Shown: positions 1 through 35,367 of the stretch, in pieces
Layout of the letters: each line of letters opens with the position of its first letter
How positions within the stretch are numbered: the first letter of the stretch is position 1
Source of the DNA: a virus
Reading direction: 5' to 3' (one strand)
IMG/VR virus record: IMGVR_UViG_3300017917_001251
Location: 1-35,367 of that record
DNA length: 35,367 bases
The notes under the pieces: generated by a model
The model's database searches: none
Told to the model about the DNA's origin: nothing
What the model saw: only the letters and a program-made list of their open reading frames with translations
Program-made: the position numbers and the translations under genes

Positions 1-969
1 AACCTCCGTACACTTGAGATCGCTTTTGATCGTACTTGTCAGTTTGCTTGCAGTTATTGCAATCCAGCTTTTAGCAGTAGCTGGGTACGCGATATTCGCA
101 GAAATGGACCGTATACCCAATTGGTATCCGATGGCCGCAACCACTTTACTCATACCCATGATAGCGCACAACTATATGATTATGGAGAGAACAATCCGTA
201 CGTTGATGCATTTTTTAAGTGGTGGGAGTCGGATCTACATAGAACACTACAAGAACTCAGAATCACAGGTGGAGAGCCCCTTATGTCCGCCCACACATGG
301 AAGCTCATTGACTGGTTTAAGACGAATAAGGGTAAGAGTAATACTCGCTTGGCGATTAATAGTAACCTCGGGACTGAGGTCGACATCGACCGTTTGCTTT
401 CCTCGATTGATGGACTTGAAATAGACTTATACACTTCAAACGAAGCCCTGGGACTGCAAGCAGAATACATCCGCGACGGGCTGGTGTGGGATGACTGGGC
501 CAACAATGTAGAACGCTTGTTGGATTCGGGGCAGTTCCGTGGCATACACGTTATGTGTACTATAAATGCCTTGTGCTTGACCACGTTGGATCAGTTATTA
601 GAAACAATGCTACAGTGGAAAACTGAATACGGGCGTGATGCCTTGAGCTTTACACTGAACATCCTGCGTTTCCCCAGCTTCCAAAGCCCCTTGGTGTTGC
701 CAGACACGCTGCGTACTCAATATCGAGATCAATTGCAGGCATGGTTAGATGCCAACAGGGATTCGGAATTCTTGCACGAGCATGAAATAAATCATTTGCA
801 ACGCTTGATTGATTATTTGGACATTGTAAAGACCCCGCATTCGGACGCATTTGATATGCCTAAATTACACAATGATTTCAAACAGTTCTATACACAGTAT
901 GATGCTCGTAGATCAAAAGACTTTGGCTCAGCATTTCCCCAATTAAAAGAATGGTATAATAGTTTATGA
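1..969 (+). CDS. radical SAM enzyme, 5' end cut by window edge
   Basis: The frame is open from base 1, so the true start lies outside the window. The first in-frame ATG (121) would remove the iron-sulfur motif and is not the start. The radical SAM motif CQFACSYC (CxxxCxxC) is at bases 37-60 and binds the 4Fe-4S cluster that cleaves S-adenosylmethionine. The SAM-contact motif GGEPL follows about 70 residues later, near base 272. No SPASM-like cysteines are visible after the core; any N-terminal domain is off the window. The stop overlaps the next start (ATGA, 966-969), so this is the visible first member of a four-gene radical SAM operon. Family membership is firm; substrate is unknown. Confidence 0.9.
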   Translation, partial: NLRTLEIAFDRTCQFACSYCNPAFSSSWVRDIRRNGPYTQLVSDGRNHFTHTHDSAQLYDYGENNPYVDAFFKWWESDLHRTLQELRITGGEPLMSAHTWKLIDWFKTNKGKSNTRLAINSNLGTEVDIDRLLSSIDGLEIDLYTSNEALGLQAEYIRDGLVWDDWANNVERLLDSGQFRGIHVMCTINALCLTTLDQLLETMLQWKTEYGRDALSFTLNILRFPSFQSPLVLPDTLRTQYRDQLQAWLDANRDSEFLHEHEINHLQRLIDYLDIVKTPHSDAFDMPKLHNDFKQFYTQYDARRSKDFGSAFPQLKEWYNSL

Positions 970-2630
970 AAATAGTCGGCACTATAGATCTTGCACAGTT
1001 CCCTGACCACGATTACGATGCTGGTAAAAAGTGGCTACGGAATCAATTAAAGAGCCTGCGAAAAAATTCTTTTGAATCTGATGAAAGAATAGTTGTTGCT
1101 CAGCAATGGGATTACTATGTAAAAGATCATGAAGAAACAGGCTTGATATTAAAAAATCTGCAGATCATGCTCAACGAAGAAGATATCACCAATTGCTTTG
1201 TGCAGTTACAGACCACTAACCCTGACATTGCACAAGAAGTACATGAGCTACAGCAAATTAACACAGATTCAAATCAAATAGAATTTCAAATAATTCCTGG
1301 ACCCTACCGTCGTGAGTTACTTGATCGTCATCCTTACAGCCGGGAAGAAGAATATCAGTACGGATCTGCCAATCCCATCAAGGTAAAACTTGCAAATTTG
1401 AGTCTCAAGAAACAATTTTTACTGAGTCAAAGCAAGACCTTCTGCATGTATCCCTGGGTGCATTTGCATGCTTGGCCCAACGGTCAAGCATATCCTTGCT
1501 GTCATGCTGAAGCAAGGCCCAGCTACGGTTCCACTAGAACACAATCTTTAAAAGAGATTTGGAACGGTCAGCCCATGAAAAAACTGCGTCAAGACATGCT
1601 GAATGAAACAGCCAACGCATCATGCCAACGCTGTTATGAACAAGAAAAGTCAGGATTCTTTTCAGGTAGACAAAGCAGTAACAAACACCACGGACACAAC
1701 ATTGATAGAATTGATCAAACCCAAGCTGACGGCCATTTGGATCAATTTGAAATGACCTACTGGGATATTCGTTTCAGTAATCTCTGCAACTTAAAATGCC
1801 GTAGTTGTGGACATATCTTTAGCAGCCAGTGGTATCAAGATCAAGCAAAACTAGCAGGCCCAGAATGGAAAGCTCGCAACACTGTGTTAAACTATGCAGG
1901 GCGCACTGAAACTGACATGTGGGAACAACTACTGCCACATTTAGACTACGTAGAACAGATCTACTTTGCCGGGGGCGAACCCTTGTTGATGGAAGAGCAC
2001 TACAACATCTTGAATGAGCTGGTCAAACGCGGCCGCTTTGATGTGCGGTTGATCTACAACACCAACTTCACTCATACTGATTTAAAGGGCAATAGTGTGT
2101 TTGACTACTGGAAACAGTTCAAGTCAGTGGCAGTGGGTGCCAGTTTAGATGCGTCAGGCGCACGTGGTGAATACATACGCAAAGGCACAGACTGGAGTGT
2201 GGTTGAACAAAATCGCAGAGACATGTTGAGTGTGTGCCCTGAAGTAGACTTTTATATCTCGCCCACACTGAGCATAATGAATGCCTGGCACCTGCCCGAC
2301 TTTCACCGTGACTGGGTATCAAAAGGGCTGTTGAAGGCCCAAGACTTGAACGTAAACATCCTGCAGGATCCTGCGCATTTTAGAATAGATATTGCCCCTG
2401 CTGAATACAAAAAGAAATTGGAACAAAAGTACCAAGAACATCTGGCTTGGTTGCAGGGCAAAGACCCATTGAATCGGGCCACACAAGGCTTTGAATCAGC
2501 CATGGTATTCATGAACGCCACGGACAACACACAACTAATAGATACTTTCTGGCGCAAAACTCATGAGCTGGACAGCATACGAAATGAAAAAATATTGGAT
2601 ATAATTCCAGAATTGGCAGCATTAAAATGA
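966..2630 (+). CDS. radical SAM protein with N-terminal SPASM-like cysteine domain
   Basis: A 554-aa protein. Residues 1-150 match nothing I recognise. A SPASM/twitch-like module follows (CMYPW at C160, paired C178-C179, W199, then CQRC at C220/C223), which would hold an auxiliary iron-sulfur cluster. The radical SAM core comes after it: CNLKCRSC (C274, C278, C281) and GGEP at 336-339. In most SPASM proteins the accessory domain follows the core; here it precedes it. It overlaps both neighbours by ATGA, implying translational coupling with the two flanking radical SAM genes. The auxiliary-cluster layout suggests a peptide or protein or other large substrate, but this is not shown by the sequence. 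Confidence 0.9.
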   Translation: MKIVGTIDLAQFPDHDYDAGKKWLRNQLKSLRKNSFESDERIVVAQQWDYYVKDHEETGLILKNLQIMLNEEDITNCFVQLQTTNPDIAQEVHELQQINTDSNQIEFQIIPGPYRRELLDRHPYSREEEYQYGSANPIKVKLANLSLKKQFLLSQSKTFCMYPWVHLHAWPNGQAYPCCHAEARPSYGSTRTQSLKEIWNGQPMKKLRQDMLNETANASCQRCYEQEKSGFFSGRQSSNKHHGHNIDRIDQTQADGHLDQFEMTYWDIRFSNLCNLKCRSCGHIFSSQWYQDQAKLAGPEWKARNTVLNYAGRTETDMWEQLLPHLDYVEQIYFAGGEPLLMEEHYNILNELVKRGRFDVRLIYNTNFTHTDLKGNSVFDYWKQFKSVAVGASLDASGARGEYIRKGTDWSVVEQNRRDMLSVCPEVDFYISPTLSIMNAWHLPDFHRDWVSKGLLKAQDLNVNILQDPAHFRIDIAPAEYKKKLEQKYQEHLAWLQGKDPLNRATQGFESAMVFMNATDNTQLIDTFWRKTHELDSIRNEKILDIIPELAALK

Positions 2631-3844
2631 ATATACCACACGATCGATTTTGCGTACTGCCCTGGGTCAGCTTGGAAGCCAGCCCCATTGGTACTGTGCG
2701 CCCTTGCTGTCTGGCCGATGATGAACTACTAGACGATTCAGGCAACAAGTTCTCATTGCTCACAGCAGACTTTGCCAGCATACAGAACTCACAGGCAATG
2801 ACACGCTTGCGTGAAGAGTTTTTAGCGGGCAAAAAGCCCCAGACCTGCAGAAAGTGCTGGAATGAAGAACGCAGCGGCCGCACAAGCAAGCGTATGCACA
2901 CCTTGGACAGAATGAAGCACATGGGCATCTCAGGAGAATGGACCACTGCGGCCAAACCGCTAATGTTCTTGGATCTCAAGCTGGGCAACATCTGCAACTT
3001 GAAATGCAGAATCTGTGGCTCATGGTCAAGCTCACAGTTTGCCACAGAAGAACTAAATGACATGCACCCAGACTCGGATAAGAAAAAGACATTTCCTTAT
3101 CAAATGCTACGTGCTGGCGCTTGGCCCAGAGAAAATCAAAAGTTCTGGGCAGAAATAGATTCAGTATTAAATGACATACGCTATATTGAATTCACCGGCG
3201 GCGAGCCATTTATGATAAAAGAACACTTTGCTATGTTACAGGGCATAGTGGATCGTGGTATTGCGCATCAAGTTGAAATACACTACAATACAAATGGCAC
3301 ACAGTTTCCCGAAGAAGCCGCAGAAATTTGGCGCCATTTTAAAACAGTGGAAATTGCGTTCTCTATAGATGATCTAAGAGCAAGATTTGAATATCAACGC
3401 ACCAATGCTGTGTGGACTGAAGTGGTATTCAATATTGATCGCTTTCGCTTGCTACGTGAAGACTATCCCAATATCCGCTTGCAATGCTGTAGCACAGTGA
3501 ATGTATTCAACGTGCATTATATTGATGAACTGGCGCACTGGATCGCTGAGCAGAACTTTGACTTTGTGTACTGGAACATGATGCATGATGCATGGTACTT
3601 TTCAATTGCCACGCTGCCCGCAGCAGCCAAGCAGCAGATCACTGCTCATTTACAGTCAGCAGATGTTCCCGCTCAATATCGCGAGGAATTTGATAGAATC
3701 ATTGATTTTATGAACAACGGTGCGTCAACAGATGGCATGATGTTGCGAATGAAAATACGGGACTTGGATCGCAAGCGCCAACAAAACATGCGAGATGTTG
3801 CACCAGAATTTGCAGCAATTATTGATTATGACTACCAAGCCTGA
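2627..3844 (+). CDS. radical SAM protein, SPASM-like module before the core
   Basis: A 405-aa paralogue of the flanking genes without the long N-terminal extension. The SPASM-like cysteines come first (C9 in CVLPW, C27-C28, then CRKC at C74/C77). The radical SAM motif CNLKCRIC (C123, C127, C130) and GGEPF (191-195) follow. The start overlaps the preceding stop by ATGA (2627-2630). The C-terminal 150 residues diverge from the paralogues and probably carry substrate specificity. Cofactor chemistry is firm from the motifs; substrate is unknown. Confidence 0.9.
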   Translation: MNIPHDRFCVLPWVSLEASPIGTVRPCCLADDELLDDSGNKFSLLTADFASIQNSQAMTRLREEFLAGKKPQTCRKCWNEERSGRTSKRMHTLDRMKHMGISGEWTTAAKPLMFLDLKLGNICNLKCRICGSWSSSQFATEELNDMHPDSDKKKTFPYQMLRAGAWPRENQKFWAEIDSVLNDIRYIEFTGGEPFMIKEHFAMLQGIVDRGIAHQVEIHYNTNGTQFPEEAAEIWRHFKTVEIAFSIDDLRARFEYQRTNAVWTEVVFNIDRFRLLREDYPNIRLQCCSTVNVFNVHYIDELAHWIAEQNFDFVYWNMMHDAWYFSIATLPAAAKQQITAHLQSADVPAQYREEFDRIIDFMNNGASTDGMMLRMKIRDLDRKRQQNMRDVAPEFAAIIDYDYQA

Positions 3845-5123
3845 CACAATGTGTTTGGCACCCTGGGTGCATACATATCTAAGCCCGCAGACAGAACGGC
3901 GCATGTGTTGTGCGTCACGGGAACCTGCACAGAACTTTGAACAGTATATAGATACCAAGAGTGGCACAGGCAAGTACATTCCCGTAACACTAGAACAGCA
4001 TTGGAATAGCGAGCACATGCAGAGTGTGCGCCGTAGAATGATGGCAGGAGAAACGCTGCCCGAATGTGAAGTATGCAATGATAAACTCCTTAACACAAGC
4101 GTCTATAGAGACTATTTCACGCACTTATTCTCCCATAAGTTATCTGAAATATTTGCTTCGACAACGCCGGAAGGGCGAACTACTATGGAACCAGTATCGT
4201 GGGACTATAGGTTTAGTAACTTATGTAATTTTAAATGTAGAATGTGTGGGGACATGCTCTCATCCTCTTGGGAAACAGAAGAGAAGTCTCACGCTATGGT
4301 TGATTGGTCGAATAGCAAGAACAATTGGATGGTACCCTCAGTCCGTAGTGCTATTTCGGCGTTTCAGGATAGTCAAATTGAGGCCGAATTTAGTGCTGCT
4401 GTCGAATCTCACAGAGTAGAAGAGATCTACTGGGTAGGTGGGGAACCGCTGATGTATGAACAGCATTGGCGCTACATGAAGCGAATTGTGGAGTTAGGCG
4501 ATGGACCCAAATTATACGCTAGATACAATACTAATCTGTCTAGAATTAGCCATAGGGGCGTGGATCTTTTTAGGGATATCCTCAGTAATATTAGAGATTG
4601 GCAAATATGTGCTAGCCTGGATGGCACTGAGCGAATCGGTGAATATATTCGTACAGGATTGGATTATGAACAGTGGTGTAGTAATTTTGAATCAGGATTA
4701 CGCTACGCAACAAACCCCAGACAAATGCGTATTGATTTTACCCTCACGCTGCCCGGAATGTTCGAGATTGGTGCAATGGAAAGATTATCACAGAAGTATG
4801 GGGTACAACTGTTAGCCAAAGTAATCTTTAGTTTCAGCCCGGATATTATAATGAGCCCACTGGCGTTACCGCGTGACTTGTTGGAGCCCTGGTTAGATGA
4901 ATTGATTGCAGAATGCACAACAAACCCCATGCGGGAGTTGTTGACACAATTAAAAACACGTCCAACGTTTGAGGAGCAATGGCCTGATCAATATCAAGCC
5001 GGGCTGTCAAAAGGCCGGGCTCGTGTGTTAAAATTAGAACAAATAAGAACACAGTCTGTAACAATGACTGACATCTTGGGCGCACGCCCAGAAGTATTGA
5101 AATGGTGGATGAAAATTGCTTGA
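3828..5123 (+). CDS. radical SAM protein, fourth in tandem
   Basis: The upstream in-frame ATG at 3795 is rejected. Starting at 3828 gives an N-terminus collinear with the preceding paralogue (Cys at residue 9 followed by LAPW; paired Cys at 27-28) and a 17-bp overlap with its stop. The 431-aa protein has SPASM-like C9, C27-C28 and CEVC (C80/C83). The radical SAM motif CNFKCRMC (C133, C137, C140) and GGEPL (204-208) follow. Its gene overlaps the next by 8 bp. It shares the unusual accessory-first domain order. Confidence 0.88.
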   Translation: MTTKPDTMCLAPWVHTYLSPQTERRMCCASREPAQNFEQYIDTKSGTGKYIPVTLEQHWNSEHMQSVRRRMMAGETLPECEVCNDKLLNTSVYRDYFTHLFSHKLSEIFASTTPEGRTTMEPVSWDYRFSNLCNFKCRMCGDMLSSSWETEEKSHAMVDWSNSKNNWMVPSVRSAISAFQDSQIEAEFSAAVESHRVEEIYWVGGEPLMYEQHWRYMKRIVELGDGPKLYARYNTNLSRISHRGVDLFRDILSNIRDWQICASLDGTERIGEYIRTGLDYEQWCSNFESGLRYATNPRQMRIDFTLTLPGMFEIGAMERLSQKYGVQLLAKVIFSFSPDIIMSPLALPRDLLEPWLDELIAECTTNPMRELLTQLKTRPTFEEQWPDQYQAGLSKGRARVLKLEQIRTQSVTMTDILGARPEVLKWWMKIA

Positions 5124-6156
5124 TGAAATTGTAATTACATTACGGGACAAAACAGATCACTTGCTGAATGTTTACATAGACGTAGCTGACAACAGTCTCA
5201 GTCGTAAATGGCTGGCTGCACTGAATCATTTGCTGGGCTACCAATATCATTTGGAAAAGAATTACTGCTGGCTGGGCTGGGCCGAAGGCGATCGTTCAGC
5301 CGAATACATTTGTCAGCAGATCAATCACAGCATTGCAGCCATCAATGACTCAGGGCTAGACTACAAAATACAGTGCGATCCCTACACAGTTCAAAACACC
5401 ATCACAGCTGACCTAGGCATTGATCATGACAGAATGAATCACTTGCATCGCTACTTCGAAGATCTGCAGGGCTGGTCAGGAGGCATCAGCAACCACTACA
5501 ATTCAGCAGATCCTGCTACACGCTGGCACATACGCCAGTTAAACTTGTTGTGTCATGAACTAGAAAGTCTTGTGTTGAGCATGCGCAAGCTGGCAAAAGC
5601 ACCAGAATGGCGCAGGCCAAGCCAGCTGATGTGTTGGCTAAATGCTCCACGTTTTGAATTAGAGGAATCGGATTATGATCTCTTTGGTATCGATACTATT
5701 AATCGTAGTTTGGGTGGTGTGTATGTGGGAGTCAACAAAGCAGTGGGCAAACACCATTGGGAAGTGTTCAATGACGAAGGAAGAGATAGCAGAATTGGCG
5801 AGCTTGTTACTAGCTCCCTTCGTTCGCAGACTGAGGCCGCTGGCGACTTTGATATCGAATGGGCCCGCGACCCTGGTGCATTTCCGTGGCAGATCAAACA
5901 ACTGGCTGAATTCCGTACCTGGCTTCGGGCAAACGGATTTGACCCTGAGGACAAAGCACTCACAATTGGGCACCCGCAAGTGGGTCAAGTCAATCTTGCT
6001 AAAAGTTTTGGTACCACAGACTATCAAGACATATGGCGCCAATTGGCCCAACACCAGGACGTATATAAAATAAGTACTAGCAGTGCTGACGCTACATATG
6101 AGTACCGCTGGAGTGACGCAGATTATGCTGCCCGGCAAATAAAGGAATTATCATGA
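5116..6156 (+). CDS. unknown protein in the radical SAM operon
   Basis: 346 aa, starting at TTG (5116) and overlapping the preceding stop by 8 bp. No in-frame ATG lies near the 5' end, so the TTG start is the best choice and suggests coupled translation. It is rich in Trp, His and acidic residues and lacks a signal peptide or membrane segment. I see no catalytic motif I can name. Its place between radical SAM enzymes and the carbamoyltransferase suggests a partner or a substrate-binding protein for that pathway. This is inference from context only. Confidence 0.75.
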   Translation: MLDEIVITLRDKTDHLLNVYIDVADNSLSRKWLAALNHLLGYQYHLEKNYCWLGWAEGDRSAEYICQQINHSIAAINDSGLDYKIQCDPYTVQNTITADLGIDHDRMNHLHRYFEDLQGWSGGISNHYNSADPATRWHIRQLNLLCHELESLVLSMRKLAKAPEWRRPSQLMCWLNAPRFELEESDYDLFGIDTINRSLGGVYVGVNKAVGKHHWEVFNDEGRDSRIGELVTSSLRSQTEAAGDFDIEWARDPGAFPWQIKQLAEFRTWLRANGFDPEDKALTIGHPQVGQVNLAKSFGTTDYQDIWRQLAQHQDVYKISTSSADATYEYRWSDADYAARQIKELS

Positions 6157-6254
6157 ACTGGATCAAACAAATTTGGGCAAGAATTACCCTGGAATATCGC
6201 TATCGTAAAAAGCTAAAAGAACTACGCAAACGAGACCCATTTATCTACAAATGA
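6153..6254 (+). CDS. 33-aa basic peptide
   Basis: Begins MNWIKQIWAR and ends RDPFIYK, with a Lys/Arg-rich amphipathic middle. It overlaps the upstream stop (ATGA, 6153-6156) and the downstream start (ATGA, 6251-6254), so it fills the exact space between two genes. AAAGGA sits about 7 bases before the ATG. Perfect stop-start coupling on both sides is the main support that it is translated. Function is unknown. Confidence 0.7.
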   Translation: MNWIKQIWARITLEYRYRKKLKELRKRDPFIYK

Positions 6255-7735
6255 AACATATTCTAGGATTTTCAGCAGGCTTTCATGATGCTGCTGTGAG
6301 CTTGATCAACAGTGACGGCGACATTGTGTTTGCCGGGCACAGCGAACGCTACAGCAAAATCAAAAATGACGCCAACATACATCCGGATCTTGTGGCCGAG
6401 CTGTATGGCTACACAATCGCTGATGTGGCCTACTATGAACGTCCCTTGATCAAGCAGCTACGTCAATTGTATTCAGGGCAGGGCATAGAGTGGAACAAAC
6501 TCCGAGTGGGGCAAATTGTGCGCGATCAATTACGGCCCAAGTTACTGGGCGATGCGCGGCTGCACAGTTACAATCATCATCGCTGTCATGCTGCGGCAGG
6601 ATTTCAAACATCGCCGTTTGATCGTGCCACTGTTGTGGTAATTGATGCTGTGGGCGAGTTTGAAACTGTTACTATCTGGGGAGCTGAATATGATCGAAAA
6701 GGTAGAGCTGTTTACCATAAACTTTGGCAGCAAAACTATCCGCATTCAATTGGATTATTTTACAGTGCAGTTACTGGCCGCGTTGGCCTACGCCCACTAG
6801 ACGAAGAATACATCTTGATGGGCATGGCTGCTTACGGCAACCGTGATGCAAGAATTCGAATGCAGTTGGACTTGATTGAAAACGAGTGGGAAATTAGATT
6901 TCGAGAAAACTTACACACAGGCCTGGCCACAAAATATCTCAGCGATTGCTCAGACATGGACCTAGCTGCTGGTGCACAGGATCTAGCAGAAGATCTAATA
7001 CTGAATGTAATGACTCGTGCTAAAAAGTTTCACTGGAGCAACAATCTTGTGTACATGGGCGGCGTGGCTTTGAACTGTGCTGCCAATCGTAGAATAGGAG
7101 GTTACTTTGACAATATTTGGATTATGCCAAACCCTGGTGATGCTGGCAGTAGCCTTGGTGCTGCCGCTTTGGCTCATGGGCATAGAATTAACTGGACTAA
7201 TGCTTATCTCGGGCATGATATACCTGGCGATTATCCTGTTAATGACATTTTGGATGAGTTGGTTGTTCGGAAAATTGTGGGAGTGGCTTCCGGAAGAGCC
7301 GAGTTCGGCCCCCGCGCACTGGGAAACCGTTCGCTGCTTGCAGACCCTAGAGGCAGCGAGATCAAGGAGAAAGTAAATGAAATCAAACGTAGACAACAGT
7401 TCAGACCCTTTGCGCCAGTCATTTTGGAGGAACTGGTTGATCAGTACTTTGATATGCCTCGTGGCTTCAATAACAGCAGGTATATGCAAACAGTCGCCCA
7501 TTGTCGGCGCCCTGACTTATTTCCTGCTATCGTTCACGCTGACGGCACTAGTCGCGTACAAACTGTTCCACCGGATGGAAGCGGAATCCGAAAATTACTC
7601 GAAAAATGGTATGTAATGACTGACTGCCCTATGTTGTTAAACACCAGTTTAAACATACGTGGGGAACCCATGGTCAACAACCGATCAGATGCGGATCGCT
7701 TTGAACAGTTGTATGGCGTTCGGGTTTGTAGTTGA
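6251..7735 (+). CDS. carbamoyltransferase, NodU/CmcH (TobZ-like) family
   Basis: 494 aa. The family transfers carbamoyl from carbamoyl phosphate, via carbamoyladenylate, to a hydroxyl on a sugar or natural product. The N-terminal Kae1-like half starts ILGFSAGFHDAAVSL and has the metal-binding HHRCHAAAG at 109-117 and YMGGVALNCAANRR near 268-281. The C-terminal half has FGPRALGNRSLLADPR at 352-367 and LNTSLNIRGEPMV near the end, both family hallmarks. Length is at the short end of the family. The start overlaps the 33-aa gene by ATGA, and the 3' end overlaps the convergent - strand gene by 62 bp. It is the clearest pointer that the cluster makes a carbamoylated small molecule or sugar. Confidence 0.92.
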   Translation: MKHILGFSAGFHDAAVSLINSDGDIVFAGHSERYSKIKNDANIHPDLVAELYGYTIADVAYYERPLIKQLRQLYSGQGIEWNKLRVGQIVRDQLRPKLLGDARLHSYNHHRCHAAAGFQTSPFDRATVVVIDAVGEFETVTIWGAEYDRKGRAVYHKLWQQNYPHSIGLFYSAVTGRVGLRPLDEEYILMGMAAYGNRDARIRMQLDLIENEWEIRFRENLHTGLATKYLSDCSDMDLAAGAQDLAEDLILNVMTRAKKFHWSNNLVYMGGVALNCAANRRIGGYFDNIWIMPNPGDAGSSLGAAALAHGHRINWTNAYLGHDIPGDYPVNDILDELVVRKIVGVASGRAEFGPRALGNRSLLADPRGSEIKEKVNEIKRRQQFRPFAPVILEELVDQYFDMPRGFNNSRYMQTVAHCRRPDLFPAIVHADGTSRVQTVPPDGSGIRKLLEKWYVMTDCPMLLNTSLNIRGEPMVNNRSDADRFEQLYGVRVCS

Positions 7736-8204
7736 GTTGTAACTGAATATTGTGCTCGATCATGGGCACATAGTGATCAGGCATGGCTCGCCCGTTAAAG
7801 CGTTGATAAAAGTCCTGTAAGAATTTTACATCAAACAAGCTGGAGAACCATATTACATGTTTGAATCTAATATCCAGCATGCGATATTGCTTTTCCCAGT
7901 TTTCTACATTAACAACGGAATCAAGGCCAGACAGTCCTTTGGCAGTGGCCAATCTAGATACTGTGCTATAATCACTGGGCGCAAGTTTTATCTTGATACT
8001 GTGTTCTCTATGTTTCAATATAGAAGTTGCGTTTAGTTCAGGATCGTGTGGGTTGACTTTGCCAAGCCCGTGCATTTTGTGATAATACAAATCCTGTGTT
8101 ATTACATACTGTTGGTAGCAATGTTCAATTTGATCCAACAGTATTGCAGCCAAGAAATCGCCCCGAGAACCAGGGCAATAAAATATCAACAGATCCTGAT
8201 GCAT
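7674..8204 (-). CDS. unknown protein with N-terminal GSRGDFL motif
   Basis: 176 aa. The N-terminus LLIFYCPGSRGDFLAAILL is a hydrophobic strand followed by a Gly-Ser loop and a helix, reminiscent of a nucleotide or PAPS-binding loop such as in sulfotransferase-like proteins. The same pattern (IDFHGSTHGHFLEYV) opens the protein encoded at 14508-15320. No other motif supports an assignment. It begins immediately after the amidinotransferase-like stop (TAA then ATG, no gap) and its 3' end lies inside the convergent carbamoyltransferase gene. Confidence 0.7.
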   Translation of the reverse strand: MHQDLLIFYCPGSRGDFLAAILLDQIEHCYQQYVITQDLYYHKMHGLGKVNPHDPELNATSILKHREHSIKIKLAPSDYSTVSRLATAKGLSGLDSVVNVENWEKQYRMLDIRFKHVIWFSSLFDVKFLQDFYQRFNGRAMPDHYVPMIEHNIQLQLNYKPERHTTVQSDPHLIGC

Positions 8205-9245
8205 TTACAAATAAGTTTCTAAACCTCCACGACGGCGGATATCCTGTGTGCAACAAGATATGCCGCCGTCCCAGAAGTAGCTGTGACGCAACTCACTTAT
8301 TATGGGTTCGATCCCATGCTTCCTACAATAATCAAAAACTTCTTTGTTGTATGCGCTAAAGATAACATGCGACTCATCCAACACTAAACAGTTAACATCA
8401 AACACTGTTTCAGCAACAAAGCCGGTCCACTTGGTTAGATAAGTGTTGACAAACTCTGTGAACTCTGGTGTGGGGGTTTGTCCTTGTACATACCAAGCTC
8501 CGGGGCTTTGCTCATACTTGAACTTGCCCACTTCCATTGCTGCCCAGATACTGCTATCCCAGATCTTGCATACGTCCCAACCCGGGAAGTCACGTGCCAG
8601 GTCCAAGTTAACATCGTGCTTTGAACTCAACAACACACCTGGCTTGAGAATAGCAAATACGGCATCGCCGTGTCCGTCGGTCACTGCCTCGTGAACTCGA
8701 TATTCTGGACCTAACACGTTCTCCACAATCCATTTTGTTTGATCAGGGCGCAAAAAGTCTGAGTTATCAAAAAACACATCACGGCCAACACGCACAATGC
8801 AGCTCGCTGATGCACCATTTAAAATACAGTTTGGATCCCAGCCTGTGGGCCCGTGTGGATTAATCACAGTGGCACCTTGTGCTTCGTATTCTCGACACAA
8901 GCCATCAAGCTCTTGCATGGGCAACACACGAAGCAGTTTATCTCCCAAGGTGATTTGCCAATCCCTTGGCGTTAGTGGTGGAAGAGGTGCTCCAGACCCG
9001 TGTATCTGTCCTTGGATGAATCGTTCGCGATCTGGAAGATCTGGACGTCGAACCCTAGACCCAAAAGTCTCAATTGTCTTTTGCAAGTTAGTAAGATCTT
9101 CTTCAGTTTCGTATAATATTTGCTGTAATTGTTCTCGTACCTGTGGATTTTCAATAAAGTCAAAGTAGTCAGGCGTGTAAGCACGACCTACAATAACTTC
9201 TTCCAGTGGTTGCCACGATGTGTATGAATTAACTATATTGCTCAT
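8205..9245 (-). CDS. amidinotransferase-fold protein (arginine:glycine amidinotransferase superfamily)
   Basis: 346 aa. Family members move an amidino group from arginine to an amine through a Cys thiouronium intermediate, for example in creatine or streptomycin-type inosamine pathways. Visible features are an EEVIVGRA start, His in TDGHGD (H192), and the C-terminal GGISCCTQDIRR. The latter aligns with the catalytic GGxHCxTxDxRR block, placing the nucleophile at C331. The His just before that Cys is Ser (S330) here, so activity may be altered. AGGA six bases before the ATG supports this start. It overlaps the upstream gene by 17 bp. An arginine deiminase-like hydrolase is the main alternative. 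Confidence 0.85.
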   Translation of the reverse strand: MSNIVNSYTSWQPLEEVIVGRAYTPDYFDFIENPQVREQLQQILYETEEDLTNLQKTIETFGSRVRRPDLPDRERFIQGQIHGSGAPLPPLTPRDWQITLGDKLLRVLPMQELDGLCREYEAQGATVINPHGPTGWDPNCILNGASASCIVRVGRDVFFDNSDFLRPDQTKWIVENVLGPEYRVHEAVTDGHGDAVFAILKPGVLLSSKHDVNLDLARDFPGWDVCKIWDSSIWAAMEVGKFKYEQSPGAWYVQGQTPTPEFTEFVNTYLTKWTGFVAETVFDVNCLVLDESHVIFSAYNKEVFDYCRKHGIEPIISELRHSYFWDGGISCCTQDIRRRGGLETYL

Positions 9246-10413
9246 GAATTTTCCTGATCAAGCTATTTAAACGATCAGCCTTGTTGGCAACAAATAATTG
9301 TTGGTTGTGTGCCAGTTGTGACTCAGCAGCTTTGAACAGTTCGGGCAGTTGTGGCCTAGCAGCTTCTATGCTTTCACGCAGCCGTTCCCAACGCTGTGTG
9401 TGATTTGCAATGGTGTCATAACTGTTGTCCAGGATGTCATCAAACACTTGATAACCCAAGTCACGCAATACTTGTAAACTGTTGACACCACCTGCTACAA
9501 AAAACAGTTGCCCGTGCTTGATAGGCTTGAACGTTTTTTCTGTGACAAATGCACCACCACTTTGGTCTACATCAAACTGGCTTTCCAGTACAATTTGGCA
9601 ATAGGCATTGGTGAAGTATTTGGGTTCCATCACAGCATGATTGTTTCTATCACTATCTGCCAATTCATCACTGTAGTACGGCGCACTTTCTAAAAATTTA
9701 GTACGATCATAACGCAAGCGACTGATCATGTCCACCTCAATAGGACAGTCTGTGTCAGCACCATACGGTGCCTCACAATAACTCCAATAACTGTTGTTTA
9801 GTAATCCAGTGCGATGCAAGTCTGACATAGCAGTGGCACGCCACCATTTGTGCAGTCTACTCAAACAAGTGAATTCTCGCTCTCTGGGTCTATGATGTAT
9901 CTCACAAGGACTGTGCGGTAAGTTGCGCTGATAATACCACAGTTCAAAATCATGAAATGTAACAAAACCAGGCAATTGATCTGCGGCAGTATTACTGCTG
10001 ACAAACACATAGCAGTCTGCGGGAAGCGAATGTGATTGAATCAAACGGTCCAATCTGTTTTTGATACGTCTGGGGTTGTCACCTTCATGGTACATAAACA
10101 GCACACGCATTTTTCTTTTTTGTAGTTTGTTTTTAACTTCGGCAGACATCAACTCAAAGTAATCAATTTCAAAGTCAAAAAATCCCAGGCACACAGGGTA
10201 GTAAGTATTGTCAGGCAGTTCCATGCTGATGTCATATATGTTGACATCTATGCCGTGTTCAGTGCAGTATTCCTGCAATCGCAGCGGTGTGGTATAAGGC
10301 CAGTGTTCGCCAAATTGCCGCCAGGCGGGAGTATAAGGTCTTGCTTCGTGACGTGACAGTGCAGGGTATATGCGACCCTTGATAGTTCTATCAGCTACTA
10401 GATTCAATACCAT
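9229..10413 (-). CDS. glycosyltransferase-like protein with TEKTFKPI motif
   Basis: 394 aa. The C-terminal third has TEKTFKPIKHGQLFFVAG at 291-308, which resembles the nucleotide-sugar-binding block of fucosyltransferase-like enzymes (an E-K pair followed by a small-residue turn). A paralogue with the same block lies directly upstream (10391-11500), and the two overlap by 23 bp. AAGGAT seven bases before the ATG supports the start. There is no signal peptide or membrane segment, so it is cytoplasmic. The glycosyltransferase call is moderate; donor and acceptor are unknown. Confidence 0.72.
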   Translation of the reverse strand: MVLNLVADRTIKGRIYPALSRHEARPYTPAWRQFGEHWPYTTPLRLQEYCTEHGIDVNIYDISMELPDNTYYPVCLGFFDFEIDYFELMSAEVKNKLQKRKMRVLFMYHEGDNPRRIKNRLDRLIQSHSLPADCYVFVSSNTAADQLPGFVTFHDFELWYYQRNLPHSPCEIHHRPREREFTCLSRLHKWWRATAMSDLHRTGLLNNSYWSYCEAPYGADTDCPIEVDMISRLRYDRTKFLESAPYYSDELADSDRNNHAVMEPKYFTNAYCQIVLESQFDVDQSGGAFVTEKTFKPIKHGQLFFVAGGVNSLQVLRDLGYQVFDDILDNSYDTIANHTQRWERLRESIEAARPQLPELFKAAESQLAHNQQLFVANKADRLNSLIRKIHEQYS

Positions 10414-11500
10414 TCAACATATCCTTTAGTTCTGCCCATAGAACTTCTTCAAAGCCGCCATTGTAGAAATGATTCCAGTTGTGTTTGACAATGTCGCTGG
10501 CGCTGTGAAATATTGCATTGCGATATTCGGGTCCTAGTTCTTCTAACAGTTTAAGAGTACGAGCAACGGCAGCAATACGTTCGCTGTCATCTTCAATGTC
10601 GTCGTAACTCTCATCCCAAAAACTTCCAAATGTTTTAAATCCATAACTGCGCAAATACTTTAAACTACCTTTGGTGCCTACCAATACAAAAGGCATGCCC
10701 ATGGCAATGGGTTTAAAAGTCTTTTCAGTGATATGATGTCTGCGTCCGGTGGCCACAGTTTCAGTAACCAAGTACAACATACTGTCGGCACACTGATCAA
10801 ACAGGCTAAGCCAGCATGAGTGCATGGGGTGATCAGTTTCGCCAGCAAAGTTAATGGGCAACTGCTGTGCGGCAAACACCTGTTCTATGTCTGGGTATTT
10901 GCTTTTTAACGGCGCAATGGCATCGTGTATGCTGATGTTCTCTGCAGGGCACGTTTCTGGACAGCTGATATGATTGTTAGTCATGCCCAGACGGAATATC
11001 CAGTACAGCATTTCCAATCTATGCTGGCGCTCGCCAGCAATGATTCGATTGGGTGCAATAAATGTCCGGGTAGGTCTGCGTTGATCAATGGGCTGAATCA
11101 AAAACGTTTTGTCATATCCACGATACCAATCCAGTGCTGCCCAGCCATGAAAGAAATAGTAGTAGCTTTTCCATCCAAAACGAGCACACAAGGCATCAAC
11201 GTTGTCGCTGTCACGTTCACTGGTGCAGATAGCACCTATCTGTTGATCGTTCTTCCAATGCAGATCTCCGTTGTCGGCTCGAACCTTTTCAAATGTGGCC
11301 ATGTGGTAGTTCAAATGTATTGGCTCTTGATCAAAAAAGAATATATAATTGTGTTCGTGAACATTTTTATCGCCATAACCAATCACACTGTCGGGGTCAC
11401 TACGCCCAAATGGGTCACACATCAAGACTCTAGTGCCTGGTCGATTGGCCCGTATCCAGGGCCAAAAAGTATTGTTGTAAATTTCGTCTATTCTAAGCAT
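10391..11500 (-). CDS. glycosyltransferase-like protein, paralogue of its neighbour
   Basis: 369 aa with HITEKTFKPIAMGMPFVLVG at 256-275, the same block as in the adjacent protein. The shared extension (about 30 residues on, a YGFKTFGSFWDESYD-like segment against YQVFDDILDNSYD) supports common ancestry. The ATG shares the CATG at 11498-11501 with the divergent + strand gene, so the two start codons interlock. No clear ribosome-binding site is seen upstream. The likely role is sugar transfer in the same pathway or surface-modification block. Confidence 0.72.
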   Translation of the reverse strand: MLRIDEIYNNTFWPWIRANRPGTRVLMCDPFGRSDPDSVIGYGDKNVHEHNYIFFFDQEPIHLNYHMATFEKVRADNGDLHWKNDQQIGAICTSERDSDNVDALCARFGWKSYYYFFHGWAALDWYRGYDKTFLIQPIDQRRPTRTFIAPNRIIAGERQHRLEMLYWIFRLGMTNNHISCPETCPAENISIHDAIAPLKSKYPDIEQVFAAQQLPINFAGETDHPMHSCWLSLFDQCADSMLYLVTETVATGRRHHITEKTFKPIAMGMPFVLVGTKGSLKYLRSYGFKTFGSFWDESYDDIEDDSERIAAVARTLKLLEELGPEYRNAIFHSASDIVKHNWNHFYNGGFEEVLWAELKDMLNGIESSS

Positions 11501-14500
11501 GTTTGATATTTTTTATTCTGGAGTAAAGCCCAATTTGTTTGCACACGAACGTGCAGCAGATAGTATTGAGCATGCACAGCAGTTGAGTCGCACCAGGTAC
11601 TTTTGGTGGGTAAACTACTTATGTGATTATAGCACGTTCGATTGGGATTTCCAACCTGTGCCTTGGCAAGCAGAATACACACACTCATGGCCGTCAGCCT
11701 GGGATCAAGTGTTAGGTGCTGCCTTGGTGCCCCGACATGCTGAGTCATTACAATACTATGAACACAAACAAACAATACCGCCGCGACACTACTCAGAACA
11801 TTATAAAACTCTAAAGCATTGTGAGTTTGATTACTCTTGGACACCGCATCCATGGGACCCACCTTACAAGTATGTGTTTGGTAACCAACACTGGGACGGT
11901 ACTATCATGCCCACTGTCACATACACAGTGCCCGGTGCCACTGAACAAAAGTTTTTAGACTGGCCTGTAGCACAGTTAACAGCCAACAGAACCAACTGGG
12001 AAATACTTGAGCCCATAGATGAAGATGCCTGGGATTGGACTTGGGTGCCAAACCCCAAAGACCCTCCTTACATCTATGTGTTTGGCAATCAGTGGAATCC
12101 ACCAGAGTTCAAGGCCAGTGTGCGTTATGTTGTACCCGGAGCAACAGAAGTCAAGTACATGGATCGTCGCACAAAACGACTACCACAAAAGCATTTGTTC
12201 ACATCTAAAATTGCAGTGGCAGAATTTGATTGGTCCTGGGAACCAAATCCGTTTGATCCACCCTACATCTATGTGTTTGGCAATCAATGGTATTCTGCAG
12301 AAGTAGAACCCACTGTGGAATATCATGCGCCAGGCGCCACTGAACGCAAGTATGTGTCGGAAATCATAGCTCGTGTGCAACCTAACACCGCGCACTACTA
12401 TCAACACTGTGCAATAGAATCTTTTGATTATAGTTGGCATCCAGATCCCGGAGACCCACCTTATATCTATGTGTTTGGTAATCAGTGGCATGCTGCCGAA
12501 ATCATGCCTACAGTAGAGTATCGTGTGCCCGGTGCTACTGAAAAGAAATACATGGACCACCCTCGTGCAACACTGGTTCAACGGCACGACAACCACTGGC
12601 ACACTGTAATAGATTGTGAGTGGGACTATAGCTGGGTGCCTGATCCTGGAGATCCGCCCTACATCTATGTGTTTGGCAATCAATGGCATGCCGCAGAGAT
12701 CATGCCTACAGTTACCTACACTGTGCCTGGCGCAACAGAAAAGAAGTACATGGACTATCCTCGAGCTCGACTGCTTGAAGATATGATGTATTGGAACAAC
12801 CGTAGTGAGCATAGATATCACTTTGACTATAGCTGGAAGCCTGATCCTGGAGAGCCGCCTATGATCTATGTGTTTGGTAACCAACACTGGCCAGCAGAGA
12901 AAATGCCCACAGTGGAATGGATGCACCCTGACATCACAGAACACAGTGCCATCAAGTACATGGACTATCCTACAGCAACATTGCTACCAAATAAAACATT
13001 ATGGCATTTGCCCGCAGGTGTGCGTGAAGAACAAGTAGACTTTTCTTGGGTACCAGATCCAGGCGAACCTCCTTACATCTATCAGTTTGCCACACAGTGG
13101 CAAAAGACTGGCGGTCCGCAGTATCATGTGCCAGGTGCCACAGAAACCAAGTACCTTGAGCATGTGGAAGTCAAGATTGAAACTGTTACAGTACCTGTTG
13201 TGGAAATTGATCACTTGGATGGTAATACAGGTAACATTGCCAACACAGTCAAACGCATACGCTATTTTGACAACTACAGAGATACCTTGATTAGACTGTC
13301 CAAGAGCTTGGTTGGCGAGCATGAGTTTGTTTGGGTGTGTAGCAGTATCTGTGATTACACAGACTTTGATTTCAGTTGGCACCCAGAAAAATGGCAAAGC
13401 ACAATGCTTCATGTGTTTGCCAGTGATGAACAAAAGTTTGGGGACACATTCTACATGCATGTTCCTACCTTTGCTGCTAGAGCAGAGAAGAAAGCCTTGT
13501 TGGAATGGTATTCGGTAAACTATGTCCCACGCATACGTGTGCCGCGGCGCCCTGTGCCTGTGATACAACACAGTGAGGACAGTCAAGTTGATGCAGTTAA
13601 AAACACAGACTGGGCAGGACCGTTAGCGTTGTTTACCACAACAGATTATGTGGACCAAGCCTTGGTCACTGTTCCGTTATGGCGTCAAGAAACCAAAACT
13701 ATTACACCTTTGAGTGTAGGCGCAACGTCGGTGATTGTGCCCAAGGCATCTCGCGGCGATATCAAAACACAGTTATATGACTACCCTTACATAGACAAAA
13801 CACATCGTGTGCTAAAAGACCAACCCTTGGACATTGTGTTTATCAGCAATGGTGAAAACGAAGCAGAGTTCTTGTATCAATGGTTAGTTGACAGTGTTGG
13901 TGGTAACTCATTGATCAACAATAGCTATAGAATCAAACGTGTGCAAAATGTCAAAGGTCGTGTGGCAGCATATCATGCAGCCGCTGAAGCAAGTACTACT
14001 CCTTGGTTCTTCGCAGTGTTTGGTAAGTTGCAGGTCAGCAAACAGTTTCCTTGGGATTGGCAACCGGATCGTATGCAACAGCCCAAGCACTACATCTTCC
14101 ATGCAAAGAATCCAATAAACGGTTTGGAGTATGGTCACCAGGCCATGATTGCATATAACAAGAAGTTGGTGTTAGAAAACACCGGAGTGGGATTAGACTT
14201 TACACTGGATCAAGCACACGAAGTTGTTCCTATTCTAAGCGGACAAGCAAATTATTACACAGACAATTGGATGTGTTGGAGAACTGCATTTAGAGAATGT
14301 ATCAAACTCCAAGCCAGTTTACCAGATGTAGAAAACGAATATAGACTCAACCAATGGCTTGAAGTAGATTTTAGTGCTGGACAATGGAGCATGAAAGGTG
14401 CCGAAGATGCTGTAGAGTTCTATGAGTCTGTAAATGGCGATCCCACCGAACTCCGCAAGAGCTACGAGTGGGATTGGCTTGCAAGTTATGCGTTTATGAA

Positions 14501-14519
14501 GCGTAACTTAGTTCCGTAA
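11499..14519 (+). CDS. 1006-aa protein with 66-residue aromatic repeats and glycosyltransferase-like C-terminus
   Basis: Residues about 110-560 hold seven tandem units of about 66 residues. Each has the core W-x-P-[DN]-P-x-[DE]-PPYIYVFGNQW followed by a PGATExKY[ML] strand. Degenerate copies appear before (FDWDFQPVPW) and after (FDFSWHPEKW). The C-terminal 230 residues start LDIVFISNGENEAEFLYQWL and contain NVKGRVAAYHAAAEAS and TTPWFFAVFGK, resembling the nucleotide-binding end of a family 2-like glycosyltransferase. No DxD motif is obvious, so enzyme activity is uncertain. Its start interlocks with the divergent gene at CATG, and its 3' end overlaps the convergent gene by 12 bp. It may be a multivalent glycan binder or a transferase; function is not established. 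Confidence 0.85.
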   Translation: MFDIFYSGVKPNLFAHERAADSIEHAQQLSRTRYFWWVNYLCDYSTFDWDFQPVPWQAEYTHSWPSAWDQVLGAALVPRHAESLQYYEHKQTIPPRHYSEHYKTLKHCEFDYSWTPHPWDPPYKYVFGNQHWDGTIMPTVTYTVPGATEQKFLDWPVAQLTANRTNWEILEPIDEDAWDWTWVPNPKDPPYIYVFGNQWNPPEFKASVRYVVPGATEVKYMDRRTKRLPQKHLFTSKIAVAEFDWSWEPNPFDPPYIYVFGNQWYSAEVEPTVEYHAPGATERKYVSEIIARVQPNTAHYYQHCAIESFDYSWHPDPGDPPYIYVFGNQWHAAEIMPTVEYRVPGATEKKYMDHPRATLVQRHDNHWHTVIDCEWDYSWVPDPGDPPYIYVFGNQWHAAEIMPTVTYTVPGATEKKYMDYPRARLLEDMMYWNNRSEHRYHFDYSWKPDPGEPPMIYVFGNQHWPAEKMPTVEWMHPDITEHSAIKYMDYPTATLLPNKTLWHLPAGVREEQVDFSWVPDPGEPPYIYQFATQWQKTGGPQYHVPGATETKYLEHVEVKIETVTVPVVEIDHLDGNTGNIANTVKRIRYFDNYRDTLIRLSKSLVGEHEFVWVCSSICDYTDFDFSWHPEKWQSTMLHVFASDEQKFGDTFYMHVPTFAARAEKKALLEWYSVNYVPRIRVPRRPVPVIQHSEDSQVDAVKNTDWAGPLALFTTTDYVDQALVTVPLWRQETKTITPLSVGATSVIVPKASRGDIKTQLYDYPYIDKTHRVLKDQPLDIVFISNGENEAEFLYQWLVDSVGGNSLINNSYRIKRVQNVKGRVAAYHAAAEASTTPWFFAVFGKLQVSKQFPWDWQPDRMQQPKHYIFHAKNPINGLEYGHQAMIAYNKKLVLENTGVGLDFTLDQAHEVVPILSGQANYYTDNWMCWRTAFRECIKLQASLPDVENEYRLNQWLEVDFSAGQWSMKGAEDAVEFYESVNGDPTELRKSYEWDWLASYAFMKRNLVP
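11823..13170 (+). repeat. seven in-gene tandem repeats, about 200 bp each
   Basis: The conserved FD[YW]SW cores begin near 11826, 12028, 12226, 12424, 12622, 12823 and 13036. Spacing is 198-213 bp, always a multiple of three. Copies 4 and 5 are nearly identical in protein (PDPGDPPYIYVFGNQWHAAE in both) but differ at several codon third positions, indicating selection on the protein rather than very recent duplication. Confidence 0.9.
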
Positions 14520-15320
14520 TTTAACAAGTTGTTCCTGTATAATATTATAAATTTTTTGGGTGTCGGACGGATACTCTGCATGTTCGAATAGTATACCATT
14601 GTATAAACGACACACTTTGGATAGATTATAATTCAACCATGCTTGTTCGACAATGGTACAATCAACTGTTGTAAGTGTGTTTGCAAAAATATCATTTAAT
14701 AAATTATTGCATTTAATGTAAGACTGATAGCCTTGATTCACTTTTATAAATTCACTCCAGAGATCAAATAGAGATTGATCTGGGAAGAATGTTTGATTTA
14801 AAAATGTAGCAAGATTGGATAAAGCTACGCAAAAGTCTTTGAAAGAAAAGAAAGCATCAAAAGGAAATTCAAATATTGGATTGTTGATTTGCTTAAACTC
14901 TTTGTAGTGATTCGCAAAAGTGGCTCGTTCGTTAAATTTGCTATACCAATCGTTTCTTAGATACACTGCATTGTTGCGCACAGTTTCGTTAATGGCGAGC
15001 ATTTGCCTTTCAAAACCAACATCGCCTGCTTTATACATTAGATTAGTTAATGCAATAAAAAACATATTATCATTGTTGGTATCGATTACAATTCGAATAA
15101 TAATATCGCGATTTCTGATTACAAGATTATATTCTGGACTTGAAAAATGTCCGCAGTGAATCATTCGATCACGATAATAGTTTTCGTCGGGGGCATGGGC
15201 TGAATATGTGGGAGGTTTGAATATGCTTGACTTACTCGGTGTAGTTTGCATGACATAAACATTAGCAACATATTCAAGAAAGTGCCCGTGAGTACTGCCG
15301 TGAAAGTCAATTTTAATCAT
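14508..15320 (-). CDS. unknown protein with N-terminal GSTHGHFLEY motif
   Basis: 270 aa from the ATG at 15320, which overlaps the aminotransferase stop (ATGA, 15317-15320). A longer reading from 15422 would run 100 bp into that gene and is rejected. The N-terminus IDFHGSTHGHFLEYV resembles a strand-loop-helix ligand site and the start of the protein at 7674-8204. The rest is rich in Asn, Tyr and Phe, and the gene is more A+T-rich than its neighbours. It probably belongs with the aminotransferase and epimerase; function is unknown. Confidence 0.7.
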   Translation of the reverse strand: MIKIDFHGSTHGHFLEYVANVYVMQTTPSKSSIFKPPTYSAHAPDENYYRDRMIHCGHFSSPEYNLVIRNRDIIIRIVIDTNNDNMFFIALTNLMYKAGDVGFERQMLAINETVRNNAVYLRNDWYSKFNERATFANHYKEFKQINNPIFEFPFDAFFSFKDFCVALSNLATFLNQTFFPDQSLFDLWSEFIKVNQGYQSYIKCNNLLNDIFANTLTTVDCTIVEQAWLNYNLSKVCRLYNGILFEHAEYPSDTQKIYNIIQEQLVKLRN

Positions 15321-16417
15321 TTTGTTATTTCTAACACCGACTTGATAATGTATTCTACTTCCGAATCTGTAAGCTCGGGATAGATAGGTAAACTCAGCGC
15401 ACGACGAGTTAACGAATAACATGCACCCAACATGTCCGGCGCAGGATACTGACGATAAGCAGAGTGCTCGGGCAGCGCATGTTCGTAATGGACTTTGGTC
15501 TCAATGCCCCGCTCTGCTAGCCGGGATTGTACTTCATCCCTGTTGTCTACTTCAACCACAAACTTATGGAACGCATGATTGTGAAAGTTTGTGTCATCGA
15601 TCAAACAACGTAGATTTGCATCCTTGAACCCGTCTATGTATTGCAACGCAATGTCTTGACGACGATGTTGCCATGAATCTATGTGTGCTGCCTTGATCAT
15701 CATAGTAGCACAATCCAGTTCACTCATGCGTGAGTTAGATCCTGTACCTCTGTGGCCAGTGTGTTTGCCATTGTCTCTGTAGTCTTTTGCAAAATCAGCA
15801 AGATCATCTACATCAGTGACCACAGCACCGCCATTGCCATGGCAGGCCAAGTTCTTCATAGGGTCAAAGCTAATGGCAGCACCGTTGCCAATGCGCTTGC
15901 AATCAGCAGCCAGCCAGTGTTGTGCTGCATCTTCAATTACTAATGTACTATCTTTGATCCATCGTTGCCAATGTCGTACACTCATGTGGTGAGTTACGGC
16001 TGTACCATACAAACCCACTACTACAATGGCTTGATAACTTAGGTTGTGTGGGATAGTGTCGGGATTGATCAATCCATAGTTGTCTACGTCAGCAAAGTAA
16101 ACGTCCCAGCCTGCACGAACGAATGCATTGGCTGTAGCAACATAGCTCACAGCAGGCAACACAACAGTGGGCGGGTTTATGTTCTCAAGTTGTATCCAAT
16201 AGGCAGCAAGTATCTCTAGAGCCGTGGTGCCCGAGTGGCATGTCACAGCATGCTTGACACCATTCTTGTTGGCCAGCCAACTTTCAAATGCCTGTGTGTA
16301 CTGCCCGTTCATAAGCTGACCAGAGCTTAACACCTGGTCAGTTGCATACAGTATTTCTTCGCGTAGATTTTTATACTGTCTTTGAAGACCAGTAAATGCT
16401 ATTTGAAAGCCACTCAT
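15317..16417 (-). CDS. DegT/DnrJ/EryC1-type PLP sugar aminotransferase
   Basis: 366 aa from the ATG at 16417 (MSGFQIAF), with GAAGGA upstream; an in-frame ATG at 16444 is the alternative. The family aminates nucleotide-linked keto-sugars. Visible landmarks are SGTTAL (62-67) for the PLP phosphate, EDAAQ (162-166) for the ring, and SFDPMKNL with the PLP-linking lysine at K188. GGAVVTD follows. The C-terminus has the usual HYEHALPEHSAY segment. The gene overlaps the epimerase gene by 47 bp, so the two are co-expressed. Together they would make an aminosugar. Confidence 0.92.
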   Translation of the reverse strand: MSGFQIAFTGLQRQYKNLREEILYATDQVLSSGQLMNGQYTQAFESWLANKNGVKHAVTCHSGTTALEILAAYWIQLENINPPTVVLPAVSYVATANAFVRAGWDVYFADVDNYGLINPDTIPHNLSYQAIVVVGLYGTAVTHHMSVRHWQRWIKDSTLVIEDAAQHWLAADCKRIGNGAAISFDPMKNLACHGNGGAVVTDVDDLADFAKDYRDNGKHTGHRGTGSNSRMSELDCATMMIKAAHIDSWQHRRQDIALQYIDGFKDANLRCLIDDTNFHNHAFHKFVVEVDNRDEVQSRLAERGIETKVHYEHALPEHSAYRQYPAPDMLGACYSLTRRALSLPIYPELTDSEVEYIIKSVLEITK

Positions 16418-17342
16418 AATATTTCTGGAATCCTTCTTCAACATCTACTTTGGGATCGTAACCTAAAATAACTCTGGCACGGTCGATGTTTAATGCGCCA
16501 CGGCTAGGAAAGTCTGCATCTTTATCGCGACATTCGATGGTGCCCTTGCCCACAATCTTAACAATCATTTCGGCGGCGTCAAGCAAGCTAACGGAATGCG
16601 ATTTGGTGATGTTGTAAGTATTGTTTCGCGCCATGATGCGAGTCGCAGCCGAAACAATTCCATCCGCAGCGTCATCGACATACGTAAAGTCAAGAGTTTC
16701 TCCCGCTCCGTTGACTCGGAGAATTCCACCACGCATCGCGGTGAGCATAAACTTTGCCACAACACGATCCTCCACATCCAAAGGGCCGTATACAGCACTC
16801 GGGCGTATAATCGCATAATCAAACGCACCTCTACGGTGGTAGTCTTTGACAAGGTCTTCTCCTGCTAATTTCATGATGCCGTACTGCCCAATAGGGTGAC
16901 AATCGTCATCTTCTAACACTTGGTCTTCAAAGTCGCCGTAGACCATTGAGCTGCTAATATATACCACCCGCTCAACTCGGTGTTTTTTGGCACTCTCGCA
17001 AATGTTGATCAACCCCTCCATCATTACCCGCGCACCATTGGCAGGATTTGCATTGACAACTTTTTGTCTTGGGAAGCTGGCCATGTGAATAACGACCTCG
17101 GGCAAGGTCTTTTCAAATGCTTTGTCTACAGCTTCAGCATCTGCAATGTTTTCTAAAAATACCAATGTATCCGGAGCAATCTTTTTTTGACGTTCGGTCA
17201 TTAGATAATGCAGCTCATCTTCTGGAACAATCCCGTAGTTGGTGCAGTTGTCAATAATGCTGACATCATGCCCCATGCCTTGCAATTTGTTAACAACATT
17301 GTGTCCAATGAGGCCCATGCCTCCAGTTACTAAAATTTTCAT
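16371..17342 (-). CDS. NAD-dependent nucleotide-sugar epimerase/dehydratase
   Basis: 323 aa of the extended short-chain dehydrogenase family (GalE/RmlB-like). The Rossmann motif GGMGLIG (G7, G10, G13) binds NAD. The catalytic set is S132 in YISSSMVYG with Y154 and K158 in QYGIMK. RPSAVYGP and a C-terminal sugar-binding region follow. It overlaps the upstream small gene by ATGA (17339-17342) and the aminotransferase by 47 bp. Whether it is an epimerase or a 4,6-dehydratase cannot be told from these motifs alone. Confidence 0.9.
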   Translation of the reverse strand: MKILVTGGMGLIGHNVVNKLQGMGHDVSIIDNCTNYGIVPEDELHYLMTERQKKIAPDTLVFLENIADAEAVDKAFEKTLPEVVIHMASFPRQKVVNANPANGARVMMEGLINICESAKKHRVERVVYISSSMVYGDFEDQVLEDDDCHPIGQYGIMKLAGEDLVKDYHRRGAFDYAIIRPSAVYGPLDVEDRVVAKFMLTAMRGGILRVNGAGETLDFTYVDDAADGIVSAATRIMARNNTYNITKSHSVSLLDAAEMIVKIVGKGTIECRDKDADFPSRGALNIDRARVILGYDPKVDVEEGFQKYYEWLSNSIYWSSKTV

Positions 17343-17614
17343 TTTTTACTCCATTTCATTTGATACCACATGTAAAGTTTTTCATCCATTACAGCAAAAC
17401 TTCCTGCTCGACTGTGATCCCAGTATTGTCCGGCTCGGTACGTTCCTGCAGGACCAAAGGTTGCAACCATCCATTCATATCGTTCATGCCCCATAAGACC
17501 GGGCAGTCTGTACAGGGTCATAGGCACAAATTGTTCACCATCCCATACTTGCTTCTTAACTGGCTTTGGAAGAGTGACTTCTACATCTACATATTCAATC
17601 TTTTGAGTCCACAT
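17339..17614 (-). CDS. small unknown phage-type protein, 91 aa
   Basis: A strong ribosome-binding site, GGAGG seven bases before the ATG at 17614, decides the start (MWTQKIEYV). The longer reading from 17689 is rejected. The protein is compact, rich in Trp and Tyr, and lacks signals or known motifs. It overlaps the upstream stop by 20 bp and the epimerase start by ATGA, so it travels in the same message. Confidence 0.75.
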   Translation of the reverse strand: MWTQKIEYVDVEVTLPKPVKKQVWDGEQFVPMTLYRLPGLMGHERYEWMVATFGPAGTYRAGQYWDHSRAGSFAVMDEKLYMWYQMKWSKK

Positions 17615-17927
17615 ATTTGAGCCTCCAAAAGGTTTCGTTTTGTTCGCTGAGTCGAGCCACAATGTCATAGCGATGACCGTAGCTTGCATGATCCATTGTT
17701 CTGTGCCAATAAGGTTGTTCTACAGCATGCTCCATTACAAACTTGCCTGCTTCGGTTTGTTGCCATTTGTATATAGGATCTGCTACCCACAAGTCTGGAT
17801 CTTCTACATCGCCTAACTTAATAGTGTGTACTATGACATCGCGAAACGCCACAGCTTTGCCGTCGATTATTTTGACTTGATACGGTTGCCAGTGTCTGGG
17901 TTTAGGGTAATCTTTGTTGCCGATCAT
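17595..17927 (-). CDS. small unknown protein from a leaderless-type start, 110 aa
   Basis: Begins MIGNKDYPKPRHW. The central segment (KWQQTEAGKFVMEHAVEQPY) is aromatic and charged. There is no recognisable domain, signal peptide or membrane helix. A promoter lies so close (TATACT ends six bases before the A of ATG) that the mRNA should start at or next to the start codon, and there is no Shine-Dalgarno site. It is the first gene of the segment leading into the epimerase and aminotransferase. Confidence 0.78.
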   Translation of the reverse strand: MIGNKDYPKPRHWQPYQVKIIDGKAVAFRDVIVHTIKLGDVEDPDLWVADPIYKWQQTEAGKFVMEHAVEQPYWHRTMDHASYGHRYDIVARLSEQNETFWRLKYVDSKD

Positions 17928-17932
17928 GTGCT

Positions 17933-17961
17933 AGTATAGCACAACGATTATGATTGTGCAA
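17933..17961 (-). promoter_or_regulatory. sigma70-type promoter for 17927 gene
   Basis: On the - strand, TTGCAC (17961-17956) and TATACT (17938-17933) are separated by 17 bp. It lies across the 3' end of thyX. The predicted start of transcription falls on the ATG at 17927. Confidence 0.65.
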
Positions 17962-18640
17962 CCAAGTCTGATGCCATTGGAAAAATTGCAGCAATAGCTT
18001 GAGCACAGGCTCGAGCAATTTGTTGATGCTCTTTTTGTGTGCCATTGGCAGCACGTAGTTCCATGTAATGGATCCAACTGCGCAAAGTACCATTCATGTA
18101 CATGCGACTGATAGTAAGACCTTCAGGCAACACAGCACGAGCTTGTTCTTTGGCAATGCCGTTTTTGATAGCCCAAGAATATTCTTGTTTGACACTGAAC
18201 AAAACACGCTGTTGAGCACGTTCCCATTCATATGCCAGCAAACGTTGTTGCTCGTCTGTCATGTCAAACTCTACACTATTCTGTCTATTCTTTGTGTCCT
18301 GGAATCTTGCCTCACGTAACACAAACGCTTCATCGAGTTCAGCTGTAGGATCAGCATATCGCTGGGAAAACTCTTGAAAGCTGAAACTTCTGTGACGTAG
18401 TATCTGGCGGGCAATATCTCTTGTTGTGACGATTTCGCAACAAGCTGAGACCATTTCCAGTGGGCTCCAGTGTTGGTGTTTGACAAGATACTTGATGAGT
18501 TTTTCGCTTGTTTCTGTGTTGAACTGATTGGCTGGGTTGGACACACGGGCGCAATACGCAATAAGTTCCTGAGCGTCGTTGACACCTTGGTCTGCAAACT
18601 CTGCGGTGGGTTGACTATATGATACAAGTTTGACCTTCAT
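17948..18640 (-). CDS. thyX: flavin-dependent thymidylate synthase
   Basis: 230 aa. ThyX makes dTMP from dUMP with methylenetetrahydrofolate, NADPH and FAD. The signature RHRxxSxxxxSxR is present as RHRSFSFQEFSQR at 82-94. The helix HWSPLEMV before it and the C-terminal RSWIHYMELRA segment are typical. Length is normal for the family. The start overlaps the upstream stop by ATGA. Phages carry thyX to raise dTMP for genome replication, often because hosts use ThyA or ThyX at limiting levels. Confidence 0.96.
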   Translation of the reverse strand: MKVKLVSYSQPTAEFADQGVNDAQELIAYCARVSNPANQFNTETSEKLIKYLVKHQHWSPLEMVSACCEIVTTRDIARQILRHRSFSFQEFSQRYADPTAELDEAFVLREARFQDTKNRQNSVEFDMTDEQQRLLAYEWERAQQRVLFSVKQEYSWAIKNGIAKEQARAVLPEGLTISRMYMNGTLRSWIHYMELRAANGTQKEHQQIARACAQAIAAIFPMASDLVAQS

Positions 18641-18942
18641 TTGAGTTTTTCTAAAAGTTTATCTGTTTCGGGTTGAACAATCTCGGCAACAAGTGCGGCA
18701 TCAACTACAAAGTCAATATCGCGAACATTGTCACCAAGTTCGCTTAGTGTACGGGTCAAGACTATCTCTAGTTCTTCGATGTCAAGTCCCTGTCGACGTA
18801 GTGTTGATAAGTTAATGGTTTTCTGACGTTTACCATGTAACCTGACCACTACCTTTTTAATGCATTCAAGTGGGACTTCGGTCTTGTTTACTTCATTGAT
18901 GATGTGTTCCCACTTGGCAAGGAACTCATCACTGAACTGCAT
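18637..18942 (-). CDS. unknown 101-aa protein upstream of thyX
   Basis: Begins MQFSDEFLAKWEHIINEV and ends in a charged helix. It is mostly helical and acidic with a basic patch (RLHGKRQKTINL). No domain is recognised. It overlaps the upstream gene by 14 bp and thyX by ATGA, supporting translation in one operon. Confidence 0.75.
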   Translation of the reverse strand: MQFSDEFLAKWEHIINEVNKTEVPLECIKKVVVRLHGKRQKTINLSTLRRQGLDIEELEIVLTRTLSELGDNVRDIDFVVDAALVAEIVQPETDKLLEKLK

Positions 18943-19669
18943 TGGCGTCTACTGCCTTGACTTTAGGAGGACGGCCACGACGTGGTGTACTAGCAGGGGC
19001 TTCGGCCACTACAGGCGCAGAGTAATCATTTAAGTTTACACTAGGATGCATACGTTGTGCTTCCTTTTTCATGCGAGCGGCTTCGGCAATCATGCCTTTG
19101 GCTTCTGCTTCCATGCGCTTGGCTTGGTTCAGCATATTTACTGCCAATGTCTTGTCATCAAGAGCAGAGTTAGGATCGCTACGCAATGGCTCAACAGGCG
19201 GAACATCTTGTTGACCGCGTTCTTGGCTGCGTTTGAATTCAGCTTCAGCTTTGCGTTTGGTATATGGATCAACAATGCCACTGCTGTCATCTAGTTCTTT
19301 GAGCCTATCAATAGCAGCCTGGCCGCTTTCCATTTCTTTGATGATCTTGTTCATCTCATCTAGTTTTACTGATGCAGTAGCAGTTGGTGTAACGATAACT
19401 TGGTTGGTTGGTACCTTCTTGATCATGCCTTCGCGATGCAATGCTTCAAGTTGTGGTCGACCATCGGGCAAAAGATTGCGGTGCAATGCATCTGCTAGGT
19501 TAGTGGCTTGCTGCCCAACTTCACTCTCCAGCGTCTTCATAATAGAGTTATGGATGTGTGTTGGCAGTGTTTCGGGATATACCACGAGACACATGTGATC
19601 TTCGTTTGGTACTTCTCTAAATAAAATAGCAACCTTGCGGTCACCGTGTCGTCCGATATGTTTAAGCAT
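18929..19669 (-). CDS. unknown 246-aa protein with AT-hook-like C-terminus
   Basis: AAGGAG six bases before the ATG supports the start. Residues 1-90 look globular (KVAILFREVPNEDHMCLVVY). The middle is a long charged helix, likely coiled coil, with alternating Lys/Glu and Ala/Met-rich heptads. The end carries TPRRGRPPKVKA, matching the AT-hook core RGRP that inserts in the minor groove of A+T-rich DNA. A virion or DNA-associated role is possible. Overlaps of 8 bp and 14 bp tie it to its neighbours. Confidence 0.78.
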   Translation of the reverse strand: MLKHIGRHGDRKVAILFREVPNEDHMCLVVYPETLPTHIHNSIMKTLESEVGQQATNLADALHRNLLPDGRPQLEALHREGMIKKVPTNQVIVTPTATASVKLDEMNKIIKEMESGQAAIDRLKELDDSSGIVDPYTKRKAEAEFKRSQERGQQDVPPVEPLRSDPNSALDDKTLAVNMLNQAKRMEAEAKGMIAEAARMKKEAQRMHPSVNLNDYSAPVVAEAPASTPRRGRPPKVKAVDANAVQ

Positions 19670-19859
19670 TTGTTTCTCCTTGAGTTTGAGTCTGCTGTTG
19701 TGCTGCCTGCGCCGCAGCCAGGAAGCCTGTTAATTTTTCATGTATTTCACTGACAGCTCTTAGTTCTGCAATACCTTTGAAAGCACTGCGGGAAGCGGCT
19801 GCTTCTAAAAGCTGATGTATTGAAGCCAAATCGGCGACAGTAAGTTGTGCGTTTTCCAT
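19662..19859 (-). CDS. small helical protein, 65 aa
   Basis: Begins MENAQLTVADLASIHQLLEAA; helical, Ala/Gln-rich towards the end. Small proteins of this pattern (TVADL...R..FKG...VGE...KL..FL) are common in tailed phages, function unknown. It overlaps the next gene by 8 bp. No clear Shine-Dalgarno site precedes it. Confidence 0.7.
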   Translation of the reverse strand: MENAQLTVADLASIHQLLEAAASRSAFKGIAELRAVSEIHEKLTGFLAAAQAAQQQTQTQGETNA

Positions 19860-19896
19860 GTAGATATTTACTGTCTAAATACCACAGGAATTTATT

Positions 19897-20112
19897 TTAA
19901 TCGGTGTTTTGGAGAAATTCGTTTAGTCGATGCACAGCTTCGTCAAAGTCTACGGCCCAGACCTTGGCTTCTAAGATGTTGCCAGTTATCTGCAGATCAA
20001 AAGGAACGACTCCGCGAAAAGCAAAGTCGTCAGGTAGTTCGGTGGTCACTGTGAATTCTTGCAGGTGCTTGGCCCTGAAGATCAAATTGGTTGCCATGTC
20101 AGCTGAGTTCAT
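19897..20112 (-). CDS. small unknown protein, 71 aa
   Basis: Begins MNSADMATNLIFRAKH. The start at 20112 overlaps the previous stop (ATGA), which favours it over the in-frame ATG five codons later. Compact alpha/beta composition, no motif. Part of the chain of small co-translated genes between 19.9 and 20.9 kb. Confidence 0.7.
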   Translation of the reverse strand: MNSADMATNLIFRAKHLQEFTVTTELPDDFAFRGVVPFDLQITGNILEAKVWAVDFDEAVHRLNEFLQNTD

Positions 20113-20348
20113 TTAAAAGCCTTTATGTCTTTGTGCTTAACAATGAGCATGTTATGCACTTTGTCATTGTACTTAATAGGCAAGTCTAAGTGAACAGTAA
20201 TTTCAGGACCATCCCGTTCGTTGAGCATACGGTCATTGCCCACAGTGCCTACAAACGGAATCTTGTTCCAGTGCCCAAAAACACGATCGCCAATAAACCA
20301 TTTGGGCTTGTATCCAATACGGTTAAAGTAATCTGTTTGTGTGCCCAT
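20109..20348 (-). CDS. small unknown protein, 79 aa
   Basis: Has a beta-rich pattern (FIGDRVFGHWNKIPFVGTVG ... VHLDLPI) that recurs in small proteins of large phages as I recall; no function known. Its ATG overlaps the upstream stop as TAATG and its stop overlaps the next start as ATGA. Confidence 0.75.
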   Translation of the reverse strand: MGTQTDYFNRIGYKPKWFIGDRVFGHWNKIPFVGTVGNDRMLNERDGPEITVHLDLPIKYNDKVHNMLIVKHKDIKAFK

Positions 20349-20536
20349 TACAAGATCTTCTTGTCCCGGATCATTTGTTCAAAGTGATCCCATAGCACAT
20401 TGAACTTGACTTCGTATACTTTTGCCAGCGCAAGCCATTGCTCTTTAGTTATGTCCTCGCGATTAGCAAACGCTTCTATGTCATCAGTGACATGCCAGCA
20501 GTGCATGATCTCTTGCTCAAAATCAAATCTGTCCAT
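20348..20536 (-). CDS. small unknown protein, 62 aa
   Basis: The start at 20536 (MDRFDFEQEIMHCW) forms TAATG with the preceding stop and is preferred to the ATG two codons upstream. A single helical acidic domain (DDIEAFANREDITKEQWLAL). Both ends are coupled to neighbours by one-base overlaps. Confidence 0.72.
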   Translation of the reverse strand: MDRFDFEQEIMHCWHVTDDIEAFANREDITKEQWLALAKVYEVKFNVLWDHFEQMIRDKKIL

Positions 20537-20664
20537 TACCATTCTTCCTTTGCTTTCTTTGCTTCACTCACAATCTTCTTGCCTAGTTCCCACAACGGAT
20601 ACCAAAAGTATCCTGCCACAAATCCCCAAGCAAAAGGCCCTAGTGCGTCTAAAAAGGCACTCAT
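20536..20664 (-). CDS. 42-aa membrane-associated peptide
   Basis: Begins MSAFLDALGPFAWGFVAGYF, a hydrophobic aromatic helix, and ends in a Lys-rich amphipathic helix (KKIVSEAKKAKEEW). This is a typical layout for a small inner-membrane protein with a cytoplasmic tail. It overlaps the upstream stop by ATGA and the downstream start by TAATG, so it exactly fills the gap. Function unknown. Confidence 0.7.
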   Translation of the reverse strand: MSAFLDALGPFAWGFVAGYFWYPLWELGKKIVSEAKKAKEEW

Positions 20665-20882
20665 ACAATCCGTCCTATCCCTAGATAAATCAAGTCATCC
20701 AGTTCACGTTGGTAGTCTTGTCCCAGTCTGCGCTTTTGATAGATTGCTGTGATCAGCTCGGTGCCAGTTTCACTAGACACCTCCATACCCATACCACGCT
20801 TTTCTAACTCTTCGACTAGGTCTTCTGTGTCAAAGTCGTCTAGGTCTACATCAACATAGGTTTCAACTAGTACTTCGGGCAT
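20661..20882 (-). CDS. small acidic protein, 73 aa
   Basis: Very acidic N-terminus (VDVDLDDFDTEDLVEELEKR) followed by a short helical region. One base separates it from the prohibitin-like stop. No known motif. Its stop overlaps the start of the 42-aa gene by ATGA. Confidence 0.7.
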   Translation of the reverse strand: MPEVLVETYVDVDLDDFDTEDLVEELEKRGMGMEVSSETGTELITAIYQKRRLGQDYQRELDDLIYLGIGRIV

Positions 20883-20883
20883 T

Positions 20884-21696
20884 TTACTTTCCTACAGGCA
20901 AGTTAGGAACAACACCTGCACCAAGCACCAGTGTGCCACCTCGGAAGTTGCGAATACCTTCAGCAAGAATAATCTGTGCTTCAGCCTGCTTCATACGGGC
21001 TTGTGCATCCATGTATTGAATAGCACCAGCATTGGAGTTCAGTGCGGCAATGCGTCGAGCTTCGGCCTGTGCAGTTGCCACTTCAACTTCTTTTTGCTTG
21101 AGCTCGTTCTTGGCTTTGACCAATTCATTGGCACTGGCAACAATAGCATCAGCAGGCACAATGTTACGGATCAACACTTGACTAACATTGATCATGCCGT
21201 CTAGCTTTTCTTCTGCAAGAGTCTTGACAACGATGTCACGGATATCCGCTTCCATTGTTTGACGATTGTCTGCCATATCCAATGCTTCGTATTTGCGTGA
21301 TGCTTTGTAGATAGCATTGCGAGTTGCATTGAAAACGTAGTTATACATTAAGTAAACATCGCCATCGTGTCGGGCATGAAAGGATTTGTTTTTGGTGTTA
21401 TACAAATCGCTAACATTGGCTTGGTTAATGTTATACACAACCACAGCATCAAAGTCCTTCATTGTGCTATTGTCCTTGGCCAACGGAGTCATGTCCTCAA
21501 CTTTAACAGTAACATCCTTGATTGGGAATGTAAGCACATCTCCTACAATAACTTGATTGAACGATCCGGGTAGCAGTTCATTGCCGCTGACCTGTTTGTC
21601 AAAACCTACACGCAAGCCGACTTCACCAGTTTCAATACGAGTACAACCCGTTGCCAAAACTGCGGCGGCAAGAATAGAGAGAGTCAAAATACGCAT
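20884..21696 (-). CDS. SPFH/prohibitin-like lipoprotein
   Basis: 270 aa. The N-terminus MRILTLSILAAAVLATGC is a lipoprotein-type signal with the candidate lipidated Cys at 18 (ATGC, a slightly weak lipobox). The band-7 domain spans about 25-190 (GEVGLRVGFD, FPIKDVTVKVEDM, VVVYNI). A coiled-coil helix (KAKNELKQKEVEVATAQAEA) precedes a Gly-rich end. SPFH proteins form membrane-bound oligomeric rings that organise membranes and proteases. AAGGA six bases before the ATG supports the start. In phages they have been proposed to act in lysis timing or superinfection control; that is unproven here. Confidence 0.88.
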   Translation of the reverse strand: MRILTLSILAAAVLATGCTRIETGEVGLRVGFDKQVSGNELLPGSFNQVIVGDVLTFPIKDVTVKVEDMTPLAKDNSTMKDFDAVVVYNINQANVSDLYNTKNKSFHARHDGDVYLMYNYVFNATRNAIYKASRKYEALDMADNRQTMEADIRDIVVKTLAEEKLDGMINVSQVLIRNIVPADAIVASANELVKAKNELKQKEVEVATAQAEARRIAALNSNAGAIQYMDAQARMKQAEAQIILAEGIRNFRGGTLVLGAGVVPNLPVGK

Positions 21697-21705
21697 TATG
21701 TTTCC

Positions 21706-21882
21706 TTAAAATAAAACAACAAGGGTGATTAAAAACACAAATGTAAGTATAGCACAGAACGCACTATATGCCAAGAGCTTTGTTAAAGCCCATTGCTCTT
21801 GGCCGGACATTGCTCTAAAAGTACGAATACCAACGAAGAACAATCCAAACACAACAGCAAAAGCCAGCACAACTCTGATCAT
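21706..21882 (-). CDS. 58-aa membrane protein, two helices
   Basis: The ATG at 21882 (MIRVVLAFAVVFGLFFVG) overlaps the preceding stop (ATGA). The GTG two codons upstream is less likely. Two hydrophobic stretches flank a short charged loop (RTFRAMSGQEQWALTK). Next to the prohibitin-like lipoprotein, so it may act at the same membrane. No known family. Confidence 0.75.
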   Translation of the reverse strand: MIRVVLAFAVVFGLFFVGIRTFRAMSGQEQWALTKLLAYSAFCAILTFVFLITLVVLF

Positions 21883-22037
21883 TGACACACCTTTAAGATA
21901 TCATCTGCGGGCATTGACGCTTTGATAGCTTCCAGTCGGCATTGCGAGTTTTGGTGTTCGCTCCAGGCCATTCCTGCTACCGGCAGACCAATAAAAGCCG
22001 CGCACAACAGTATTACCCATTTCATATCAGTGTCCAT
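21879..22037 (-). CDS. 52-aa secreted or membrane-anchored peptide
   Basis: GGAG five bases before the ATG at 22037 decides this start over the ATG four codons later. The sequence MDTDMKWVILLCAAFIGLPV is a signal-like hydrophobic helix, followed by a short exported-looking tail with two Cys (QCRLEAIK ... KVCQ) that could form a disulfide. It overlaps the next start by ATGA. Function unknown. Confidence 0.68.
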   Translation of the reverse strand: MDTDMKWVILLCAAFIGLPVAGMAWSEHQNSQCRLEAIKASMPADDILKVCQ

Positions 22038-22046
22038 ATCCGCTCC

Positions 22047-22226
22047 TTAAGGAAAGTCTGGGTTGCGTTCAGATTCCATGGGCACAGTGCGCCACTCGGA
22101 CCATTGCATGTTTTTGGCACTGTCGGGAAAAGGCCCGAGCCCAGCATACACAGTGACATCCACTTTCTGCCGATACTGCAAAACCTTTTCACCAACTACA
22201 GGCACATACCAACGCATTTCAATCAT
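22047..22226 (-). CDS. small unknown protein, 59 aa
   Basis: Begins MIEMRWYVPVVGEKVLQYRQ and ends ERNPDFP. Its ATG overlaps the VWA-protein stop as TAATG, which supports coupled translation. Beta-rich (KVDVTVYAGLGPFPDSA), reminiscent of the small phage proteins that follow structural or enzyme genes. Function unknown. Confidence 0.7.
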   Translation of the reverse strand: MIEMRWYVPVVGEKVLQYRQKVDVTVYAGLGPFPDSAKNMQWSEWRTVPMESERNPDFP

Positions 22227-23536
22227 TACTTTGCTTCCTCGTAGTAGGCATATTGACCAAACGGTGGGACAATAGTTGTAGTACCATGCAAGATGAACAC
22301 TGTCTCGGTATAGTTTTCATCACCCCACGAACCAAACGGGTAACCGTCTGTGAACATCACAAGGCGCTTGGGTTCGATCTCGTTTTCTTTCAAGTAGTTG
22401 TACACACAATCAAAGTCTGTACCACCACCACCTTTGACTTCGTAGTCGCAGATACTATCCAAGTTGTCTGAATCGTACTGTGCAGGGTTGTATGCATCGG
22501 TATCGAAAGTGATCACATGAATCTTGTAAGCAGGGAACGAGTCCATGATGCCTTGGATTTCACTCAAGAAGTCCTTCAACATTGATTCGCTGATCGAACC
22601 AGAAGCGTCCAATGCCACAGCAATATCGATCATGGGATCTTGATTGCGACCGGGCATGACAGCATCCATGTGCCAACCTTTGCGGCTTGCTCGCATCCAG
22701 GTGTAGTCTGACTTGATGGTCGACTCCAATTGCATACGCAACAGTTCACGCCAGTTCATCTTGGGCTCAGTAAGCTCTTGAATCAGTCGCTTGACGCCTG
22801 CAGGCAAGTTACCAGCACCGTCTACAGTAGCGGCCGCCGCCAACATGGCTTCCTTGATCTCATCGCGGATAGCTTGCTTTTCAGCTTCGCTTAACTTAGG
22901 ACGACCCTTGCCTTCACCGTCTTGGTCACCACCATCACCGTCGGCATCGCCTTCGCCATCCAAGTGCTCGTCGATCAACTTGTCGATGAGGTCGCTCATG
23001 TTGATTTTTTGTGCGTTCTTCATCAAGTCATCATAGACTTCTTCGGAGCTCATGCCATCATACTTGCGATCATACAAGGCAGGCACTGTGGTAATCAACT
23101 CGCCAACATTGTGTTTGACCAAGTCACCGTTGACACAGAAGTCGTTAGCAATGTTCCAAATCTGAGGATCGCGATCGCCACGGCGTCCGAAGTGATCATA
23201 AACACAGTGCAACACTTCGTGACCAAACAAGAATTCAATTTCTTTGGGACGCAACATTGCAATGAAACGCGAGTTGTAATAAAAGTGGCGTCCGTCTGTT
23301 GCGGCAGTTGGGCACCACTCGTCAGCATTGACCAACTTCAAACGAGTGGCCAAGTTACCAAAGAAGCTGGCTTTCAACAGCAAGCCCACACGAGCAGTGA
23401 TCAACTTTTCACGCACTTCGCGATCTAACTTGGGCTCCATGGGACCAATGAGATTAGCGAATTTTTTAGCATCTTCTTTGGTAGCAGTTGTGCCTGCGGT
23501 GCGAGCATGCAGAATGTCAGGGTTAAAATATTGCAT
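22226..23536 (-). CDS. VWA-like protein with metallopeptidase-like domain (MoxR partner)
   Basis: 436 aa. The N-terminal half has HEVLHCVYDH (106-115), the HExxH zinc pattern of the DUF2201-type metallopeptidase-like domain. An acidic Gly/Asp linker lies near 193-209. The C-terminal VWA-like domain has the metal-ion-dependent adhesion site: DASGS (310-314), GGGGTDF (369-375) and FTDGYP (395-400). Such proteins work with MoxR AAA ATPases as chaperones for metal insertion or complex remodelling; a MoxR gene lies 1.3 kb upstream at 24809. AAAGGA before the ATG and a consensus promoter support the start. Confidence 0.9.
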   Translation of the reverse strand: MQYFNPDILHARTAGTTATKEDAKKFANLIGPMEPKLDREVREKLITARVGLLLKASFFGNLATRLKLVNADEWCPTAATDGRHFYYNSRFIAMLRPKEIEFLFGHEVLHCVYDHFGRRGDRDPQIWNIANDFCVNGDLVKHNVGELITTVPALYDRKYDGMSSEEVYDDLMKNAQKINMSDLIDKLIDEHLDGEGDADGDGGDQDGEGKGRPKLSEAEKQAIRDEIKEAMLAAAATVDGAGNLPAGVKRLIQELTEPKMNWRELLRMQLESTIKSDYTWMRASRKGWHMDAVMPGRNQDPMIDIAVALDASGSISESMLKDFLSEIQGIMDSFPAYKIHVITFDTDAYNPAQYDSDNLDSICDYEVKGGGGTDFDCVYNYLKENEIEPKRLVMFTDGYPFGSWGDENYTETVFILHGTTTIVPPFGQYAYYEEAK

Positions 23537-23562
23537 GTGGGTCCTTTGTTGTTTATGTGTAT

Positions 23563-23591
23563 ATTATAGCAGAATGTGATTTATTCGTCAA
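23563..23591 (-). promoter_or_regulatory. sigma70-type promoter for VWA gene
   Basis: TTGACG (23591-23586), 17 bp, TATAAT (23568-23563), followed by ATACACATA. The TGA inside TTGACG is the stop codon of the upstream 97-aa gene (23588-23590). Confidence 0.85.
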
Positions 23592-23881
23592 TGCCATTCG
23601 TTGCCACGGTTGATTTCTTCGTCAGTAAATGCACCACCACTGCGGTCAGGATTCAATGCCCAACTATCTTGTGTGGCTTTTTCGCAACACTTCTCAACAT
23701 CAAACAAAATCACTTTGAGTTCGTTAATGTTGATAGTAAGGAAATCAGCGACAGCCTTTAATGCCATGTCCTCACCATCACGCAAACCAACAAAGGTTCG
23801 TTCTTTTTGGATAGCTTCTAAGTAGGCTTCCTTGCCGGCGATTGTGTTCTTCAGATTGTCGCGTACGGTGTAGATATTCAT
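23588..23881 (-). CDS. unknown 97-aa protein
   Basis: Mainly helical (MNIYTVRDNLKNTIAGKEAY) with a C-terminal acidic tail. Two adjacent Cys (KCCEKA) are the only notable residues. It overlaps the 56-aa gene by ATGA. Its stop codon is embedded in the -35 box of the next promoter. No function recognised. Confidence 0.75.
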   Translation of the reverse strand: MNIYTVRDNLKNTIAGKEAYLEAIQKERTFVGLRDGEDMALKAVADFLTININELKVILFDVEKCCEKATQDSWALNPDRSGGAFTDEEINRGNEWH

Positions 23882-24048
23882 TTTGACTCCACTTTTCCGT
23901 TGAGTTGTTTTGCAATTTTTTCTGCCTGGGCACGGCTCCGGAATGTTTGAGGCTGACGCACAAAAGTGATCTTGCCACTGCGATCGTATTCGTTACGACC
24001 AACTGCAAACTTTGCATCATCCTGGCCCAGTGTAATCACATAAAACAT
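23878..24048 (-). CDS. 56-aa unknown protein at promoter-proximal position
   Basis: Begins MFYVITLGQDDAKFAVGRNE. AGGAG five bases before the ATG and a consensus promoter 30 bases upstream give good support despite its size. It looks like a beta-hairpin plus helix (RSRAQAEKIAKQLNGK), resembling small SPOR- or DUF-like folds, but no family is certain. Its stop overlaps the next start by ATGA. Confidence 0.75.
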   Translation of the reverse strand: MFYVITLGQDDAKFAVGRNEYDRSGKITFVRQPQTFRSRAQAEKIAKQLNGKVESK

Positions 24049-24077
24049 ATTGGCTCCTTTTTGCTGTCTATGTGTAT

Positions 24078-24106
24078 ATTATAGCAAATTGGGCATTTTT
24101 GGTCAA
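24078..24106 (-). promoter_or_regulatory. sigma70-type promoter for 56-aa/97-aa genes
   Basis: TTGACC (24106-24101), 17 bp, TATAAT (24083-24078), then ATACACATAGACAGC. The -35 box sits in the inverted repeat TTTTTGG-TTGA-CCAAAAA, a possible operator. Confidence 0.88.
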
Positions 24107-24122
24107 CCAAAAAATGTAACCC

Positions 24123-24145
24123 AAAAAGTAATACTCAAGTATTAC
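24123..24145 (-). terminator. rho-independent terminator
   Basis: On the - strand GTAATACT-TG-AGTATTAC (24145-24128) is followed by TTTTT. The stem includes the stop codon of the 93-aa gene. Confidence 0.7.
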
Positions 24146-24423
24146 AAATTTAGGTACTTTAACTGGAACCAACTTTGGGCTTGCTCACTGTAAAAGTCCA
24201 AGCAAACCTGTTCCTCATAGTGCATTCTGGGTTCACTGGGGTGGCTGATTTCGTGTGGGACTAGGCCTTTGTGATAGCGATATGTAAACCCTAACTCACG
24301 ACGCATCCTTGGCCTAACAGCCATGCCCATACCAAAGTCCCGCAAAATCTTGGCGTAGATGTCTGACCAATCTCCAGGCTTATGGAAGATGATTAGATTC
24401 TTTTTAATCGTTACTTTGTGCAT
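24142..24423 (-). CDS. unknown 93-aa protein
   Basis: Basic N-terminal half with an Arg-rich stretch (RPRMRRELGF). The end (EQAQSWFQLKYLNL) shares SWFQL with the end of the protein just upstream (ELSWFQLAHAQSND), suggesting related C-terminal strands. It overlaps that gene by 20 bp. No recognised function. Confidence 0.7.
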   Translation of the reverse strand: MHKVTIKKNLIIFHKPGDWSDIYAKILRDFGMGMAVRPRMRRELGFTYRYHKGLVPHEISHPSEPRMHYEEQVCLDFYSEQAQSWFQLKYLNL

Positions 24424-24742
24424 GGGCTAACTGAAACCAACTGAGTTCTTTATCGCTTGCCAAGTAGATTCGATAGTCGTTGTATTGCACAGAATAACTC
24501 CAGTGCTGGTTAATATCTTCGTCTTGCACCACAGTATTGGCGGTGTTTGCTCTGCGATTTATTAACTCTTGGCGAGTCACAACATCTTGTGTCCAACCCC
24601 ATGTTTGGTTCATCCAACGTCTTGCACGATCAAAGTCTAACACGCCAGAGCCTTTCCAAGTGCTTTTAGAAAACTCTAGCATGTAAGCAAATTGAGCACA
24701 CCAACTGTGTCGACGATCTAATTTCGTTACTTCGTATCGCAT
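24404..24742 (-). CDS. unknown 112-aa protein
   Basis: Begins MRYEVTKLDRRHSWCAQFAY and is Trp-rich. No Shine-Dalgarno site is seen; the start lies just beyond the terminator after moxR, next to TATACT, without a clear -35 box. C-terminal SWFQL tail shared with the next gene. Function unknown. Confidence 0.68.
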   Translation of the reverse strand: MRYEVTKLDRRHSWCAQFAYMLEFSKSTWKGSGVLDFDRARRWMNQTWGWTQDVVTRQELINRRANTANTVVQDEDINQHWSYSVQYNDYRIYLASDKELSWFQLAHAQSND

Positions 24743-24747
24743 AGTAT

Positions 24748-24800
24748 AAAAAGGAAAGGGCTGTGTAGTCCACAGCCCGTGTATTTAATCTACACAGCCC
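24748..24800 (-). terminator. terminator with two alternative hairpins after moxR
   Basis: On the - strand, GGGCTGTGTAG (24800-24790), GGGCTGTG (24778-24771) and CTACACAGCCC (24768-24758) are followed by a T-rich run. The last arm can pair with either earlier arm: 8 bp with a 5-nt loop, or 11 bp with a 21-nt loop. Confidence 0.75.
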
Positions 24801-24808
24801 TTTGACCT

Positions 24809-25891
24809 TTAGGCGCTAGCCTGCAAGATGTACTTGCCAAAACGTGAGTGGAACTCGTCAAAGTTCTTCAACTTGGTTGGGAGGAAGGGCAAGTCGTATG
24901 TGGTCAACGCAATACGAGCACCCATCACAGTCAACTCAGTCTCAAAGTTCTTCATCATGTAAGCCAGGAAGTTGTCTGCCATTTCATGGAACTCTTTTTG
25001 CTCCACTTTGTTTTCAACAGCGGCCTTGAGTTCGTAGCACATGCTAATAACCAACGAGTACATAGCACTGACTTCTTTGACTTGCAAGTCCTTGACCTTG
25101 CCCTTCAAGATGTCTTGTGGGTTTGGCATGCGGCTTGCAACCTTGCGGTGGCTCATAAACTTCACTGCCAAGCCTTCGCCAACAGTACCAGCAACCAAGT
25201 TGGTCAAAGTTTCGTCATCCACACCATCGCTCAACAGCTGGCTCACAAAGCTCCATGAGCGTGGTGTAGCAAAGGCTCGCGAACTTGACTTAGAATCAAA
25301 GTCGTACAAGTCTTGCTTGGCAAAGCTCAAGTAACCCACAACGTCTTTGTGGATCTTGTTCATCACAGCCCACTCTTGCCACGATGCAAAGTCCACCTTC
25401 ATCTCTTGGTGGATGAAGCGGTTTGCCAGCGGAGTTGGCATGCGATATGTAACACCTTTGTCGCTTTCACGGTTACCTGCGGCAACCATAACAACATTGT
25501 CAGGCAACACATACTTGCCCACACGACGGTTCAAAATCAGCTGATAAGCCGCGGACTGAACTGAAGCAGGAGCCGAGTTCATTTCGTCCAAGAACAACAC
25601 CACGATAGGGTATTGTGCCGCAGTTTCTGCATCGGGCAAGTCAATAGGAGGTGCATACTCCATGACATTCTTTTCTTTGTTATAGAAAGGAATACCACGA
25701 ATGTCTGTGGGCTCCATCTGACCCAAACGCAAGTCAATCATCAAGCCGCCAAGTTCTTTGGCAATGCCTTCAACGAGTTCACTCTTGCCGATACCGGGAG
25801 GACCCCACAAGAACAAGGGACGCTTGACGCGGAATGCTTCGAGCAGGGATTTGCGAGCTTGAAGCGCGGTGACTGTACGACTATCTGACAT
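24809..25891 (-). CDS. MoxR-family AAA+ ATPase
   Basis: 360 aa. Walker A GPPGIGKS (30-37), Walker B VVLFLDE (97-103), sensor 1 AAGN (137-140) and the TPLANRF arginine region (153-159) define a MoxR/RavA-type AAA+ ATPase. These act as chaperones with VWA-domain partners, here the protein at 22226-23536. AAGG eight bases before the ATG supports the start. It has its own promoter and terminator, so dosage is set separately from the partner. The target complex is unknown. Confidence 0.93.
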   Translation of the reverse strand: MSDSRTVTALQARKSLLEAFRVKRPLFLWGPPGIGKSELVEGIAKELGGLMIDLRLGQMEPTDIRGIPFYNKEKNVMEYAPPIDLPDAETAAQYPIVVLFLDEMNSAPASVQSAAYQLILNRRVGKYVLPDNVVMVAAGNRESDKGVTYRMPTPLANRFIHQEMKVDFASWQEWAVMNKIHKDVVGYLSFAKQDLYDFDSKSSSRAFATPRSWSFVSQLLSDGVDDETLTNLVAGTVGEGLAVKFMSHRKVASRMPNPQDILKGKVKDLQVKEVSAMYSLVISMCYELKAAVENKVEQKEFHEMADNFLAYMMKNFETELTVMGARIALTTYDLPFLPTKLKNFDEFHSRFGKYILQASA

Positions 25892-25939
25892 GGGCTGTGC
25901 CTTTCAAAAAAAAAAATAAAACTAACTAAACAAGTCTCT

Positions 25940-25968
25940 ATTATAACAGCAGTTGATTTTGTGGTCAA
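25940..25968 (-). promoter_or_regulatory. sigma70-type promoter for moxR
   Basis: TTGACC (25968-25963), 17 bp, TATAAT (25945-25940). The -35 box lies in AGTTGA-N8-TCAACT, an inverted repeat, and its TGA is the stop codon of the 49-aa gene. The 5' leader carries a run of A/T before AAGG. Confidence 0.88.
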
Positions 25969-26114
25969 CTGTTTGATGTTGCAAAAGGACTATTTTCTTC
26001 TACTTCATAGATCCAACTAACAGGAATCTCCAAAGCATAAGCAATATCCACAGGATCCTCGCCACGCTCAAGGCGCTCACGAATCATTGCATCTAGTTCA
26101 CTCATTTTACTCAT
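25965..26114 (-). CDS. 49-aa helix-turn-helix-like protein
   Basis: Begins MSKMSELDAMIRERLERGED, followed by PVDIAYALEIPVSWIYEVEE. The A-Y-A-L-x-I-P-x-S-W-I-Y segment matches a helix-turn-helix recognition pattern (DIAYALEIPVSWIYEV). AGGA six bases before the ATG and a consensus promoter support it. It could be a small DNA-binding regulator acting at nearby promoters. Confidence 0.72.
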   Translation of the reverse strand: MSKMSELDAMIRERLERGEDPVDIAYALEIPVSWIYEVEENSPFATSNS

Positions 26115-26143
26115 TGCAGTTCCTTTGCTGTCTAAGTGTTTCT

Positions 26144-26172
26144 ATTATAACAAAATGCTATTTTATGGCCAA
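26144..26172 (-). promoter_or_regulatory. sigma70-type promoter for 49-aa gene
   Basis: TTGGCC (26172-26167), 17 bp, TATAAT (26149-26144), directly after the preceding terminator. Confidence 0.8.
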
Positions 26173-26173
26173 G

Positions 26174-26198
26174 AAAAACCCTACGCATTGTAGGGTTT
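26174..26198 (-). terminator. rho-independent terminator
   Basis: On the - strand AAACCCTAC-AATGC-GTAGGGTTT with TTTTTC. It ends the phosphoesterase/phosphatase transcript. Confidence 0.85.
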
Positions 26199-26331
26199 AA
26201 AATGTAGTACTTCAGTATTACCGGTTACGAATCCGGTGCAAGCATTTGGTTCTTGCCGCTCGACGCTAGCGCCTCATTTCACCCGTCGGATACTTCAGTA
26301 TGTAAAACAGTGACCAAGGTGCAACGACACC
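26199..26331 (-). other. structured gene-free stretch
   Basis: Contains the short hairpins ACCGG/CCGGT, GCAAG/CTTGC and GGTG/CACC. Two copies of TACTTCAGTAT (26208-26218 and 26291-26301) each form a small palindrome, and the first is part of a GTAATACT-GA-AGTACTAC stem. No tRNA cloverleaf or open reading frame was found. It could be a small structured RNA or 3' UTR. Confidence 0.4.
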
Positions 26332-26937
26332 TTACATTGCAGGACCGTTGCCGTTCCTGAATCCTATTGTACCGCCTTCAGCTTCGATGCGCTTGTACAC
26401 ATCTTCTAATAAGATAGGACGAAAATCAGTTTGTTCCACGCATACGCAGTGGTAACGCACGTCGTTCTCTGTGCCATATAACACAGTGCCAGTCTTGGCA
26501 TCTACACCACGAGCCCGCTTCACACGAGTGGCGTGTAAGTGTCCGTGAATGTTGGTACCAAAGCGACCAATGCTGGCTTCATGCACAGGGATATGACTCA
26601 AGATCATTCCGTTTAACACATGGTATGCTCGTAACTCACGGAAGTACTGTCTGTACTCGTCGTCACGAAAGATATCATGGTTACCACGGATTAACACCTT
26701 GTCGCCGTTTAAGCGAGCTAACGTAGGTAATGCCTTGCGGTTGATAACTACGTCACCTAAGTGATAGACCTTGTCGTTAGGACGAACAGTGTCGTTCCAA
26801 CGACGGATCATTTCCTCATCCATCTCATCAGGATCATCCCAAGGGCGTAACTTCACCTCAGGGTCATCGGGGTGTGTAAAGCGACACACGCCGGCATGGC
26901 CAAAGTGTGTGTCACTGACTAAAAATGTTGCTGGCAT
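26332..26937 (-). CDS. calcineurin-like metallophosphoesterase
   Basis: 201 aa from the ATG at 26937, which forms TAATG with the previous stop and has AAGGAG seven bases upstream. The longer reading from 26979 is rejected. All metal-site blocks are present: DTHFGH (9-14), GDV (61-63), GNHD (85-88), SHIP (114-117) and HGHLH (131-135). The family hydrolyses phosphomono- or diesters with two metals. Coupled to the phosphatase-like gene, suggesting a shared role in nucleotide or phosphoprotein turnover. Substrate unknown. Confidence 0.92.
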   Translation of the reverse strand: MPATFLVSDTHFGHAGVCRFTHPDDPEVKLRPWDDPDEMDEEMIRRWNDTVRPNDKVYHLGDVVINRKALPTLARLNGDKVLIRGNHDIFRDDEYRQYFRELRAYHVLNGMILSHIPVHEASIGRFGTNIHGHLHATRVKRARGVDAKTGTVLYGTENDVRYHCVCVEQTDFRPILLEDVYKRIEAEGGTIGFRNGNGPAM

Positions 26938-27425
26938 TATATATCTCCTTCTCGGGTTTTGGGAATCACAAAACCCCAATCTGTTGTTTCACCATTGATG
27001 GTGTGTTTTTCGTTTTCATCGTAGGTCCAACCCAGGGCCTTCATCATTTTATGCTTGACCAGCAAGTTGGGACTGCGGAAAGATTCAGTGTCCCGGAAGC
27101 CCAGCATCACACCGACTTCGCATACTGCACCACTACGACAAACGCCTGCATGGCAGTGAACAATCACGTTCATGCGTTGTTCTTGTGCATGTTGCAACAG
27201 ACGAACAAGTTCTTGAGCCTGTGCATCTGTGATCTTTGCTTCGTCGGGAAAGCGGTCATCGCGCTCTGCATCCAAGAACTCAAACTGATGTGTTTCGCGG
27301 AACTGATACTTGGGCACAGGAAACTCGTATGCGGGATCCACAATTTGAATCAGCATGGAGTTAAAACCAGGGTCAATATGAAACCCTTGGCGTATGTCGC
27401 TCATGCTAACATTTTGAATCCACAT
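26937..27425 (-). CDS. dual-specificity/tyrosine phosphatase-like protein
   Basis: 162 aa. The P-loop HCHAGVCRSG (90-99) is the HCx5R signature, with nucleophile C91 and phosphate-binding R97. Acidic residues near 53-57 could be the general acid. The family dephosphorylates phosphotyrosine/serine or small phosphates. Preceded by AAAGGAG in a hairpin context that may limit translation from read-through mRNA. Confidence 0.9.
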   Translation of the reverse strand: MWIQNVSMSDIRQGFHIDPGFNSMLIQIVDPAYEFPVPKYQFRETHQFEFLDAERDDRFPDEAKITDAQAQELVRLLQHAQEQRMNVIVHCHAGVCRSGAVCEVGVMLGFRDTESFRSPNLLVKHKMMKALGWTYDENEKHTINGETTDWGFVIPKTREGDI

Positions 27426-27429
27426 AGAA

Positions 27430-27470
27430 AAATCTCCTTTAATGCGTTATTATAGCACTAAAGGAGATTT
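27430..27470. repeat. perfect 12-bp inverted repeat around promoter and ribosome-binding site
   Basis: AAATCTCCTTTA (27430-27441) and TAAAGGAGATTT (27459-27470) with a 17-bp spacer. On the - strand the downstream arm contains the AAAGGAG ribosome-binding site of the phosphatase gene, and the -10 box lies in the spacer. Confidence 0.85.
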
Positions 27471-27477
27471 TGGTCAA
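27449..27477 (-). promoter_or_regulatory. sigma70-type promoter for phosphatase gene
   Basis: TTGACC (27477-27472), 17 bp, TATAAT (27454-27449). Shares TGGTTGACCAAAA with the 24101 promoter. Confidence 0.88.
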
Positions 27478-27482
27478 CCAGT

Positions 27483-28769
27483 TTAGTACCGGTAAGTTTC
27501 GGGTTTGTAAGGACCGTCAACTGTAACACTAATGTATGCCGCTTGTTTAGGCGTTAGTGCTGTGAGTTCTGCACCAATCTGCTCCAAGTGCAGTCGTGCA
27601 ACCTTTTCATCTAGATGCTTGGGCAACAAATACAATTTGCCTGCTTCATAGCGATCGGTATTGTTGTACAAATCAATCTGTGCCATGACTTGGTTAGTAA
27701 AACTGTTTGACATCACATAGCTAGGGTGCCCAGTGGCACAACCTAAGTTAACCAGTCGACCTTCGGCCAACAAGATAATGCGCTTGCCGCTTGGGAAGAT
27801 GATGTGATCCACTTGTGGCTTGATGTTTTCCCATACACAGTCCTTGATGCCAGCAACGTCAATCTCTGTATCAAAGTGACCAATGTTACAAACGATAGCA
27901 TTGTTCTTCATTGCATCCATGTGCTTGCGGGTGATAACATCAACGTTGCCTGTGGCAGTTACAAAGATGTCGCACCTGTCTGCGGCATAGTCCATTGTGA
28001 CAACACGGAAGCCTTCCATGGCAGCTTGCAAAGCACAGATAGGATCAACTTCTGTTACCCAGACTTGTGCGCTGAGTGCTCGCAATGCCTGAGCACTTCC
28101 TTTGCCCACGTCTCCATAGCCAGCTACCACAGCAACCTTGCCTGCAATCATAACGTCTGTGGCACGTTTGATAGCATCCACTAAACTTTCGCGGCAACCA
28201 TACAAGTTGTCAAACTTCGACTTGGTCACACTGTCGTTTACGTTGATAGCAGGCATCCGCAGTGTGCCAGCGGCAATGCGTTCCAACAACTTGTGAATAC
28301 CTGTTGTGGTTTCTTCTGTAACACCTTTGATACCCGGAATGAGTTCAGGATGCCGGTCATGGATGTAACCAGTCAAGTCATGTCCGTCATCCAAGATCAT
28401 GTTGGGTGTCCAGCCATCTGGTCCACGAACTGTTTGTTCAATGCACCACCAGTATTCTTCTTCTGTTTCGCCTTTCCAAGCAAACACAGGAATACCTCGC
28501 ACAGCAAGAGCAGCCGCGGCTTGGTCTTGTGTTGAAAAGATATTGCATGAACTCCAACGCACACTGGCACCAAGTTCAATCAAGGTTTCGATTAGCACTG
28601 CCGTTTGAATGGTCATGTGCAAACTGCCCACAATACGTGCGCCTGCAAGAGGTTTTTGTCCAGCGTATTCACGGCGAATTGCCATTAGGCCTGGCATTTC
28701 GTGCTCGGCAATGGCAATCTCTTTGCGGCCCCAGTCTGCGAGGCCGATGTCTTTAATTTTGTAGTCCAT
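27483..28769 (-). CDS. ahcY: S-adenosylhomocysteinase
   Basis: 428 aa, the length of the shorter form of the family. It splits S-adenosylhomocysteine, the by-product and inhibitor of methyltransferases, into adenosine and homocysteine. Landmarks: HMTIQTAVL at 51, [11 protein letters not shown] with K183 and D187, the NAD site GYGDVGKG (217-224), and the C-terminal KPETYRY with K422 and Y426. The enzyme appears intact. It starts three bases after the rpoZ stop with no Shine-Dalgarno site, so translation probably depends on coupling. Confidence 0.97.
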
Positions 28770-28772
28770 TTA

Positions 28773-29042
28773 TTATTTGTAGTTACGTGTTCGACGTCGA
28801 GGTTCAACGTCTAAGTTCTTAGTTAGGTACTCACGCCCAACCTTACCGAACTCAATTTCCTTCAATGTAGTTAGCACATGTCCGTGCTTGCTTTCGATTT
28901 TTGGAAGATCGCCACGAGCAAGCTCACGGCAACGTCTTGCGGCAATTAACACTAGATCATATCGATTGCCAACCTGTGCTACTGCATCCTCGCTAGTAAG
29001 ACCCAGAGTTGCGGCGTATTCAAGTTCTTGTTGCTTATTCAT
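28773..29042 (-). CDS. rpoZ: RNA polymerase omega subunit homologue
   Basis: 89 aa from the ATG at 29042 (MNKQQELEY), chosen because AGGA lies five bases upstream; the ATG at 29045 is too close. Residues about 17-70 match omega closely: [20 protein letters not shown], then ARRCREL and [11 protein letters not shown] (E. coli GNRFDLVLVAARRARQM and IALREIEEG). Omega helps assemble and tune RNA polymerase and contacts ppGpp. A phage copy could replace or compete with host omega. It overlaps the upstream gene by 8 bp and precedes ahcY by 3 bp. Confidence 0.9.
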
Positions 29043-29340
29043 CATCTTCCTTTGTTGTTAAACCGTTTGAATGTCTATCTGTTTTTTGATCCAAATCTTG
29101 GAACAATCGCTTTTCTTGCGCTGTGAGCTTGTCTTTGTGAGTCTTGCGTGGATTGCCACACAAGAAACAATGCGGATTGCCGCAGTCCATGGCATGATGT
29201 TTTGCCAGTCGATGTGGTTGTTTAATGTTTTGTTGATTAAACGTACCATGTGATTTGGCAATTTTTACTTGCCGGGCAATAGCCACGTCAGTTTTGTGAC
29301 GTCGACGTGAGTTGATGTATTTTGCTAAATCGTTGCTCAT
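29035..29340 (-). CDS. small basic Cys-rich protein, possible zinc ribbon
   Basis: 101 aa. Very basic N-terminus ([20 protein letters not shown]) and a central Cys cluster [17 protein letters not shown]. It has three Cys plus nearby His, a pattern that could bind zinc. A nucleic acid-binding role is plausible. The promoter ends so close to the ATG that the mRNA would start at the start codon; AAAGGTGAT lies further upstream for read-through mRNA. Directly coupled to rpoZ, hinting at a transcription-related function. Confidence 0.8.
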
Positions 29341-29345
29341 GCTGT

Positions 29346-29374
29346 ATTATATCACCTTTGCATTAATGTGTCAA
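29346..29374 (-). promoter_or_regulatory. consensus sigma70 promoter, leaderless type
   Basis: TTGACA (29374-29369), 17 bp, TATAAT (29351-29346). The A of the ATG is only 6 bases after TATAAT. The promoter overlaps the end of the amidotransferase-like gene. Confidence 0.9.
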
Positions 29375-30008
29375 CAAAATTCAGCAGTAATTGGTGATGT
29401 GCGCCACCATGATATCGGTTACGCATCCAACTGTGTTGTTGATACCAAAACGGCTCACTTTCGGGATGACATCCAATTACGCCAACTCGATTTTGGATAA
29501 CAGCCATTGGATCACCATTGGCATAGGTTGCCACAGTGTCAAAATTACTGGGATCTCCAGCAATGGCACAACCATCATAAAAATACATTTTTTCAGGGCG
29601 CCCTAACCAAGTTACATCTATTGCTTTTGGATGTGGACGTCGGGTATCAGTGTTGGGTCGTGTAATGTATTGCACTGCATCAGCATTTTGCAGCAGATTG
29701 AAATACTCACGTCCAGCCCAGTACGCACCCATGCAGATACCAAGATATCTGCCACCACGACGAATGTACTCAGTAATAAATTTAGTTTTTTTACGGTCTC
29801 GAAAGAATCTATGGTAGCTCTCACTATCGCCCACACCTCCGGGAAACATAACCATGTCTACATCGTCCAGTGTGTCGCCTTCGCATTGACCTTCGTTGAA
29901 CAATTTAAACTGGTAGTAAGGCGACAAAGCCCCGATTACTCCGTTACAACATTGTAAGCTACAATGCGGATGTCGAGTAAACAGGGCCAGTTTTGGTCGA
30001 TAGTGCAT
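29352..30008 (-). CDS. class I glutamine amidotransferase-like protein (BPL_N type)
   Basis: 218 aa. The glutamine amidotransferase-like fold is shown by MVMFPGGVGD, the nucleophile elbow LGICMGAYW (C92) and GCHPESE (H181, E183). The arrangement matches the BPL_N family found at the N-terminus of some biotin-protein ligases and as stand-alone proteins; the ligase part is absent. No Shine-Dalgarno site is seen. Substrate unknown; it may be a hydrolase or amidase rather than a glutaminase. Confidence 0.82.
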   Translation of the reverse strand: MHYRPKLALFTRHPHCSLQCCNGVIGALSPYYQFKLFNEGQCEGDTLDDVDMVMFPGGVGDSESYHRFFRDRKKTKFITEYIRRGGRYLGICMGAYWAGREYFNLLQNADAVQYITRPNTDTRRPHPKAIDVTWLGRPEKMYFYDGCAIAGDPSNFDTVATYANGDPMAVIQNRVGVIGCHPESEPFWYQQHSWMRNRYHGGAHHQLLLNFVDTLMQR

Positions 30009-30022
30009 TGACTATTTAACCG

Positions 30023-30051
30023 AAATAAAAATGCTGGTTACGAGTTCCAGC
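30023..30051 (-). terminator. terminator after pstS-linked small gene
   Basis: On the - strand GCTGG-AACTCGTAA-CCAGC followed by ATTTTTATTT. A second hairpin (GGCAC/GTGCC) precedes it. Confidence 0.65.
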
Positions 30052-30073
30052 GGCACCCAATCTTGTGCCCGGT

Positions 30074-30271
30074 TTATATTGTGTATTGCTGTTGAATTGT
30101 TTTGACAATTTGTTCCACTTGGTCTTCGCTATACATAGCGACATTTGACCAAACTTCTTGTTCGGGCCCTCTGTGCCACAATGCAATTACATCATAGGTC
30201 CCGGCTAAGTAACCATCTATATTACTTTTACGAGTCCATCCAATGGGTTTAAATTGTTCTCTAATAGACAT
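30074..30271 (-). CDS. small unknown protein, 65 aa
   Basis: Starts at 30271 (MSIREQFKPIGW), forming TAATG with the pstS stop. The longer ATG at 30289 lies inside pstS and is rejected. Contains an aromatic central sheet (YLAGTYDVIALWHRGPEQEV) and an amphipathic C-terminal helix. Function unknown. Confidence 0.72.
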   Translation of the reverse strand: MSIREQFKPIGWTRKSNIDGYLAGTYDVIALWHRGPEQEVWSNVAMYSEDQVEQIVKTIQQQYTI

Positions 30272-31275
30272 TATTTTATTTGACTCCAAACACGATCACG
30301 TATTTGCTTGGTAAGACTGTCGGGCAAATGCACGTAGTCAAGCTCTTCACTCATCTTACGTCCGTTCTTAAATGCCCAGTCAAAGAACTTCAACACAGCT
30401 TGGCTTTGTTCTTTGTTGTCGGGATTCTTGTACATGATGATGAAGCTAGCTGAACTTACCGGCCATGCGTTGGCGTTCTTTTGATCTACAATACTCACCC
30501 CCATGCCTGGTACTGAGAACCAATCGGCACCATCAGCTGCGGCAGCAAATGTTAGATCATCTGGGCTAACGTACTTGCCTGCTTTGTTTTGTAACTGTAG
30601 GAATGTCATGTTGTTTTTCTTTACATAAGCATACTCAACATAACCGATACTACCTTTGATTCTGTTGACGTTGGCAGCAACACCTTCATTGCCTTTGCCA
30701 CCTACTGAACTGGCAGCTGGCCACTTCACAGCGGCACCTTTACCTACTCGGTCGTTAAACTCTTTGCTGACTGTGCTTAGGTAGTCTGTCCAGTTGAATG
30801 TTGTTCCTGACCCGTCTGCACGATGTACTACAGTGATGGCTTCATCTGGTAGTTTCTTGCCTGGGTTTAATGCAACTAGTTTTGGATCATTCCACTTGAC
30901 AATGTTGCCCAAGAATACATCTGCCATAACAATGCCTGTGATCTTTAGTTCACCTGGCTTGAAGCCATCCAAGTTCACCACAGGTACAGTACCACCGATG
31001 ATTGCTGGAAATTGTACCTGGCTATTTTTGTCTAAGTTTTCACCCGACACTGGTGCATCACTAGCACCAAACGCCACTGTTTTGTTGTTGATCTGACGGA
31101 TTCCACCAGAACTACCGATTGATTGATAGTTGAGGCCGACTCCAGTTTCTCGTTTGTAGGCTTCGGCCCACTTAGCATAGATTGGATATGGAAAAGTGGC
31201 ACCAGCACCTGTGATGTCTGCTGAATGTGCCACTAGTGTGATTGAGGCTAACAATGTAGCAATGATTTTTTTCAC
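30271..31275 (-). CDS. pstS: periplasmic phosphate-binding protein
   Basis: 334 aa with a GTG start; AAAGGAG lies six bases upstream. The signal peptide ends at about AHSA|D (residue 18/19). Phosphate-site landmarks: GAGATFPYPIY (23-33), SGGIRQI (56-62), FGASDAP (69-75) and HRADGSGTTFNWTDYLS (151-167). Bacterial pstS works with PstCAB to import phosphate; no transporter genes are here, so it would feed the host's Pst system. Phosphate-binding proteins are known auxiliary genes of aquatic phages, and this one has a Pho-box-like promoter. Confidence 0.96.
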   Translation of the reverse strand: MKKIIATLLASITLVAHSADITGAGATFPYPIYAKWAEAYKRETGVGLNYQSIGSSGGIRQINNKTVAFGASDAPVSGENLDKNSQVQFPAIIGGTVPVVNLDGFKPGELKITGIVMADVFLGNIVKWNDPKLVALNPGKKLPDEAITVVHRADGSGTTFNWTDYLSTVSKEFNDRVGKGAAVKWPAASSVGGKGNEGVAANVNRIKGSIGYVEYAYVKKNNMTFLQLQNKAGKYVSPDDLTFAAAADGADWFSVPGMGVSIVDQKNANAWPVSSASFIIMYKNPDNKEQSQAVLKFFDWAFKNGRKMSEELDYVHLPDSLTKQIRDRVWSQIK

Positions 31276-31299
31276 AAAAGTCTCCTTTGGTTAGAAACT

Positions 31300-31334
31300 T
31301 ATTTAGGCCAAATCATGTTACAGTTTTGTTACAA
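31300..31334 (-). promoter_or_regulatory. Pho-box-like promoter of pstS
   Basis: On the - strand TTGTAAC-AAAA-CTGTAAC-AT (31334-31315) repeats an 11-bp unit like the PhoB box (CTGTCAT-N4-CTGTCAC); I count 15 of 20 matches. TAAATA (31305-31300) lies nine bases downstream as a -10 box, and no -35 box is seen, as is usual for PhoB-activated promoters. Confidence 0.75.
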
Positions 31335-31336
31335 AC

Positions 31337-31501
31337 TCATGCAACTGCAACAATGCTGCCAACCACAATAACTGCCAGCGCAGACATGATAAACACAAAC
31401 AGTCGATCGCGTTCTTTTTGCATATCCGACGGTTTAGGATCAGAAAGAGCCTGCTCACGACGACGACGTTTCATTATGCTTTGAATCAACACTGGTTTCA
31501 T
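31337..31501 (-). CDS. 54-aa single-helix membrane protein
   Basis: Starts at 31501 (MKPVLIQSIM), overlapping the terC stop by ATGA. The longer reading to 31564 is rejected. Arg-rich N-terminal part (KRRRREQAL) and one hydrophobic helix at the C-terminus (LFVFIMSALAVIVVGSIVAV). By the positive-inside rule the N-terminus is cytoplasmic. Possibly an accessory of TerC. Confidence 0.72.
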   Translation of the reverse strand: MKPVLIQSIMKRRRREQALSDPKPSDMQKERDRLFVFIMSALAVIVVGSIVAVA

Positions 31502-32157
31502 TTTGGCCCCTTTATACGTGCTCTGTAATATTGTTTGGCAGTGAGTACTATGCCTGCTACCCAAGGCAATGTGTGTTCTATAACATCATGCAATGGGTCA
31601 ATGTGATTGCCTATCACAGGCTCTTTGAGCATCATCTGCACTGCCACAACAAACAGCACAAAGCTACCAACAAACACAGAGTCTGGATAACGTTCTAATA
31701 GTTTGGCAATCACTGTACTACCAAACAAGATGATTGGTACAGAAATCAACAAACCTATAACCACCATCGCAAAGTCACCATTGGCTGCGGCTGCGATACC
31801 TAAGGCATTGTCAATACCCATCACAGCGTCGACTACCACAATAGTTGTGATTGCACTCCAGAACGTGTCTTTGGCAGTGATCTCATGATCACCATTTTGA
31901 AATGCCAGCTTCCATGCAATGTAAATCAATGCCAGGCCGCCGATGAACCTCAAGCCTGGAATCAACAGCAAGTATGTCAATGCAGCCACAGATATAAATC
32001 GCACTGCCACAGCACCAAACGTGCCCCAGAAGATTGCTCGACGCTTCAAGTGTTCGGGCAAGCGATTTGCTGCCATGCCTATGACAAGAGCATTGTCTCC
32101 AGCTAACACGATGTCTATTAACACAATGGCCAACAAGGCCCAAATAGTTTCTAACAT
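31498..32157 (-). CDS. TerC family membrane protein
   Basis: 219 aa with about seven hydrophobic helices. Two TerC hallmarks, DIVLAGDNALVIG (15-27) and DAVMGIDNALGI (110-121), carry the paired acidic residues that define the family. TerC proteins act in tellurite resistance, and some in metal (manganese) export. The gene starts right after the aldolase stop (no gap). In a phage it could guard metal balance or assist secreted-protein metalation; that is speculative. Confidence 0.92.
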   Translation of the reverse strand: MLETIWALLAIVLIDIVLAGDNALVIGMAANRLPEHLKRRAIFWGTFGAVAVRFISVAALTYLLLIPGLRFIGGLALIYIAWKLAFQNGDHEITAKDTFWSAITTIVVVDAVMGIDNALGIAAAANGDFAMVVIGLLISVPIILFGSTVIAKLLERYPDSVFVGSFVLFVVAVQMMLKEPVIGNHIDPLHDVIEHTLPWVAGIVLTAKQYYRARIKGPK

Positions 32158-32781
32158 TTAATATCTCCCTGATGCTAATACGATTTGACAAATATGTTCT
32201 AATCGTTCAATGTGCTCAAATGCACGCCATGGGCTAGTATCAATCGCTACTACTCCGTGACCTTTAATGCCTACTATGTCATAGTAAATGTTGCCATCTT
32301 TGTCCAACTGCAAATTATGATGGCATTGATCAGCTAGTTCTTGACTGATTGGAGCAACATCTCCTACGTTGGGTGCTACTCGTGTGTATCGACTGAGTTC
32401 TGGAAACTCATTTACAACAGTGCTGAGATCAATTCCAGCATGCATAGCAGCCACACAATAGGTAGGATGTAGATGCATTACTACTCGCACATCGTTGCTG
32501 TGCTGACCCATGTTCTTTTGTAAACCAAAGTGTAGGGGAATCTCTCCGCTAGGTTTTAGATTTTTACTGATATCAGTGTAGTATTCTTCAGCCCACATTA
32601 GGCTGCTAACAATTCTAATCTTTTTAAATTGATCGGGTTGTAGTGTTTGCTTACGGACGCCACTGGGTGTGATGTAAAAATGATCCCGGTCGTGATGACG
32701 AATACTGACATTGCCATCACGACTGGTGATCCAGTTGCGTCTATATGCTTCAACAAGTGTGTCGCAAATAGTTTCTAACAT
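32158..32781 (-). CDS. class II aldolase/adducin-like protein
   Basis: 207 aa. Zinc-site and catalytic landmarks: RDGNVSIR (21-28), PSGEIPLH (77-84, E80), MHLHPTY with H103 and H105, GHGVVAI with H175, then EHIERLEHICQIV. The family includes fuculose- and rhamnulose-phosphate aldolases and methylthioribulose-1-phosphate dehydratase (MtnB), which acts in methionine salvage. Substrate cannot be told. MtnB would link with S-adenosylmethionine salvage, but the genes around it are stress genes. Confidence 0.88.
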   Translation of the reverse strand: MLETICDTLVEAYRRNWITSRDGNVSIRHHDRDHFYITPSGVRKQTLQPDQFKKIRIVSSLMWAEEYYTDISKNLKPSGEIPLHFGLQKNMGQHSNDVRVVMHLHPTYCVAAMHAGIDLSTVVNEFPELSRYTRVAPNVGDVAPISQELADQCHHNLQLDKDGNIYYDIVGIKGHGVVAIDTSPWRAFEHIERLEHICQIVLASGRY

Positions 32782-32782
32782 A

Positions 32783-33298
32783 TTAGCTATTTAACACACG
32801 TGCCACTGAGGTGATCACTGCGGCAATGCGACCGATGTCACGCAACTGTTCTACAGTGTAGCCTTCCTGCTTTAGAGTTTCATAGTGAGCTTTTACACAG
32901 AAATGGCACTTGCCAACAATGCTCGCCGCCAAGCTGTATGCTTCAAAGCGAGCCTTGGTTGTACCACCGTGTTGGGCAATGGCGTTCATGCGTAGTTGTG
33001 CTGGCAAACCTTTTAGGTTTTCGTCATCGGCCATTTCAACATAGGGGTACCAAATGTTGTTCTGTGCCATGATCGAGCCAGCTGTCAACGCAGCGTCACG
33101 CTCTTTTGTGTCAACGATTCCGCTAGAGATAAAAGTCACTAGTTTGCCGTTGCCTGTTGCAAAGGCTGAGGCCAATGCAATTGCTTCTGCTTCTTCTGGT
33201 GCCAAGGAACTACGCTTGATAACAGCGTCCAAGTTTAACTTGGTGTCCTTGGCATACTCAGGAAGACCTTCTTTTAGTTGATCAACCCAAGCAGTCAT
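32783..33298 (-). CDS. ahpD: AhpD-like alkylhydroperoxidase
   Basis: 171 aa of the carboxymuconolactone decarboxylase-like family. The redox motif CHFCVKAH (C131, C134, H138) matches the CxxCxxxH site of AhpD. AhpD reduces AhpC and itself has weak peroxidase activity. It lies one base from the ahpC stop on the same strand, forming the AhpC-AhpD pair. The carbohydrate-like aldolase follows. Confidence 0.92.
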   Translation of the reverse strand: MTAWVDQLKEGLPEYAKDTKLNLDAVIKRSSLAPEEAEAIALASAFATGNGKLVTFISSGIVDTKERDAALTAGSIMAQNNIWYPYVEMADDENLKGLPAQLRMNAIAQHGGTTKARFEAYSLAASIVGKCHFCVKAHYETLKQEGYTVEQLRDIGRIAAVITSVARVLNS

Positions 33299-33299
33299 A

Positions 33300-33845
33300 T
33301 TAGCCTCCTAGAGTCTCGCCGCCGACTGTACGGTTACATGCACATAGTTCGCCAGTTTGCAATGCGTCAAGAATACGCAATGTTTCTTCTGGGCTACGGC
33401 CAACGTTCAAGTTGTTTACAGTAACGTGTTGAATCTCGTTGTTGGGGTCAACAATGAATGTGGCACGAAGTGCAGCGCCTGCCGGAGCATAGAACACACC
33501 TAGTTGTTCGATCAAGCTCAACTCACCACGCTGTGTGTCAGCAAACTGGTGGTGTGTGATCTTCTTCAAGTCGGCGTGTGCATTTTGCCATGCTACCTTG
33601 CAGAACTCATTGTCTGTGCTACCAGTGAGCAATACTGCGTCACGGTCAGCAAAGTCCTGTGCCAACTTGTCGTATGCTACGATTTCAGTTGGGCAAACAA
33701 AGGTAAAGTCCTTTGGATAATACACAATCACTTTCCACTTGCCTTCGAAGCTTTCTTCGTTGATGGTGTAGAAAGCATCTTCTGGTTGTCCTGGTCGCAC
33801 GCCAGTGATTGCAAATGGTGTTAATTTATCGCCTACGGTTTTCAT
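33300..33845 (-). CDS. ahpC: peroxiredoxin AhpC
   Basis: 181 aa. Peroxidatic Cys in FVCPTE (C51). The C-terminus has ELCACN (C168, C170), the CxC layout known for AhpC reduced by AhpD rather than AhpF, matching the ahpD gene next door. It reduces hydrogen and alkyl peroxides in the cytoplasm. AGGAG lies before the ATG. A phage copy could protect the infected cell and DNA from oxidative damage. Confidence 0.96.
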   Translation of the reverse strand: MKTVGDKLTPFAITGVRPGQPEDAFYTINEESFEGKWKVIVYYPKDFTFVCPTEIVAYDKLAQDFADRDAVLLTGSTDNEFCKVAWQNAHADLKKITHHQFADTQRGELSLIEQLGVFYAPAGAALRATFIVDPNNEIQHVTVNNLNVGRSPEETLRILDALQTGELCACNRTVGGETLGG

Positions 33846-33869
33846 TGAGTTCTCCTATTAAAAAATGAA

Positions 33870-33889
33870 ACATAGTGTTTTCACTATGT
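33870..33889 (-). other. 5'-terminal hairpin of ahpC mRNA
   Basis: ACATAGTG-AAAA-CACTATGT on the - strand, an 8-bp stem starting at about the predicted transcription start. Such 5' stem-loops can slow RNase E decay. Confidence 0.65.
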
Positions 33890-33893
33890 GTAT

Positions 33894-33922
33894 ATTGTAA
33901 TAGTATATAGCAATGAAATCAA
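33894..33922 (-). promoter_or_regulatory. sigma70-type promoter for ahpC
   Basis: TTGATT (33922-33917), 17 bp, TACAAT (33899-33894), then ATACACATA as in the 24078 and 23563 promoters. Confidence 0.75.
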
Positions 33923-33929
33923 GCAAAAA

Positions 33930-33944
33930 ATAGGTTTTTCCTAT
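33930..33944. promoter_or_regulatory. OxyR-like operator
   Basis: ATAGGTTTTTCCTAT fits the OxyR/LysR-type core ATAG-N7-CTAT and lies seven bases upstream of the ahpC -35 box, the usual activator position. The palindrome extends one base on each side (A...T). Confidence 0.6.
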
Positions 33945-33977
33945 TGATTGTTTCAATGTCGACAATAGTTTTTATCT

Positions 33978-34052
33978 TGGTCCCGCCAGCAGGAATCGAA
34001 CCTACATCAGAGCGTTAGGAGTGCCCGGTACTGTCCATTGTACTATGGCGAG
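33978..34052 (-). tRNA. tRNA-Arg(CCT)
   Basis: Acceptor CTCGCCA pairs with TGGCGGG (G-T wobble), followed by A and an encoded CCA. T-arm GTAGG-TTCGATT-CCTGC. The anticodon loop CTCCTAA gives CCT, reading AGG. One A-C mismatch at the base of the anticodon loop. Confidence 0.92.
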
Positions 34053-34205
34053 TTAACTAGGAATAAGTTTTGGAAGGTAAGGAACTGCTCTTGGACCGTA
34101 ACGGGTTTGTAGCAGGAGACGAGCCTCTTGGGCTGTTTGAGCACCAACACGGTCTTTGAATTCCTTACCGTCTGGTGTGCGTATGGTTGCTTCGAAAAGT
34201 TTCAT
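34053..34205 (-). CDS. 50-aa unknown protein between tRNAs
   Basis: Starts at 34205 (MKLFEATIRTPDGKEF). The longer reading would run into the upstream tRNA and is rejected. Beta-strand then helix (QTAQEARLLLQTRYGPRAVP). The stop abuts the tRNA-Arg(CCT) 5' end. No Shine-Dalgarno site. Function unknown. Confidence 0.7.
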   Translation of the reverse strand: MKLFEATIRTPDGKEFKDRVGAQTAQEARLLLQTRYGPRAVPYLPKLIPS

Positions 34206-34217
34206 ACGACTATTTAG

Positions 34218-34292
34218 TGGCCGGCCCTGAGAGGATCGAACTCCCACCGCTTGGTTCGAAGCCAAGCATGATATCCATTTCACCAAAGGCCG
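34218..34292 (-). tRNA. tRNA-Arg(TCG)
   Basis: Acceptor CGGCCTT/AGGGCCG, D-arm GTGA/TCAT, anticodon stem CTTGG/CCAAG with loop CTTCGAA (anticodon TCG), T-arm GGGAG-TTCGATC-CTCTC, encoded CCA. Reads CGA. Confidence 0.94.
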
Positions 34293-34304
34293 ATAAGTAT
34301 TTTG

Positions 34305-34409
34305 ATGACTACTGCATTACATTTGATTGCTGTTGCTATATTGCTTGCTGTGGCTTGGTCGTATCGTGTATTAGACTTGCCTATAGCAATGCTGTGGTCA
34401 ATGTGTTAA
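34305..34409 (+). CDS. possible 34-aa hydrophobic peptide between tRNAs
   Basis: Begins MTTALHLIAVAILLAVAWSY and ends LWSMC; one membrane helix. It sits exactly between two tRNA genes and runs opposite to everything around it, with no clear ribosome-binding site or promoter. Its composition looks protein-like, but chance is a real alternative. Confidence 0.3.
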   Translation: MTTALHLIAVAILLAVAWSYRVLDLPIAMLWSMC

Positions 34410-34483
34410 TGGTGCTCCTAGGGGGTAACGATCCTCCGTCTATACATTACCAATGTATTGTAATGCCTTTATACTATAGGAGC
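34410..34483 (-). tRNA. tRNA-Thr(GGT) with odd T-arm
   Basis: Acceptor GCTCCTA/TAGGAGC is perfect, with encoded ACCA. Anticodon stem ATACA/TGTAT with loop TTGGTAA gives GGT. The T-arm GGAGG/CCCCC has an A-C mismatch and its loop reads ATCGTTA rather than TTCGANT. Confidence 0.85.
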
Positions 34484-34507
34484 AAAAAGCCCACCGAAGT
34501 GGGCTTT
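34484..34507 (-). terminator. terminator abutting tRNA-Thr
   Basis: AAAGCCCAC-TTCG-GTGGGCTTT and TTTTT on the - strand, between tRNA-Gly and tRNA-Thr, ending at the tRNA-Thr 5' base. Confidence 0.85.
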
Positions 34508-34510
34508 GTT

Positions 34511-34586
34511 TGGAGCGGGAAAGGAGGCTCGAACTCCCGACATTCACGTTGGCAACGTGATGCTCTACCAACTGAGCTATTCCCGC
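34511..34586 (-). tRNA. tRNA-Gly(GCC)
   Basis: Acceptor GCGGGAA/TTCCCGC, canonical D-loop with GCTCAGTTGGTAGAGC, anticodon stem TCACG/CGTGA with loop TTGCCAA (GCC), T-arm GGGAG-TTCGAGC-CTCCT, encoded CCA. Confidence 0.96.
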
Positions 34587-34596
34587 ATGTTTCTAT

Positions 34597-35166
34597 TTAT
34601 AGCAAGTTTTCTGCTGTCAGTGTTTCCACAGTGACTTGCTTGAGCACAACTTCATTGCGAACGTTGGCTTCTAACACTGCATCTTGCAGAGCCTGCTTTT
34701 GCTTCTTCAAGCTGGCAACCACGCTCTTGAAGCCAGCAATGTCGTCAGCAGTGAACACACTAGAGTCCACTGTGTCGTTGTAACCGTAGATGCTACGGCG
34801 TTCGCTTTTGTCGTTGCGGATCTTGTCCAACTTACCTGCAATCACAGCAGAGGCTTCGCGAGCTTCGCCGCCTACATAAGCAGAATACAACTGAATCTGC
34901 TTTTCAAGGCGAGCAATTTCTGTGAGCTTTTCATCCACACCTGCGGTGTGGTTCACGTAACCGACACCACCACGGATGTCGTAGAGTGCATTAGTCAAAC
35001 TCACTCGACGGTCAATGTTCTTCTTTGCCTCGGCCGCACTCACAGAGAGCACACCTTCAGCATCTTGGAATTCGTTTAAAGACACTTTGGTCTTGACATC
35101 AATGTGGCGCAGTGCCTCATTGATACTGTTTTGGAGAGCGTTTGCTTTTCTAAGAGAGATTTTCAT
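34597..35166 (-). CDS. unknown 189-aa helical protein
   Basis: Begins MKISLRKANALQNSINEALR. Long predicted helices with coiled-coil character (LEKQIQLYSAYVGGEAREAS; VVASLKKQKQALQDAVLEAN). No signal or membrane segment and no known domain. AAAGG seven bases before the ATG and a good promoter upstream. It heads the transcript that probably also carries the tRNAs. Confidence 0.8.
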   Translation of the reverse strand: MKISLRKANALQNSINEALRHIDVKTKVSLNEFQDAEGVLSVSAAEAKKNIDRRVSLTNALYDIRGGVGYVNHTAGVDEKLTEIARLEKQIQLYSAYVGGEAREASAVIAGKLDKIRNDKSERRSIYGYNDTVDSSVFTADDIAGFKSVVASLKKQKQALQDAVLEANVRNEVVLKQVTVETLTAENLL

Positions 35167-35184
35167 ATTGTTGCCTTTTAATTT

Positions 35185-35212
35185 AGTATAGGGTGGTAAG
35201 ATAAAAAGTCAA
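35185..35212 (-). promoter_or_regulatory. sigma70-type promoter for 189-aa gene and tRNAs
   Basis: TTGACT (35212-35207), 16 bp, TATACT (35190-35185). Confidence 0.7.
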
Positions 35213-35238
35213 GTGACAGACAGGACAAATGACATAGG

Positions 35239-35367
35239 TATAATCCTTATCGGAAAACCATGACAAAGAACACTGAGCAATCGACAGAGGCCTGCATATC
35301 GCCGATTAACAAGACACAAATCTGTCATCCTATTAGGGGTTCTCGGCACACGCAAACACGGTCAGTT
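35239..35367 (+). CDS. possible start of a + strand gene, cut by window edge
   Basis: TATAAT at 35239-35244 (no convincing -35 box), GGA near 35252, and an ATG at 35260 (MTKNTEQSTEACISPINKTQ) that stays open for 36 codons to the window edge. Divergent from the gene at 34597-35166. Too short to judge. The coding part would be 35260-35367. Confidence 0.3.

What the first reader, a model, noticed from the sequence alone, without database searches (positions are those of the whole stretch)
1..17342. Candidate phage-borne pathway for a carbamoylated/amidinated aminosugar or surface modification
Radical SAM enzymes, a NodU/CmcH carbamoyltransferase, an amidinotransferase-fold protein, a DegT aminotransferase, an epimerase/dehydratase and two or three glycosyltransferase-like proteins lie within 17 kb. 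This combination of chemistry is otherwise typical of aminoglycoside-like natural products. In a phage it could decorate host or virion glycans, or DNA. The product is not inferable from sequence.
Basis: inference. Interest (0 to 1): 0.85.

Follow-up and report, generated by a model that had tools for sequence, protein, structure and literature searches.

The report
Phage sugar-tailoring cassette beside tail-fibre genes
A large family of T4-like phages carries, in a fixed order, a set of enzymes resembling those that make decorated amino sugars in antibiotics and bacterial coats; the set lies just downstream of the tail-fibre genes, so these phages probably decorate their own particles or their host's surface with unusual sugars, but the product is not known.

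Summary
The window (a 35,367-base IMG/VR virus fragment) has four consecutive twitch-domain radical SAM genes, a NodU/TobZ-type O-carbamoyltransferase, an L-arginine:glycine-amidinotransferase (AGAT)-family protein, two homologous GT-B-fold proteins, a DegT aminotransferase and an SDR nucleotide-sugar enzyme. Clustering is not chance: carbamoyltransferase, U346 and rSAM4 accompany the amidinotransferase in every contig with enough flank (66/66, 64/64, 64/64). In two longer relatives the cluster continues past the window's left edge (a fifth rSAM, more GT-like genes) and directly follows tail-fibre/baseplate genes on the same strand. It is modular: 13 contigs lack the amidinotransferase and carry other GT394 alleles; DegT type and tailoring enzymes (FkbM methyltransferase, PIG-L, GFO/IDH, more rSAMs) vary. 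Best reading: a late-region glycan-tailoring cassette making a carbamoylated, optionally amidinated amino sugar. Acceptor unknown: virion protein favoured slightly over host surface; DNA disfavoured (no hydroxymethylase, QueC or TGT found). No reaction was demonstrated. Sugar genes in host-recognition clusters of T4-like aquatic phages, including radical SAM cassettes, are already published, so this is a new variant of a known kind. An unexpected member is a protein whose length varies in 66-residue steps between phages.

The parts
1..969 (+). rSAM1, N-twitch radical SAM protein, 5' end cut by the window edge
   Evidence: NF033640 208 bits; C13xxxC17xxC20; full-length copies 441-504 aa in relatives
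966..2630 (+). rSAM2, 554 aa, with an extra N-terminal region of about 155 aa
   Evidence: NF033640 418 bits; CxxxCxxC in 47/47 orthologues
2627..3844 (+). rSAM3, 405 aa
   Evidence: NF033640 337 bits; CxxxCxxC in 64/64 orthologues
3795..5123 (+). rSAM4, 442 aa
   Evidence: NF033640 288 bits; CxxxCxxC in 46/46 orthologues
5116..6156 (+). U346, unknown protein modelled as a cyclophilin-like barrel with a helical insertion
   Evidence: AlphaFold pLDDT 87; best VIA Z 8.7 to cyclophilins over 139 residues, rmsd 3.4; no PDB Foldseek hit with E<0.001; present in 64/64 contigs
6251..7735 (+). NodU/CmcH/TobZ-type O-carbamoyltransferase
   Evidence: Carbam_trans_N and _C; novobiocin carbamoyltransferase E 5e-50, GdmN, TobZ; HHRCHAA and GRAEFGPRALGNRS
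7674..8204 (-). U176, unknown; position of accessory genes that differ between phages
   Evidence: no Pfam or PHROG hit; variable position
8205..9245 (-). AGAT-family amidinotransferase (AMID)
   Evidence: profile hit to 2jdx E 7e-19, StrB1, HsvA, SxtG; H192, D194, C331 invariant; pN/pS 0.13, lowest of the cluster
9229..10413 (-). GT394, GT-B-type glycosyltransferase-like protein
   Evidence: homologous to GT369 by profile; alleles track the presence of AMID
10391..11500 (-). GT369, GT-B-fold glycosyltransferase-like protein
   Evidence: AlphaFold pLDDT 90; T4 BGT Z 11.3, T4 AGT 10.9, alpha-1,3-fucosyltransferase 10.7 (ties)
11499..14519 (+). REP, 1006 aa: 66-aa repeats plus a C-terminal domain; role unknown
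   Evidence: orthologue lengths on a 66-aa ladder; C-terminal domain homologous to a 308-aa protein upstream in relatives; present in 61/61 contigs
14508..15422 (-). U304, unknown, patchy in relatives
   Evidence: no Pfam or PHROG hit
15317..16444 (-). DegT/DnrJ/EryC1/StrS aminotransferase
   Evidence: Pfam E 2e-64; nearest solved: scyllo-inositol transaminase, DesV-type, QdtB, WbpE; FxPxK in 36/36
16371..17342 (-). SDR nucleotide-sugar epimerase-like enzyme
   Evidence: Epimerase E 1e-40, phrog_540 E 3e-55; GGMGLIG, SSSMVYG, YGIMK

Best explanation
The 17 kb is most of a phage glycan-tailoring cassette in the late (virion) region of a T4-like genome. Inferred steps: the SDR and DegT enzymes convert a host nucleotide sugar into an amino sugar; the AGAT-family enzyme moves an amidino group from arginine to the amine (only in phages that carry it); the carbamoyltransferase carbamoylates a sugar hydroxyl; the radical SAM enzymes do C-H chemistry on sugar or acceptor; the GT-B proteins transfer the sugar. 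Conserved core: rSAMs, U346, carbamoyltransferase, GT369, REP. Exchangeable part: AMID with its GT394 allele, DegT type, accessory methyltransferase, deacetylase, dehydrogenase and extra rSAM genes, which would change the sugar from phage to phage. Acceptor, my commitment: a phage tail-fibre or other virion protein (about 0.4), then host surface glycan (about 0.3). Shown: families, folds, conserved order, position next to fibre genes in relatives, cassette exchange. Inferred: every reaction, the product, the acceptor.
For: Family assignments. Conserved cluster. Purifying selection, pN/pS 0.13-0.40 with near-saturated synonymous sites. In relatives G002 and G007 the block runs on the same strand straight after virion structural genes; the matching block in Pseudomonas phage PA5oct carries mass-spectrometry notes for virion proteins and has no such cluster. 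Modular exchange: AMID presence needs 3 changes on the GT394 tree (shuffled mean 11.4, 0 of 500 as low) but 6 on the carbamoyltransferase tree. Accessory sugar-tailoring genes: FkbM methyltransferase, PIG-L, GFO/IDH beside a divergent DegT, extra rSAM/SPASM. Parallel sets elsewhere: Pelagibacter phage Mosig (carbamoyltransferase, rSAMs, sugar aminotransferase, epimerase), marine virus AG-345-D19 (AGAT-like + carbamoyltransferase + N-twitch rSAM), Vibrio phage K566 (five N-twitch-like rSAM genes among GT-like genes). No cluster protein in the window has a predicted membrane segment, which leans to a cytoplasmic acceptor.
Against: No reaction or substrate is shown. N-twitch rSAMs have no known chemistry; SPASM/twitch enzymes often act on peptides. 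No gene for making the starting nucleotide sugar was found in the window. At the AGAT Asp254 position AMID has an invariant Ser146 in the profile alignment, so amidinotransfer may be altered. The link AMID-GT394 may be mere physical linkage (the genes overlap by 17 bp). Outside the core, rSAM and GT genes are not significantly close (7 of 30, P 0.09). Virion versus host surface rests on position only.
Confidence: 0.68

Rival explanations
1. The cluster modifies the host's surface glycan (O-antigen or core) to block adsorption of competing phages or of progeny, as published for sugar genes of pelagimyophages.
For: Published reading of glycosyltransferase-rich host-recognition clusters (PMC7029224); PIG-L, GFO/IDH, DegT and FkbM are common in O-antigen loci (established knowledge). 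It is the second half of my main statement, so its probability is contained in that one.
Against: No membrane protein (flippase, GtrA/B-like, acyltransferase) in the window cluster. The rSAM to carbamoyltransferase block follows tail-fibre genes on their strand.
Confidence: 0.3
2. The radical SAM enzymes mature a protein or peptide (RiPP-like modification of a virion protein or of the repeat protein REP); the sugar enzymes are a side branch.
For: Four to five N-twitch rSAMs in a row. REP is a repeat protein rich in aromatic residues with a variable number of copies. U346 is cyclophilin-like and a marine homologue sits beside fibre-like genes without the rest.
Against: REP lies on the opposite strand to its neighbours, apart from the rSAM operon, and its C-terminal domain is homologous to a separate protein with an Asp-Gly-Asp motif. 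No short precursor gene or peptidase was seen. DegT, SDR, carbamoyltransferase and AGAT families act on small molecules or sugars.
Confidence: 0.12
3. The GT-B proteins glycosylate the phage's own hypermodified DNA.
For: The closest folds to GT369 include T4 DNA glucosyltransferases BGT (Z 11.3) and AGT (10.9).
Against: Fucosyltransferase (10.7) is tied with them. No thymidylate-synthase-family hydroxymethylase, QueC or TGT in 14 related records, although FolE- and QueE-like genes exist in G002. The cluster is in the structural region.
Confidence: 0.06
4. Unrelated auxiliary genes that collected in a hypervariable region without a joint pathway.
For: Insertions and exchanges are frequent. T4-like phages keep such regions (PMC7029224). 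Cyanophage LPS genes have been suggested to be stuffer DNA (PMC3037559).
Against: Same order in 60+ contigs while synonymous sites are near saturation; gene starts and stops overlap within operons.
Confidence: 0.08

Closest known systems
Host recognition cluster (HRC) of pelagimyophages and cyanomyophages (PMC7029224)
   Same: T4-like aquatic phages; sugar and glycosyltransferase genes, and radical SAM cassettes, mixed with tail-fibre genes in a variable island
   Different: Here the order is fixed across many contigs, with four to five N-twitch rSAMs, an AGAT-family enzyme and the repeat protein. That paper does not mention carbamoyltransferase or aminotransferase, and amidinotransferase was not among the searched terms. 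VrlC/gp14 boundaries were not tested here
Pelagibacter phage Mosig EXVC030M, genes 82-96 (MT647606)
   Same: Carbamoyltransferase beside rSAM genes, sugar aminotransferase, methyltransferase and epimerase, some 11 kb from a tail-fibre gene
   Different: The three 'molybdenum cofactor' proteins tested do not match N_Twi_rSAM; no AGAT-like gene or repeat protein annotated there; carbamoyltransferase only 29% identical
LPS gene clusters and 'Nol' carbamoyltransferases of cyanophages P-SSM2, S-SSM7, S-CAM1 (PMC3037559)
   Same: Phage-borne NodU-like carbamoyltransferase in phages with surface-sugar genes
   Different: 27-30% identity for P-SSM2 and S-CAM1; no amidinotransferase or N-twitch array reported
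Aminoglycoside-type pathways (StrB1, TobZ, BtrN, scyllo-inosose aminotransferase)
   Same: The same set of enzyme families: amidinotransferase, carbamoyltransferase, DegT transaminase, twitch rSAM (BtrN recalled, not tested)
   Different: No cyclitol synthase was found in the window (no such family hit); nucleotide-sugar SDR and GTs instead; phage-borne
Synechococcus phage S-SCSM2R 'glycine amidinotransferase'
   Same: AGAT-like gene in a phage sugar region with KdsA, KdsB and GTs
   Different: About 30% identical; no N-twitch rSAM or carbamoyltransferase annotated beside it

Membership tests
N_Twi_rSAM (NF033640) | Score above the curated cut-off over the whole model, with CxxxCxxC | tested here: met
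   208, 418, 337 and 288 bits vs 170 (the first lacks its N-terminus by truncation); motif in every orthologue
N_Twi_rSAM (NF033640) | N-terminal twitch/SPASM cysteines | tested here: met
   Five upstream Cys in rSAM2-4 and SPASM hits in front of the rSAM domain (rSAM4 below the Pfam cut-off); not testable in truncated rSAM1
L-Arg:Gly amidinotransferase family | Homology over the length | tested here: met
   E 7e-19 to AGAT, 4e-14 to StrB1, in 2-3 stretches spanning residues 5-345
L-Arg:Gly amidinotransferase family | Catalytic Cys407, His303, Asp305 | tested here: met
   C331, H192, D194 invariant across phage homologues and aligned with GGGFHC and HIDATF
L-Arg:Gly amidinotransferase family | Catalytic Asp254 | tested here: inconclusive
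   By extending the alignment the position falls on invariant Ser146; invariant Asp160 is near; needs a structure
NodU/TobZ O-carbamoyltransferases | Carbam_trans_N plus Carbam_trans_C, HHxxHAA motif | tested here: met
DegT/DnrJ/EryC1/StrS aminotransferases | PLP-binding Lys in the family motif | tested here: met
   FDPMK; FxPxK in 36/36 orthologues
dTDP-glucose 4,6-dehydratase | Curated cut-off and Asp-Glu pair before YxxxK | tested here: not met
   119 bits vs 365; SSSMVYG
GT-B glycosyltransferases | GT-B fold | tested here: met
   Model pLDDT 90; best Z 10-11 all GT-B enzymes; GT394 by homology
Phage DNA glucosyltransferase system (T4 type) | Hydroxymethylase that makes the acceptor base | tested here: inconclusive
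   No PF00303 in 14 records while controls rang, but records may be fragments; Tet/JBP search had no positive control
gtrABC-type seroconversion cassette | Membrane flippase and membrane GT | tested here: not met
   No hydrophobic segment in the 1-17.7 kb proteins (Kyte-Doolittle only)
Host recognition cluster of T4-like phages | Variable island with tail-fibre genes in the structural region | tested here: met
   In relatives G002 and G007 next to fibre/baseplate genes; the window itself ends before them
Cyclophilins (U346) | Cyclophilin fold and peptidyl-prolyl isomerase active site | tested here: inconclusive
   Z 8.7, borderline by the tool's own note; active site not tested

The most novel reading that the evidence does not exclude
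These phages make an aminoglycoside-like sugar, carbamoylated and guanidinylated, with radical SAM steps, attach it to their own tail fibres, and vary it between lineages by swapping amidinotransferase-GT cassettes; the 66-residue repeat protein is a dedicated part of that system. This would be a new kind of virion glycosylation.
Probability: 0.2. Interest if true: 0.8.

Novelty: new variant of a known kind. Interest (0 to 1): 0.5.

Why it matters
Sugar genes in aquatic T4-like phages are usually counted one by one as auxiliary genes. Here a whole conserved enzyme series with fixed order and exchangeable modules can be named, which makes its product a testable target. If the acceptor is the virion, it would give a way in which phages change their outer chemistry by cassette exchange. 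It also gives a context for two groups without known chemistry, the N-twitch radical SAM proteins and the phage AGAT-like proteins; the latter are easily annotated as glycine amidinotransferase, which by this context may be misleading.

Tried and rejected
(1) Bacterial cell-wall locus: rejected; phage gene content, and no bacterial relative of the amidinotransferase by the pattern scan. (2) DNA hypermodification: weakened, not excluded. (3) rSAM-GT proximity elsewhere in the genomes as independent support: not significant. (4) Fold of U346: no PDB Foldseek match below E 0.001; cyclophilin likeness is borderline. (5) REP and the 308-aa protein as GT-A enzymes: recalled likeness only; no Pfam hit, and for the 308-aa protein no PDB hit worth trusting; the Asp-Gly-Asp of the 308-aa protein is replaced in REP. 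The hhalign E-value is inflated because REP sequences entered both profiles; the independent support is tblastn 27% identity, E 4e-17. (6) GT394 profile against PDB gave only weak lipocalin noise. (7) Tandem repeats at DNA level in REP: none found; the repeat is visible only in protein. (8) Literature: no paper in the held library combines these families in a phage; moraphages (PMC12619734) looked at and not shown to be the same lineage. (9) Host: not determined.
Full report
WHAT IS THERE. The window is a whole IMG/VR record of 35,367 bases, linear, with no completeness estimate shown. From 1 to 17,342 the genes are: four consecutive radical SAM genes (+), U346 (+), a carbamoyltransferase (+); then on the other strand U176, an amidinotransferase-like gene (AMID), GT394, GT369; then REP (+); then U304, DegT and SDR (-). 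Within each strand block genes overlap or nearly touch: 4, 4, 50 and 8 bp along the rSAM-U346 row, 17 and 23 bp along AMID-GT394-GT369, 106 and 74 bp at the called starts along U304-DegT-SDR.

FAMILIES. All four rSAMs pass the N_Twi_rSAM cut-off and have CxxxCxxC; rSAM2-4 also have the five upstream cysteines of an N-terminal twitch domain. The carbamoyltransferase has both domains and matches the novobiocin, GdmN and TobZ enzymes. AMID has no Pfam hit, but a profile of its orthologues matches L-arginine:glycine amidinotransferase, StrB1, HsvA and SxtG. Cys331, His192 and Asp194 are invariant even in marine homologues about 30% identical; the AGAT Asp254 position appears as an invariant serine in the profile alignment, with an invariant Asp160 close by. 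That is a lead, not a proof of altered chemistry. DegT is nearest to scyllo-inositol transaminase, DesV-type, QdtB and WbpE enzymes. The SDR is epimerase-like. GT369 is modelled at pLDDT 90 as a GT-B fold; T4 DNA glucosyltransferases and a GT10 fucosyltransferase are tied as best matches, so the fold says nothing about the acceptor. GT394 is homologous to GT369.

CONSERVATION. A scan of viral contigs found 144 places that encode a relative of AMID; the best 80, 80-91% identical, were kept. In those with enough flank, carbamoyltransferase was present in 66/66, U346 64/64, rSAM4 64/64, rSAM3 62/63, GT369 67/67, GT394 69/70, REP 61/61, SDR 55/56, DegT of the same type 48/57. This set is chosen by AMID, so a second set was anchored on U346: carbamoyltransferase 58/58, rSAM3 and rSAM4 72/72, AMID 44/58. 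Some of the 14 without AMID run out of sequence behind accessory genes. Synonymous sites are near saturation and pN/pS is 0.13 for AMID and 0.24-0.40 for the others. The cluster has thus been held together by selection over long divergence.

MODULARITY. In 13 contigs the gene next to the carbamoyltransferase is a divergent GT394 allele and AMID is absent. On the GT394 tree the presence of AMID needs 3 changes (shuffled mean 11.4, 0 of 500 as low); on the carbamoyltransferase tree it needs 6. AMID and its GT therefore move together. Physical linkage alone could do this, so it supports but does not prove that GT394 uses the amidinated sugar. DegT and SDR are also exchanged in some contigs, in three cases for a divergent DegT next to a gene of the same size class (291-293 aa), of which the one tested is a GFO/IDH-type dehydrogenase. 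Between carbamoyltransferase and AMID different phages carry an FkbM methyltransferase, other methyltransferases or further rSAM/SPASM genes; a PIG-L deacetylase occurs beside the alternative SDR-DegT pair in L066.

PLACE IN THE GENOME. Two longer relatives were read, G002 (149 kb) and G007 (221 kb). G002 has a portal, late sigma factor, SbcCD-like (gp46/47) genes and a baseplate wedge protein. The cluster continues past the window's left edge with further GT-like genes and a fifth rSAM. The sixteen relatives searched have 5 to 12 N-twitch rSAMs each. Next to the cluster, on the same strand, are virion structural genes. By portal the best named match is Pseudomonas phage PA5oct and its group, 51% identity. 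PA5oct has a homologous fibre block with mass-spectrometry notes for virion proteins and no such cluster after it.

INDEPENDENT PARALLELS. Marine virus AG-345-D19 has an AGAT-like gene, a carbamoyltransferase (49%) and an N-twitch rSAM (below the cut-off, cut by the contig end) within 8 kb. Pelagibacter phage Mosig has a carbamoyltransferase beside rSAMs, a sugar aminotransferase and an epimerase, though the rSAMs tested are not of the N-twitch family. Vibrio phage K566 has five rSAM genes like those here, two tested and above the N_Twi cut-off, among GT-like genes. A marine homologue of U346 (51%) lies beside fibre-like genes without the rest.

REP. Orthologue lengths fall on a ladder of 66 residues (circular concentration 0.87 at period 66; 99.9% of null maxima below 0.55), from 662 to 1784 aa. 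The unit carries FDYSWxPDPxDPPYIYVFGNQW...VPGATEKKYMD. The C-terminal domain is homologous to a separate 308-aa protein further up the cluster in G002 and G007. REP always lies opposite to its neighbours. Its role is unknown.

READING. The enzyme set fits an amino sugar that is carbamoylated and, in most phages of this group, possibly amidinated, and transferred by GT-B enzymes. The position after fibre genes and the lack of membrane proteins in the window cluster make me favour a virion protein as acceptor over the host envelope, by a small margin. DNA is unlikely but not excluded. The idea that sugar and rSAM cassettes sit in the host-recognition cluster of T4-like aquatic phages is published (PMC7029224), as are carbamoyltransferases and LPS clusters in cyanophages (PMC3037559). 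What I did not find described is this fixed combination and its modular exchange; the held library is open-access only, so that absence is weak.

LIMITS. No chemistry was tested. Habitat and host were not determined. Contigs from neighbouring samples may be near-copies, so counts of contigs are not counts of independent lineages.

Noticed in passing
window 11499-14519 and its orthologues in L002-L081: REP protein with 66-aa repeats whose number varies from phage to phage (lengths 662-1784 aa on a 66-aa ladder), head-to-head with GT369 and always on the opposite strand. No known family.
   Followed up: partly
   Followed up: partly
G002 (L089:9111-9845, L089:17616-18461): FolE and a QueE-like radical SAM gene in a near relative, but no QueC or TGT found in any of 14 related records; what the 7-deazaguanine branch would serve is unclear.
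   Followed up: partly
G003, G008, G009, G012, G013, G016: Further AGAT-like paralogues (30-39% identical) elsewhere in the same phage genomes, and a second AGAT-like gene between DegT and SDR in L016 and L027.
   Followed up: no
window 22226-25891: DUF2201 putative metallopeptidase/VWA protein with a phage MoxR-like AAA ATPase (phrog_1297), and an SPFH/Band-7 protein at 20884-21696: an uncharacterised ATPase-VWA pair, kept in relatives.
   Followed up: no
window 30271-31275: Phosphate-binding PstS homologue (phrog_5385) next to a protein with six predicted membrane segments at 31498-32157.
   Followed up: no
window 33978-34586: Four tRNA genes in a row (Arg-CCT, Arg-TCG, Thr-GGT, Gly-GCC).
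   Followed up: no
L065:18280-20715: An 812-aa fusion of two N-twitch radical SAM proteins.
   Followed up: no
L042, L059, L066, L067, L003, L188, L086: Several small proteins that look SGNH-hydrolase-like by eye are inserted at different points of the cluster and beside marine homologues; the two tested (L003:13913-14683, L042:4045-4707) have no Pfam match.
   Followed up: no

What the first reader, a model, noticed from the sequence alone, without database searches (positions are those of the whole stretch)
11499..14519. Seven-repeat aromatic protein joined to a glycosyltransferase-like end
About seven 66-residue units with a PPYIYVFGNQW core form a regular array not matched by any repeat family I can name. 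Copies 4 and 5 keep the protein but vary codons. A multivalent sugar- or surface-binding scaffold fused to a transferase is one reading.
Basis: partly seen in the sequence, partly recalled or inferred. Interest (0 to 1): 0.7.

Follow-up and report, generated by a model that had tools for sequence, protein, structure and literature searches.

The report
Variable repeat array in glycosyltransferase-like phage protein
Large freshwater phages related to T4 carry one copy of a protein whose two ends look like worn-down sugar-transferring enzymes and whose middle is a string of 0 to 21 small repeats of a fold not matched in the structure databases, a string that can be replaced wholesale between nearly identical phages, which suggests a modular recognition part in the phage's sugar-coating machinery.

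Summary
ORF 11499-14519 (1006 aa) has seven 65-71-residue units (aa ~104-569), and synonymous sites between units are saturated. The protein is a single-copy gene of T4-like jumbo phages; 16 of 16 large contigs carry one copy. Relatives keep a fixed frame (N-module, array, cap unit, mid-module, C-terminal domain) but have 0-21 units. Array length changes at least 30 times on a tree of the constant part. In one pair of phages with ~92-94% identical flanks the array was replaced outright (7 vs 4 units, 43% aa identity).

The 'glycosyltransferase-like end' is real: a GT-A fold (Z 11.5). However, the DxD metal site is lost in all 56 relatives aligned (usually F-A-K), while a stand-alone 310-aa paralogue ~14-24 kb away keeps it (D-G-D in all eight read). 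The N- and mid-modules are homologous to the units; all three profiles map to the stretch just after DxD, so the array probably grew from a GT-A fragment. A four-unit model (pLDDT 96) has no PDB match.

The gene sits in a conserved sugar-tailoring island next to virion genes. Best guess: a non-catalytic GT-derived scaffold whose variable array recognises a glycan or acceptor. The function is inferred, not shown.

The parts
11499..14519 (+). Whole ORF, 1006 aa: N-module + 7-unit array (last unit = cap) + mid-module + linker + C-terminal GT-A-like domain
   Evidence: architecture
11499..11804 (+). N-module (aa 1-102), homologous to the mid-module and, in its second half, to the repeat unit
   Evidence: hhalign vs mid-module P 98.7%, E 1.6e-16; vs unit P 96.6%, E 5e-10
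11808..12008 (+). Unit 1
   Evidence: unit HMM 97 bits
12012..12206 (+). Unit 2
   Evidence: 89 bits
12207..12407 (+). Unit 3
   Evidence: 97 bits
12405..12608 (+). Unit 4
   Evidence: 109 bits
12603..12803 (+). Unit 5
   Evidence: 106 bits
12804..13013 (+). Unit 6 (71 residues, 3-residue insertion)
   Evidence: 85 bits; indel
13017..13205 (+). Unit 7 = cap-type unit (YQFATQWQKTGGPQY signature); a cap-type unit or a divergent form of it ends the arrays examined, including single-unit arrays
13209..13499 (+). Mid-module (aa 571-667), shares the FDFSWHPexWQ...HVFAS segment with the units
   Evidence: hhalign vs unit P 95.9%, E 5e-9
13500..13823 (+). Linker (aa 668-775) with the conserved YDYPYIDK motif; no profile match to units
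13824..14516 (+). C-terminal GT-A-fold domain (aa 776-1006)
   Evidence: AF2; VIA-align Z 11.5, 141 residues, rmsd 2.9 to B4GALNT1 9h6l; SunS/ThuS, WrtF, SpsA also listed
14019..14027 (+). Position of the GT-A DxD motif, here F-G-K (aa 841-843; K843 invariant): DxD lost
   Evidence: 0 of 56 relatives keep D.D; 6 of 6 aligned stand-alone homologue domains read D[GA]D; K843 invariant

Best explanation
A GT-A-derived, probably non-catalytic scaffold of a phage glycan-tailoring island. The frame (N-module, mid-module, C-terminal GT-A domain) descends from a GT2-like glycosyltransferase. A fragment of that fold just after the DxD site, or the corresponding part of a shortened module, was amplified into a tandem array of ~66-residue all-beta units ended by a cap unit. 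Proposed mechanism: the DxD-less C-terminal domain docks on the island's enzymes (for example the DxD-bearing 310-aa paralogue) or on a nucleotide-sugar or acceptor, while the array presents repeated aromatic sites to a polymeric or repeated acceptor such as a glycan chain or virion fibre. Changing the number and kind of units changes what is recognised. Shown by computation: fixed frame, variable and sometimes replaced array, GT-A fold, loss of DxD, single copy per genome, conserved island, homology of N- and mid-modules to units. Inferred: non-catalysis, acceptor or glycan binding, docking, and the biological target.
For: GT-A fold of aa 775-921. DxD lost in 56/56 with K843 invariant, while stand-alone homologues keep DxD. 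An intact single-domain paralogue lies near it in all 16 large contigs, with DGD in the eight read. Homology of units to N- and mid-modules; all three profiles align to the same post-DxD stretch of the C-domain, units P 62% against at most 2.2% for 40 decoys. Units occur only in this one ORF in 14 genomes, and every unit-bearing ORF tested (85 distinct) has both N-module and C-domain. Unit number 0-21, at least 30 changes on the constant-part tree. Array replaced between ~92-94% identical flanks, with breakpoints in the conserved cores of the first and cap units; a GT-like gene of the same island is also replaced there, while a fibre-like gene is 94.6% identical. Conserved island: radical-SAM/twitch enzymes, carbamoyltransferase, amidinotransferase, DegT, SDR epimerase, bounded in G007/G014 by structural-type virion genes.
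Against: No ligand, partner or activity is known. Some GT-A enzymes work without DxD or metal (from memory: GT14, where basic residues replace the metal), and the invariant lysine fits that. The unit-to-C-domain link is moderate (P 62-66%) and fails against a profile of DxD-bearing homologues alone (P 0.3%). Relatives with no units exist, so the array is dispensable to the core role. Wholesale array replacement rests on one clear pair plus one partial pair; in other close pairs the array diverges about as fast as the ends. No coordinates were available to show where conserved aromatic residues lie.
Confidence: 0.4

Rival explanations
1. An active, metal-independent glycosyltransferase: the invariant lysine at the DxD position (F-[AG]-K) takes over the metal's role, the GT-A domain transfers sugar, and the array holds a long acceptor for repeated or processive transfer.
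For: GT-A fold; the C-domain is among the most conserved parts, with many invariant polar residues including K843 and W927-R928...F931; the WR.AFRE..K segment is shared with DxD-bearing homologues; the best full-length Foldseek hit is a two-domain polymerase, K4CP, E 7e-5, though TM is only 0.12-0.19.
Against: Both DxD acids are lost in 56 of 56 relatives while stand-alone paralogues keep them. The N- and mid-modules are shortened and cannot be whole GT-A domains.
Confidence: 0.27
2. A virion or surface protein that is the acceptor of the island's sugars, each unit offering one or more modification sites, so that unit number sets sugar load.
For: The island lies next to structural-type virion genes; unit number and sequence vary as in surface-exposed parts.
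Against: The ends are GT-A-derived and not virion-like. No PHROG or Pfam structural match. The array's most conserved residues (D, W, P, Y, F, Q, K) are not the usual O-glycosylation Ser/Thr.
Confidence: 0.15
3. The units are substrates of the neighbouring SPASM/twitch radical-SAM enzymes, which would cross-link or modify the conserved aromatic residues (RiPP-like).
For: Four tandem radical-SAM/twitch genes within 7 kb in the window and 8-21 NF033640 matches per large genome; conserved Trp/Tyr in every unit.
Against: Relatives without any unit keep the same radical-SAM cluster (G014). A stably folded ~66-aa unit is unlike known RiPP cores. Radical-SAM clusters also occur in phages where no such protein was found (PMC2853527).
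Confidence: 0.06
4. A length ruler or rod: the array is a mere spacer whose number sets a distance.
For: Regular, confidently predicted repeat and widely varying number.
Against: Strong conservation of aromatic residues and replacement of the array's sequence, not only its length; no virion part with matching length variation was sought.
Confidence: 0.05

Closest known systems
GT-A glycosyltransferases of the GT2-like type (B4GALNT1 9h6l; SunS/ThuS 7msk/7msp; WrtF 9omh; SpsA 1h7l)
   Same: C-domain fold over aa ~775-921, Z 9.4-11.5
   Different: DxD replaced by F-[AG]-K; 4-13% identity; a repeat array and two shortened modules in front
Stand-alone 310-aa GT-like paralogue in the same phages, and L079/L080 homologues in contigs of bacterial MAGs
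   Same: homologous over the C-domain (E 1e-14 to 1e-20), shared WR.xFRE..K segment; the paralogue lies at the other end of the same island
   Different: single domain (two in L080), D[GA]D intact in those aligned, no units
K4 chondroitin polymerase (2z86) and other multi-GT-A-domain polymerases
   Same: several GT-A(-like) modules in one chain; top Foldseek hit E 7e-5
   Different: TM only 0.12-0.19; theirs are full catalytic domains, ours are shortened and DxD-less
Radical-SAM + amidinotransferase clusters of Campylobacter T4-like phages CP220/CPt10 (PMC2853527)
   Same: five radical-SAM genes plus a putative glycine amidinotransferase in an exchangeable cluster; 11-12 radical-SAM proteins per genome
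   Different: no relative of the repeat protein in 50,697 GenBank phage records; carbamoyltransferase/DegT/GT context not described there in the passages read

Membership tests
GT-A / GT2-like glycosyltransferase | GT-A (SpsA-like) fold | tested here: met
   aa 775-921: Z 11.5 to 9h6l, 141 aligned, rmsd 2.9; many GT-A and nucleotidyltransferase relatives listed
GT-A / GT2-like glycosyltransferase | DxD metal/nucleotide-sugar motif | tested here: not met
   F-[AG]-K or similar in 56/56; D[GA]D in 6/6 stand-alone homologue domains. Some GT-A families lack DxD, so this lowers the claim without ending it
GT-A / GT2-like glycosyltransferase | sequence match to a curated GT family | tested here: not met
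   no Pfam, PHROG or NCBIfam GT hit for the window protein; the homologue L080 matches Glyco_tranf_2_3 weakly, E 0.0013, below cut-off
GT-A / GT2-like glycosyltransferase | sugar transfer activity | not testable with these tools
   no experiment
Any described repeat family (Pfam repeats) | profile match of four-unit blocks | tested here: not met
   65 four-unit blocks: the commonest hit is LAG1-DNAbind, a 26-residue match with no stretch passing on its own; the rest scattered
Repeat fold with a solved structure | structural match of the array | tested here: inconclusive
   four-unit model pLDDT 95.9, pTM 0.82: best PDB Foldseek E 4.3, no VIA-align Z of 2 or more among 20 chains; absence of a match is not proof of a new fold
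RiPP precursor modified by radical-SAM/SPASM enzymes | short leader-core peptide dependent on the radical-SAM enzyme | tested here: not met
   a 1006-aa folded protein; relatives without units keep the radical-SAM genes

The most novel reading that the evidence does not exclude
A fragment of an enzyme fold (the post-DxD segment of a GT-A glycosyltransferase) has become a tandem-repeat fold of its own and serves jumbo phages as a modular recognition array, expanded, contracted and exchanged by recombination through the conserved core of the units, to retarget a phage-encoded glycan machinery.
Probability: 0.3. Interest if true: 0.75.

Novelty: new variant of a known kind. Interest (0 to 1): 0.52.

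Why it matters
If right, it shows how a repeat protein can arise from part of an enzyme and become a fast-changing recognition module. It would also give a first handle on what the large sugar-tailoring islands (radical-SAM, carbamoyl-, amidino- and glycosyltransferases) of jumbo phages act on. The natural series from 0 to 21 units in a constant frame is a ready-made experiment for testing what unit number does.

Tried and rejected
Pfam LAG1-DNAbind and DUF4408 hits are 11-26-residue matches at PPYIYVFG with no stretch passing by itself; rejected. Sequence searches of the PDB with the full protein and with the zero-unit alignment gave nothing. GenBank phages gave no match for the protein, for its DxD-bearing homologues L079 and L080, or for the 310-aa paralogue, so no isolate is available in that collection. 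Fold search of the unit model in PDB and VIA-align gave no match; BFVD matched only two uncharacterised relatives, A0A6J5L5L5 and A0A6J5LK21. Homology of the linker (aa 668-775) to the units looked plausible by eye (PTV...YDYP) but hhalign gives P 0.3%; dropped. A cyanophage origin was considered: no psbA in 11 genomes. A viral-contig search with L078 found nothing. A first unit alignment containing mis-registered L074 rows was not used further. Literature searches found no description of the repeat.
Full report
OBSERVATION. The ORF at 11499-14519 (+) is real, starts with ATG and encodes 1006 aa. A profile built from its units finds seven copies of 65-71 residues between aa ~104 and ~569, each at 85-109 bits, so chance is excluded. 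There is no DNA-level tandem repeat. Units 4 and 5 share 83% of residues, but only 19 of 41 identical residues use the same codon, 16.7 being expected from codon usage alone. The duplications are therefore old and kept by purifying selection. The seventh unit is a separate cap type (YQFxTQ..QkTGGPqY). The last unit of the arrays is of this type or a divergent form of it, even where the array is a single unit.

WHO CARRIES IT. Nothing similar was found in 50,697 GenBank phage records. In IMG/VR a first scan gave 76 loci; a scan with a zero-unit alignment confirmed 355 stretches and a unit scan 411, each listing the best 80. In 16 large contigs (159-353 kb) there is one copy each. Twelve of the 16 carry the T4-type major capsid protein gp23, so these are T4-like jumbo phages. 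None of 11 tested has psbA. Units occur only in this ORF in 14 genomes. Every unit-bearing ORF in two further sets of loci (85 distinct proteins) has both the N-module and the C-domain.

A FIXED FRAME AROUND A VARIABLE ARRAY. Unit number runs from 0 (23 of the first loci) through nearly every integer to 21. On a maximum-likelihood tree of the constant C-terminal part, unit number needs at least 30 changes (shuffled mean 39.3). In the closest informative pair, L037 and L054, the DNA on both sides is 92-94% identical, the C-part 97% and the N-module 92% identical in protein. The arrays have 7 and 4 units with only 43% mean identity between internal units, and identity stops inside the core of the first unit and resumes inside the cap unit. 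This looks like exchange by recombination through the conserved unit core. A second pair (L043/L052, 7 vs 3 units) is partial. Other close pairs show no excess divergence of the array, so exchange is sporadic. Over ~42 kb shared by the L037 and L054 contigs, the other replaced places include one GT-like gene of the same island and several small ORFs, while a fibre-like gene stays 94.6% identical. This is one comparison and only suggestive.

WHAT THE ENDS ARE. AlphaFold2 with 57 aligned sequences gives pLDDT 89, pTM 0.55. The C-terminal domain is a GT-A fold: B4GALNT1, Z 11.5 over 141 residues, rmsd 2.9; also WrtF, SunS/ThuS and SpsA. At the DxD position the 56 relatives aligned read F-A-K (49), F-G-K (4) or similar; none keeps D.D, and lysine 843 is invariant. 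The stand-alone homologues L079, L080 and the ~310-aa paralogue keep D[GA]D. The paralogue is present in all 16 large contigs ~14-24 kb away; eight were read and all have DGD. The window's own copy would lie outside the 35-kb fragment.

WHERE THE UNITS COME FROM. Profile comparison links the N-module to the mid-module (P 98.7%) and the units to both (96.6% and 95.9%). All three profiles align to the same stretch of the C-domain just after the DxD site. For the units P is 62-66%, against at most 2.2% in 40 decoys. Against a profile of DxD-bearing homologues alone the match disappears (P 0.3%), so the GT origin of the units is likely but not proven. L078 (contig in a Pacearchaeota MAG, probably a phage contig) shows by eye about five longer tandem modules and may be an intermediate. 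The four-unit model (pLDDT 95.9, pTM 0.82) has no PDB match (best E 4.3) and in BFVD matches only two uncharacterised relatives.

SURROUNDINGS. Synteny is strong in 55-73 of 79 loci for most neighbours. They are tandem radical-SAM/twitch enzymes (NF033640), a carbamoyltransferase (NovN/GdmN/TobZ relatives), an amidinotransferase (StrB/GATM/SxtG relatives), two GT-like genes (annotated by eye only; no Pfam, NCBIfam or PDB support), a DegT aminotransferase and an SDR epimerase/dehydratase. In G007 and G014 the island runs to the DxD-bearing paralogue and then to fibre-like and virion genes (PHROG virion structural and baseplate/head-closure matches). The nine large genomes tested hold 8-21 matches to the twitch radical-SAM model, not all above its cut-off. 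Campylobacter T4-like phages have a comparable exchangeable radical-SAM plus amidinotransferase cluster and 11-12 radical-SAM proteins per genome (PMC2853527); a marine T4-like genome with 12 radical-SAM genes is also reported (PMC5332604). The island type is therefore partly known; this protein is not described in the papers found.

INTERPRETATION. The best-supported reading is a GT-A-derived scaffold with a modular recognition array in a glycan-tailoring island. The frame, array variation, fold and DxD loss are shown computationally; binding, docking and target are inferred. The main rival is an active, metal-independent transferase using the invariant lysine (known from memory for some GT-A families such as GT14). 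A virion acceptor protein, a radical-SAM substrate and a mere ruler are less likely. Membership: it has the GT-A fold but fails the DxD and profile tests, so I do not file it as a glycosyltransferase, only as GT-A-derived. IMG/VR contigs are metagenome assemblies; collapse of units is unlikely for diverged units but possible for recent duplicates.

Noticed in passing
window 1-5123 (+) and large contigs G001-G015: Four tandem radical-SAM/twitch (NF033640-type) genes here, and 8-21 matches to that model per large T4-like jumbo phage genome; why a phage needs so many is unexplained.
   Followed up: partly
window 8205-9245 (-): Amidinotransferase of the StrB/GATM/SxtG family (PDB matches E 1e-16 to 1e-10) with no Pfam hit, conserved at ~80% identity in 55 of 79 loci; with carbamoyltransferase and DegT it resembles aminoglycoside-type sugar tailoring.
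   Followed up: partly
window 9229-10413 (-) and 10391-11500 (-): Two neighbouring GT-like genes with a TEKTFKP motif near the C-terminus; no Pfam, NCBIfam or (for the second) PDB match. A member of this family is absent from one of two otherwise near-identical phages.
   Followed up: partly
L236:8138-9067 (-), and G001-G016: A ~310-aa DxD-bearing GT-like protein with no Pfam, PHROG or GenBank-phage match, present in all 16 large contigs.
   Followed up: partly
L078:2540-4549 (+): A contig binned as Pacearchaeota codes for a 670-aa relative with about five longer tandem GT-like modules, next to DegT, carbamoyltransferase and radical-SAM genes; probably a phage contig misplaced in a MAG, and a possible evolutionary intermediate.
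   Followed up: partly
window 14508-15422 (-): 304-aa ORF between the repeat gene and DegT, found in only 2 of 79 loci; no Pfam or PHROG match.
   Followed up: no
window 22226-25891 (-): VWA/DUF2201-type protein and MoxR-like AAA ATPase genes in a phage, next to an SPFH/band-7 protein; role unknown.
   Followed up: no
window 27483-28769 (-), 30271-31275 (-): S-adenosylhomocysteine hydrolase and a phosphate-binding (PstS-like) protein, host-type metabolic genes in the phage.
   Followed up: no
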